Assembly: GCA_024741835.1 (NCBI GenBank)
Contig: JAENRP010000260.1
Location: 1-64,000, forward strand
DNA: 64,000 nt
Origin: Diplocarpon mali
Lineage: Eukaryota > Ascomycota > Leotiomycetes > Helotiales > Drepanopezizaceae
Direction of reading: 5' to 3'
Shown: one piece after another, positions 1-64,000 of the stretch
How positions within the stretch are numbered: position 1 is the first letter of the stretch
How the letters are laid out: every line of letters begins with the position of its first letter
Notes under the pieces: generated by a model
Told to the model about the DNA's origin: nothing
Seen by the model: the letters and a program-made list of their open reading frames with translations, nothing else
The model's database searches: none
Translations under genes and position numbers: made by a program

Positions 1-3000
1 TCCAATATACTAGAAGGTTCTAGAAGCTCAAGATATTTTGTATATATAGATTGCTTTGCTCCTGTAGTTAGGAATCAAGCCTCCTAAGTCTCCAAGTTCT
101 TCAACTACTACTATTACTTACTACTCAATACTACCTTATACTCTCTTTACCATATCGGCCAGCCCTCATATTTCACAACTGCCAACTCCATGCCGACGCC
201 CTTTATAGATTCCGATTTAAGCTATAAGATAATATCGACTTCAATCATATTATATATATCGATATTGCTTAGTTTAGTAAAAGGAACGCCCTTTATATAG
301 TTGATAAAGCGATAGGATTTAAAGCCGTAAGGTTCTTACGAAAGGGAATAGGAGCATATTCGGCCGACGCAGTATTTCGAGCCCTCAAATTGGCTTAGCT
401 AGATACGTATATTAGACCTCTTGATTTTGTAGTATATAACTATAGTACCAACTTCAACTCGGCAGAGTTTAGAAGCTCTCTAAGATCTATAGGAATAACC
501 CTTAAACTAGTTCCTATAGAGGCGCACCACTCTATTAGCAAGGTCGAACGGTATTATCGCCCTTTAAGATATGCCTTTAAGATAATAATAGCTGAATACC
601 CCCGATTGAGCGACGATAAGAGGCTGCAAATGGCTATTAAAGCAGTTAATAACACAGCAGGGCCTAATAGGATGATTCCTACCTTACTCGTTTTCGGGGC
701 ATATCCGAGGCTAATTGAACTAAATCTACTAAATCCGTCGGTAGAATAGAGGGTAGTAATAATTAAAAAGGCTATAAAGGAAGTGCAGAAGATCTATGCT
801 ACTTGCAAGGTTAATAATGCTTTAGGCATAAGGAATAGCCCTAGAACCACTTATATCTACGATTTAAGGCTAAAAGACCTAGTATTAGTATATTAGAAGA
901 AGGGAGGATAGATAGGCCTATTCGAGTTCCTAAGCTTAGAGAACGAAACCTATATAGTCAATATCGGCGGTAAAACAAGGCACTTTAGATCGATAAGCGT
1001 ATATCCGTTCAAAATCGATAATAAAGAAAACTGCCTAGAGGAAACTAGAGGAACTGAACCTAAGGATCGAACGACTACTGAAAGAAAGGAAACTAAAGGA
1101 ACTGAACCTAAGGATCAAACGACTATCAAAAGGAGGTAGAACGCAACTGATGTCGATAAAGAAGTAGAGCCCTCTCGCTTAGTTGAGCCGCAACTTAATA
1201 GCCGTAAGCAATCGCCAAGAGTAGAGGTTCCCTTTATTAAGCCTATTTCCGGCCTTCTTATAATCGATAACGACTATAATATTAAGATATAGATATCCTT
1301 TAAAGTAGACGATAAGCCATATATAGCCAAATCGGAGGTATTCTTAATAGAGAAGGAGAATAGGGACTAGGAACTATCGCAGAAGCTATAGGCAAAAGGC
1401 AAGATCACTACCCTTAGGCGCCCTTTTTAGCAATCTCGCTTAAAGGAGTACTAAGGGCTAATAAATAGGGAGGTATTTATACCGATAAATAAAAATGACC
1501 CTACTATAAAAGGCAAAAGGATCTTCAAATCGAGAATAGTTAATAAGATAAAGGGAAAGGAAATAGACCACTTATTCGAAAAATCAAGGCTAGTTGTATA
1601 GGCCTAGAACAATACTAATAAAAAGGAGGAAGGCATAATCACTTAATCCCCAACTATCTAATAAGCAAGCTAACGCCTTTTAATATCACTTTCGGCATTA
1701 ATTAAGGAACACTTTAAAGAATAGGGCAAGAAGGGCATTCTCAGCCTATGGAATATTATATAAGCATACACCTAGGCAGCTTCGAAGCTACTATAAGATA
1801 TATTTATATTTCCCTTATAAGATATTACTAAGCTATTCCCTATAGGTACGGTCTTTAAAGTAGTACTACTGCTCTATAGTATTCCCGAATTAGGAAATCA
1901 TTAATTCAGCACCTACTATAAGTACTATTGCAGCAATCTTAGTATAGCCAACTCAACTTATAACCCTTATCTATTATTAACCTTAAGCACTTCTCCCTTT
2001 TTTAGCATAGTAGGAATACAAACGGATAATACTTTAATACTCAAAGAAACAGACTTCTTAAAAAAGGAGGAGAATAAGATCAAAAGGGTAGGATTCCTTA
2101 TAAAGCTAATATAGCACCTATTGAGCACTGAATCACTAGCTTTTAATAGGTATATTATTTCCTAGGAAGGGAATATAGTATATATGCGATAAAAAGGCCA
2201 AGGCTAAAGGCTGGAACTAATCGATACTTCTTAAGAGGGCTATAAGTAATAATACTTAGAGCAAAGAGTAAAAGGAGCTTATTTAGCTATAATCTGCTAG
2301 CCAGAAGCTTCCTTCGATTTATCAGCTATAGCCTAATATTAGGATCCGATAGTTCAAGATATAGAGAATCTAAATAAGCGACTTAAATAGATCTAAAACA
2401 ACCTTAAAAAAGGCCTGACCTACCTTGCTATCAATTTATAAAATGCTAAGCTATTTACATTTATCAATAGATCTTTTATTAATAATAAGGATTTAAGCTT
2501 ATAGATCGGCTATATTATCGTACTAGCTACTAAAAAGGAAGGAGAATCGCAGTTTACTCTAAAAGGCAATATTCTATACTATAGCTTGATGAAGTATAAA
2601 AGAGTAACAAGAGCTATACTAGCCTCTGAACTATACGCTATAGTAGCAGGTATTAATATACTAGTTTTTATAGCTATAATAATCGATATAGTAACAGCTA
2701 AGCTAAGTCTACCCCGCCTCCCTACTATTATATATATAGATTCCCTCTCCTTATATAAGTGTATTGTCAAATTAGGTACTATAAAGGAGAAGCGATTGAT
2801 AATTAATATAATAGCTATTTGACAATTGTACGAAAATAGGAAGCTTATAGAGATACATTAGATCGATGGTGCTAGCAACCCTGCTAATGCTATAATAAAA
2901 GCCAATCCAAATTAGGCCCTTTAGCAATTGGTAGATACTAATTCGATAACTATTAGAAAAGAGGGATAGGTATAAAGGCCTATTAAGGTATAACTAGACT

Positions 3001-3020
3001 TAAAAAGGTCCTAGATTAAC
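1..3020 (+). mobile_element. Copia-A: 3' part of a Ty1/copia element, RIP-degraded
   Basis: The 3' part of a copia-superfamily polyprotein in the order integrase, reverse transcriptase, RNase H. The 5' part (LTR, gag, protease) lies before the window. One frame (codons starting at positions divisible by 3) runs from about 222 to 2985 with many in-frame stops but no frameshift that I can see, so decay was by substitution. No 3' LTR could be recognised after 2985. It is a different family from the Copia-B copies in the same window: its RT active site has the QTDD-type context typical of one fungal copia group, not YIDD. Confidence 0.85.
222..2985 (+). pseudogene. Copia-A pol: integrase, RT and RNase H, dead
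   Basis: Integrase core: first catalytic Asp is GAT at 261, second has become Asn (AAC at 438), Glu is GAA at 546 in the context HHSISKVERYY. The gap from 438 to 546 leaves exactly 35 intervening residues, the D35E spacing. RT runs from about 1440 to 2400, starting near a segment reading RIFKSRIVN; its catalytic pair is now Asp-Asn (GAT AAT at 2025-2030 in GIQTDNTLIL). RNase H runs from about 2440 to 2985; the first catalytic Asp is Asn (AAT at 2466) and the next Gly is Arg. Later RNase H landmarks (ASELYA, YIDSLSLY, DGASNPANA) remain. All three enzymes carry Asp-to-Asn changes, and in-frame stops interrupt all domains, though RNase H is open from 2586 to 2819. A functional product is not possible. 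Confidence 0.85.
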
Positions 3021-3080
3021 AATATCCGATATTTTTAATTGCAAGCTATTGGCAATTTTTTATTTATTTTACTACAAGAT

Positions 3081-3177
3081 ATATTCCTACACTTGCTATT
3101 ACTACCTTCTTTTTTTATCTTTTCTTGCTATATTCCTATACTTGCTATTACTACCTTCTCTTTATCTTTTCTTACTT
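3081..3177 (+). repeat. 49-bp tandem duplication, two copies
   Basis: Two adjacent copies begin at 3081 and 3130, each opening with ATATTCCTA and containing CTTGCTATTACTACCTTCT followed by a T-rich run. The second copy is about one base shorter in the T run. It lies just after the Copia-A RNase H and could be part of its lost 3' untranslated region or LTR. Confidence 0.75.
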
Positions 3178-3232
3178 ACCTGCGTATACTTGCATTTTTT
3201 TTATCACTTAAGTAGTACTTAAGAAGGAGGTT

Positions 3233-4390
3233 ATGGCAAAGCAGCAATTATTATATTGCTAAAAACAACGATCTACTAACGATTCTACCCTTAATAAGCA
3301 CTTATCCTAAGTACTAGGATTTCTAAAGCGTAGATCCTTAAACCCCTAAGGCTTAGAAGCCTTACTACCTGAAATAGCGACTAAGTTGGCCTACTCCTCT
3401 TAAGCTTACACTTAAGTAAAAGCAGCCGCGATCTCCTTTAGACTCGGTTTATTTAAATCACTAAGATCTAGATCCCTACCCTTTAAAGAGCCCTTAAAAG
3501 GCACTTATCTGCCCTTGCCCTTTTAGCGGCAGATATTATTAAAGGGAGCCTAAGAACGGCCCTTAGCTGAGCTAGATAGCCCCTTTATATATTAGAAGGA
3601 GCCGAGCATCTCGGCGCCTTAAGTCTTAAGACGCCTAAGGGCAGTATTACCGCCTTAAATAGCGCGCAATAGATCCTTCGAATAGTTAATTATTAATATT
3701 AAATAGATTTAAAGGCACTTATAGCTTATTAGGTATTCGCATAATCGATACTATAGTAGAGGGCATAAGCTTTATTTAACTAGGCCAGCTAAAGGGTATC
3801 CTAAGTCTTTAGGACTATAAAGATTTATATCTAAGTCTCTTTAAATAAGATTTAGGCCGCCTCTTAAATCATATTAATATCGCTGCTAACCTAAGCATCT
3901 TAAAAGATAATATACTTATCTTAAGCTTAAATAGGTATTTAAAATAGATATCTATCAAAGGTTATTAAAGTAAGAGGATATTAAAGGGCACTTATTAAGA
4001 TATACTTTACCTATTGCGCAATGCAGTAGTTATACTTCTTAAAAGTAAGAGTATTAAACGCGTATATATGGCTAGTATTATTCTTACTAGCCTCCTTTCT
4101 TAATATCATATGCATATAATATACGCATAGCACTTAAAAGGCCTTAGGCAGATCTTCTAAGTTACATTTAAGCACTATCTAAGTTAGCAAGGTATATATT
4201 AAAGGGGGTCGGCTAATAATCGGAGCACTTACTAATAATAATATTATTAATAGGATAGTATAAGATAAGATCTACTATAAGGTTAATTAACTTAAAAGCA
4301 AAAGGGGGAATCGACCTACTTATAAGAAGTGGGAGTTAGAATTAAGAGATCAAAAGAGGAGGGAAGCTTGATATATATGCCTTTTTAAAG
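3233..4390 (+). pseudogene. Possible degraded coding frame, not recognised
   Basis: From an ATG at 3233 one frame reads on for over 1 kb, interrupted mainly by TAA and TAG, as expected for a RIP-mutated gene. I do not recognise the protein: there is no zinc knuckle, RT or integrase motif, and a second frame over part of the region reads about as well, so even the frame is uncertain. It could be a gag-like or captured gene of a neighbouring element, or a host gene fragment caught in the repeat cluster. Confidence 0.25.
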
Positions 4391-4785
4391 GCCCCTCTTT
4401 TCCCTTCTATAGATTATTATAATTCATAGCTATAGTGGATTACAACTCTAGATGACTCTTTAATAAAGAGTCTTAAACCTACTAGAACGCAACCGGACTA
4501 TAATCGCACTACTATAAGGCTCGAATAAAGACTTTAGATTACTTCCATTACTTAAATACCTTTCCTTTCCCTCTTTGCTATTTGCTTTTATCTTTACTAT
4601 TCTACTTCCTATATACTATCCTTATTACCTATTATACCTGCTTTTGCTATTAAGCTATTTATCTTTGCTATTTTATTCTTTATTACCATTTAATTATTTG
4701 CTACTAATCTGCCTCTATTATGCACCTATTCTACGTACTTCCTTATACGAGTTGAAAAGGTCTTTTCAAAAGAAAGTACTGCCGG

Positions 4786-5085
4786 TATTAGTACGTAGAT
4801 TCCTATGCAGGAGGCAAGCTACCCTTATTCCTAAGGTCATCCTATATAGCTATACTATATGCGATATAAGGGGTTTTATATGTATTTCAAACGGCTATTC
4901 AGCTAAAGGACTTTAGAAGGATATTCATATATAGCTAAAAGGGATTATAAAAGGGAGGATATTTATAAGTATAAAGGTACTATCTTAATCATATAGAGAT
5001 AGACAGATATTATAATAGATTCTTTTTAATAATAAGTACTTAACTATATTTACGTGAATATCGATTACCGGTATAGAACCTTTAA
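4786..5085 (+). repeat. Repeat X, copy 1 (inverted copy at 52785-53102)
   Basis: About 300 bp here match the minus strand of 52785-53102. The shared translation contains ATLIPKVILYSYTICDIRGF here and AALVPRVILYSYTICDIRGF in the other copy, so a coding origin is plausible, but I do not recognise the family. This copy has more stop-generating transitions than copy 2. It is cut off at 5085, where Copia-B1 internal sequence begins. X could be a transposon gene or a duplicated host gene fragment. Confidence 0.6.
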
Positions 5086-5179
5086 ATAAAGTATTAATTA
5101 ATAATAGGCTATTAAAGCTATTAGAAGCCGAAAGCCTATTAAGGTATTAGCTAATATATAAAAGATTCGCATATCTAAG

Positions 5180-8100
5180 GCTAAAGAAATTAAAGGGCCT
5201 ACATAAGGTCTCGACCCTAAAACAGAAGATCCAAGTACCAAAGGATCGCCTAATATACCGAATTTATAAGCTAATAAAACTTCAAAATCGGACGCAAACT
5301 AAGCTTAGTCTATAAAAAGATTTAATACTAGCGCTAATATCCATTGATACTACTAGACTATTCATAACCTTAATTAAAGGAAATAACTAGTTTTCTTAAA
5401 TAGTAGATAACTCTACTTAATAGATATAGACTATTTGCGCTAGGACTAAATCTAAGTTTATAAAAAAGCTAGAAACTTGGAAAGTGATAAAGGAACGCTA
5501 GACTTAGTTAAAGCTAATAGCTATTAGGTCTAATAACGCATTAGAGATTAAAGCAAAGCTTAATAAATAGGCAAAATAAGGAGTTCGTTACAAACTAACT
5601 ATAATATATAAAGGTTCCTATTAAAATAGCATCGCTAAGCGAAGCATTTAGCAAGTAGAGACTGACTATCGCACTTTACTATAAGATGCTAACTTGCTAT
5701 TGGAATTCTAAGACCTTGCGGTTAAGGCAGATATATACTTACGAAATAGAATAGGTAATAGACTAATAGTCAATAGCACCTAAATATCGCTATATAAGGC
5801 ATATTTCGGACTGAAACTAAGCCTAGATTATATCTGCGTCTTTAAAAGCATTTGCTACTCTTATATCAGCCTAAAGTCCTAGCTTATAGGTATAAAGAGT
5901 AAGAAGCTAATAGACTAAGGTAAAGAGTATATATTTATTAAGTATATTAAATAGATAATAAAGTAATAGATAATATATGCGCTAGATCTAAGGTGAGTAA
6001 TTACATCTTTAGTAGTTAAGTTTAATAAATCTCGAAATAGGAGGGAGCTATCCTTAAAGCTCTATATACTTAAAGATTCGCAAGGTATACCACTTAATAG
6101 TAATACTATTAAACTAAACTAATAACTCCTTTCTTTTAACTTAAGTATATTAAGCGTACCTATTGATCGATAACCTATTAGTCGCCTAAAGGCCGAATAG
6201 ACTATTCCTATTATCTGCGAACTGCTTAAAGTATAGAATAACTTTAATATCATTATCCTTTTAGTTAAAGCACCTATAGTAAAGGATATTCCTGAAATAG
6301 GTATAAGTAATAATAAGCCTCTACTATTAGAAAGCGATTCCTTAGATGATAAGCCTATAGAACCTATAATTGAACCTATGCCTTTAAAGAGGAATAGAGA
6401 CCTAGAATCGAAAGACAACTTAAACAAACGCGAGTCTAAGCGTATTTAGGCTATAATAGTGTATAAGATCTATAAGCTCGAACTTTAATAGAGCTTTAAT
6501 AAAGATAATGCGTTTTTAGCTATTAAGAGGATAATGAAAATCTCTTTTCCAAAGATATATAATAAAGCTATTAATAATCTAAAGAATAGAATAGTATAGA
6601 ATAAGGCAATCTAGGAGGAGATAAGCTCTCTTATTATAAATAGTATATAAATAAAGGAACTAACGCTAAAGGATATGAACTTAGTATTAATAAAGTGGGT
6701 CTTTATAATTAAGATATATATAGATAGGACCCTAGAATATTATAAGGTAAGGCTTATAGCTAAGGGCTTCTTCTAATAGTATAGAGAAGACTACTTTAAT
6801 ACGTTTGCGCTAATAGTTCGCATAAACACCCTTTGCATATTTATAGTAATAATAGCTGCTAAAAACCTTAAATATAGATAGTATAATATTAAAAATGCAT
6901 TTACCGAAGCGATTATAAAGGAACGGATTTTTCTCTCCTAACCTAATAGTATTCCTATACGCATTAGCCACTCTCTCTATATATTCCGCAGTATTTATAG
7001 ACTTAAATAATCAGCTTATAATTAGAACCTCTTATATAGCTCTACTTTAATAGAAATAGGATTTATTTAAAGCCTAGCTAACCCTTATCTATTTACCTAT
7101 ATTAAGCGTAGAATCAAGTTACTACTATATATCGACGATATTACTATAGCTGCGAAAATAACTACTCAATTAGATTAGTTCTTTATAACTATTTAGAAAC
7201 GTTTTAATACTAAAGATCTAAGGGGAATTTATAAGATCCTTAGCATTTATATTATAAGGAACTGCTTTACTTAAGAACTCTAGTTGAATTAAGAGTAGTA
7301 TATTGAAAAGATCCTAGACCGAATAGGACTCTCTACTTATACTCCTAACTTTAAGCCAAAGCGTACTCCAATCGAAGGAAAGTATAATAAGTTAAAGCCT
7401 ATTAATAAAAATGAGTAGAAAGGAGATCTAAAGAAGTACTAATAGGATATTAGAGCGATTATATATACTATAGTATATATAAGACCAGATATCGCCTTTA
7501 TTATTAAGTAACTTAATCAGAACTTAAAGGATCTGACAATTTGATATAAGAATGCAGTCAAGCGACTTAAAAGGTACCTTTAATTAATAATTATATAAAA
7601 GGTAAGATATAGACGAACGAAATATATAAGCGCAAAGCTTAAGGTATATACTGATTCTAATTAGGCAAATATAAAAGGTTGGAAAAGTATATCTAAGAGC
7701 GTAGTAGTACTATATAATAGACTTATATTATAAGGAAGTAGGAAGTAGAAATCAATAGCTACTATAAGCATTAAGGCCGAATATATATTAATATTATTAA
7801 ATTGCAAGTAAGGATTATAAATCACTTAAGTTTTAAAAGATATAAGTTTTATTTAGTATATTAGATAAGATAGGAACTGTATTAATCTTTAAGCAAATAA
7901 TATAAGGGCGATTATACTTATAAAGAATCTATACTTATATAAGCGATTGAAATATATTAATATTACCTACTACTTTATCTACAACCTTATTATAAAGAAT
8001 AAGTTATCGATTACCTATATCTTAACCAATTGAATAATAGTAAATAGATTTATAAAGCTATTAGAGATAGTTGCAAAGTTTAAAGCATTTAAAGATATAT
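5180..8100 (+). pseudogene. Copia-B1 pol: integrase, RT and RNase H, dead
   Basis: Integrase core at about 5340-5900. The second catalytic Asp reads Asn (AAT at 5532 in a RSNNA context) and the catalytic Glu reads Lys (AAG at 5637), both G-to-A changes. RT from about 6660 has landmarks IKWVFIIK and LLYIDDITIAA; its YIDD pair (7128-7139, GAC GAT) is intact, unlike the B3 and B5 copies. RNase H follows at about 7480-7960, with an AEYI landmark. All landmarks lie in one frame (codon starts divisible by 3). Dozens of stops, mostly at former Gln, Trp and Arg codons, make it non-functional. Confidence 0.85.
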
Positions 8101-8143
8101 TAAGGTTGTAAAAGATAATAAGGGCTTAGCAGGCTTAAGGACG

Positions 8144-8293
8144 ACTCCTAGGCCTACCTTACGAGTTAGGTCATATAGTCTTATAAAAGAAAGCTTTTTA
8201 AATCGACTCTTAGGCCTAGACTGCGAGTTAAGTCATATAGTCTTATAAAGGAACACTTTTAGGAAAATTGACTCTTAGTCCTACCTTATAAGT
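8144..8293 (+). repeat. Three 23-bp palindromes in Copia-B1 3' region
   Basis: Copies at 8144-8166, 8206-8228 and 8271-8293, each beginning ACTC and ending (G/A)AGT around a GC-rich centre. Spacings of 62 and 65 bp are not multiples of three, which fits their position after the pol frame. The same three sit in Copia-B3 (49862, 49927, 49992) and Copia-B5 (61185, 61250, 61311), so they belonged to the family before these copies dispersed. Confidence 0.8.
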
Positions 8294-8423
8294 AGAGTTT
8301 GGTAATTTTAATAGAGGTTACTATTAATTAATTGTTTTTAATTTAAAGAGATACTTAAGAGTTGGATTAGTATAAAAGGATAGTTATTATTTTCCCAACT
8401 ATAGGTCAATTGGAGTAAGGTTT

Positions 8424-8432
8424 AAGTAGGGG
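8424..8432 (+). promoter_or_regulatory. Purine-rich tract before the 3' LTR (PPT)
   Basis: AAGTAGGGG directly abuts the 3' LTR start at 8433, where plus-strand DNA synthesis of an LTR retrotransposon is primed. The same tract precedes the B3, B5 and miniature Copia 3' LTRs. Confidence 0.7.
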
Positions 8433-8627
8433 TATTAAAATAGGTAATATAGCTATTACTCTAATATATTATTATATAACCCTACTACTTAATTAATAGG
8501 ATATTAATACGTATATAGCTAAAAGAAAGAAAGGGGTAACCTTCTTTCCTTAACTCTTACTAATATATCGACCATCGACCTTTAGAAGTTTCCGTTACCT
8601 ATTGCGCCGACTCACTTAAGCTTAATA
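8433..8627 (+). repeat. Copia-B1 3' LTR, 195 bp
   Basis: Begins TATTAAAA (mutated from TGTTGAGA) and ends CTTAATA (from CTCAATA). Length and ends match the LTRs of the miniature Copia at 51922-52679, whose limits are fixed by a target duplication. Immediately outside lies the Copia-C gag sequence. Confidence 0.85.
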
Positions 8628-9611
8628 CTTCTTATAATTAAAAGAATGCGGCTTATTAGCTGATTTATTACTATATAAGACGGTTCCGTTTATCTTTAAA
8701 CTTTATAAGGCTTGAGCTTTATTAATAATATCTTTAATAAGAGCTTCGAGCGTGATCTTTGATTTTCGTTTAGCTGCTATAGCTAAGCGAAGGTTAGAGC
8801 GTTATCGATCTACCTAAATAGGCCATCTATTAAAACAACTTATAATAAATATAATTAAGTGCTAGTAAAAGGGAAGAGCAGATTCGAGAGCTTCTAATTT
8901 ATTAATTAAAAGCCTAAAGGCGATAATATAGGCTTTAAGTAAGTTAAAGTCATTGTATTTCATAGTAATATAGGTTTAGATAGTATTATATTTAAGCACT
9001 ATACCAGTTCCTTTATACTATTTTTAAATAGCTTCTTATATATCTAAGGCAGATTTATCGCCTTTTATATAAGCTAATAGGCCTAGTTTACAATTAAGTA
9101 TAATAGCAAGCTTTATCTGAGATTCCTTAACTTCCTATTTAACCTAACTATCCCTTTCCTTAAGAGTAATAGAACAGTCCTATAAGTCAACCTTAAGTAA
9201 AGTATATATTCTAGCTCTTATATAAAGATATATAATTAAGGCATTTAACTTTATAAGGTTCAAAACCTTATTTCTCTATTAGCTATAGTCCTTTACACCT
9301 TTAAGCTTTTAAGACTTAAGGAGGCTTAGGGCAGCTGAAGATAACGATATCTTATTTATATATATATATATAGAGTTATCAAAAGGAAAAGGAGGAAGAA
9401 GAGGAGATAAACCGTTATATTTAAGTTTAAAGTACTATATATCAATCCCTATAAGATTAAGTGATTTAAGCAGTAGAGTACTTTTAGCAATTAAGCTAGT
9501 AATCTTAGCTATTAGTCCTAATGATTCCGCTATAGCGACGATTCTCGCATAAGCTTAGATTATTGCGTAGCACTTTAGAAAGGGAGTAGCCACTGTTTTA
9601 ATATTAAAATA
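8628..9611 (-). pseudogene. Copia-C copy 1: gag-like fragment
   Basis: Read on the minus strand this resembles the N-terminal gag region of fungal copia elements (landmarks near 8960-9100: GDKSALDIQEAI, GTGIVLKYNTI, MKYNDFNLLKAYI). About 640 bp (8971-9607) match 53103-53735 in the same orientation. It is cut by Copia-B1's 3' LTR on one side and by Copia-B2's 5' LTR at 9612 on the other. The link to copia rests on the gag-like pattern and on the copia-type primer site and LTR beside copy 2. Confidence 0.55.
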
Positions 9612-9806
9612 TATTAAGATGGGTGATACAGCCATCACTCCGATGTATTATTATATGACCCTACTGCTTAGTCAGTAGGATATTGATACGTATATAGCTA
9701 TAGGGAAGAAAGGGGTAACCTTCCTTCCCTAACTCTTACTAATATATCGACTATTAACTTCTAGAAGTTTCCTTAACCTATTATACCGACTCACTTAAGC
9801 TTAATA
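9612..9806 (+). repeat. Copia-B2 5' LTR, 195 bp
   Basis: TATTAAGATGGGTGAT to CTTAATA. Compared with the nearly unmutated LTR at 51922-52116, most differences are C-to-T or G-to-A, often in CpA/TpG context. Confidence 0.88.
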
Positions 9807-9819
9807 GGTTATAAGCCTT
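9807..9819 (+). promoter_or_regulatory. Primer-binding site, initiator tRNA-Met half type
   Basis: GGTTATAAGCCTT follows the LTR. With RIP changes reversed it would be GGTTATGAGCCC, the complement of the anticodon stem-loop region (GGGCUCAUAACC) of eukaryotic initiator tRNA-Met. Use of an initiator tRNA fragment is known for Drosophila copia. The same site occurs at 28334 and 54408, and in reverse at 52472-52484 and 53848-53860. Confidence 0.65.
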
Positions 9820-9926
9820 AGATAGACCGATAATAGATTATTAACTTCCTTTAGAAAGTACTTACGCTGCAACTATTAGTAGGAAGTTGAATAAGACTTA
9901 TAGTAAGAGGCGAGCAATCGGCGAAT

Positions 9927-10052
9927 AAGAGGTATGATTCCCTATTTAGCTAACCTGTATTGCAAGAGGTATGATTCCTTGCTCTATAACCCTTTGGTAC
10001 TGCAAGAGGTATAATTCCTTGCTTTACTATGTTTTATAAGAGGTATAATTCC
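9927..10052 (+). repeat. Four leader repeats (AAGAGGTATGATTCC)
   Basis: Units start at 9927, 9964, 10004 and 10038 (spacings 37, 40, 34), with unlike sequence between them. The identical spacing pattern recurs in Copia-B3 and B4. They lie in the leader between primer site and gag, where packaging or translational control signals of LTR elements usually sit; that role is inference. Confidence 0.8.
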
Positions 10053-10189
10053 TTGCGTTATAGCCTAAAAACCCTTTTCGATAAGAGGACTTCCTCCTTA
10101 TTTAATACTTCTATAATACCCGCTATTTAATCATTTCGACTTTTTAATAAGAGGAGTGCCTTTAACTATTTAATTTATTTGATTTTAAA

Positions 10190-11730
10190 TGTAATTCTAT
10201 TCGAAATAGCAATAGCTTCCGATTCTAATTGAAACACTAGACTTAGAGACTTCTAACTCTCTTAAAAGAACTAGCAATAATGGTTCGACAATTTAAAGCT
10301 TTACTTTAAAAGCAAAGGCATTAAAATAGCGATTCAAAAGACACTTATTAAATACGCAAGAATAGCCCCTTATACTCCTTCTACTGATTTGTCTACTTCT
10401 ACTTTAATAGCTAATACAACTACTAAGGATTTGCTAAATATATTAAATAAGCTTAGCCTAAGAGCTTTAGTAGATAATAACTAAGAATCCTAAAGGTAGA
10501 TTTTAAATATAGAAAAGGAGAAGGAGTATAGGCTAGCCTTAGCTAAATATAAGCTTAAGATTAATAGAGGTTTAAGCAATAAAGATTGAGATTTTATTTA
10601 AGTTTATAATAATATAAAGATAAGATAAGATACTTTAAAGGTAAAATACTTTTAAATAACTACCTTTAATACCTAGCATCTATTATAGCAGATTACTTCA
10701 TTTTAATATAGAAAAGATAAAGATAGTAAGAATATAAATATAAATATAGACTTTACTTAATCTATACTATATAAAGCGAGAATAAGAGTAAGAGCCGTAG
10801 ATCCTAAGATAGCTATAACTTTTAAGGAAACTCAGCTTTTTAATTTCCTACTTAATAGCCTTCCTCTTAAGTTTACTATTACGAAACAATCTCTTCTTAT
10901 CCAACTTAACCTTAAGATTTATAAGAAGATCGACCTCCTTCGAACTATTAAGTAAGATCTTAAAGGATGCTTTAAATCGGCAAATGCCGCATTATAAGGC
11001 AATAATAAGCTTAAGAAAAGGAAAAAGCATAGGACAAGCCCTTAAGCTTATCGGGGATGCTACTTTTATAATAATGCTTATAATATTACTAATTGTAAAG
11101 TTAAAAGGCAACTGATTAATATAGTTGCTAGCTTTAATATTAAAAAGCAATCGAAGTAAAAGTTAAGAAGCAAACTGCCCTTATCCTATCGAAGGCCGCA
11201 ACTACTAAGGAAAGGCAAAGGAAAAGGCTATTTAGCTAAAACTTTAATAGATACTTCTAATAATAATAGTAGGTTATCTAAACCTAAATCCACTTCTGAT
11301 AATTTAAATAATAATTATAATAAAGATGCCTATATCTTAAAAGCCGATCTTTATAAGATCCTTGAATTTAATTAGTATAATAATACTAATTATATAGCAT
11401 ATATAACTAATAAATCCTACTTATTTAAAGGCCCGCTTATTAAAATAAAAAGGCACTCTATTAAAGTTAGTAATAGAAGGTTATATACAGACTTAATAGG
11501 TAAAGTAAAGATGAATATTACTAGCATTTCTTTCCTTTTATAAAATGTTCTCCTTATACTTAGCTTAGGCATTAATCTTTTATTTAACTATAAGATCTAC
11601 ATAGAGTTGAATTATATAGGAGTTTTTAATAATCAATTTATATAATTTATAAATAATAATTATAAAGTGATCTTTAAGGTTAAAATTAAAGATAGACTTT
11701 ATATTATCTTAAAGGTAATATTATAGAAAT
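10190..11730 (+). pseudogene. Copia-B2 gag and protease-side polyprotein, dead
   Basis: The frame with codon starts divisible by 3 carries a copia-type gag with landmarks WFDNLKLYFKSKGIKIAI and IYKKIDLLRTIK. The zinc knuckle, a C-x2-C-x3-H-x4-C type, lies at 11058-11096. Its first and last Cys remain (TGC 11058, TGT 11094), but the second Cys and the His have both become Tyr. Basic residues follow, and near 11500-11680 a segment ending LLFNYKIYIEL resembles the end of the copia protease/pre-integrase region. The start codon is not certain. Multiple in-frame stops. The frame continues into the palindrome array. Confidence 0.75.
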
Positions 11731-11732
11731 TA

Positions 11733-11956
11733 ACTCTTAAGTTAGACCTATAAGTAGATTCCTTTAAGGAAAGTGCACTCTTTACCTTAATATAATTAAG
11801 TAAGGATAAGGAGAATAGATAGACTCTTAAGCTAGGATTATAAGTAAAATTCGCGAAATTGACTCTTAAGCTAAGACTATAGGTAGAATACAATATATCT
11901 TCAAAGATAACTCTTAAGCTAGGATTATAAGTGAATTTAATAGAAATGACTCTTAG
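11733..11956 (+). repeat. In-frame palindrome array in Copia-B2 (cut by Gypsy-A)
   Basis: 23-bp palindromes start at 11733, 11823, 11862, 11910 and 11949 (the last cut after eight bases by Gypsy-A). Spacings 90, 39, 48, 39 are all multiples of three, and all starts share the gag frame. The open reading frames seen across this region on either strand are products of the repeat. Confidence 0.85.
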
Positions 11957-12202
11957 TATAAAACAGAGGGGGAGACAATACAAGAATAGGCCTAAGGGAA
12001 GACCTAAAAACAAGAGGAGGAAGCACTACAAGCGGGCTCTCTTAGATAAGATATTAGGAATAAGTCCTAAGTATGGGGTATATTTAGTACTATGGCGATA
12101 CGCGCTGTCTTTATATATAGAAGATGGCCCTTTTATCCTCCTACTGTCCTGCGCTGATTATATGATATATATTACGGGACCTATCTATCTTAGGTCTCTA
12201 TA
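11957..12202 (-). repeat. Gypsy-A 3' LTR, 246 bp
   Basis: On the + strand it runs from TATAAAACAGAGG to GGTCTCTATA. It pairs with 51224-51469, which is also 246 bp and shares the AAAACAGA variant near its start. An open frame across it (11931-12212) only reads the LTR and is not a gene. Confidence 0.88.
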
Positions 12203-12401
12203 TATGTCTTAAATAATAAAAGTAGTAGCCCCTACTACTATTAGCAAAGAATATAAAACAATATAGGTTAAGGCAATAGTATATTAATTAGCAAACCTTA
12301 AGTGCGAGAAAACTAATATATTAAAAGGCCTAAACTAGGGCCATATTATCAAAAAAAAGAAAAAAAGAAGAGTTTTTTTTTTTTTTTTTTATACGCTTTT
12401 C
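12203..12401 (-). other. Gypsy-A 3' untranslated region with T18 tract
   Basis: Non-coding stretch between the LTR and ORF-Z, with a T run at 12373-12390 next to an A-rich run. The same place in Gypsy-B is an assembly gap. The miniature Gypsy retains a homologous segment at 24477-24658. Confidence 0.6.
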
Positions 12402-15400
12402 ACCTACAGGCCGGGCCTAGGAGTTAGAAAACGAAATCAGCAAAATAAACAAATAAGCTATAGAATTGTAAAAATAATTAAAATAGAACTAACTTAGGTA
12501 TTAGTTTTCCTTAGTTCTCTTTAAAGGATAGGGAGAACTATTACTAGATAATACTCTCTTCGCCGAATGACCACTTCTTCTTATAGCATTACTATTAATA
12601 TCTAACGAGATAGGTCTTAGTATAGCAGGAGCTTTAATGGTTTAGGCAGATGCTAGTATGCTTTAGCGGCTTCTACTAATAGGGAGAGAGACTTGTATAG
12701 TAGCATTATTATTATTATTATCGTTATTATCCTTAAGGGAATTGTCAGTAATAGAGGAGGGGGAGGTAGGAGATTCTACGGATACTACCTCCTTAGCCTT
12801 GCCCTTTGCCAAATCAAGTTGCAGGCTAGGCCCAGGAGTTGTATTAAGGGTTTTTATATAAGGCTTCTTAGTGCTATACTTCTTAAGAAGTATCGTTTTA
12901 TCAATTAGGTTATTAGCTTTAATATTATCATCTGTATCTTTGGTCTTTGTCTAAGACTTATCGCTATATAACTATAGCTCTAGTTGTTAAACTAGCTTTT
13001 AAGTACTAGTAAAATCTTTAAAAAGTTCTTATTTATGCTTCTTTAGATATGCTATCAATTAAGACACATCTTTTATAAACAAATCCTTTATAGTCATTAC
13101 TACTAATAGGTTATTCTATAATCGTCTTCCTATAAGAGCGTCTAATAGTAGACTACCTTTTGTTATATTAAGTGTTATATAAAACTTGGCTAAGGATTCT
13201 TTAGTAATACTTTATCTCGCTATGCTTGGTTTCTTTATACAGATGGAATTGATAATAAATTCTTTTAAGTTAGCGCTATTCTTAAGTGATTTATTACTAA
13301 CAACTTTTATATAGTTATTACTAATAGCAAGAAAACCACCCTTTCTAGGTTCTCTATTAGAGTCTAAGTTAACGAAGGTGCCTTATCTTATAAATACTAA
13401 GAATAGAGTAGTCTTATTAGAAATATACTCCTTTAGAATTGTTCTATCCTTAGTGTTTAATTCTTTCTATTAAGCTGCGCTTTATACTAGATTTAGCGAG
13501 ATTTATTAAGAGTTCTTAAGACGATAGGGTATAAGTGTAAATGACTTATAGGACTTTTCCTATATAGTAAATTCTCTAGTCGATTGTTTAGCAGTAGAAA
13601 TTATATAATAGTCAATAGTTCTACTATTAGGAGAATTGACTCGCAAGCTAGGCCTAGGAGTCAATCTTACGAATCTTAAGTTAGCGTTAATCTTAATAGA
13701 AACAATTCGCAAATGGTAGTTAATACTTATAAACTATATAGGCTTAGGATACGCTACTAGCTTATATGAAGAATTATGACAAGTTAATAGAGCACTAAGA
13801 TATAAACTATGGTATATCCTTAAGGTTTGCTATATTAAGCTATGAGTTATATTATAGAGAAAGGTGGAAGGAGGGGAAGGCCTTTTATTAGAAGTCCAGA
13901 AATGATATCGGTACATTTATAGCTCTTCTTATACTAATGTTAAAAAGGAATTCTTTCTACGGTTACTAGTACTATACGTGCGTATAGTGCTTAAGAAGGC
14001 ATAATTTAATAACTTAGGCATCTTTAAGAAACCTTTAGTGCAAAGCGATATTAAGGTATCCTTAGTTAGTATAGTCTTATACTAGGCAGGGGCTTAAGCG
14101 ATATTATAGAACAATTTAAGGGCCTTAAGTGCTACTTTGAACTTAGAGAAACCTAATGATATATCTTTTTTGATTTAGTTGGCCCTTCTATTGCTGGTAG
14201 CTACAATTATATAATTTCCTAGATATAATAAAAATAAGGTTAGGTCGGGAGCGGTATAAAATTTGTAGATATTAGACGATACATCTTTATTAGTAAGGCC
14301 TATTATTGCCAATCTATAGTACTGCGCATATTAGCATTTATAAAGAGTATAAAATTTTTCGAAACTAAAGTCTTTGAATATCCCTATTATAAATTTGCTT
14401 AGTTGTGTCTTTATCTCTAGTATTACCGCAATCTTAAATCTATTACTATATTAAAGTATTATCTTAATATTAAAGGAAACTTTATAGCACTCTATAGAGA
14501 TGATTGTTATACTATTTTCTGGCTTTTCTTTAAGGATATAGTAGGCGCCCTTCGATTTCTTATGCTTAATAAAGAAATGTATAATATTGTTTATAGAAAA
14601 TTCGTCTTATTATAGCTTTATAATTTGTTTAATAGCTCTTGCTATTGCCTCTTATGCTAATAAAACTTCTCCTTAACCTTCCTTTTTCAAACGCTTTATT
14701 ATTGACTTATAGAATTTCAGAACAAATTTTTACAGGTCTTTAGAAAAGGTCTATACGATATCGGATATATCCTTCTTAGTATTATTAAAAATTTCTATTA
14801 CGTTAGTAAAAGGGTTATTCTTTTCATTAATCAAATCATCTTTAGAGTTTATATTATTATATATGCTAACCTATAGGCCAGGCTTATAAGTTAACTTCTT
14901 TACTACTAATATTCTAAGTGTTCAGGGTATCTCTAAGGATAGTGAATCAAACTCGTCTAAGTCTAATGATTAGTGATCGCAATAGTTAGCTATTTGAGTT
15001 CTAAGTATTACTAGTACCTCTGGCTTAGGGATATCCTCCTTACGTAGTACTTCCACCTATAGGCTAGGCCTATAAGTCAATTCAAGCTCACTTGTTGATT
15101 CTACTGCTATTAGTAGTAACTTTGAGATAGCAGGCATGATAAATTCCCATCTTTCTATTTTATTATTAAAGTAGTTTATAGTATACTTAGCTAGATATAT
15201 TATCTTATCTTTTATAATAAGTAAACTATATTAAGACTATTGTAAGCTAAGGGTATTTAGAATAGTTTGATCTAGAAGTGCCAAATTATTATGCTATAAT
15301 AGAGTGTCTTTTATTATCTAAATGGCTAAGTGTATAATAGTACTTAAGAAACCTATAAATTTTCTGCCTTGCGCACTGTTTCCTTATAGCTTTTTTATGC

Positions 15401-16020
15401 CCTTTTGAATAGTGAAATGATTTAATACTTGTATAGCCTTTGCTATTAGTTAGTATATTTTAAAAATTTTGCTAAGCCCTCGCAGGGTGTTATTAGCGGT
15501 AATGTTAATTATAAAGTATATTTGAAAAAGTGTACTACAGGTGCTACTTATAAATTGCAATAATCTTTTTATATACTTATTTTTCTTATTTCGATTCTTC
15601 TAAAACAGATCGATTAAATTAGTATACTTTTGATATTCCTATAGAAATTTTTCATAGTCGATTCCCTTTGTTTTAAGCTTATTCTTAAGAAAATTATTAA
15701 AGTTTAAAAATCCTTCTTTAACTATAGAGATTCTGTAGTTTAATACTTTAATAGATAAGTTTAGGAATACTTATTATTCTATCTTACCTAACGTTCTATA
15801 GGTGCTTACTATATCTTCTAATAATCTTAGTAACTTGCCTTCTTATGAAAAGCCACCCTTTAATATTAGCTTATTGCTAGTGGTGTTTATTGACTTGCTA
15901 CTTGAGGTAATAATTGATATGCTCTTCTTAGGTGTAGCTTTCTTATTTGAGCTTAGTGGTGCTATGATAAATTAGTTGGTAGGAGGTAGCTCTAAATGAA
16001 GAGATGATTATTTAGGAAAG
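12402..16020 (-). pseudogene. ORF-Z of Gypsy-A: accessory protein, unknown family
   Basis: A frame of roughly 1,150-1,200 codons on the minus strand, downstream of ORF-Y and last before the 3' LTR. I do not recognise it. Landmarks from the N-terminal half include INITANNTLRGLSKI and AIQVLNHFTIQKGIKKL (about 15500-15330); these align with ORF-Y. The C-terminal part has an Asn-rich run made by ATT repeats (about 12704-12720), and a basic Arg/Lys-rich segment close to the end that could be nuclear-localising. Four 23-bp palindromes lie well inside it (12817, 13639, 14869, 15055) and one at its end (12402). Stops are frequent; the start codon is uncertain. No enzyme motif was found. Confidence 0.6.
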
Positions 16021-16439
16021 ATTAATAATATAAGAGGCCTATACTAGAAAAGATTAATAATAGAAAGATAATAGTAATTAGTACTAGTATTATAGGTCTA
16101 GTAGGGTTATAGAAAAAGTAAAAAAAAGTAAAATTGTAGTGCGAGGAGAGGCTTATTTATAGAGTTTGGAATCGCGCTAGTGTACAAAGGAAAAGTAGGC
16201 ATAAAGAGGCTAGGAGTAGGAATAAAAGTAGGGTATGACTTATACGAGGACCTATAATTGGTAAATGACAATTGTTAAAGGTAAGGATAATATTTCAAAG
16301 GTAAGCATTAGAAAGTTGCATATAAAGGAAATAATTAAAGGATAGATTATATAAAGAATGAAGTAAAGTAAAGAATATATATAGAATAGAATAATGAATA
16401 GAGAATAAAGAGGTACTAGTATATAGAAAGTAGATAATT

Positions 16440-19400
16440 CTAAAAAAATTCAACTTCTAATTCGCAATCTCTTTAAATGGTTTTCAAAGAGGAGGTAGAC
16501 TTGATTCTTTAGATTAAGTCGACTCAATTGTCAGTTCTATTATCACTTTAGAGTCTTCTTCTCTTATATTAGTTCTCATTTCTTAGCGATTTCTTAACTT
16601 TAGGGACCTCTCTTAAAGGATCTTTTATTAATACTCTTAGATTTAGTAACTAAGGTTCATCTGAACTATCTTAAAGGCTTAAGCTAGCTGAGTCTATCCT
16701 TACTTACGGGCTGGGCTTGCAAGTCAATCTTGGCGTTTTTAAGCTTAAAGGTAAAAATAGGGGATTAGTTCCTAAATTAGGGTCTAATACTATACTAGCG
16801 TCTTAGTTTGTCTCTTTTCCGAATTTTCTTATAATAATGCCTTTATCAATTAGTATATTAGGCTCTCGGATAATATTTACTTTATCGCGCTATCCTTAAG
16901 ACTTAAGTCTATAAAGAAGCGATTTAGTATTTATAACGTTCGTCTAAGCTTTAATAAAGGCGTTAAAGAGCTTCTAATTATATTTTATAAGGTGATTTTT
17001 TAATTTGTCTTTATTAAGAAGAAATAACTCTTATACTTCGATTATAACTGATAGATCCGTTTAAGAGCATTAACTAATAATAGCTTTAAAGAGGTTACTA
17101 TAGTTCTTAAGATGAAAAGCTGCTTTGAAAAGTGTAGTAGTTCTACTTGCGTTAATCTATTAAGGTATTAGAGGTTACTTTAAAGTAGAGATTAAAAAGA
17201 TAAAATCGGAGATTTAAGTCTCATTTTCTAAGGTATTCTTATCGCAGATAGCTATATAGTTGTTATAAAAGGCTATAAAACTACTAGTCCTATAAGAATT
17301 GTCCAAAAGCATTTTAAGAAGGTATCCCTATTTTATTATTATTATAATTGGATTGCTATTATTAATAATAGGTCGTAAGATCTCCTTTTGCTTTAATTTT
17401 GCAGTTATTCGAGCTAGTTGAGATTTTAAACTAAGTGCTTAAGAAGTCTATCGACTTATCTTCTTTATAAATAGAATAAGTTTCACATTCGACTAAGAGC
17501 CGACCTACCTATTAAGGCTTTTAAAAGCTGGCCCTTATCTAATTAGTAGGATCTGATAATCTAAGACTTACTTTTTAATAAAATTGACTTATAGGCCAGA
17601 ACTGCAAGTAAAAATCGGAATTTCTTTATTAGTAGTACTTATATCTCTCTTTATTAAAACGACTTGATTATAAAGACTAAGGCCAATCAATTAAGGAGGT
17701 TTAAGGTAGGCTATAAGCTAATAGGTTCCTTTACTTCTTGCTATTATAACTAAGAGGTAGAGTCTATAGTGCATTTGAAGGACTTATTAAGTAAGATTGA
17801 ATATTATATTATAAAGAAAATAAGAAGGTATAGAGGTTGCGCTATCTATAGGATAGAAGTGATAAAGATATATCTTTACTTCTTATCTTATAATAGAGAG
17901 GAATATACTTATAAAAGTACTATTATTAATAGTAAAATTATCGGTTAAGAAGCGGCATCTAAAGGGTTTAAATATCATAATTGACCCTTCTTCCTCTATT
18001 TCCTTTTGCTATTTATTACTTAATAATATCGATAAGAAGGAATTGTTCCATTTAATCGGCTCTAACGCTTTTAAGGCTTTAGGATCAGCCTTAAATTTTA
18101 TAGCATTTAAAGATACCTCTATTATTAATAGGTTGGATTTGCGTATCTTTAAAGAGATAAAGAATTGATTATTAAGGTAGATTAGAAAAAGATTAATATC
18201 TTCTACTATATAGAGAAGTTCGAAGTATTTAATAGTTTCGTTAATATCAAATTCTTTATAATTAAGACTATAGTAAACCGAAAGAGAGCAAATATAAAGG
18301 TCGTAAAGTCTTCTCCCTTCAATTCTTACGCTAGGAAGATATTATTAAAAGCGAGTCTTTATTATAAAGGATACCTAAATATTATATCGTTCTTTAAGCT
18401 TAAGGTTAAGAATAACCGATTGAAGTATATTACTATAATTATAAATGTCCTAATTAATAGATTCCTCTTCGCATTCTCTTTCTTATAAGATAAAATAGTC
18501 TCGCTTGGCATCTAAGAGACTAGGTTCTTAACTTTTATAATTATTAAAGAATTGAATAATATCTATAAGGGCGAACTCATTTAAGATAAGCTATTAAATC
18601 TATTTAATAGCTCTTCTAGTTATCTTTAAAGTAATAGGAATAGGGTCTTCTCTTATATTATCGTTTTTAAAATAGTTGTATATAAATATAAAGAAGTTAA
18701 GAACTAGCTCCTTTAAGTTATTAAAGAAGGAGTTTAAGCAAGTGCGCAATCCTTTGGTTTCAAATTGCAAATTAGCTAAGGTAATTATCAAATGATCTAT
18801 CCTTCTTAAAGGTTGAGCTAAAATGGGTTATTTAGCTAAAGGAGAGTCCTTTGAAAATTCTGAAAATTCTAAAGAGGCTACGCTAAGCGTTTAAGCAATT
18901 TATTTAGTAGCAGTTTCTAGAATTATTTTAGCAAAAGGCAAGTTAGGTTTAGTTTTAAAATTCTTATTTCTAACTCCTAGTCTAAGACTGCAAGTTAAAT
19001 TATATAGTTTAGCACTTATTATATCTTTAAGTTAAAAAGCGAATTTTAAAGCAGGCTTAATTATAAATAATCAATTCCCTTCTTTATTATTAAAGAAATC
19101 TTATTTAAACCTTAGCATAGGAGTCCAGTTCTCTTTTAAAATAAGCAAACTATAAGCAAAAGCGCAAAGCCTTAGTATATTAATAATAGTACTATTAGAT
19201 AGGGTAATATCTATAGCCTAATTTGATCTTTTTATAGCCTTATCAGCTGCTATAAGTATTGTATTAGATAAGCCTATAAATCTGCGATTGCGAATTCGAT
19301 TGCCTTAGAATTTTACTACTCCTTCTTAAATAATAAAGAAATTGAGAATCTGAATAGCTTTAGCTATAGGAGTGTTTTCCTTAAGAATTTTTAATAATAC

Positions 19401-19841
19401 TCGCCTTCTATTATTAGAATCAATATTTATTAAGAAGCGCGAACGAAATAGGAATCCTCTTTTATCTATAGCTAAATTATCCAATTGTCGAATAGATTCT
19501 TCCCTTTTATCTTAGTCCATTTTAAAAGTATTAGCTAAAGTTATATATTAATCTGCATTAGCTAAGAATTCCTTTCTAAAGATTCCCTTTAGTCTTAATT
19601 CTTTAGTTAGGAAGTCGTCAAATTGGAGAATTCCAAAGGCTACTTAAGTTAAAAGGTTATTAATAGCATTCGCGTAAGCTAAAAGGAGTTTTTATTACTC
19701 TATATCTCCTAAGGCTATATAGGTCGATTTAAAGCTCTTTAATAATACAATAGCTCTGCTATCTTAAGAGAAGTTTATAACTAATGCTTATTTATCCTTT
19801 ATTATAGTAGATAAAACTATTTATGAATTCTTTAAAGGCAT
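16440..19841 (-). pseudogene. ORF-Y of Gypsy-A: accessory protein, paralogue of ORF-Z
   Basis: A frame of about 1,100 codons starting at a minus-strand ATG (19841-19839), between pol and ORF-Z. Landmarks near 19450-19270 (RSRFLINIDSNNRR, LLKILKENTPIAKAIQIL, then GN-x7-RFIGL) align in order with ORF-Z, showing an ancient duplication. A weaker shared block lies further on (YHF, then FLYNI). Three palindromes lie inside it (16702, 17587, 18973). I recognise no enzymatic motif. About 420 bp without a clear frame separate it from ORF-Z (16021-16439). In-frame stops throughout; Gypsy-B carries the same frame. Confidence 0.6.
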
Positions 19842-20049
19842 ATTACTTATAAAAGATGGGGAGTATAAATAAGAGAGTTTAATAGGATATAAGAATTAAA
19901 AGGGCATATAAGCTGCAATAGGTTTACTATATATATATTAAGGAAATTAGACTTTTTATTTATTATTTAAGGAAAGTAATAGGAATGCTATAATTAAAGG
20001 CCAATATTAAGAATGTAAAATAAGTTAGAATAGGCAAGAATTTAAAGTA

Positions 20050-23000
20050 ATCCTAAAAGATCTATATCTTAAATAATAAAGGAGGCGACCTTATTAAAAA
20101 TGTAAAAATAAGGATTAAAGGGAAATAGGACAATTAATAGACTAGGAAATTATTTAGTATTCCTATTTGCGTTCTTTAGATATTTTAAAAATAATGACTT
20201 AAGATTGTGATTTATTAAGTATTTTAATATTCTTTACTTATAAGTCTAGCTTATAGGTCAAGTTGGAAAAATCTTAGTCTTTATCTAAGGGTTTAAAGTT
20301 GCTTATATTACCGTCGGTTCTTATAGAAGATTCAAAGGTTGTATTAATTTCTAATTCGTCTTTTAAAGGGAATAAGGTCTAATTGCATTAATAAAAGCGC
20401 TTTAGTCGGTTAGCTGCAAAGGTTCCTTTAATATCGACTCTATTAAGTTCCTAAAGAGAATAGTATCCCTTTTCTTTTTACTTAAACTTAACCTTAAATA
20501 AACTAAGCTATCGATAGTCAAGTTTAGTATCTGCTAATATATTAATATTTCTTATAATATTATAGACTAGGACAAGATCATCTTTTCAAATAGGGTACGT
20601 TTTAAGTACTTTAGAAGCAGCCTATACTTCTTTAGCTTTTTCCTAATATTATTTCTTTTATAGAATGATTTCCTTTATATCTATATCTTAAAGCTTAAAT
20701 TATTAGTATCTTATCGCAAGCAAATCGGAACGGTTCTGAATTTAACTATAATCGAATAATCTTTATATAAGCTATTAGGATTTAAAAGGGAGCTATGCCT
20801 CTCTACTATAGATAAGGAAAAATGGTATAACTCTAGTCGGTTTATAAATTATCGTTTGATAAGTAAAGAGTATTTTATAAAAGTGTTTTATCTAATTCTT
20901 AAATCCTCTATAAGTAATTTTAAATAGCTTATTAAGAATATTATAATATCCTCGCTTTACTACTCTATTAGCTTTCGAGTTATACGCTGAGATTTAAACC
21001 CGTTTGATACTATATTTTCGCGAAAAAGCTTTAACTATTCCTTTATTTTTAAGGCCTCTATTAATAGTTAGTTTGCTAAAAAGTCTATAGCAATAGACTA
21101 CGTCTTCTTAAAGGAACCTTATAATAAATTCAAAGTTAGCAGATCTTAAAGGTCGTCCTTTAAGCCATTCTAATAGGTCTTCTTTTGCTAAAATAAAATA
21201 TATAATCCCATTTTCAATTATTAGTACTTATATAATATTAAGACTAACTTTATAAAAAAGGCCTAATGGCTAAGTTAGGTATAAGGGATTCTCTTTATAA
21301 TTAGGTTTTCATTTCTAATAGGAGATGCAACTTTTCATAAAGGCTTTGCAATCCTTAAAGGAACCCTTCTAAAAGAATTTCTTCGAAAGTCAGTAGTAGG
21401 TAGACTTAGCTCCTTAGTAGCCAGTTTCCTTATAAATATCTTAAATAGCCTTAGCCCTTAGTTTTTCATCATCTAAGCAGAGTTATATAAGGAATAAGTT
21501 ATCGCTCCTTTTAAATAATTATCTTTCTTATATTAGATAAATTAAAGCTTTAGCTTTGAATTTCTGAAAATCCTTAAAAGCAACTATCTTTAGTTATTTA
21601 AGTATGATTAAAAATTTCGCAATTTCTTTAAAGTCACTTAAGTAGTTAGGTAATAAAATTCTCTTATTTGACTCGCGGGCTAGGATCGGGAGTCGAGTCC
21701 CTTTAAGGCGATATATTAATAGATAACCAACTTTATTCTCTACTCACTTATCAATATCTATTTCATTTTCTTTAATTAAATTAAAGGGGTAAAGGCGAGT
21801 TCTTCTTAAAAAGCCGTCTATAGTAGTATTTTTCATTCTTAAAATGTATTTGACTTTAAAGTCTATTAGTCTTATTTAAGCAATCTATTTCATTAATAAA
21901 GCTTTAGGTAGGTCGCTTGCAGCTCTATTTAATTATTCTACTAGCACTTTAGCATTAGTTTCAAGGATGAAGTAAGTGCTATAGAAGTCGCTTCTTATCT
22001 TTTTTATTACTTTCAAGGCTCCTTTGCATTCCCATTTAATAGCATTATACTTTATCTTTACTAGATTCTAAAGACTACTTTTAAAGTAAGCTAAATGTCT
22101 TTTCTATTAGCTATCAGCTTATTAAAGGATAGCACCTTATCCGATTAAGCTTACGTTAATTATTAGTATAATTGGCCTAGCATCGGCTCTATAGTCTATT
22201 TTAATCAAATATAGCGCTTTAAGTAATGCTTACTTTAGTTATTTTATAGCCTTTATTTAAGGTTCCTCCTATTGAAACTCAGCCCCTTTTTAAAATAAGG
22301 CGTAAATAGGTGCTGCCTTTTTAGTAAAATCCTTAATTTAAATGCGATAGTATACTATAATATTAATAAATATACAAGCTTCTGCTATATTATTATACCT
22401 CTTCTATTTATCGATTTTAAGTACTTTAACCCTTTAAGGACTTTAACTATTAGAATTAATAATAAAACTAACAATTTCTATCGATAGAAGATAGTATTAT
22501 AACTTTGGACCAACTATTACTCTTGCCCTTTCGAATTATATAAGCACCTAGTTTAGGTTTTAAATATATTCTATTATAAATTGTTATATACTAAGGAGAA
22601 CTTCTTTATAATTATAGAATGATCTTAATCCTTTTACTCCTATATTATTTATATAAAGGAGCGTAATATTAGGTATATAATCTATTAATATCTTATAGAT
22701 TATATAGACAAATTAAGCAATTGAATTTATAGCCCCTTAAGGTAATCTGATTATCTAAAGTAGTTTAAGAGGGGTTTAAATTGCTATTATATCTCTTAAC
22801 TTAATATTAAAAATAAATTGGTTATATTTAAAGAAGAAGTCGATAAGAGAGCTATAAGTTAATCTTACAAATTTATTTAAGAACTTATCTATATTCAAAG
22901 GAATATTAGCGTCTTTAATAGTTACTTAGTTCATCTTTACTATTACTATTATTAATTTATAAGTTCCCTTCTCTTTCTTAGCAATTAAGAACTATTTGTT

Positions 23001-24160
23001 CTTATAAAGGCTATTATAGAACTTGAGAATACTTTGCTTTAGCCTATCTTTTAATATTTCGATTACCTTTTCTTAAAGAGCTTTAGGAACTCTAAATGTT
23101 TTCTCTTACTAAGCTTTATAAGGTATTATCTTAATCTTAATATAAGGCGTAACCTCTTCTTAAATCTGGCTAAGTTCCGTTTAATCAAAAGCTAAGGCGT
23201 CCTTTTGATTTATTAGGGTTTTATAAAGTAGTTTGCGTTCTTACTCTATTAAGTCATCTTTAATTTTTAGTATATTAAAACGTTCTTTTATTAGCCGATA
23301 TCCAATAGGTTTATTAGAAAATCTGCTTATAATAAACTTATCGAATTTGCTACCTGGCTTTAAAGGTCAAAGCTTCTTATCTTATTTAAACTAATTATCT
23401 AGTCCTTTAAGCTTTAAGCTATTAGAGATTCCCTAATCTATTAGTTATACTTTATTTACCTTGCTTTTATATATAGTTCGAATATTAGCTAGTACTATAC
23501 TTTTCTACTTCTTTCCTTTTTTATTAAATCTTATAAAACGGTTGGAATTTTCTTTTTTAAAAACAAATAAAAGATTTTCTAAGTTATTAATTCAAAGTGT
23601 ATAAATAGAAATATTATTAGTAATTTTATTATTTTTCACTTGCGAGTCTAGCTTATAAGTGGTTTTTAGGTTTTTTAAAATAATTAGTAAATTATTAAAA
23701 TTTGTAAAACGAACTCTCTTTTCTACTTTATTTTTCTTTTTTCTTAATTATTAAGCTAATAAAACGCCGATTATACTATTCTTTAAAATTCCAGATTTGA
23801 CTCCTAAGCTAGGACTGTAAGTTAAATCGCTATTATTTAAAATCGGCAAACTCACCTTCCTTTCGCTATAACTCTTTACTAAGTGCCTTCTTTTACTAGC
23901 ATTAAGCCTAGCCCTTATGCTAGCTAATCGTTTCTTAAAACCTTATTTTAGAATTCGGCTATATTTCTCGCGATAACCATTTATCCTTCTAAAGATCGAT
24001 CTATATTCTAAAGACTAGCTTTTATAAGACTATCTTTAAGATAGTTAAATATTAGCTGAGATTTTAAAATAAAGGGTATTTTTAAAAGAATATTATTTAA
24101 AGAATTCTTTATCATTAGAAAGTCGGTATAATTAACGATCCCTTTGACTTTAACCTTTAC
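20050..24160 (-). pseudogene. Gypsy-A pol: RT, RNase H and integrase, protease broken
   Basis: Minus-strand Ty3/gypsy pol. RT lies at about 23200-22500; its catalytic Asp pair reads Asn-Asn (codons complementary to 22644-22649, context LYINNIGVKG). RNase H and integrase follow toward 20050. The protease C-terminal part (IVNYTDFLMIKNSLN at about 24150-24100) abuts the miniature Gypsy at 24161. The protease active-site segment present in Gypsy-B (43136-43530, 395 bp) is missing here. Three palindromes lie within the RT-integrase and protease-RT parts (21671, 23638, 23800), and one at 20236 near the integrase end. Many stops. Confidence 0.75.
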
Positions 24161-24476
24161 TAAAAGAGGGAGCAGGAACAATATAAGAATAGGCCTAAGG
24201 GAAGACCAAAGACAAAGAGGGAGGAAGTACCATAAGCAGGCTCTCTGAAGATAAGAACTAGGATAATTCACTAGTTAAGAGTAGAATAGGTAGTTAGTAT
24301 TGCGCGCTATCTTTAAGTATAATAGTAGTCTTATTTATACCCCCTTCGACCCTTAGCCGATTATATGACTTTATTATATAACTTATATTATATGACTTCT
24401 CCTTCGACTCTCTATCCTATGACTCCTTAACTATTATATAATAGTTATATAACTCCTTTTCTTTTAGGTCTTTATA
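24161..24476 (-). repeat. Miniature Gypsy LTR (3'), about 316 bp
   Basis: From TAAAAGAGGGAG to GGTCTTTATA on the + strand. It shares AAGAATAGGCCTAAGGGAAGAC with the 246-247-bp LTRs but has an extra, different middle part with several TATGACT repeats. The short open frame at 24008-24271 merely crosses this LTR boundary. Confidence 0.75.
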
Positions 24477-25510
24477 TATGCCTTAACCAACTTAAGTAGC
24501 GGCCTCTGCTACTATTAGTAAAGAATATAAGACTTTTGCAAGTCGAGAATACTAATCCTTTTATAAGTATAAGGATTAATAGCTAAATTAGTAAAGAGGG
24601 AAGAAAGGAGAGAAGAGAAAGGGGATATTTTTTTTTTTTTTTTTTTTTTAATAAAGTGATTCGCAAGCTAGGACTATAAGTGGATTTTGGAAAAACTGAT
24701 AGAAGGAAAGGGAAAGAGGTAAAAGGGTGATTTAATAAATTAAAAATCTTCTTTTAAGTAAGATCACTCGCAGGCTAGGACTATAAGTTAAAAATTCGAA
24801 AACTAGCAAAGCTATTAAAGTATAAGTTAAAGAAAAATTAGAAACAATTTCAAGCGATCTTAAGGATATATGGCTTAACCAACTTAAGAGGCAACCCTAC
24901 CGAATAGGGTAAAAACAATTGAAAACCGCATTAGCCTTAAAGTGACTTAGGCAAGTTTGGAGGGTTTTAATAGGAAAGTTATCGAAAGGTTTAAAGTTGA
25001 TATATCTAAGTATTAAAATTGAAGAAGTTGGTGAAAAAGTCGAATTATCTAAAACTGTATTAGCGTATTTCCACTTGCAAGCTAGGCTTAGAAGTGGAAT
25101 TCCAGTTTCTATATAAAGCTTAATTAGCCTTTGCTAAGCGAGTATAAGAAGGTATAGAATAGCCAATAGGGGTATTGCAATTAAATGCAATAGAAGAAGG
25201 TTTACCCTATTTAAGATTAATTTTTAAAATAAGGTTTCTAAAACAAAAGGGGGCTTTTCTTAGCCTTTAGGACAATTCCTATTAGCTGTCGAAATAAGGG
25301 GTTTTTCAAAATCGTTTCTAAAGTAAGATTTCAAGTTCTATCGAATTGAATATTCGATACTATAAGTATTTAAGGTTGCTAATATAGCTAATTAAATATA
25401 TCTATTCTAAAAGGGCTAGAATTTAAAAAAATCGTACTATCGAAGCTGATAATTTAAGCTTTTTAAGCAAAGAAAAGGAATAGGGGTTTCAATTAAGAAG
25501 TCGAAAGGGA

Positions 25511-25732
25511 GTTATCGAAAAAAAGAGGTTTTCAAAGTAGAGACCGATAGTCATAATTAACTGAATAATTCTCGCGTCGAAAGAGGGTTATCGAAAAGAG
25601 GTTTTCGAAGCAGAGACCGATAGTCACAATTAACTGAATAATTCTTATATCGAAAGAGGTTTGTTAAAAAGAGGTTTTCGAAGCAGAGACCGATAGTCAC
25701 AATTAATTAAATGATTCTCGCATCGAAAGGGG
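25511..25732 (-). repeat. 76-bp tandem repeat, three copies
   Basis: Units start near 25511, 25587 and 25663, the last about 70 bp. Each contains AAGAGGTTTTC followed by AGAGACCGATAGTCA and AATTAA. It sits in the leader of the miniature Gypsy and is not amplified in the leaders of Gypsy-A or Gypsy-B. Confidence 0.85.
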
Positions 25733-25823
25733 GTTAATCTCTTATCTGCGAACTAAGAGAATCAAAAGGAGAAGTTGTATAAAGACGAAATCTCAAAGGA
25801 ATCGTCCCTGCGTAGGTTATTAA

Positions 25824-26141
25824 TATAAGAGGGAGTAGGAATAATACCTAAGAATAAGCCTAAGGGAAGACTAAAGATAAAGAGGGAGGAAGCACTATAA
25901 GCGGGCTTTCTAAAGACAAGAACTAGGACAATTCACTAGTTGGGGGTAGAATAGGTAATTAGCATTACGCGCTATCTCTAAGTATAATAGTAGTCCTATT
26001 TATACCCCCTTCGACCCTTAGCCGATCATATGACTTTATTATATGACTTATATCATATAACTCCTCCTTTAACTCTTTATCCTATGACTCCTTGACTATC
26101 ATATGACAGTTATATAACTCCTTTTCTTTTAGGTCTCTATA
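25824..26141 (-). repeat. Miniature Gypsy LTR (5'), 318 bp
   Basis: From TATAAGAGGGAG to GGTCTCTATA on the + strand. It contains TCATATGAC-type motifs near 26026 and 26099, also seen in other LTRs of this window. Confidence 0.75.
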
Positions 26142-28110
26142 CTAGCACTTTGTTAAAGCGTTTAATTAAACTAAATAGGTCTTTAAATATAAGGTTAATT
26201 TGCTAGGCTATAACATTCTCTATAGCTTTCTCTATTGCAGTTGAAGTAGCGTATTTGTTAACGAATTTTTCCCATTTTAATATCTATCTCTTTCACTTAA
26301 GATTAAGGGTCTATATAATAACTTCAACTTCTTTATCTTTGAGCTTAAAGCTATCTTTGTCTATTATATCTCTGATTAATTCGTTTGCTATATCGGCTTC
26401 ATCCTCGTCTACTGCAGTTCCAGACTATTAGGTATCTTTTAGCGTTTGGACCCTATATTAAGATTCCTAAGTTATATATATTAATTTCTAGACTTTAGCT
26501 GGTTTTATTAGTATTAGGGGAGTAGTAGATCTAGAAGGACGCTAAGTATTCTAAGGGTTTTTAGATATAGAAGTAGTATTAATATTAGTAGATACGTTGT
26601 TATTAACCTACCTTAAAATAGAGATACCTTTAACTTTAGTAGTAGTTTGGTTTAAAGTTTAGTTAGTAAGCACTCCTTTAGGTAGATTGCTAGCTATACT
26701 TATATATATATAAGTTAGGACCTTAGAGTTGATTTCGATAATGCGCTTCTATTTGGCCAAATCCTTATCCTACTTTATACTATATATTATTATTTAAATA
26801 GTCTATAGCTATAAATGATTCTAGTGTTTTTTAATAGGGATAGCGTCTGGCTTAGGATCTCTAATATAAAGTATCTTATACTTATTAATATATATAACCC
26901 TAGTATTAATAAAATGATAGAAAAGAGGACAATTGTTATAATACTTATATAAAGGGCAGTTGGGTTCCTTATTATTGCAAAAGTTGTAAGTTAGTCTTCT
27001 TCTATTACTATTCCCTTAGTACCCTATAGTATTAATATTAGCAGAGTGCTAGTTAGGATCAATTTCTCCTTCTTTAATCAACTATTAAGTTCTTATATTA
27101 ACTAGTTATTCCAAATGATAAAAAGTAGGAGTCTAGTAATAGGAACTATTAAGTTGGCTTATAGTAGTCGAGTTTTGCCTATTACTAAATTAAGGAATAT
27201 GCTATTTTTCCTATAAGAGATTATTAATCCTAGTTTCTAAGCTTTAGATTCGGAGTTTTATAAATTGGGTCTTAAGTTCCTTAATTCTAAGGTTAGATCT
27301 TACTCTTAGGTCGGGCCCGCAAGTGAAAGGTATAATTACTAGGTTCTTCTTTGCCTCCTCTATGACTTTTAGAGCTTTTGAGTATTCTTGGACTAGGCTC
27401 TTGAGGTCTTTAGTATAAAAGGGAGTAGGGGCTTTTTCCTACTCTATAGTATTAATAGTTCTCTTACTAAGATCTGATTTTAAAGCAAAGGCTGAGAATT
27501 CCTTAAATAAGGCAAAGGTTATAAGGTCTTGCTTATTAATCTTAAAATGCTTAATGATCTTGTTTTAAAGGCTAGTAGGTAATCCGAGTAAGAAAAGGCG
27601 GCCTCTTTCAACTTCGCTAAGTATTTTCTAACTAATTAAGGTATTTAATATACGAGTAAAAGTCTGATAGTAGTTCTTAAGTTCCTTAGGAGTCCAAGTG
27701 ATTAGAACAAATTCCTTTAAGAAAGCTAGAGTATTGCGAATCTGCTATCTATTAAATTCTTAGAATTCAGACTTAAGAGCCTTAATAAGGAGTTCTTATA
27801 AACTATGCGTTTTCCATTTAAGAAGGGATTTGATAATATCTTTGCTTATATAGTTATAATAGCAAAGGAGCCGAGAGATCATATCCGCTTATAAAATACT
27901 AAAATCGTAACAAGTTTCCTTATATTGCTTAAGGAAATTAGTAATATTAGCTCCTATAAAGTGAGGAGCACCAGGGGAACTAAGGAGGAGAAAGTGGCTA
28001 GTAATAGCCTTAAATGCGGCTATTATTATTTTATATTAACCGTTTAGATTAATAGAATCTATAGGAGGCAAAGGGGAAGCTTTAATATTGCGAGATTAGT
28101 TGCTAAGAGG
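26142..28110 (-). pseudogene. Gypsy-A gag, dead
   Basis: Minus-strand gypsy-type gag. Near the N-terminus (about 28060-27960) it reads GAPHFIGANITNFLKQYKE, the usual opening of fungal gypsy gag. Around 27650-27500 it reads LSEVERGRLFLLGLPTSL, the usual gag core. A Cys-rich stretch at about 27000-26930 (YNFCNNKEPNCPLYKYYNNC) is likely a modified zinc-binding motif. One palindrome lies in it (27302). It is upstream of pol on the minus strand, with the leader displaced to 50354 by Copia-B3. In-frame stops throughout. Confidence 0.75.
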
Positions 28111-28138
28111 AGTACTTCGAAATTCAAAAGGGCTTAAT

Positions 28139-28333
28139 TATTAAGATGGGTGATATAGCTATCACTCCGATATATTATCATATGACCCTACTGCTTAGTC
28201 AGTAGGATATTAATACATATATAGCTATAAGGAAGAAAGGGGTAACCTTCCTTCCTTAACTCTTACTAATATATCGACTATTGACCTTTAGAAGTTTCCT
28301 TAACCTACTGCGCCAACTCACTTAAGCTTAATA
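28139..28333 (+). repeat. Copia-B3 5' LTR, 195 bp
   Basis: TATTAAGATGGGTGAT to CTTAATA, the same length as its partner at 50154-50348. It contains TCATATGAC near 28178. Confidence 0.9.
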
Positions 28334-28346
28334 GGTTATAAGCCCT
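28334..28346 (+). promoter_or_regulatory. Copia-B3 primer-binding site
   Basis: GGTTATAAGCCCT, one base from the complement of the anticodon region of initiator tRNA-Met. The differing base is a TpG-to-TpA change, as RIP makes. Confidence 0.68.
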
Positions 28347-28453
28347 AGATAGACTGATAATAGATTATTAACTTCCCTTAGAAAGCACTTACGCCGCAAC
28401 TATTAGTAGGAAGTTAAATAAGACTTATAATAAGAGGCGAGCAATTGGCAAAT

Positions 28454-28579
28454 AGGAGGTATGATTCCCTATTTAGCTAACCTATATTATAAGAGGTATG
28501 ATTCCTTGCTTTATAACCCTTTGGTACTGCAAGAGGTATGATTCCTTGCTTTACTATATTTTATAAGAGGTATGATTCC
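28454..28579 (+). repeat. Copia-B3 leader repeats, four copies
   Basis: Units start at 28454, 28491, 28531 and 28565 (spacings 37, 40, 34), identical in layout to Copia-B2. The motif is A(A/G)GAGGTATGATTCC. Confidence 0.8.
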
Positions 28580-28679
28580 TTGCGTTATAGTCTAAAAAAC
28601 CCTTTTCGATAAGAGGACTTCCTCCCTATTTAATACTTTTATAATACCTGCTATTTAATCATTTCGACTTTTCGATAAG

Positions 28680-30255
28680 AGGAATACCTTTAACTATTTA
28701 ATTTATTTGATTTTAATGCAATTCTATTCGAAATAGCAATAGCTTCTGATTCCAATCGAAACACTAGACTTAAAGACCTCTAACTCTCTTAGAAGAACTG
28801 GCAATAATAGTTTAACAATTTAAAGCTTTACTTTAAGAGTAAAGGTATTAAAATAGCGATTTAAAAGACACTTATTAAATATATAAGAATAGCCTTTTAT
28901 ACTTCCTCTACTAATTTGTCTACTTCTATTTTAATAGCTAATATAACTGCTAAGGATTTGCTAAATATATTAAATAAGCTTAGCCTAAGAGCTTTAGTAG
29001 ATAATAACTAAGAATCTTAAAGGTAGATTTTAAATATAGAAAAGGAGAAGGAGTATAGGCTGGCCTTAGCTAAATGCAAGCTTAAGATCAATAGAGGTTT
29101 AAGTAATAAAGACCGAGATTTTATTTGAGTTTATAATAATATAAAGATAAGATAAGATACTTTAAAGGTAAAATACTTTTAAATAACTGCCTTTAATACT
29201 TAGCATCTACTATAGTAGATCACTTTATTTTAATATAGAAAAGATAAAGATAGTAAGGATATAGATATAAATATAGACTCTGCTTAATCTATACTATATA
29301 AAGTAAGAAGGAGAATAAGAGCTGCAGATCCTAGGATAGCTATACCTTTTAAAGAAACTTAGCTTTTTAATTTCCTACTCAATAGCCTCCCTCTTAAGTT
29401 TGCTATTATAAAATAATCTCTTCTTATCTAACCTAACTTTAAGATCTATAAGAAGATCGACCTCCTTTAAACTATTAAGCAAAACCTCAAAGGACGCTTT
29501 AAATTAGCAAATACCATATTATAAGGTAATAATAAGCTTAAGAAGAGGAAGGAGCGCAGGATAAGCCCTTAAGCTCATTAGGGATACTACTTCTATAATA
29601 GTACTTATAATATTACTAATTGTAAAGTTAGAAGGTAATTGATTAATATAGTCGCTAGCTTTAATATTAAGAAGTAATTAAAGCAGAAGTCAAGAAGTAA
29701 ACTGCCTTTATCCTACCGAAGGCTGCAACTACTAAGGAAAGGCAAAGGAAAAGACTATTTAGCCAAAATTTCAATAGATACCTTTAATAATAATAGTAGG
29801 TTATCTAAACCTAAATCCACTTTTGATAATTTAGATAATAATTATAATAAAGATGCCTATATTTTAAAAGCCGATCTTTATAAGATCCTTGAATCTAATT
29901 AATATAGTAATACTAATTATATAGTATATATAATTAATAAACCCTACCTATTTAAAGGCCTACTTACTAAAATAAAAAGGCGCTTTATTAAAGTTAATAG
30001 TAAAAGGTTATATGCAGATTCGATAGGTATAATAGAGATAAATATTACTAGCATTTCTTTCCTTTTACAAAATATTCTCCTTATACCTAACTTAAGTATT
30101 AATCTTTTATTTAATTATAAGATCTATATAAAGTTAAATTATATAAGAGTTTTTAATAATTAATTTATATAATTTATAAATAATAACTATAAAGTGATCT
30201 TTAAAGCTAAAATCAAAGATAGACTTTATATTATCTTAAAGGTAATATTATAAAA
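28680..30255 (+). pseudogene. Copia-B3 gag and protease-side polyprotein, dead
   Basis: Equivalent to 10190-11730 of Copia-B2 and more mutated. In the zinc knuckle at 29585-29623 the first and second Cys and the His are all Tyr and only the last Cys (TGT 29621) remains. The frame is shared with the palindrome array that follows. In-frame stops abound. Confidence 0.75.
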
Positions 30256-30259
30256 ATTG

Positions 30260-30729
30260 ACTCTTAGGCCAGACCTATAAGTGGATTCCTTTAAAGAAAG
30301 TGCACTCTTTGCCCTAATATAATTAAGTAAGAATAGGGAGAATAAATGGACTTTTAAGCTAGGATTGCAAGTGAAATTTGCAAAAATAACTCTTAAGCTA
30401 GGACTATAAGTAGAATGTAATATATCCTTAAAGATGACTCTTAAGCTAGGATTATAAATGAATTTAATAGAAATAACTCTTAAGCTAAGACTGTAAGTAG
30501 ATTCTATAGATTCGCTAATAATAACTCTTAAGCTAGGATTATAAGTGAAATTCGTAGAAATGACTCTTAAGCTAGGACTGTAAGTAAAATTCGCAAATTC
30601 GTTAGAAATAACTCCTAAGCTAGGATTGCGAATAGATCTTACTATTTTTAAGAAATCGACTCTTAAGCTAAGATTGCAAGTAGATCTTACGGTTTTATTA
30701 AAAACGACTCCTAAGCTAGGCTTACAACT
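30260..30729 (+). repeat. In-frame array of ten 23-bp palindromes
   Basis: Copies start at 30260, 30350, 30389, 30437, 30476, 30524, 30563, 30611, 30659 and 30707. Spacings are 90, 39, 48, 39, 48, 39, 48, 48, 48, all divisible by three, and all starts share the gag frame. The intervening 16-25 bases differ. It lies between the protease region and integrase of Copia-B. A long open frame on the opposite strand (30226-30741, repeating a PSLRV-like segment) is produced by the array and is not evidence of a gene. Confidence 0.88.
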
Positions 30730-30871
30730 GGAAAACAGCAAAACCTTAAACTGCTATTACTAGTCCTTTCTAGCCGCCGATAATAAAGTATCAACTAATA
30801 ATAGGCTACTAAAGCTATTAAAAGCCGAAAGCCTATTAAAGTATTAGCTAATATATAAAAGATTCGTATAT

Positions 30872-31118
30872 TATAAAACTTAGGGGGGGGATAGCACAAG
30901 AATAGGCCTAAGGGAAGACCCAAAAACAAGAGGAGGAAGCACCATAAGCGGGCTCTCTTAGATAAGATGTTAAGGATAAGTCCTAAGTATAGGGTATATT
31001 TAGTACTATAGCGATACGCGCTGTCTCTATATATAGAAGGTGGCCCTTTTATCCTCCTACCGGCCTACGCCGATTATATAATATATATTATAAGACTTAT
31101 CTATCTTAGGTCTTTATA
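30872..31118 (-). repeat. Gypsy-B 3' LTR, 247 bp
   Basis: TATAAAACTTAGGG to GGTCTTTATA on the + strand, flanked by ATAT. On the element's own strand the LTR reads TG...TA in the least mutated copy, a non-standard end. Confidence 0.92.
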
Positions 31119-31306
31119 TATGTCTTAAATAATAAAAGTAGTAACCCTTACTACTATTAGTAAAGAATATAAAATAATATAGGTTAAGGCAATAGTATGT
31201 CAATTACTAGCAAACCCTAAGTGCGAGAAAACTAATATATCAAAAGGCTTAAACTAGGGCTATATTATTATTAAAGGTAAAAGGAAAAAAAAAAAAGAGT
31301 TTTTTT

Positions 31307-31371
31307 NNNNNNNNNNNNNNNNNNNNNNNNNNNNNNNNNNNNNNNNNNNNNNNNNNNNNNNNNNNNNNNNN
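31307..31371. other. Assembly gap (65 N) in a homopolymer tract
   Basis: Preceded by AAAAAAAAAAAAGAGTTTTTT and followed by the palindrome at 31376. Gypsy-A has a T18 tract at the same place, so the gap probably reflects an unresolved T run. Confidence 0.9.
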
Positions 31372-31375
31372 TTTC

Positions 31376-34300
31376 ACCTACAGGCCGGGCCCAGGAGTTA
31401 GAAAATGAAACTAGTAAAACAAATAAGCTATGGAATTATAAAAACAATTAAAAATAGTACTAACTTAGATGTTAATTTTCCTTAGTTCTCTTTAAAGGGT
31501 AGGGAGACCTATTATTAGATAATACTCTCTTCGCCGAACGACCACTTCTTCTTATAGCATTGCTATTGGTATTCGATGAGATAGGTCTTAATATAGCAGG
31601 AGCTTCGGTGGTTTAGGCAGATGCTAGTATGCTTTAGCGGCTTCTACTAATAGGAAGAGAGACTTATATAGTAGCATTATTATTATTATTATTATTATCA
31701 TCCTTAAGGGAATTATTAATAATAGAGGAGGAGGAGGCAGGAGATTCTACAGATACTACTTCCTTAGCCTTGCCCTTTATTAGATCAAGTTGCAGGCCAG
31801 GCCTAGGAGTTATATTAAGTGTCTTTACATAGGGTTTCTTAGTGCTATACTTCTTAAATAGAATCGTCTTATTAATTATATTATTAGCCTTAATATTATT
31901 ATTAAAGCCTTTTATCTTAGTCTACGACTTATCTTTATATAATTGCAGCTCTAGCTATTAAACTAGCTTTTAAGTATTAATAAAATCTTTAAAAAGTTCT
32001 TATTTATACTTCTTTAAATATGCTATTAGCTGAGTCATATCTTTTGCAAATAAATCCTTTATAGTTATTACTACTAATAGGTCGCTCTAGGGTCTCTTTC
32101 CTATAAGAGCCTCTGATAGGGGGCTACCTTTTATCATACTAAGGGTCGTACGAAACTTGGTAGACAATTTACTTATAATATTCTATCTCGCAGGTTAGGG
32201 TCACTTTATATTAATAGAGTTAATAATAAAATCCTCTAGGTTAGTACTATTCTTAAGTGCTCTATTTCCAACCACCTTAGTATAATTGTTGCTAATTGTT
32301 AAAAAACCGCCTTTGCTAGGTTCCTGTTTAAACTCAAGGTTAACGAATATGCTTTGTCTTATAAATACCGAAAATAGGACGGTCTTATTAGAAATATATT
32401 CCTCTAAAGGCGTTCTTTATTTAATGCTTAGTTCTTTTTATTAATTAGCGCTTTATGCTAGGTTTATCAAGACCTATTAAGCATTTTTAAGCTTAGGTAG
32501 TATAAGGATTAATAACTTATGCGACTTTTCCTATACTGTAAATTGTCCAATAGACTGCTTAGCTACTGGAATCATATAATAATCAATAGTCCTATTATTA
32601 AGTATAGTAACCTGCGAGCTAGGCCTAGGAGTTAATCTAACGAATCTTATATTAGCGTCAATTCTAATAGAAACTACTTTCGTATAGTAGTCAATCCCTA
32701 TAAACTATGCCAGCTTAAGGTATATTACTAGCTTATGTAAAGAATTATAATAAGTTAGCAGAGCACTTAAATATAATCTATAGTGCATTCTTAGCGTTTA
32801 TTATATTAGATTGTAAGTTATATTATAGAGAAATGCAGATAGAGGTACTAGTTTCTTATTAGATACTTGAAAATGATATTTATATATTTCTAGTTCTTCT
32901 TATGCTAATGCTAAAAATGAAGTCTTTGCGCGAGAATTATAACTATATATGCGTATAGCACTTAGGAAAGCGTAGCTGAACAATTTGGGTATATTTAAAA
33001 ACCCTTTGCTATAGAGTAATATTAAGTTATCGCTAGCTAGTATAACACTATATTAGGCAGGAGTTTAGGCGATATTATGGAATAATTTTAAAGCTTTAAG
33101 CTCTACCTTAAACTTAGTAAAACCTAATAATATATCTTTCTTAACTTGGCTTGCTATTCTATTGCCAGTGGCTATAATTGTATAATTCCCTAGGTATAGT
33201 AAAAACAGCTTTAGGTCAAGGGTAGTGTAAAATTTATAGATATTGGATAATATATCTTTATTATTAAGGCCTGTTATTGCCAGCCTATAGTACTGCGCGT
33301 ATTGTCGTTTATAAAAGGCGTAGAATTTATTAAAATTAAAGTCCTCGAACGTTCTTACTATAAATTTGGAGAGTCTTGTTTTCATTTCTAGTATTATTAT
33401 AATCTTGAACCTATTGCTATACTATAGTATTATCTTGATATTAAGGGGAACTTGATAGTATTCTATAGAGATGATAGTTATGCTATCTTTTGACTTTTCT
33501 TTGAGAATATAGTAGTCACTATTTAATTTCTTATGGTTAATGAAGAATTGTATGATATTGTCTATAGAGAATTCGTCTTGCTATAACTTTATGATCTATT
33601 TAATAGCCTTTGCCATTCCCTCTTATGCTAATAAAACTTCTCCTTGACCTTCTTTCTTTAAACGTTTTATTATTGACTTATAGAATTTTAAGACGAATTT
33701 TTACAGGTCCTTAGGGAAGGATTATATAATATTAGTAATATCTTTCTTATTGTTATTAAAAATCTCTAATATATTAGGGATAGTATTGCTTTCTTTATTT
33801 GATATTTTATCATCTAAGTCTATATTATTATATATATTGACCTGCGGACTAGGCTCGCGAGTCAATTTCTTTACTACTAGTGTTTAGGGTATTTGAGGCA
33901 TTTCTAGGGATAGCGATTCAAACTCATTTGAGTCTAATGAATGAGGGTTATGATAGTTAGCAATTTGTATTCTTAGTATTATAGGTACCTTATACTTAGG
34001 GACCTCCTTCTTATGTAGTACTTCTACCTGTAGGCCGGGCCTATAGGTCAAATCTTCCTTATTAATCTATTCTGCTAAGGGTGGTAATAGCTTTAGAGCG
34101 GCGGATACGATAAATTCCTATCTCTCTAACTTATTATTAAAGAAGTTTATTATATACTTAGCTAGGTAAATCATCTTTTCTTTTATAATAAGCAATCTGC
34201 ACTATAATTGTTAAAGGCCAAGGGTTTTTAGAATAGTTTGGTCGGGAAGTGTGAAATTGTCATACTATAAAGGATTATCTTTTATAGTTTGAATAGTAGA

Positions 34301-34980
34301 ATGTATAATAGTGCTTGAGAACCTTACGAACTTTCTACTTCTTACGCTATTTCCTTAGAGTTTCTTTATGCCCTTTTATATTATAAAATAGTTTAATACT
34401 TATATAGCCTTTGCTATAGGTTAGTAGGTTTCAAAGATTTTACTAAGCCCTCGCAGGGTATTATTAGCGGTAATATTATTTATAAAGTGACTTCGGAAAA
34501 GCATGCCTTAGGTGCCTTTAGTGAATTATCTCAGCCTCTTTATATATTTATCTTTCTTATCTCAGTTCTTTCGAAATAAATCCACTGAGTTGGCATACCC
34601 TTAGTACTCTTATAAAAATTTCTTATAGTCGATATCTTTAATCTTGAGTTTATTATTAAGGAAGTTATCAAACCTTAGAAATCCTTCTTCTATAGTAGAA
34701 ATCTTATAATTGAGCATATCAATAGATGAGTTTAAGAATACCTATTGTTCTATTTCGCCTAATATTCTATAGGTAGTTATTATATCTTCTAATAATCTTA
34801 AAGCTTTTCCATCTTAAGAAAATCCTCTTTTTAATATTAGTTCATTATTAGGAGTGCTTAAGGATTTGCTACCTAAGGTAATAACCGCTATGCTCTTCTT
34901 AAGTATGGCTTTCTTAAATGAGTTTAAGGGCGCTATAGTAAATCAGCTTATTAAGAAACGTAGAGCTAAATAAGTAGATG
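31376..34980 (-). pseudogene. ORF-Z of Gypsy-B: accessory protein, unknown family
   Basis: Same frame as 12402-16020 in Gypsy-A, about 1,190 codons. Shared landmarks with ORF-Y: INNITANNTLRGLSKI and AKAIQVLNYF near 34480-34370, then NIIQFFINHKKLNSDYYI and, later, EELEIYKYHFQ with SAFLYNI. A stretch at 33065-33385 is open for 106 codons by chance loss of stops. An Asn-rich run near 31690 and a basic C-terminal segment (RRSGRSAKR) are visible. Palindromes at 31788, 32610, 33840 and 34026 are read through in frame as short R-P-containing insertions. No known domain recognised; not functional. Confidence 0.6.
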
Positions 34981-35419
34981 ATTATTAGGAAAGATTAATT
35001 GATATAGGAGGCTTATATTAGAAAAGATTAATAATAGAAGGATAATAGTAGTAGTGCTAGTATTATAGGTCTAGTAGGGTTATAGAAAAAGTAAAAAAAA
35101 GTAAAATCGTAGTATAGGAAGAGGCTTATTTATAGAGTTTAGAATCGCATTAGTGTATAAAGGAAAAGTGGGTATAATAAGCTTAGAAGTAGGAACAAAA
35201 GTAGGGTATAATGCATATAAGGACCTATAATTGGTAAATGATAATTATCAAAGGTGAGGATGATATTTTAAAGGTAAGCGTTAGAAAGTTATATATAAAG
35301 GAAATAATCAAAGGATAGATTATATAAAGAATGAAATAAAGTAAAGAATATATATAGAATAGAATAATAAATAGAGAATAAAGAGGTACTGGCATTTAAG
35401 AAGTAAATAATCTTAAAAA

Positions 35420-38400
35420 AAGATTTAACTTAAATTCGTAAGTCCTTTAAATGGTCTTTTCTAAGGGTGATAGGCTAGATTCTCTAAATTGCTTGACTCA
35501 ATTGTCAGTTCTATTATCACTTCGGAGTCTTCTTCTCTTGCGTTAGTTCTTACCTCTTAGCGATTTCTCTAATTTAGGTACCTCTATTAAAGGAACCTTT
35601 ATTTATACCCTTAGGTTTAGTAACTAAGGTTTATTCGAACTATCTTATAGGCTTAAGCTAGCTAAGTCTAACCTCACTCGCGGGCCGGGCTCGCGAGTTA
35701 GTCTTGGCGTTTCTGAGCTTAAGGGTAAAAATAGGGGATTAGTTCCTAAATTAGGGTCTAATATTATGCTAGAGTCTTGGTTCGTCTCTTTTCCGAATTT
35801 TCTTATAATAATGCCTTTATCAATTAGTATATTAGGCTCTTAGATAGCATTTACTTTATTATACTATTCCTAATACTTAAGTTTATAAAGAAGCGACTTA
35901 GTATTTATAATATTTGTCTAAGCTTTAATAAAGGCGTTGAAGAGCTTCTGATTATATTCTATAAGGTGGATTTTTAATTCGTCTTTATTAAGAAGAAATA
36001 ACTCCTATACTTCGATTATAACCGATAGATCCGTCTAAGAGCGTTAACTAATAATGGCTTTAAAGAGGCTATTATAGTTCTCAAGATGAAAAGCTACTTT
36101 AAAAGGTATAATAGTTCTACTTGCATTAATCTATTAAGGTACTAGAGGTTGCTTTAGAGCAAAGATTGAAAAGATAAAATCGGAGATTTGAGTCTCATTT
36201 TCTAAGGTGTTCTTATTAAGGACAGCTATATAATTGTTATAAAAGGTTATAAAACTATTAGTCTTATAAGAATTGTCTGAAAGCATTTTAAAAAGGTGTC
36301 CCTATTTTATTATTACTATAATTGGATTGCTATTATTAGTAATAAGTCGTAAGATCTCCTTTTGCTTTAACTTTATAGTTATTCAAGCTAGTTAAGATTT
36401 TAAATTAAGTGCTTAAGAAGTCTATCGACTTATCTTCTTTATAAATAAAGTGAGTTTTATAATCGATTAAGAGCCGACCTACCTATTAAGGCTTTTAAAA
36501 GCTGGCCCTTATCCAATTAATAAGATCTAATAATCTAAGACTTACTTTTTAATAAAATTGACTTGCGGACCAGGACTGCAAGTAAAAATCGGAATTTCTT
36601 TATTAATAGTACTTGCATCTCTCTTTATTAAAACGACTTAATTGTAAAGACTAAGGCCAATTAATTAAGGAGGTTTAGGGTAGGCTATAAGCTGATAGGC
36701 TCTTCCACTTTTCGCTATTATAGCTAAGAGGTAGAGTCTATAATGCATTTGAAGGACTTATTAAATAAGGCTGAATATTATATTATAGAGAAAATAAGAA
36801 GGTATAGAGGTCGTATTATCTATAAGGCGGAAGTGATAAAGGTATATCTCTACTTCTTATCTTATAATAGAGAGGAATATACTTGTAAAAGCACTATTAT
36901 CGGTAGTAAAATTATCGGTTAAGAAGCGGCATCCGAAGGGTTTAAGCATTATAATTGACCCTTCTTCCTTTATTTCCTCTTGCTATTTATTACTTAATAA
37001 TATCGAAAAGAAAGAATTGTTCCATTTAATCGGCTTTAACACCTTTAAGGCTTTAGGATTAGCCTTGAATTTTATAGCACTTAAAGATGCCTTTATTATT
37101 AATAGGTTAGATTTGCATATCTTTAAAGAGATAAAGAACTAATTATTAAAGTAGATTAGAAAAAGATCGATATCTTCTACTATATAGAGAAGTTCAAGGT
37201 ATTTAATAGTTTTATTAATATTAAATCCTTTATAATTGAGACTATAATAAACCGAAAGAGAGCGAATATAAAGGTCGCAAAGTCTTCTCCCTTTGATTCC
37301 TACGCTAAGAAGATACTATCGAAAGCGAGTCTTTATTACAAAGGATACTTAAATATCATATTATTCTCTAAGCTTAAGGTTAAGAATGACCGATTAAGGC
37401 ATATTGCTATAATTATAAATATCTTAATTAATAGATTCCTCTTTGCATTCTTTTTCTCATAAGATAAAATAGTCTCGCTTAGCATCTAAGAGATTAGGTT
37501 CTTAACTTTTATAATTATTAAAGAATTGAATAATATCTATAAAGGCAAACTCGTCTAAGATAAGCTATTAAATCTATCTAACAGCTCTCTTAATTGTCTT
37601 TAAAGTAGTAGGAATAAGGTCTTCCCTTATATTATTATTTCTAAAACGGTTATATATAAATATAAAGAAGTTAAGAACTAGCTCCTTTAAGTTATTAAAG
37701 AAGGAGTCTAAGCAAGCGCACAATCCTTTAATTTTAAATTGCAAATTAGCTAAAGTAGCTATTAAACGATCTATCCTTTTTAAAGGTCGAGCTAAAATAG
37801 GTCGTTTAATTAGAAGAAAGTCCTTTGAAGATTCCGAAAATTCTAAAGAGGCTGCGCTAAGCGTTTAGGCAGTTTATTTAATAGCAGTTTTTAAAATCAT
37901 TTTAATAAAAGGTAGGTTAGGTCCAGTTTTAAAATTCTTATTTCTGACTCTTAGTCTAGGACTGCGAGTCAAATCATATGGTTTAGCACTTATTATATCT
38001 TTAGGTTAAGAAGCGAATTTTAAGGTAGGCTTGACTATAAATAACCAATTCCCTTTTTTATTATTAAAGAAATCTTATCTAAACCCTATTATAGGAGTTT
38101 AGTTCTTTTTTAAAATAAGTAAACTATAAGCAGAAGCGCAGAGCCTTAGCATATTAATAATAGTGCTATTAGGTAGAGTAATATCTATAGCCTAATTTGA
38201 TCTTTTTATAGCCTTATCAGCTGCTATAAGTACTGCATTAAATAGGCCTATAAATCTGCAATTACGAATTCGATTGCCTTGGAATTTTACTACTCCTTTT
38301 TGAATAATAAAGAAATTAAGAATCTGAATAGCTTTAGCAGTAGGAGTGTTTTCCTTAAGAATTTTTAATAATACTTATCTTCTATTATTAGAATTAATAT

Positions 38401-38815
38401 TTATTAAGAAGCGCGAATAAAATAGGAGTCCTTTCTTATTAATGGCTAAATTATCTAATTGTTAAATAGATTTTTCTCTTTTATCTTAGTCTGTTTTGAA
38501 AGTGTTAGCTAAAGTTATATATTGATCTGCGTTAGCTAAGAATTCCTCTTTAGAGATTCCCTTTAATCTTAATTCTTCGGTTAGGAAGTCGTTAAATTGG
38601 AGAATTCCAAGGGCTACTTAGGTTGAAAGGTTGTTAATGGCATTCGCATAAGCTAAAAGGAGTTTTTATTACTCTATGTCCCTTAAGGCTGCGTAAGTCG
38701 ATTTGAAGTTTTCTAATAATGCAATAGCTCTACTATCTTAAGAGAAGTTTATAACTAGTGTTTGTTTATCTCCTATCGCAGTAGATAAAACTATTTATAA
38801 GTTCTTTAGAGGCAT
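35420..38815 (-). pseudogene. ORF-Y of Gypsy-B: accessory protein, paralogue of ORF-Z
   Basis: Starts at a minus-strand ATG (38815-38813) reading MPLKNL, equivalent to 19841 in Gypsy-A, and runs about 1,100 codons. Landmarks: SRFLININSNNRR and AKAIQILNFFIIQKG near 38420-38310, IDIIQFFNNYK near 37550, YHFRLID and FLYNIQ near 36800. They occur in the same order as in ORF-Z. Palindromes at 35676, 36561 and 37947. The gap to ORF-Z (34981-35419) shows no convincing frame. Function unknown. Confidence 0.6.
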
Positions 38816-39039
38816 ATTACTTATAAAAGATAGGGAGTATAAATAAGAAAGTTCAATAGGATATAAGAATTAAAAGGGCATATAAGCTATAATAGGTTTG
38901 CTATATATATATTAAAGAAATTGGACTTTTTAATTTATTATTTAAGGAAAGTAATAGGAATACTGTAATTAAAGGCTAATATTAAGAATATAAAATAAGT
39001 CAGAGTAGGCAAGAATTTAAAGTGATCTTAAAAGATCTA

Positions 39040-42000
39040 TATCTTAAATAATAAAGGAGGCGTCCTTGCTGAAAATGTAAAAATAAGGATTAGAAGAAGG
39101 TAGGACAATTGATAAGCTAGGAAATCGTTTAGTATTTTAGTCTATATTCTTTAGATATTTTAAGAATAATGACTTAGGGTTGCAATTAGTTAGGTATTTT
39201 AATATTCTTTATTTATAAGACCGGCTTATAGGTCAAGTTAGAAAAATCTTAGTCTTTATCTAAGGGTTTAAAATTACTTATATTGCCATTAGTTCTTATA
39301 AAGGATTCGGAGGTTGTATTAATTTCTAATTCGTCTTTTAAAGGGAATAAGGTCTGGTTGCATTAATAAAAGCGCTTTAGTCAGTTGGCTGTAAAGGTTC
39401 CTTTAATATCGACTCTATTAAGTTCTTAAAGAGAATAGTATCCCTTTTCTTTCTATTTAGATTTAACCTTAAATAGATTAAGCTATTGATAATTAAGTTT
39501 AGTATCTGCTAATATATTAATACTTTTTATAATATTATAGACTAGGATAAGATTATCTTTTTAAATAGGGTGCGTTTTAAGTACTTTAGAAGCAGCTTAC
39601 GCTTCTTTAGCTTTTTCCTAATATTGTTTCTTTTGTAGAATGATTTCCTTTATATCTATATCTTAGAGCTTAAGTTATTAGCATCTTATTATAAGTAAAT
39701 CGGAACGGTTCCGAATTTGACTATAGTCGAATAATCTTTAAATAAGCTATTAGGATTTAAAAGGGAGCTATGCCTCTTTACTATAGATAAGGAAGAATAG
39801 TATAACTCTAATTAGTTTATAGATTATCGTTTAATAAGTAAAGAGTATTTTATAAAAGCGTTTTATCTAATCCTTGAATCCTTTGCGAGTAACTTTAGAT
39901 AGACTATTAAGAATATTATAGTATCCTTATTCTACTACTTTATTAGCTTTCGAGTTATACGCTGAGATTTGAACCTATTTAATACTATATTTTCGCAAGA
40001 AAGCTTTAATTACTCCTTTGTTTTCAAGGCCTTTATTAATAGTTAATCTATTAAAAAGTCTATAGTAATAGACTACGTCTTCTTAAAGGAACTTTATAAT
40101 AGATTTAAAGTTAGCAGATCTTAAAGGTCGTCCTTTAAGCCATCTTAATAGGTCTTCCTTTACTAGAATAAAATATATTATCCTATTTTTAGTAGTTGGT
40201 ACTTATATAATATTAAAGCTGACTTTATAGAAAAGGCCTAATAGCTAGGTTAGGAATAAGGGATTTTCCTTATAACTAGGTTTTCGTTTTTAATAAGGGA
40301 CGCAACTCTTTATAAAAGCTTTATAGTCTTTAAAAGAGCCTTTTTAAAAGAATTTTCTTAAGAGTTAGTAGTAAGTGGACTTAGCTCCTTAGTGGCCAGT
40401 TTCCTTATAAATATCCTAAATAGCCTTAGCCCTTAGTTTTTCGTCGTTTAAGCAGAGTTATATAAGGAATAAGTTATTGCTCCTTTTAAATAATTGTCTT
40501 CTTTATATTAGATAAATTAAAGCTTTAGCTTTAAATTTCTAAAAATCCTTAAGAGCAACTGTCTTTAGTCGTTTAAGTATAATTAAAAACTTCGCGATTT
40601 CTTTAGAGTTACTTAAGTAGTTAGGTGATAAAATTCTCTTATTTGACTCGCGGGCTAGGCTCACAAGTCGAGTCCCTTTAAGGTAATATATTAATAGACA
40701 ACTAACTTCGTTTTCTACCTACTTATTAATATTTATTTCGTCTTCTTTAATCAAATCAGAGGGGTAGGGCCGAGTTCTTCTTAAAAGGCTATCGGCGGTA
40801 GTATTTTTTATTCTTAGAATGTATTTGACTTTAAAGTCTATTAGTTTTATCTAAGTAATCCATTTTATTAGCAAGGCTCTTAGTAAGTCGCTTATAGCTC
40901 TATTCAATTGTTCTACTAGCACTTTAACATCGGTTTTAAAAATGAAGTAAGTGCTGTAAAGGTCGCTTCTTATCTTTTTTATCGCCTTTAAGGCGCCTTT
41001 GTATTCCTATTTAATAGTATTATACTTTATCTTTACTAGATTCTAAAGACCACTTTTAAAGCGAGCTAGATATCTTTTCTACTAGCTATTAGCTTATTAA
41101 AGGATAGCACCCTATTTAATTAAACTTGCGTCAATTGTTAGTATAATTAGGCCAGCGTCGGCTCTATAGTCTATTTTAATTAAATAAGGTGCCTTAAGCA
41201 ACGCTTACTTCAGTTGTTTTATAGCCTTTATTTAAGGTTTCTCCTATTGAAACTCAGCCCCTTTCCGAAATAAGGAGTAAATAGGTACTGCCTTTTTAGC
41301 AAAATCCTTAATCCAAATGCAATAGTATACCATAACTCTAATGAACGCGCGAGCTTCTGCCATATTATTATACCTCTTCTATTTATCGATTTTAAGTACT
41401 TTAGCCCTTTAAGGACTTCGGCTATTAGAATTAGTAATAAAACTAATAATTTCCATTGATAGGAGATAGTATTATAACTTCGGACCAACTGTTACTCCTA
41501 CCCTTTTGAATTATATAAGCACTTAATCTAAGTTCTAAATGTATTCTATTATAAATTATCGTATGCTAAAGAGAACTTCTTTATAATTATAGAATGATCT
41601 TGATCCTTTTACTCTTATATCATTTATATAAGGGAGCGTAATATTAGGTATACAATCTATTAGTATCTTATAGATTACTTAAATAAATTAAGCGATCGAA
41701 TTTATAGCCCCTTAAGGTAATCTTATTATCTAAAGTAGCCTAAGAGGGGTTTGAATTACTATTATATCTCTTAATTTAATATTAAAAATGAATTGGTTAT
41801 ATCTAAAGAAGAAGTTAATAAGAGAGCTATAGGTTAATCCTACAAATTCATTTAAGAACTCATCCATATTTAAAAGAACATTAGCATTTTTAATAGTTAC
41901 TTGGTTCATCTCTACTACTACTATTATTAGTCTATAAGTTCCCTTTTCCTTCTTAGCAACTAGGAACTATTTATTCTTATAAGGGCTATTATAGAACTCG

Positions 42001-43530
42001 AGAATACCTTGCTTTAGCCTGTCCTTTAATATTTCGATTACCTTTTCTTAAAGAGCTTTAGGAACCTTAAATGTTTTCTCTTACCAGGCTTTATAAGGTA
42101 TTATCTTAATCTTAATATAAGGTGTGACCTCTTTTCGAATCTGGCCAAGTTCCGTTTAATTAAAAGCTAAAGCGTTCTTTCGATTTGTTAAGGTTTTATA
42201 AAGTAGTTTGCGTTCTTGCTCTATTAAGTCTTCTCCAATTTTCAGTATATTAAAACATTCTTTTATTAGTTAATATCCGATAGGTTTATTAGAAAATCTG
42301 CCTATAATAAACTTATCGAATTTGCCACCTGGCTTTAGAAGTCGAAGCTTCTTATCTTATTTAAACCAATTATCTAATCCTTTAGGCTTTAAGCTATTAG
42401 AGATTCCCTAATCCACTAATTGTACTTTATCGGCCTTACTTTTATATATAATTCGAATATTAGCTAGTACTATGCTTCTTTACTTCTTTCCTTTTTTATT
42501 AAATCTTATAAAACGATCCGAATTTTCCTTTTTAAAAACAATTAAAAGATTTTCTAAGTTATTAATTTAAAGTATATAAATGGAAATATTATTAGTAATT
42601 TTATTATTTTTCACTCGCAGGTCCAGCTTATAAGTGGTTTTTAGGTTTTTTAAAATAATTAGTAAATTATCGAAATTTATAAAACGAACTCTCTTCTCTA
42701 CTTTATTTTTCTTTTTTCTTAATTATTAAGCTAATAAAACGCCGATTATACCATTTTTTAAAATTCTAGATTTGACTCTTAGTCTAAAACCGCGAGTCAA
42801 ATTACTATTATTCAAAATCGATAAACTTACCTTTCTTTTGCCATAACTCCTCGCTAGGTGCCTTCCTTTACTAGTATTAAGCCTAGCCCTTATACTAGCT
42901 AATCGTTTTTTAAAACCTTATTTTAAAATTCGGCTATATCTCTTATAATAACCATTTATCCTTTTAAAGATCGATTTATATTCTAAAGGCTAGCTTTTAT
43001 AAGCCTATCTTTAAAATAGTTAAATATTAGCTGAGATTCTAAAATGAAGGGCATTTTTAAAAGAATATCGTTTAAAGAATTCTCTATTATTAGAAAGTCA
43101 GTGTAATTAACGATTCCTCTAACTCTAACCTTTATGTTTTTTACTTATTTATTAAAATTGTATTTCGATCTAGAGATAGTTGAATAAATAAGGAGTCGAT
43201 TGCTAACAATTGTCAATTGAGCCATTTCCGCCACTTTTCTAATTATTATATTAACTTCTGAACTATAATTAATCAAAGCCTTTGCTTTAACTAATTCTTC
43301 TATTAAACAAATAATAATAGGGCTTTTTATCGCAACTGCTAAACAATTTCAATTAATATTCTAAGATATTAAAGCTATTACTATGATATTATAGTACCTC
43401 TAGGTTCCTTTGTTTTCTATAATCTAAAGATATTTAATTAAGGCTAAGTGCTTCTTAGAGTTCTTTTACATTATAATTTCCATTTCCTTATTATTATTCA
43501 AATCTTTAAAAGCAACTGGGATATGCTTTC
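39040..43530 (-). pseudogene. Gypsy-B pol: protease, RT, RNase H and integrase, dead
   Basis: Protease: active-site segment reads ALINYSSEVNII, with the catalytic Asp changed to Asn (codon complementary to 43268-43270). RT at about 42100-41560: QGILEFYNSPYKNKQFLVAK and TLRFI-like landmarks, with the catalytic pair Asn-Asp (complement of 41619-41624, context PYINDIRVKG). RNase H near 41500-41230. Integrase: HHCC-type zinc segment near 40480-40320 (ETGH, then C and C), and a core region after it. Palindromes at 39221, 40646, 42613 and 42775. The type matches a common fungal Ty3/gypsy clade. In-frame stops are frequent. Confidence 0.8.
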
Positions 43531-45520
43531 CTAGCACTTTATTAAAGCGTCTAATTAAACTAAATAGGTCTTTGAACGTAAGGTTAATTTGCTAAGCTAT
43601 GATATTCTCTATAGCTTTCTCTATTGCAATTGAACTAGTATATTTATTAATGAATTTTTCCTATTTTAATATCTGTCTCTTTCGCTTAGGGTTAAAGGTC
43701 TGCGTAATAACTTTAACTTCTTGATTTTTAAGCTTAAAGTTATCTTCGTCTATTATATCTTTAATCAATTTGTCTATTATATTGGCTTTATCCTTATCTA
43801 TTGCAATTCTAGATTATTAGGTGTCTTTTAGCGTCTGGACTTTATATTAAGATTCCTAAGTTGCATATGCTGATTTCTAGACTTTAGCTGGTTTTATTAG
43901 TATTAGTAGAGTGGAAGATTTAAAAGGACGCTAAGAATTCCAAGGGTTCTTAAATATAGAAGTAGCATTAATATCAGCTGAAATATTATTATTAACCTAT
44001 CTTAAGATAGAGATGCCTTTAACTTCTATAGCTATTTGATTAAAAGCTAGGTCCTTAAGAACTCCCTTAAGTAGATTGCTAGTTGGACCTATATATATAT
44101 AAGTTGGGATTTTAGCATTTATATTTATAATACGCTATCGTTCGACCAAATTCTTATCTTATTTCATACTATATATTATCGTTCGAATAGTCTATAATTA
44201 TAAGCAATTCTAGTGCTTTTTAATAGGGATAGCTTTTGGCCTAGGATCCCTAATGCAAAGTATCTTATACTTATTAATATATATGACCCTAGTATTAATA
44301 AAATAAAGGAAAAGAGGGTAATTGTTGCAATACTTATATAAAGTGCAGTTGGGTTCTTTATTATTATAAAAGTTGCAGGTTAGTTGTTTTCTATTGCCGT
44401 TTCCTTAGTACTCTATAGTATTGATATTAGCAGAATGCTAGTTAGGATCAATTCCTCCTTCTTTAGCTAGCTATTGCGTTCTTATATTAGCTAGTTGTTC
44501 TAAATAATAAGAAGCAGAAGTCTAATAATAGGAACTATTAAGTTGGCTTATAGTAGCTGAGTTTTATCTATTACTAAACTAAGGAATATGCTGTTTTTCT
44601 TATAAGAGATTATTAATCCTAGTTTCTAAGCTCTAGATTTAGAGTTTTGCAAATTGGGTCTTAAGTTCTTTAATTCTAAGGTTGGATCTCACTCCTAGGT
44701 CGGGCCTACGAGTAAAAGGTATGACTACTAGGTTCTTTTTTACCTCTTCTATGACTTCCAAAGCTTTCGAGTGTTCTTGGACCAGGCTCTTGAGGTCTTT
44801 AGTATAGGAGGGAGTAGGGGCTTTTTCCTACTCTATAGCATTAATAGTTCTTTTATTAAGATCTGATTTTAAAGCAAAGGCCGAGAATTCCTTAAATAAG
44901 GCAAAGGTTATAAGGTCTTACTTATCGATCCTAAAATGCTTAATAATCTTATTTCAAAGGCTAGTAGGTAATTTAAGTAAGAAAAGGCAGCCTCTTTTAA
45001 CTTTATTAAGTATTTTCTAATTGATTAAAGTGTTTGATATATAAGTAAAAGTCTGATAGTAGTTTTTAAGTTCCTTAGGAGTATAAGTGATTAGAATAAA
45101 TTCCTTTAAGAAAGCCAAGGTGTTGCAAATCTACTATCTATTAAATTCTCGGAATTCAGACTTAAGAGCCTTAATAAGGAGTTCCTATAAACTATGCGTT
45201 TTCCATTTGAGGAGGGATTTGATAATATCTTTACTTATATAGTTATAGTAGTAAAGAAGTTAAGAAATCATATCTTCTTATATAATACTAAAATCGTAAT
45301 AAGTTTCCTTATATTACTTAAGGAAATTAGTAATATTAGCACTTATGAAGTAAGGAGCGCTAAGGGAACTAAGGAAGGGAAAGTGACTAATAATAGCCTT
45401 AAATATGGCTATTATTGTTTTATATTAACCGTCTAAGTTGATAAAATCCATAGGAGGCAAAGGGAAAGCTTTAATATCGCAAGATTGATTGCTAAGAGGA
45501 GTACTTTAAAATTCAAAAGG
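43531..45520 (-). pseudogene. Gypsy-B gag, dead
   Basis: Equivalent to the Gypsy-A gag at 26142-28110, with the same Cys-rich zinc-binding segment (near 44380-44320, here partly lost) and one palindrome (44691). It is directly upstream of the protease on the minus strand. The plus-strand open frame at 45194-45436 is a shadow of it. Confidence 0.75.
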
Positions 45521-46394
45521 GCTTAAAGAGCATTTAAAATCCAAGTTAATCTTAGAGTGATTAAGACAAGTTTGAAAAGATTTAAATAAAGGGTTAGTGA
45601 AAAGTTTAAAATTATTATTATTATTAGTATTTTCAAGCGTTGATATTAAAAAAGTAAATAGTAGTCCTAAGTTATTTAAAGATGTCTTTTTATCCTTTTA
45701 CTTATAAGCTAGGCTTAGGAGTAGAATTCCAGATTCTACTAAAAGTTTAATCTGAGTTTGCTAAAAGATTTTAAGTAGGTATTAAATAACTAATAGGAGC
45801 GTTGCAATTAATTATAATAAGATAAGGTTTACCTAATCTAAGACTAATTTCTAAGATAAGATTTATATTTAAGATTTTTTTTAGCCTTTAAGCCAATTCC
45901 TATTAGTCTTTAGAATAAAGGGGTCTTTAGAGACGATTTTAAGGCAATTTTTAGAGTTCTATTAAGCTAAGGCAGCTAAATTATCAGATTCGGATTTCTA
46001 AAGATTCTAAGGAGGCATTTCCTATTAGAGTTTGCGCTTAGTATTACTTAAGTACTTGAAACTACTGCTATTTGAGATTGCTATTATAAGGTTTGTTAAA
46101 TTTTTTATATTAAAAAGCCGAAAATTCCGAGAATCTCAGAGTTAAGGAAGAAAATAGGGGTTTTCGGAGTAGAGCTGAAAAGGGAAAATCTAAGGTTATT
46201 AATAGTTGCTAAATGAAAATCGATAGTTCTAAGTAACTAGGCAATTAAGGATAAGGGTTTTAAAGTTAATTAAAATGCTATAAGTGTTTCGAAGATGTAT
46301 TTCAAAGGCTAGTCTCTTATTTATAAACTAAGAGATTAATAAGGTTATATAAGGACGGAAATCTCAAGAAATCGGTCCTTGCGTAGGTCACTAA
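45521..46394 (-). other. Gypsy-B leader (5' untranslated region)
   Basis: About 870 bp between gag and the 5' LTR with no coding frame seen. It matches 50354-51223 (Gypsy-A) and, more distantly, 24840-25823 (miniature Gypsy). A palindrome lies at 45700. The sequence next to the LTR (minus strand TTAGTGACCTACGCAAGG) is conserved, but I could not assign a tRNA primer. Confidence 0.65.
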
Positions 46395-46641
46395 TATAAA
46401 ACTTAAAAGGGGGATAGTATAAGAATAGGCCTAAGGGAAGACTTAAAAACAAAAGGAGGAAGTACTATAAGCGGGCTCTCTTAGATAAGATATTAAGGAT
46501 AAGTCCTAAGTATAAGGTATATTTAGTACTATGGCGATACGCGCTGTCTCTATATATAGAAGGTGGCCCTTTTATCCTCCTACCGGCCTGCGCCGATCAT
46601 GTGATATATATTATAAGACCTATCCATCTCAGGTCTCTATA
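46395..46641 (-). repeat. Gypsy-B 5' LTR, 247 bp
   Basis: TATAAAACTTAAAAGG to GGTCTCTATA on the + strand, followed by ATAT, the target duplication. Same length as the partner LTR. Confidence 0.92.
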
Positions 46642-49600
46642 ATATCTAAGGCTAGAGAAATTAAAGGGCTTATATAAGGTCTTAACCCTAAAACGGAAGA
46701 TCTAAGTACTAAAGGATCGCCTAGTATACTAAATTTGCAAACTAATAAAACTTTAAAATCAGATGCAAATTAAGCTTAATTTATAAAAAGATTCAATACT
46801 AGCGCTAATATTTATTAATACTACTAGACTATTTATAACCTTAATTAAAGGTAATAATTGGTTTTCTTAAATAGTAAATAACTCTACTTAATAGATATAG
46901 ACCATTTACATTAGGACTAAATCTAAGCTTATAAAAAAGCAAGAAACTTAAAAAGTGATAAAGGAACGCCAGACCTAATTAAAGCTAATAGCTATTAAGT
47001 CTAATAATATATTAAAAATCAGGGTAAAGCTTAATAAATAGGTAAAATAAGGAGTTTATTATAAATCAATTATAATATATAAAGGTTCCTATTAGAATAG
47101 CATTACTAAGCGAAGCATCTAGTAAGTAGAGACTGACTATTGCACTCTATTATAAGATGCTAACTTACTATTAGAATTCTAAGACCTTGCGGTTAAGGTA
47201 AACGTATACCTATAAAATAGAATAGGTAGTAGACTAATAGTTGATAGCACCCAAATATCGCTATATAAGGCATATTTCGGATAGAAACTAAGCTTAAATC
47301 ATATCTACGTCTTTAAAAGCGTCTACTACTCCTATATTAGCCCAAAGTCCTAGCCTATAAGTATAAAGAGTAAGAAGCTAATAGACTAAGGTAAAGAGTA
47401 TATATTTATTAAATATATTAAATAGATAATAAAGTAATAGATAATATATGCGCTAAATCTAAGGCAAGTAATCATATCCTTAGTAGTTAAGTTTAATAAA
47501 TCTTAAAATAAAGGGGAGCTATCTTTAAAGTTCTATATACTTAAAGATTCGCAAGGTATACTACTTAATAGTAATACTATTAAGCCGAACTAATAACCCT
47601 TTTCTTTAAGCTTAGGTATATTAAGTGCACCTGCTAATTAACGACCTACTAATCGCCTAAAGGCCGAATAGACTATTCCTATTATCCGCAAACTGCTTAA
47701 AGTATAGAATAACTTTAATATTATTATCCTTTTAATTAAAGCACTTATAGTAAAGGATATTCCTAAAATAAGTATAAGTAATAATAAGCCTCTACTATTA
47801 GAAAGCGGTTCCTTAGATAATAAGCCTATAGAACCTATAGTTAAACCTACGCCTTTGAAAAGGAATAAAGACCTAGAACTAGAAGACGCCTTAAACGAAT
47901 GTGAATCTAAATATATCTAAGCTATAATAGCGCATAGGATCTATAAGCTTGAACTTTAATAGAACTTTAATAAAGATAATACGTTCCTAGCCGCTAAGAG
48001 GATAATGAAAATCTCTCTTCTAAAGACGTATAATAAAGCTATTAATAATTTAAAGAATAGAGTAGTATAGAATAAGGCAATTTAAGAGGAGATAAGCTCT
48101 TTTACTGTAAATAGTATATAGATAGAAGAACTAACGCCAAAGGATATAAACCTAATATTAATAAAGTGGGTCTTTATAATTAAGATATATACAAATAGGA
48201 CCTTAGAATATTATAAGGCAAGGCTTATAGCTAAGGGCTTCTCCTAATAGTATAAAGAAGACTACTTTAATACATTCGCGCCGATAGTTCGCATAAATAC
48301 CCTTCGCATATTCATAGCAATAGTAGCTGCTAAGGACCTTAAATACAGATAGTATAATATTAAAAATGCATTTATCAAAGCGACTATAAAGAAACGGATT
48401 TTTCTCTCTTAACCTAATAGTATTCCTATATGCGCTAGCCACTCTTTCTATATACTCCGCAGTATATATAGGCTTAAACAATCAGCTTATAATTAGAACC
48501 TCTTATATAACTCTACTTTAGTAGAAATAGGATTCGTTTAAAGCCTAGCTAACCCTTATTGTGGAGACCTGAGATGGATAGGTCTTGTGACATATATCAC
48601 ATGATCGGCGCAGGCCGGTAGGAGGATAAAAGGGCCACCTTCTGTATATAGAGACAGCGCGTGTCGCCATAGTACTGAATATACCCTATACTTGGGACTT
48701 GTCCCTAACATCTTGCCTAGGAGAGCCCGCTTGTGGTGCTTCCTCCTCTTGTTCTTGGGTCTTCCCTTAGGCCTATTCTTGTGTTGTCTCCTCTCCAAGT
48801 TTTATATTATCTATTTACTTATATTAAGTGTAGAATCAAGTTACTATTATATATTAATAATATTACTACAGCTATAAAAATAACCACTTAATTAGATTGG
48901 TTCTTTATAACTATTCGAAAACGTTTTAATACTAAAGATCTAAGGGGAATTTATAAGATCCTTAGCATCTGCGTCATAAGGAACCGCTCTACTTAAGAAC
49001 TCTAGTTAGACTAAGAGTAGTATATTAAGAAGATCCTAGACCGAATAGGACTCTCTACTTATACTCCTAACTTTAAGCTAAAGCGTACTCTAATCGAAGG
49101 AAAGTATAATAAGTTAGAGCCTATTAATAGAAATAAGTAAAGAGGAGATTTAAAGAAGTACTAATAGGATATTAGAGCGATTATATATACTATAGTATAT
49201 ATAAGACCAGATATCGCCTTTATTATTAAGCAACTTAGTCAAAACCTAAAGGATCCGACAATTTAATATAAGAATGCAATTAAGCGACTTAAAAGGTACC
49301 TTTAATTAATAATCATATAAAAGGTAAGATATATACTAATGAAATATATAAGCGCAAAGCTTAAAGTATATACTAATTCTAACTAGGCAAATATAAAAGG
49401 TTAGAAAAGTATATCTAGAAGCGTAGTAGTACTATATAGCAGACCTATATTATAAGGAAGTAAGAAGTAGAAATCAGTAGCTACTACAAGCACTAAGGCC
49501 GAATATATATTAATATTATTAAATTGCAAGCAAGGATTATAAATCGCCTAAGTTCTAAAAGATATAGATTTCGCTAAGTATATTAGATAAGATAAGAACT

Positions 49601-49850
49601 ATATTAATCTTTAAGTAAATAATATAAAGGCAATTGCACTTATTAAGAATCTATACTTATATAAGCGATCGAAATATATTAATATTACCTATTACTTTAT
49701 CTGCGACCTTATTACGAAAAACAAGTTATCAATTACTTATATCTTAATTAAATAGTAGTAGATGGATTTATAAAACTATTAAAGATAGTTGCAAAGTTTA
49801 AAGCATTTAAAGATATACTAAGGTTATAAAAGATAGTAAAGGCTTAGTAG
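46642..49850 (+). pseudogene. Copia-B3 pol: integrase, RT and RNase H, dead
   Basis: Matches Copia-B1 pol along its length. The RT is split by the solo Gypsy LTR (48560-48806), just before its active site. The catalytic YIDD reads YINN (AAT AAT at 48856-48861); both Asp are lost, whereas Copia-B1 keeps both. RNase H lies at about 49230-49700. Stops are frequent. The minus-strand open frame 48203-48481 is a shadow. Confidence 0.82.
48560..48806 (+). repeat. Solo Gypsy LTR, 247 bp, almost free of RIP
   Basis: Runs from TGTGGAGACCTGAG to AAGTTTTATA, flanked by TTAT on both sides (48556-48559 and 48807-48810). Length equals the Gypsy-B LTRs, in reverse orientation to them. It keeps many CpA and TpG dinucleotides that are TpA in the other LTRs, so it arrived after, or escaped, the RIP of its surroundings. 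No internal sequence remains, so it is a solo LTR left by LTR-LTR recombination. The open frames inside it (48556-48798 minus, 48692-48877 plus) are LTR sequence, not genes. Confidence 0.92.
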
Positions 49851-49861
49851 GCTTAAGGACG

Positions 49862-50014
49862 ACTCCTAGGCCCGCCTTGCGAGTTAGGTTATATAGTCTT
49901 ATAAAGGAAAGTTTTTCTTTAAATCGACTCTTAAGCCTAGATCGCAAGTTAAGTCACATAGTCTTATAAAGGAACGCTTTTGGGAAATTTGACTCCTAGT
50001 CCTACCTTGCGAGT
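49862..50014 (+). repeat. Three 23-bp palindromes in Copia-B3 3' region
   Basis: Starts at 49862, 49927 and 49992 (spacings 65 and 65, not multiples of three), the counterparts of those in Copia-B1 and B5. Confidence 0.8.
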
Positions 50015-50153
50015 AGAATTTAATGATTTCAATAGAGGTTGCTATTAATTAATTGTTTTTAATTTAAAAAAATACCTAGGAGTTAAATTAGCGCAAAAGG
50101 ATAGTTATTATTTTCCCAACTATAGGTCAATCAGAGTAAGGTCTAAGTAAGGG

Positions 50154-50348
50154 TATTAAAATAGGTAATATAGCTATTACTCTAATATATTATTATATAA
50201 CCCTACTGCTTAATCAATAGGATATTAATACATATATAGCTATAAGGAAGAAAGGGGTAACCTTCCTTCCTTAACTCTTACTAATATATCGACTATCGAC
50301 CTTTAGAAGTTTCCTTAACCTACTGCGCCGACTTACTTAAGCTCAATA
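50154..50348 (+). repeat. Copia-B3 3' LTR, 195 bp
   Basis: TATTAAAATAGGTAAT to CTCAATA, preceded by a purine tract (TAAGTAAGGG) and followed by TTAAT, the target duplication matching 28134-28138. Confidence 0.9.
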
Positions 50349-51469
50349 TTAATAAACATTTAAAATCTGAGTCAATCTTAGAGTAACTAGGACAGGTTTG
50401 AAAAGATTCAGATAAAGGGTTAGTGAAAAGTTTAAAATTATTATTATTTTTAATATTTTCAAGCGTTAATATTGAAAAAGTAGATAGTAGTTTTAAGTTA
50501 TTTAAGGATATCTTTTTATCCTCTTACTTATAGGCTAGGCTTAAGAGTAGAATTCCGAATTTTATTAAAAGTTTAATCCGAGTTTGCTAAGAGATTCTAA
50601 GTAGGTATTAAACAGCTAATAGAAGCGTTATAACTAATTGCAATAAGATAAGGTTTACCTAATTAAAGACCAATTTCTAAAATAAGGTTTATATCTAAGA
50701 TTCTTCTTAGCCTCTAGGCCAATTCCTATTAGTCCTTAAAATAAAGGGGTCTCTAGAGACGATTCTAGGGCAAATTTTAAAGTTCTATTAAGCTGAGGTA
50801 GCTGAATTATTAAATTCGGATTTCTAAAGATTCTAAAGAGGCACTTTTAATTAGAGTTTACGCTTGGTATTACTTAAGTACTTAAAACTACTGCTATTTA
50901 AGATTGCTATTATAGGGTTTGCTAAACTTTTCATACTAAAAAGCTAAAAATTCCGAAAATCTCAAAGTTAAGGAAGAAAATAGGGGTTTTTATAGCAGAG
51001 CCGAAAAGGGAAAATCTAAAGTTATTAATAGTTGCTAAACGAAAATCGATAGTTTTAAATAACTAAGCGATTAAGGATAGGGTTTTTAGAGTTAATCAAA
51101 ATGCTATAAGTATTTCAAAGATGTATTTTTCGAAAGGCCAGTCTCTTATCTACAAACTAAGAGATCGATAAGGTTATATAAGAACGGAAATCTTAAGAAA
51201 TCGGTCCTTGCGTAGGTCACTAATATAAAACAGAAGGGAGATAATACAAGAATAGGCCTAAGGGAAGACTTAAAAACAAAAGGAAGAAGCACTACAAGCG
51301 GGCTCTCTTAGATAAGATATTAGGAACAAGTCCTAAGTATAGGGTATATTCAGTACTATAGCGACACGCGCTCTCTCTATATACAGAAGATGCCCTTTTT
51401 ATCCTCCTATCGGCCCTGCCCTATCATATGACTTTTGTCACGTGATTCATCCATTCCCAGGTCTCTACA
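50349..51469 (-). mobile_element. Gypsy-A right arm: leader and 5' LTR
   Basis: Gypsy-A resumes after Copia-B3. 50354-51223 match the Gypsy-B leader (45537-46394), with one palindrome at 50526. The 5' LTR follows at 51224-51469. No coding sequence. Confidence 0.88.
51224..51469 (-). repeat. Gypsy-A 5' LTR, 246 bp
   Basis: TATAAAACAGAAGG to GGTCTCTACA on the + strand, then TTAG, repeated at 11953-11956. It holds two 8-bp palindromes, TCATATGA (51424-51431) and TCACGTGA (51438-51445). Confidence 0.88.
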
Positions 51470-51921
51470 TTAGAAGTCCTTAGCAAGGTATAGCCCTCTC
51501 CTTTTGCTATCTTATAGTATCTTTTGGAAATTCTCTATATATAAGTCTTTTAGTCTAAGGGCCTCTTCGCTAGGTTAATCCTCCTAGGGTCTTATATCCC
51601 TTTCGAAGTCCCTTAGTATCTAAGGTTACCTTAGATTAAGCGGTATTAATAATCTCCCCTTGGTCATTTCCTAATATTATCCAGATATTACTTTACGCCC
51701 TAATAGGATCCGAAAGAAGTCCGATATAGTCGTATTTTGCATATTATTATGCTATTATCTAGTTATAGTTAGGATACCAATTGCACTCCGGTTTTGCCTT
51801 AATTGTAATGCGTAATAGAACGCAGGTAGAAGAGGATAGTATCTACCTTTAAAGTAATAATTCTAGCTAGATTCGCGTACCTTTTGCCTTTTCCCCTTTA
51901 ATAGTAACTAATATTACTTTG

Positions 51922-52116
51922 TATTGAGCTTAAGTGAGTCGGCGCAGTAGGTAATAGAAACTTCTAAAGGTCGATGGTCGATATATTAGTAAGAGTTAAG
52001 GAAGGAAGGTTACCCCTTTCTTCCCTATAGCTATATACGTGTCAACATCCTACTGACTAAGCAGTAGGGTCATATGACAATACATCGGAGTGATGGCTGT
52101 ATCACCCATCTCAACA
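51922..52116 (-). repeat. Miniature Copia 3' LTR, least mutated copy
   Basis: On the minus strand it reads TGTTGAGATGGGTGATAC to CTCAATA. It retains most CpA/TpG sites lost in the other copies, so it is the best reference for the ancestral LTR. Confidence 0.92.
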
Positions 52117-52180
52117 CCCCTACTCAGACCTTACTCCGACTGCAGGTCAATCGGAGTAAGGTCTGAGTAGGGGTATTGAG
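52110..52180. repeat. Foldback palindrome, 30-bp arms
   Basis: 52110-52139 and 52151-52180 are inverted copies with one mismatch, separated by 11 bp. Each arm contains the purine tract region (GTCTGAGTAGGGG) and seven bases of LTR end. The normal element has this sequence once, so the second arm is an inverted duplicate at the deletion joint. Confidence 0.92.
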
Positions 52181-52229
52181 AAGTATTAAATGGGGAGGAA
52201 GTCCTCTTGTCGAAAAGGGTTTTTAGGCT

Positions 52230-52375
52230 ATAACGCAGGGAATCACACCTCCTACGAAACATAGTAAAGCAAGGAATCATACCTCTTATAGTACCAAAGG
52301 GTTATAGAGCAAGGAATCATACCTCTTGCAATATAGGTTAGCTAAATAGGGAATTATACCTCCTATTTGCCGATT
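52230..52375 (-). repeat. Leader repeats of the miniature Copia
   Basis: Four reverse copies of the A(A/G)GAGGTATGATTCC motif, as in the full Copia-B leaders, showing that the complete leader was kept in the miniature form. Confidence 0.78.
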
Positions 52376-52484
52376 GCTCGCCTTTTACTATAAGTCTTAT
52401 TCAACTTTCTATTAATAGTTATAATGCAAGTGCTTTCTAAAGGAAGTTGATAATCTATTATCGGTCTATCTAAGGCTTATAATC

Positions 52485-52679
52485 TATTAAGCTTAAGTAA
52501 GTCGGCGCAATAGGTAATAGAAACTTCTAAAGGTTAATAGTCGATATATTAGTAAGAGTTAAAGAAGGAAGGTTACCCCTTTCTTCCTTATAGCTATATA
52601 TATATTAATATCCTACTGACTAAGCAGTAGGGTCATATGATAATACATCGGAGTGATAGCTGTATCACCCATCTTAACA
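52485..52679 (-). repeat. Miniature Copia 5' LTR, 195 bp
   Basis: On the minus strand it begins TGTTAAGATGGGTGAT and ends CTTAATA, then GATTATAAGCC, a mutated primer site at 52472-52484. Confidence 0.9.
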
Positions 52680-53102
52680 CTTTGTATATTTAGGTTAGTA
52701 TTTAAAGTAAGCCGGAAATACAATCAAGTACTCCTTAAATCAAGAAAGAATTCTTCAGTTTAATAACCTTGCTATCTATAGTAAAGGTGCTACTACTGAT
52801 TAGTAAAGGTTTTATACTAGTAATCGATATTCATATGAATATAGTTAAGTACTTATTATTAAAAAGAATCTATTATAATATCTGTCTATCTCTATATGAC
52901 TGAGATAGTACCTTTATACCTATGAATGTCCTCCCTCTTATAGTCCCTCTTAGCTGTATATAGATATCCTTCCGAAGTCCTCCGGCTGAACAGCCGTCCG
53001 AAATACATACGAAACCCCTTATATCGCATATGGTATAGCTATATAGGATGACCCTAGGAACAAGGGCAGCTTGCCTCTTGCATAGGAATCTGCGTACCAA
53101 TA

Positions 53103-53847
53103 TATATAGTATTATATTTAAGCACTATTCCAGATCCTTCGTACTATTTTTAAAGAGCTTCCTATATATCTAAGGCAGATTTATCGCCTTTTATATAAGC
53201 TAATAGTCTTAGTTTACAATTAAATATAATAGTAAGCTTTATTTAAGATTCCTTAACTTCCTATCTAACTTAACTGTCCCTTTCCTTAAGAGTGGTAGAA
53301 TAGTCCTATAAGTCAACTTTAAGTAAAGTATATATTCTAGCTTTTATATAAAGATATATAGTTAAGGCGTTTGACTTTATAAGGTTTAAAACCTTATTCC
53401 TCTATTAACTATAGTCCTTTGCACCTTTAAGCTTTTAAGACTTAGGGAGGCTAAGGGCAGCTAAAGATAATAATATCTTATTTATATATATATATAGAGA
53501 GTTATCGAAAGGAGAAGGAGGAGAAGAAGGAGATAAACCATTATATTCGAGTTTAAGGTACTATATATTAGTCCTTATAAGATTAGGTGATTTAGGCAAT
53601 AGAGTACTTTTAGCAATTAAGCTAATAATCTCAGCTATTAGTCCTAATGATTCTGCTATAGCGACGATTCTCGCGTAAGCTTAGATTATTGCGTAGTACT
53701 CTAGAAGGGGAATAGCCACTATTTTAATATTGAAATAACGCTATTATACGTCGTTAGTTAAGTAAAACTTAAAATATCGATCAGCCTTTTCGTTTATAAA
53801 AGAGACTTTAATCAATGGAATTTATCGAATGCTATTCATAAGCATAT
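53103..53847 (-). pseudogene. Copia-C copy 2: gag-like fragment
   Basis: 53103-53735 match the gag-like segment at 8971-9607, with the same minus-strand frame and landmarks. The N-terminal side lies toward 53847, next to a primer site and LTR, so this is the 5' end of the element. It is cut at 53103 by repeat X-2. In-frame stops present. Confidence 0.55.
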
Positions 53848-53860
53848 AGGGCTTATAACC
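53848..53860 (-). promoter_or_regulatory. Copia-C primer-binding site
   Basis: Minus strand GGTTATAAGCCCT, identical to the Copia-B site although the LTRs are unrelated. It fixes the LTR boundary at 53861. Confidence 0.62.
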
Positions 53861-54210
53861 TATAGCAAGGAGGTTCTCTAATAGTAAACTTAATAGTAAA
53901 CTAAAAGAGGGTACGAAGAAGTATAAAGTGCAAACGACGATATTAGATATCTTGATTTATAAGAGCTCTTTAACTAAGAGCTATTTAAGGTAAGCGGGCT
54001 TCTTAGCGAAGCCGCTAAGTCATATGGCAAGTTATATAACATATCATATATATAATATATCATATGATAGGTCATATGATAAACATATGACAGGCATACC
54101 TGCAATATATAGCATAAGCAAACTATGCTATACTATATTCTTATATACAAGGCGAAACTAGTATACAAAGTCCTTATATCTTTACTATTTAGCTTAGTAT
54201 ACTTATAGCT
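53861..54210 (-). repeat. Copia-C 5' LTR (possibly truncated)
   Basis: Ends on the minus strand next to the primer site; the outer end is cut or hidden by Copia-B4 at 54211. It holds several CATATGA/CATATGGC motifs (about 54034-54092) and short inverted repeats around AGCGGCTTCGCTAAG-like sequence near 53990-54012. LTR identity rests on the primer site and position; its partner LTR is absent. Confidence 0.5.
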
Positions 54211-54407
54211 TATTAAGATGGGTGATATAGCTATTACTCCGATGTATTATCATATGACCCTACTGCTTAATCAATAGGATATTAATACGTATATAGCTAT
54301 AGGGAAGAAAGGGGTAACCTTCCTTCCTTAACTCTTACTAATATATCGACTATCGACCTTTAGAAGTTTCTATTACCTATTATACCGACTTACTTAAGCT
54401 TAATAAG
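54211..54407 (+). repeat. Copia-B4 5' LTR, 197 bp
   Basis: TATTAAGATGGGTGAT to CTTAATA. It is two bases longer than the others because of an extended T run near 54360. Confidence 0.86.
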
Positions 54408-54667
54408 TTATAAGCCTTAGATAGACCGATAATAGATTATTAACTTCCTTTAGAAAGTACTTATACTGCAACTATTAATAGGAAGTTGAATAAGACTTAT
54501 AGTAAAAAGTAAGCAATCGGCGAATAGGAGGTATAATTCCCTATTTAGCCAACCTATATTATAAGAGGTATGATTCCTTGCTCTATAACCCTTTGGTACT
54601 GCAAGAGGTGTAATTCCTTGCTTTATTGTATTTCGTAGGAGGTATGATTCCCTGCGTTATAGTAAAA

Positions 54668-54707
54668 NNNNNNNNNNNNNNNNNNNNNNNNNNNNNNNNN
54701 NNNNNNN
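54668..54707. other. Assembly gap (40 N) in the Copia-B4 leader
   Basis: Flanked by GTAAAA and a run of A. Copia-B2 and B3 have no extra sequence between GTTATAG and CCCTTTTCGA, so the gap is probably a misjoin or an A-run expansion. Confidence 0.9.
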
Positions 54708-54839
54708 AAAAAAAAACCCTTTTCGACAAGAGGACTTCCTCCCCATTTAATACTTTTACAATACCTGCTATTTAATCATTTCGACTTTTCGATAAGAGGA
54801 GTGCCCTTAACTATTTAATTTATTTGATTTTAAACGCAA

Positions 54840-55655
54840 TTCTATTCGAAATAGCAATAGCTTCCGATTTTAATCGAAACACTAGACTTAAAGACCTCTA
54901 ACTCTCTTAAAAGAACTGGCAATAATAGTTCGATAATTTAAAGCTTTACTTTAAGAGTAAAGGTATTAAAATAGCAATTCAAAAGACACTTATTAAATAT
55001 GTAAGAATAGCCTCCTATACTCCCTTTACTAATTCGTCTACTTCTACTTTAATAGTTAATACAATTGCTAAGGATTTACTAGATATATTAAATAAGCTTA
55101 GTCTAAGAGCTTTAATAGATAATAACTAAGAATCCTAAAGGCAGATTTTGAATATAGAAAAGGAGAAGGAGTATAGGCTAGCCTTAGCTAAATGCAAGCT
55201 TAAGATTAATAGAGGTTTAAGCGATAAAGACTGAGATTTTATTCAAGTTTATAATAATATAAAAATAAGATAAGATACTTTAAAGGTAAAATACTCTTAG
55301 ACAATTACCCTTAATACCTAGCATCTGCTATAGTAAATTACTTTATTTTAATATAAAAAAGATAAAGATAGTAAGGATATAGATATAAATATAGACTTTG
55401 CTTAATCTATACTATATAAAGTAAAGAGGAGAGTAAGAGCTATAGATTCTAAGATAGCTATAACTTTTAGGGAAACTTAGCTTTTTAGTTTCCTACTCAA
55501 TAGCCTCCCTCTTAAGTTTACTATTGCGAAACAATCTCTTCTCATTTAACCTAACCTTAAGATCTATAAGAAGATCGACCTCCTTCGAACTGTTAAGCAA
55601 GACCTCGAAGGAAGCTCTAAATCGGCAAATGCCGTATTATAGGGCAACGATAAGC
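54840..55655 (+). pseudogene. Copia-B4 gag fragment, dead
   Basis: Same gag N-terminal and middle part as in Copia-B2 and B3, with stops; it ends at the Gypsy-C junction. The shared stretch around 55555-55600 (Lys-Lys-Ile-Asp-Leu-Leu) is clear. Confidence 0.7.
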
Positions 55656-56270
55656 TATAACGGTTGCACCTCCACTTAGTGCAATTACCTAGGAGTATAG
55701 CGTTTTAAGGTTTTGCAATCTCGATTCGATATAGGATTATCTTAAATCAACCCTAAAGGTGCAAAAGGATATTCTTATATAATATTATATAAATGGATAA
55801 AGAGCCTTAAGCTACTTATATATATAAGGAAGAAGGGCTCTCCTTTAAAGAGGGCTCTCTAACTTCTTCGTTTCCTTTATATTAAACCTATAGAATACGC
55901 CTTTTGCACTACTTCTTACTCCTATACTTGATCTTATATTTTAATAGTTTTATATTATTATATTAAATGAAGAAGTTCTTCTCTACTAAGGACGGCTTTT
56001 AATAATATCCTACCCCTTTTGAAAATTGATTTATAGTTATTTCGACTTTCGATAGAGTTAAGATCTTAAAGATCTCTTAGATAAACTAGGAGCTTAAGTA
56101 TAGCTTATTAATTAGTATAATCGAAGAACACTTTCATTAGCCGGATTTTCTTAACTACTCCTTTTATAAAAGTACTATAAGTAGAAGTTAAGAGAGCACT
56201 ATACTATTAGAACCCTTTTTCTATAAAACCCCTTTTTAACTAAATTACTATTAAAACCAAAATCAGTAAA
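55656..56270 (+). repeat. Gypsy-C 5' LTR and leader (limits uncertain)
   Basis: Starts TATAACGGTTGCACC at the edge of Copia-B4 gag. There is no coding frame until the ATG at 56271. Without the 3' LTR the LTR end cannot be fixed; about 350 bp is plausible. Confidence 0.45.
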
Positions 56271-57620
56271 ATGAATTCCCTATTAGCCAGAAGTTAGCAA
56301 ATATAGAATATACCTAGTTCGTTCGAGGAAGCAGCTTCTATAAGGAGTACCCCTACCTTAGCCCCTAAGGCCGGACCTTCCTTTGCTACTAAGGGCAAGA
56401 GATAATAATACTATAGCTAAGCTAATTAAGATAAATAAGACTTTTTAAACCTAAATATCTTATAAAGAATAGTCTTAGGTTTAAAGGAATCCTTATAATA
56501 CTAAAATCAATCTAATCGATAGCTATAAAGCGAGATTAGTAAAATTACCTAAGCTATCTTTAGCCTAAAGACCCTAGCTTATTAAAGCTAAGAGACGGCT
56601 TAGCGCATATATTAGACTATTAAGCGAGAATCCACATACCTTTAATAAAGCAAGACCTAGCCTCCTTTAGAAGTCGATATAAAGGCGAAATAGACGAAAA
56701 TTCAGCTAATCGAAAAGATCACCCCTTTTAATAATAGGACCTTCTTAATATATAAGTAATAGTTAGCTTTAGTCTAAGACCAATTATAAGTCAATACTGA
56801 CTTATATCCGAATAAGCAAGCTCGCTAAGCCCTTATTTAAGGATCTACTATAAGATAAGCCCAAATATACTTCAAACCCTAATACCTTTTAAAGACTAAC
56901 CCCTTTTAAAACTATTAAGAAATAATAGAACTGCTAAGCAGTTACTTTTTAACTAGCTAAGAGGTAGACCTATTTTAATCTACTTTCTATTACCTTTATA
57001 TAAGAGAAGCCGGTTATTTTAAAGAAACTTTCCCTTAGTTTTAAGCTTAATTCTAATTAGCTGCAATCTAAAGAGACGTCTTAAAATCTAAGTAGTTCTT
57101 CTTTATATAGAATAAGATTACCTCTTAGCTTAAAGCTGCTTACATCCTAGCTAAGGCCTCTTAAGAGAAGGACTATACTATTATAATTAACTAATTAAAC
57201 GCCCTTAATACCAAACGCCAAAGCAATTAACTTCTCAACCCTTCGATTAGAAGTAAGGCAACCTTAGTATTATATTAGAAGATATCTAGTTCGCTCTTTA
57301 ATAAGACCGCTTGCGGTCCGAGCGCTAGAAGTACCACTTGAGTTTCTAAGTCACTAGCCCTAAAGCCAATTACCCCTTTTTACTAAGATATACTAGCTAA
57401 GGCTAATTCTCCTGCTTTACCCTTTAAGTAAGCTACCTATTAGACCTATAGTAAAATAGGTTACTATAAGATTAAGTGTCCTTTTACTAGTAAGATTAAT
57501 ACTTTAAAAGATATAAAAGAAGCTAATCTGACTCTAGACTTAATTAAGAATAGGATCGAAATAGAAGAAGATTAAGAAAACGAAGAGGCCTAAGAAAAGA
57601 CTCTTACTTAGGCTTGCGAA
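56271..57620 (+). pseudogene. Gypsy-C gag, dead
   Basis: From ATG 56271 (MNSLLARS). The frame with codon starts divisible by 3 reaches a zinc knuckle ending at TGT 57477 (KIGYYKIKC), in which the inner Cys and the His have become Ser and Tyr. A Glu/Asp-rich stretch follows (about 57480-57590). The pol frame is shifted by one base (next entry). Stops are frequent. Confidence 0.65.
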
Positions 57621-60600
57621 AGTGCAACTTATCGAAGCTAGATCTTAACTCTTTAATAAAAGGGAAGCAATTCCTAACCTCTTATACTATTAATATAAAT
57701 GGACTTAGAGTATTATTATTAGCTTTAATAGATACTAAAGCCTTTAATTACCTATTTTTAAATCGTTCCCTTTCTATATATCTTTCGAAAGCAACTAGCT
57801 CTTAAATTCTTCCTCTTCTAGCCTTTATTCCTATCTATAGATTTTAAAATACCATTTGCGCGCAAGCTATGCACTATATGCGTTTTCATTTAATAATTAA
57901 TAGAAGGCGTATTTACAACTACCCTTAGGTTATCCTTAACCTTAGCTAATATAATACTATTATTAGAGTTAAATAGATATACTAATTCCGACTTAAACTT
58001 AATTCGAAGGAAAACTGATTTATATAGCCTTTATATTACCCCTTATCCCTCTAATTCGCAAAGGAAATTATCATTCGTCTTCCCCCTTTTAAAAGACTTT
58101 AGATCCGATCTGATTATTAAGCTGATATTAATCGTAGAGAATAGGAAATAGCTATAGATAAAGCTCAATAGATTAATAAAAGATAGTCTTGCGTTAATTT
58201 AATAGTTCTAATTAAGCGCAAGATCCTTATTACTATTACTAGGCCAGCGCCCTTACTTATAACTAAGCTAGATCTAAGAAAACAGTCTAATACGAATCGA
58301 CTATATTCTAACCCTATTTGCAAATGCCTTAAAGTAGCAGTTCTTATTTACAAAATTAGTACTAACGCTTTTTATTATAATATAAAGTATAAAGAGACTG
58401 AGTTCTTTTAAACTAGTATTTATAAAGTAGATAGGATTCTAAAGGAAAGATATAAGCCTAAGAATCCTAATATCGAAAAACTAATTAATAATCGACTTTT
58501 AAAATAGTACCAATCTTTAAAATAAGCCTTTTTAAAAAGGGATATAGATACCCTTCCTTCCTATCGGTACTACAATTATAAGATATAGCTAAAAGGGCCC
58601 TTGCCTAATGCTTATTTACCCTTCTACTATTAATCTACTAAGGAGCTTAAGATTATAAAGGAGTACTTACTTAAGAATTTAAATAAAGGCTTTATCAAGA
58701 TAAGTACTAGCCCTTTTGCTTCGCTAGTACTATTTATAAAGAAGGCCGACGGTAGCCTCCAATTTTGCATAAACTACCGGAAGTTAAACGCACTAACTTA
58801 AAAGGACGCTTACCCGATTCTAAGGATAGATAAGCTTTTCAAGCGAGTATCTAAAGCTAAGATTTTTATAAAACTGGATATTTAAGCTGCTTTCAATCGA
58901 ATACAAATAGACCCTAAATTAGAGGAATATACTACCTTTCGAATAAGGTATAGATCCTATAAATGCAAGGTCCTCCTATTCGGCCTTTATAATAGACCTA
59001 GTACTTATTAATAGTATATGAATAATATTCTTTTAAATTACTTAAATGATTTTTATATAGCGTATTTAAACGATATTTTAATTTACTTTAAGAATATTAA
59101 AGAGCACTAAGGTTATATTGAAAAGGTACTAAAACGACTCTTAAAGGCTAGCCTTTAAGCAAATATTAAAAAGTGCGAGTTTTATATTACTTAAACTCAA
59201 TATCTTAAATATATTCTAATAATAACTAAGATCGAACTAGACCTTAAAAAGGTCGAACTACTATGCAATTAAAAGTACTTAAAAACTATTATTAAAGTGA
59301 AGTCCTACCTAGGATTTTACAAATTCTACTAATAATTTATTTGCAACTTTAGGCTAATCGCCAAACCCCTTTCTATTCTGACCTAACTAATAGTACCCTA
59401 GGATTAGATAGAAGAATGCTAAATCGCTTTTAAAGAGCTTTGCAAGCAGTTGCTCTCAATTCAGCGGATTTACTATTTTAACCCCGACTTACTTATAAAG
59501 CTAGAAACTGATACTTCTAATAGCATTATCGCCAGAGTACTTTCTTAGCAATACTCTAATAAGTAATAGTATCCAATTAGCTTCTATTCGCATATACTCT
59601 TTAGCTATAAACCTAATTAGGAAATATATAATAAGGAACTCTTTACTATTATTGAATCCTACTATAAATGGAGACCTAAGCTTATATTATTTAAGGAGCA
59701 AGTTGATATTTACTTAAATTACCGCTCCCTTAAGTACTTTATAACTACTAAGGTTCTGATTGTAAAATAGTACTAATAAATAGAATTTCTATTTGACTTC
59801 AATTTTCGAATTATATATACTTTTAATAAAGACAATCAGAAGGCTGATATTCTTAGCCGCTAAGAGCAGGATATGCTAGTTTATAAATAAGCGAAGCTAA
59901 ATAGCCGATCCTAGGTTCTGATTTCCCTAGCCTAATTGAACCCTTAAATTAATACCGAACTAATTGAAAAATTTCTCACCGAATCTATTAAAGGCACCTT
60001 TGCCCTAATATCAACCGATACTCTTGATTTAACCTTAAATCGACCTAAGGATTCCTTTAATTTAATTAAAAAGCTTTATTAAAACAATTGCGAATCCTTT
60101 TAAGAGATTCGCGCCGACCTCTTTAAAAACTACTCTTTGAAAAACAGATTGCTTTACTTTAAGGAGCGCCTTTGCATATACTATAATACTCCCTTATACA
60201 CTTATCTAATTTAAGAAGCTTATAACCAACCTTCAAGCGCATACCCTAGTAGCTTAAAGACCTATTAGCTACTTGCTCTTAAGTACTATTAGGTTAGGAT
60301 AGGTTCGGACTGCAAAAGATTTATTGCAAACTGCCGACCTTATTAATTCTCGCATTCAAAGACAATTAAATAATAAGGCCTCTTATAGCCCCTCCTTATT
60401 CCTAACTATCTTATGCAGCACTTATATATAGATTTTAAGGATTTCCCTTCTAATAAGCACAGTTTTGATCAAATCCTAGTTTTTATAAACCGACTTAGTA
60501 AAAGCGCCATTTCAATCCCTTATTAAAAAGATATTAACGCTTAAGAAACTGCCTAATTATTCATTTAATAGATATATTGATTTAGCTATACTCTAAAGAT

Positions 60601-60850
60601 AATTATCTTAGACCAAGGCCCCTAATTTGTCTCCTTATTTTAAAGAGAGTTCTACTATATTATTAGTATTAAGATTAAACTCTTTATAGTATACTATAAA
60701 GAGACTAACGGCTAAACGGAGATTATAAATAAGTATATTAATTTAAGGCTATAGCCTTTTGTTAATTACTATTAAAATAATTAAAGTAAGCTGATTCTAC
60801 TAATGGATTATGCGCAATCTACTCTCCTTTATACTTCTATTAGTATAACC
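57599..60850 (+). pseudogene. Gypsy-C pol: protease, RT, RNase H and integrase, dead
   Basis: One frame from about 57599. Protease near 57690-57770: the active-site region reads LIDTKAFNYLF, with Gly replaced by Lys. RT: KKADGSLQFCINYRKLNAL near 58740-58800 and active site YLND (Asn-Asp, AAC GAT 59069-59074), one catalytic Asp lost. RNase H near 59490-59860 (LETDTSNSIIARVLS, then ADILSR). Integrase: zinc-binding segment near 60220-60350, and an intact catalytic triad, Asp 60431, Asp 60611, Glu 60719, with 35 residues between the last two. Copia-B5 interrupts after that. Many stops at former Gln and Trp codons. Confidence 0.85.
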
Positions 60851-61045
60851 TATTAAGCTTAAGTAAGTCGGCGCAGTAGGTAACGGAAACTTCTAAAGGT
60901 CGATAGTCGATATATTAGTAAGAGTTAAGGAAGGAAGGTTACCCCTTTCTTTCTTATAGCTATATATATATTAATATCCTACTAATTAAGTAGTAGGGTT
61001 ATATAATAATACATTAGAGTGATAGCTATATTACCTATCTTAATA
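60851..61045 (-). repeat. Copia-B5 3' LTR, 195 bp
   Basis: TATTAAGCTTAAGTAAG to TTAATA on the + strand. The purine tract lies at 61046-61054 in reverse (CCCTTACTT). Confidence 0.88.
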
Positions 61046-61184
61046 CCCTTACTTAGACCTTACTCCAATTGACCTATAATCGGAAAAATAATAACTATCC
61101 TTTTATGCTAATCTAACTCTTAGGTATCTTTTTAAATTAAAAAACAATTAATTAATAGCAACCTCTATTAAAATCACTAACCCT

Positions 61185-61333
61185 ACTTATAAGGCGGGAC
61201 TAGGAGTCAAATTTCCTAAAAGCGTTCCTTTATAAGACTATATGACTTAACTCGCGGTCTAAGCCTAAGAGTTGATTTAAAAACTTTCCTTTATAAGACT
61301 ATATAACTTAACTCGCAGAGTAGGCCTAAGAGT
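61185..61333 (-). repeat. Three 23-bp palindromes in Copia-B5 3' region
   Basis: Starts at 61185, 61250 and 61311, mirroring the trio in Copia-B1 and B3. Confidence 0.8.
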
Positions 61334-61339
61334 CGTCCT

Positions 61340-64000
61340 TAAGCCTACTAAGCCCTTACTATCTTCTATAACCTTAGTATATCTTTAAACGCTTTAAACT
61401 TTACAACTATCTTTAATAGCTTTATAAATCTATCTACTACTATTCGATTAATTAAGATATAGGTAATTAATAACTTATTCTTTATAATAAGATCGCGAAT
61501 AAAGTAGTAGGTAATATCGATATATTTCAATCGCTTATATAAGTATAGATTCTTAGTAAATGCAATTGCCCTTATATTATCTACTTAAAGATTAATATAG
61601 TTCCTATCTTATCTAATATACTTAGCGAAACCTATATCTTTTAAAACTTAGGCGATTTATAATCCTTACTTATAATTTAATAATATTAATATATATTCGG
61701 CCTTAATGCTTGCAGTAGCTACTAATTTCTACTTCCTACTTCCTTATAATATAGGTCTACTATATAGTACTACTACGCTTTTAAATATACTTTTCCAACC
61801 TTTTATATTTGCCCAATCGGAATCGGTATATACTTTAAGCTTTGCACTTATATATTTCGTTAATCTATATCTCACCTTTTATATAATTATCAATCGAAGG
61901 TACCTTTTAAGTCGCTTGACTATATTCTTATATCAAATCGTTAAATCCTTTAAGTTCTGATTAAATTGCTTAATAATAAAGGCGATATCTGGTCTTATAT
62001 ATACTATAGTATATATAATCGCTCTAATATCCTATTAGTACTTCTTTAAATCTCCTCTTTGCTTATTTTCATTAGTAGGCTCTAACTTATTATACTTTCC
62101 TTTAATTAAAGTACGCTTTAGCTTAAAGTTAGAAGTATAAGTAGAGAGTCCTATTCGGTCTAAGATCTTTTTAATATATTACTTTTAATTTAATTAGAGT
62201 TCTTAAGTAGAGCAGTTTCTTATGATGCAAATATTAAGGATCTTATAAATTCCCTTTAGATCCTTAGTATTAAAATGTTTTCAAATAGTCATAAAGAACC
62301 AATCTAATTAAGTAGTTATTTTCGCAGCTATAGTAATATTATTAATATATAGTAGCAACTTAATTCTACGCTTAGTATAAGTAAATAAATAAGGGTCAGC
62401 TAGGCTTTAAACAAATCCTATTTCCACTAGAGTAAAGCTATATAAGAGGTTCTAATCATAGGCTGATTATTTAAGCCTATATATACTGTAGAGTATATAA
62501 AGAGAGTAGCCAGCATATATAAGAATACCATTAGGTTAAGAGAGAAAAATCCATTCCTTTATAATCGCTTTAGTAAATGCATTTTTAATATCGTACTATT
62601 TGCATTTAAGGTCCTTAGCAGCTACTATTACTATAAATATATAAAGGGTATCTATGCGAACTATTAGCGCAAACGTATTAAAGTAGTCTTCTCTATACTA
62701 TTAAAAGAAGCCCTTAGCTATAAGCCTTACCTTATAACGTTTTAAGGTCCTATTTATATATATCTTAATTATAAAGACCCACTTTATTAATACTAGGTTC
62801 ATATCCTTTAGCATTAGTTCCTCTATCTATATACTATTTATAATAAAAGAGCTTATCTCCTCTTAGATTGCCTTATTCTATACTACTCTATTCTCTAGGT
62901 TATTAATAGCTTTATTATATATCTTTAAAAGAGAGATTTTCATTATCCCCTTAGCAGCTAAGAACGCATTATCTTTATTAAAGCTCTATTAAAGTTCGAG
63001 CTCGTAAATCCTATGCACTATTATAGCCTAGATACGCTTAGATTTGCGTTTATTTAAAGCGTCTTTTAGTTCTAAGTCTCTATTCCTCTTTAAAGGCGTA
63101 GGTTTAGCTATAGGTTCTATAGGCTTATTATCTAAAGAACCGCTTTCTAATAGTAAAGGCTTATTATTACTTATACCTATTTTAAGAATATCCTTTACTA
63201 TAAGTGCTTTAACTAAAGGAATGATAATATCGAAGTTATTCTATACTTTAAGTAGTTCGCAGATAATAGGAATAGTCTATTCGGCCTTTAAGCGACTAAT
63301 AGGTTGTCGATCAGCAAGTGCGCTTAATATACTTAAGCTTAAAGAAAAGGGTTATTAATTCGGCTTAATAGTATTACTGTCGAGTAGTATACCTTGCGAA
63401 TCTCTAAATATATAAAGCTTTAAGGACAGCTCCCTCCTATTTTGAGATTTATTAAACTCAACTACTAAAGATATAATTACTCGCTTTAAATCTAATATAT
63501 ATACTATCTATTATTTTATTATCTATTCAATATACTTAACAAATATATACTCTCTACCTTAATCTATTAGCTTCTTACTCTTTATATCTATAGGCTAGAG
63601 CTTCAGGCAAATATAAGAGTAGCAGACGCTCTTAAAGACGCAGATATAGTCTAAGCTTAGTTTCTATTTAAAATATACCTTATATAACGATATTCAAATG
63701 CTATTAACTATTAATCTACTACCTATTCTATTTCGCAAGTATATATCTGCCTTAATTATAAGGTCCTAGAATTCCAATAGCAAATCAGCATCTTACAATA
63801 AAGTATAATAATTAATCTCTATTTACTAAATGCTTTACTTAGTAATACTATTCTAGTAAGAACTTTTATATATTATAATTAATTTATAATAAACTCCTTA
63901 TTTTACCTATTTATTAAGCTTTACCCTAATCTCTAATACGTTATCAAACCTAATAGTTATTAGCTTTAATTAAGTCTAGCGTTCTTCTATCACTTTCCAA
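61340..64000 (-). pseudogene. Copia-B5 pol: RNase H, RT and integrase, dead
   Basis: Minus-strand counterpart of Copia-B1 pol. The RT active site reads YINN (complement of 62338-62349), with both Asp lost. Integrase lies toward 64000. Stops throughout. The plus-strand open frames at 61706-61960 and 63044-63358 are shadows; the latter corresponds to the minus-strand shadow seen at 6119-6427 in Copia-B1. Confidence 0.82.

What the first reader, a model, noticed from the sequence alone, without database searches (positions are those of the whole stretch)
12402..50548. A 23-bp GC-rich palindrome shared by unrelated retrotransposon families
Seen: at least 50 copies, always 23 bp, with 11-bp arms around one central base (best: 35676-35698, arms ACTCGCGGGCC and GGCTCGCGAGT). 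They occur in Copia-B (gag-pol array and 3' region), Gypsy-A/B (gag, pol, ORF-Y, ORF-Z, leader) and the miniature Gypsy, but I found none in Copia-A or Gypsy-C. Known: short mobile GC palindromes are described in fungal mitochondria (for example Neurospora PstI palindromes); I know of no equivalent in nuclear retrotransposons. Inference: a tiny hairpin element or a shared functional signal.
Basis: partly seen in the sequence, partly recalled or inferred. Interest (0 to 1): 0.88.

Follow-up and report, generated by a model that had tools for sequence, protein, structure and literature searches.

The report
Tiny palindromes riddling fungal retrotransposons
A fungus identical or very close to an apple leaf-blotch pathogen carries, inside several unrelated retrotransposons, the same very short near-palindromic DNA unit, sometimes in frame within their protein genes; it looks like a miniature mobile sequence riding on other mobile elements.

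Summary
The window holds 46 recognisable copies; 40 dinucleotide shuffles gave none. The 49.4-Mb assembly holds 260 exact pattern matches, and 1035 places for a slightly wider pattern at up to one mismatch; reversed patterns give 0. The GTDB prokaryote collection has 0.

A host ORF is 100% identical to Diplocarpon coronariae. The 40 places sampled have GC 0.28-0.47; the window's RIP indices are strong.

The unit is more than a perfect 23-bp palindrome. Each side continues as N-R-A-W-T-Y, about 35 bp in all. Positions 5 and 19 usually mismatch, so the arms differ. Of 196 half-sites in held sequence, 195 belong to a full unit. Flanks farther out are unrelated (28% identity). Units sit in a Gypsy, two Copia lineages and a long, weakly typed Ty3-like element, in both orientations, several in frame in ORF linkers, in two frames. 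No target duplication, and no empty site in the families tested.

Best reading: a non-autonomous mobile mini-element, like RPEs or GC clusters, seen so far only in retrotransposons. Mobility is inferred, not shown.

The parts
   Evidence: occupied in all 40 genomic copies listed (39 at +23, 1 at +24)
8144..8228 (.). array of 2 units, spacing 62 (not a multiple of 3)
   Evidence: weaker third unit at 8271
11823..11932 (.). array of 2 decayed units (11823, 11910), spacing 87
   Evidence: weaker unit at 11733
12402..12424 (.). unit, long element copy 1
12817..12839 (.). unit in an open minus-strand frame (reads NTTPGPSLQLD)
13639..13661 (.). unit, long element copy 1
14869..14891 (.). unit, long element copy 1
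15055..15077 (.). unit, long element copy 1
16702..16724 (.). unit, counterpart of 35676
17587..17609 (.). unit, long element copy 1
18973..18995 (.). unit, long element copy 1, opposite orientation to 13639
21671..21693 (.). unit in a pol piece; the homologous piece in L017 reads TRLASLARESS (frame 1)
23800..23822 (.). unit, long element copy 1
27302..27324 (.). unit, same site group as 44691
30260..30681 (.). array of 8 units (30260, 30350, 30389, 30476, 30524, 30563, 30611, 30659), spacings 39/48/87/90, all multiples of 3, inside a 175-aa open minus-strand frame (30229-30753)
31376..31398 (.). unit, long element copy 2
31788..31810 (.). unit, long element copy 2
32610..32632 (.). unit, long element copy 2
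33840..33862 (.). unit, long element copy 2
34026..34048 (.). unit, long element copy 2
36561..36583 (.). unit, long element copy 2
37947..37969 (.). unit, long element copy 2
40646..40668 (.). unit, counterpart of 21671
42613..42635 (.). unit, long element copy 2
42775..42797 (.). unit, counterpart of 23800
44691..44713 (.). well-preserved unit
45700..45722 (.). unit in the first copy of a repeat pair 4826 bp apart (LTR-like)
49862..50014 (.). array of 3 units, spacing 65 and 65, 3' of the Copia-like RNase H match (49408-49734)
50526..50548 (.). unit in the second copy of the repeat pair, counterpart of 45700
61185..61333 (.). array of 3 units, spacing 65 and 61

Best explanation
The palindrome is the core of a roughly 35-bp, non-autonomous, quasi-palindromic mini-element, RAWTYN-ACTC(S)YRGKCC-N-GGMCYR(S)GAGT-NRAWTY. 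It entered LTR retrotransposons ready-made at about 26 unrelated positions among the sequences held, in either orientation. Shown: the unit is real, indivisible in the held sequence, conserved beyond 23 bp, two-armed with a usual internal mismatch, shared by unrelated retrotransposons, and sometimes in frame in ORF linkers. Inferred: it moves. Copies that broke a reading frame were lost, so those in ORFs survive at linkers where they add a tolerated in-frame peptide. Surviving founders then multiplied with the retrotransposon, which is why every copy tested of a family is occupied; units multiplied locally by tandem duplication (45-bp and similar arrays); and RIP-like mutation decayed them. 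My favoured route, the weakest step (about 30%), is insertion at the RNA/cDNA stage: reverse transcriptase switches templates onto a short hairpin RNA at RAWTY microhomology. That would explain the apparent confinement to retrotransposons, conserved junctions on both sides and the absence of a target duplication.
For: Enrichment and specificity. Indivisible unit: 195 of 196 half-sites lie in a full unit. Shared unit without shared flanks: 71%, 44% and 28% identity for unit, adjacent 6+6 bp and farther flank. Junction consensus RAWTY on both sides. Both orientations within one long repeat: 13639/32610 are G-G and 18973/37947 C-C at positions 5/19 on the same strand, after allowing for decay (read by eye); L026 and L028 units are C-C on the pol sense strand, the 30260-30681 array G-G on its open-frame strand. 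In frame in linkers: before RT and between RNase H and the integrase zinc-binding domain in Gypsy L026, between the SH3 domain and RT in Copia L028, all frame 0; in a pol piece of the long element, frame 1. Array spacings: 36 of 36 in the L026-type and Copia ORF linkers and 50 of 50 in the 175-aa-frame array are multiples of 3; in the array 3' of the Copia RNase H 1 of 12 is (many of these copies share ancestry). Three Copia homologues from elsewhere lack the peptide.
Against: No empty site: 19 of 19 junction-spanning hits at the Gypsy linker are occupied by length; 40 of 40 listed at 35676; of 59 full-span rows listed, 57 equal the query and 2 are longer by 45 nt, none shorter (judged by length); 25 of 25 Copia linkers carry 1-3 units. 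No target-site duplication: 0 matches of 2 bp or more. No source element or mobilising enzyme found. No arm covariation beyond chance. Copies in host genes were not seen, though a freely mobile DNA element might leave some; only about 80 kb of GC-rich DNA and 40 places were looked at. Three of the four pol linkers read are in frame 0, which a peptide-level role would also predict.
Confidence: 0.55

Rival explanations
1. Shared functional cis-signal: the unit is a binding site, or an RNA/DNA hairpin, that retrotransposons of this fungus need or exploit (transcription, packaging, strand transfer) or that the host uses to mark them; the families acquired it by convergence or exchange.
For: Full occupancy at the sites tested; dyad symmetry with each half conserved; predicted RNA hairpins of -12.7 to -16 kcal/mol for three 23-nt forms.
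Against: Ten and eleven units in the two copies of the long element, several sites in ORFs and in two reading frames; solo half-sites all but absent; five of six Gypsy loci and one of six Copia loci fetched around RT have none; usual arm mismatch.
Confidence: 0.2
2. Module exchange: the unit arose once in one retrotransposon and was copied into co-packaged, unrelated ones by template switching or gene conversion, so it is a by-product of recombination and not an element.
For: Seen so far only in retrotransposon-type DNA; conserved AT-rich junctions; 45-bp arrays in both Copia and Gypsy linkers.
Against: Exchange tracts should carry longer shared flanks, but identity is at background beyond about 7 bp; about 26 positions.
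Confidence: 0.15
3. Protein-level repeat: the peptide T-(P/R)-G-P-G-(P/L)-R-V is what is selected and the DNA palindrome is a codon artefact.
For: Frame 0 in three of four pol linkers read; spacings in multiples of 3 in the linkers.
Against: Third codon positions are hardly more variable than others (mean entropy 0.66, against 0.50 and 0.64), while column variability mirrors about the centre (r 0.91); another frame in the long element; units 3' of the Copia RNase H and in an LTR-like repeat.
Confidence: 0.04
4. Chance or composition artefact, or ordinary homology between the elements.
For: The regions are repetitive and the copies amplified with their hosts, so the copy number overstates the number of events.
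Against: 0 in 40 shuffles, 0 for the reversed pattern, unrelated flanks.
Confidence: 0.01

Closest known systems
Rickettsia palindromic elements (RPE)
   Same: Palindromic repeat inserted many times, often in frame inside unrelated protein-coding genes (passage of review PMC10969869).
   Different: About 150 bp, bacterial, in metabolic genes; here 23-35 bp, fungal, in retrotransposons.
Mobile palindromic GC clusters of yeast mitochondrial DNA (GC42)
   Same: Short GC-rich palindromic units scattered in a genome, argued to be mobile (passages of PMC4478555).
   Different: Mitochondrial, mostly intergenic, flanked by AG or ACT direct repeats; here no direct repeat, and units lie in LTR retrotransposons, partly in ORFs.
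Short palindromic repeats of Volvox carteri organelle DNA
   Same: Palindromes with an affinity for other selfish elements (organelle introns); copies also in nuclear DNA (passages of PMC2670323).
   Different: The nuclear Volvox copies were judged inert organelle transfers; here units are embedded in LTR retrotransposons. No mitochondrial contig was found to compare (COX1: 0 matches).
MITEs
   Same: Short, non-autonomous, inverted-repeat structure.
   Different: No target duplication found here; far shorter (MITE features from recall and from the review passage).

Membership tests
Rickettsia palindromic elements | Palindromic unit repeated at unrelated places | tested here: met
Rickettsia palindromic elements | In-frame insertion in ORFs | tested here: met
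   units in frame in retrotransposon ORF linkers; that they were inserted there is inferred
Rickettsia palindromic elements | Length about 150 bp, Rickettsia host | tested here: not met
   23-35 bp; fungal host
Mitochondrial GC clusters / PstI palindromes | GC-rich palindrome in AT-rich surroundings | tested here: met
Mitochondrial GC clusters / PstI palindromes | Mitochondrial location | tested here: inconclusive
   units examined lie in LTR-retrotransposon DNA; the assembly shows no COX1, so the mitochondrial DNA could not be searched
Mitochondrial GC clusters / PstI palindromes | Short direct repeats (target duplication) at the ends | tested here: not met
   0 of 30 site groups at 2 bp or more; no consistent offset repeat in the scan of 29
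MITE | Target-site duplication | tested here: not met
MITE | Ends matching an autonomous DNA transposon | not tested
   only that half-units were all but absent alone in the held sequence
REP (repetitive extragenic palindrome) | Extragenic location | tested here: not met
   several sites in ORFs

The most novel reading that the evidence does not exclude
A new class of ultra-short nuclear mobile elements: a roughly 35-nt hairpin that parasitises LTR retrotransposons, spreads between unrelated families during reverse transcription, and leaves in-frame peptides in their polyproteins.
Probability: 0.35. Interest if true: 0.88.

Novelty: new variant of a known kind. Interest (0 to 1): 0.72.

Why it matters
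If mobile, this would be the shortest mobile-like unit that I know of in a nuclear genome, a parasite of parasites, and a eukaryotic parallel to the in-frame palindromes of Rickettsia (comparison partly from recall). Some thousand copies, placed in time by the families that carry them, make the old question of how tiny palindromes move directly testable by comparing strains and sister species. No title or abstract start listed by my ten searches described it (several lists were cut and the library is open-access only), and the D. coronariae genome paper has no word beginning with palindrom in its main text.

Tried and rejected
Chance and composition: rejected. Ordinary homology: rejected. Peptide-level selection as the cause: disfavoured. 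Pairing between the two flanks of one site: no excess over re-paired flanks. Target duplication: none abutting; an offset scan of 125 combinations peaked at z about 3.6, without one consistent offset, which I do not count as a duplication. Automatic empty-site scan of held sequence: noisy; its output was cut, and the short-gap hits that I could see came from low-complexity flanks and array neighbours, so no clean empty site was counted. LTR-related repeats in the window as empty sites: not homologous close to the unit. Full 35-bp motif without mismatch: only 6 places, since flanks and unit rarely both match exactly. Known RNA family in part of one element: none. Solved-structure match for the linker piece: none. 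The single virus-collection match lies in a 70% GC phage-like contig without a further convincing unit: chance. Mitochondrial origin: not testable. Typing the long element: Pfam found no domain over its cut-off in ten decayed pieces of this and neighbouring elements; its RT-like piece did not align to the L025 Gypsy and matches Ty3-type reverse transcriptases only weakly (best E 0.014); its unit-bearing pol piece does not align to the L026 linker. One protein search with a Gypsy piece gave a single hit that I did not use.
Full report
OBSERVATION. The best copy, 35676-35698, has 11-bp arms with one mismatch. A motif that charges little for transitions finds 46 copies in the window; 40 dinucleotide-preserving shuffles gave 0. 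In the assembly that holds the window (49,369,952 bases, 676 contigs) the pattern ACTCSYRGGYCNGRCCYRSGAGT has 1035 places at up to one mismatch, and ACTCSYRGGCCNGGCCYRSGAGT 260 exact ones; the reversed patterns have 0. The same exact pattern has no match in the GTDB genome collection and one in IMG/VR, in a 70% GC phage-like contig without repeats, which I take as chance.

ORGANISM AND SETTING. A host ORF from a GC-rich stretch (L005) is 100% identical over 98% to a Diplocarpon coronariae protein, with D. rosae next at 91%, so the source is that species or one very near it. Of 20 stretches of 10 kb, eight with GC above 0.48 had no unit and twelve with GC below 0.37 all had at least one; this is not a random sample, since seven of the twelve cover places already found. 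Forty 1-kb stretches around pattern places had GC of 0.28-0.47; they were taken from the first places listed of 1035, some of which I skipped. A few of them are near the genome's mean GC (about 44% in PMC11527701). The window has TpA/ApT 1.43 and (CpA+TpG)/(ApC+GpT) 0.60, ten AT-rich stretches 1.40 and 0.62, eight GC-rich stretches 0.74 and 1.22, a RIP-like signature (thresholds recalled). A published genome of the species gives about 20% Copia, 6% Ty3 and 0.3% DNA transposons, and its main text has no word beginning with palindrom (passages of PMC11527701).

THE UNIT. Flank comparison grouped 242 copies in the held sequence into 30 site groups. One is an array neighbour of another, leaving 29; three further groups look like neighbours or diverged copies of others (two in the Copia linker or one array, one in L033 with the same 186-bp spacing as 14869/15055), so I count about 26 independent positions. 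Between the 29 groups the 23-mer is 71% identical, the adjacent 6+6 bp 44%, and the flank 8-30 bp out 28%, which is background (406 pairs). Reading outward from either end, the next bases are N-R-A-W-T-Y; the second is a purine in 60 of 60 ends. The conserved object is therefore about 35 bp, with the outer part looser. Of 196 half-site matches 195 belong to a full unit; Markov sequence gave 0-4 half-sites. Positions 5 and 19 are C-C or G-G in 17 of 29 groups and in 46 of 50 strict copies (which are not independent), G-C in 7 and 4, and never C-G, so the typical unit has two different arms and an internal mismatch; other pairs show no excess covariation. Column variability is mirror-symmetric about the centre (r = 0.91) and not codon-like. 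Conservation therefore acts, or acted, on DNA or RNA and not on the peptide.

WHERE IT SITS. In less decayed elements the units lie in open frames. I take that piece for the RNase H-integrase region from recalled motifs; Pfam found no domain in it and it does not align to the L026 linker. A neighbouring RT-like piece matches Ty3-type reverse transcriptases weakly (best E 0.014). The window's Copia (48.3-49.7 kb) is a different lineage from L028 (26-28% protein identity). Array spacings in the L026-type and Copia linkers are multiples of 3 in 36 of 36 cases (45, 48, 54, 66, 72), in the array of the 175-aa frame in 50 of 50 (39, 48, 87, 90), in the array 3' of the Copia RNase H in 1 of 12 (61, 62, 64, 65, 66); three of an untyped array are 54 and one spacing of 107 joins two different groups. 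Around RT, one of six Gypsy and five of six Copia loci fetched carry units within 1.5 kb, and the Gypsy at 58202-60709 of the window has none in that span, so units are common but not universal.

EMPTY SITES AND TARGET DUPLICATIONS. None was found. With joined flanks as query, 19 of 19 junction-spanning hits at the L026 linker (36 other rows were one-sided) and 40 of 40 at 35676 are longer than the query by a unit (23 bp; one by 24). With the 130-aa linker as query, 57 listed full-span rows have the query's length and 2 are 45 nt longer; none is shorter, partial rows were not counted and the list was cut. Twenty Copia linkers fetched out of the rows, plus five already held, carry one unit (1), two (22) or three (2). 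Exact direct repeats of 2 bp or more abutting the unit: 0 of 30 groups. Unit number within arrays does vary, by what looks like tandem duplication of unit plus spacer.

INTERPRETATION. Shown: a specific, indivisible, about 35-bp quasi-palindromic unit at many unrelated positions of several retrotransposon lineages, sometimes in frame, in two frames and both orientations. Inferred: repeated insertion of a mobile mini-element, filtered by reading frame, then passive amplification with the host element, local tandem duplication and RIP-like decay. Full occupancy fits if each family grew from a founder already carrying its units, but it equally fits a needed signal, which is why my confidence is 0.55. 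The RNA/cDNA template-switch route is a guess that fits the junction consensus, the absence of a target duplication and the apparent confinement to retrotransposons.

AGAINST WHAT IS KNOWN. It works most like Rickettsia palindromic elements (in-frame palindromes; passage of PMC10969869) and mitochondrial GC clusters (passages of PMC4478555), but is a member of neither: length and host differ from the first, and the end repeats of the second are absent. Volvox palindromes also favour selfish elements, but their nuclear copies were judged inert transfers (passages of PMC2670323). My ten literature searches listed no report of such a unit in nuclear retrotransposons; I saw titles and abstract starts only, several lists were cut (for example 8 of 334), and the library is open-access and searched by exact terms.

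Noticed in passing
window 30229-30753 (-): A 175-aa open frame made largely of units; its TTG-started form (171 aa) is the only ORF of 120 aa or more listed in the 64-kb window.
   Followed up: partly
L073-L092, and the rows: Unit number in coding linkers varies between copies of one family (1-3 in Copia; steps of 45 nt in Gypsy), a ready marker for element history.
   Followed up: partly
   Followed up: no
window 58202-60709: A Gypsy with RT, RNase H and integrase similarity and no unit in that span.
   Followed up: partly
L031, L074-L077 and others, alignment: A 3-bp insertion/deletion difference downstream of the Copia linker divides the copies.
   Followed up: no
G000 (whole assembly): No COX1 match, so the mitochondrial genome seems not to be included.
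   Followed up: yes
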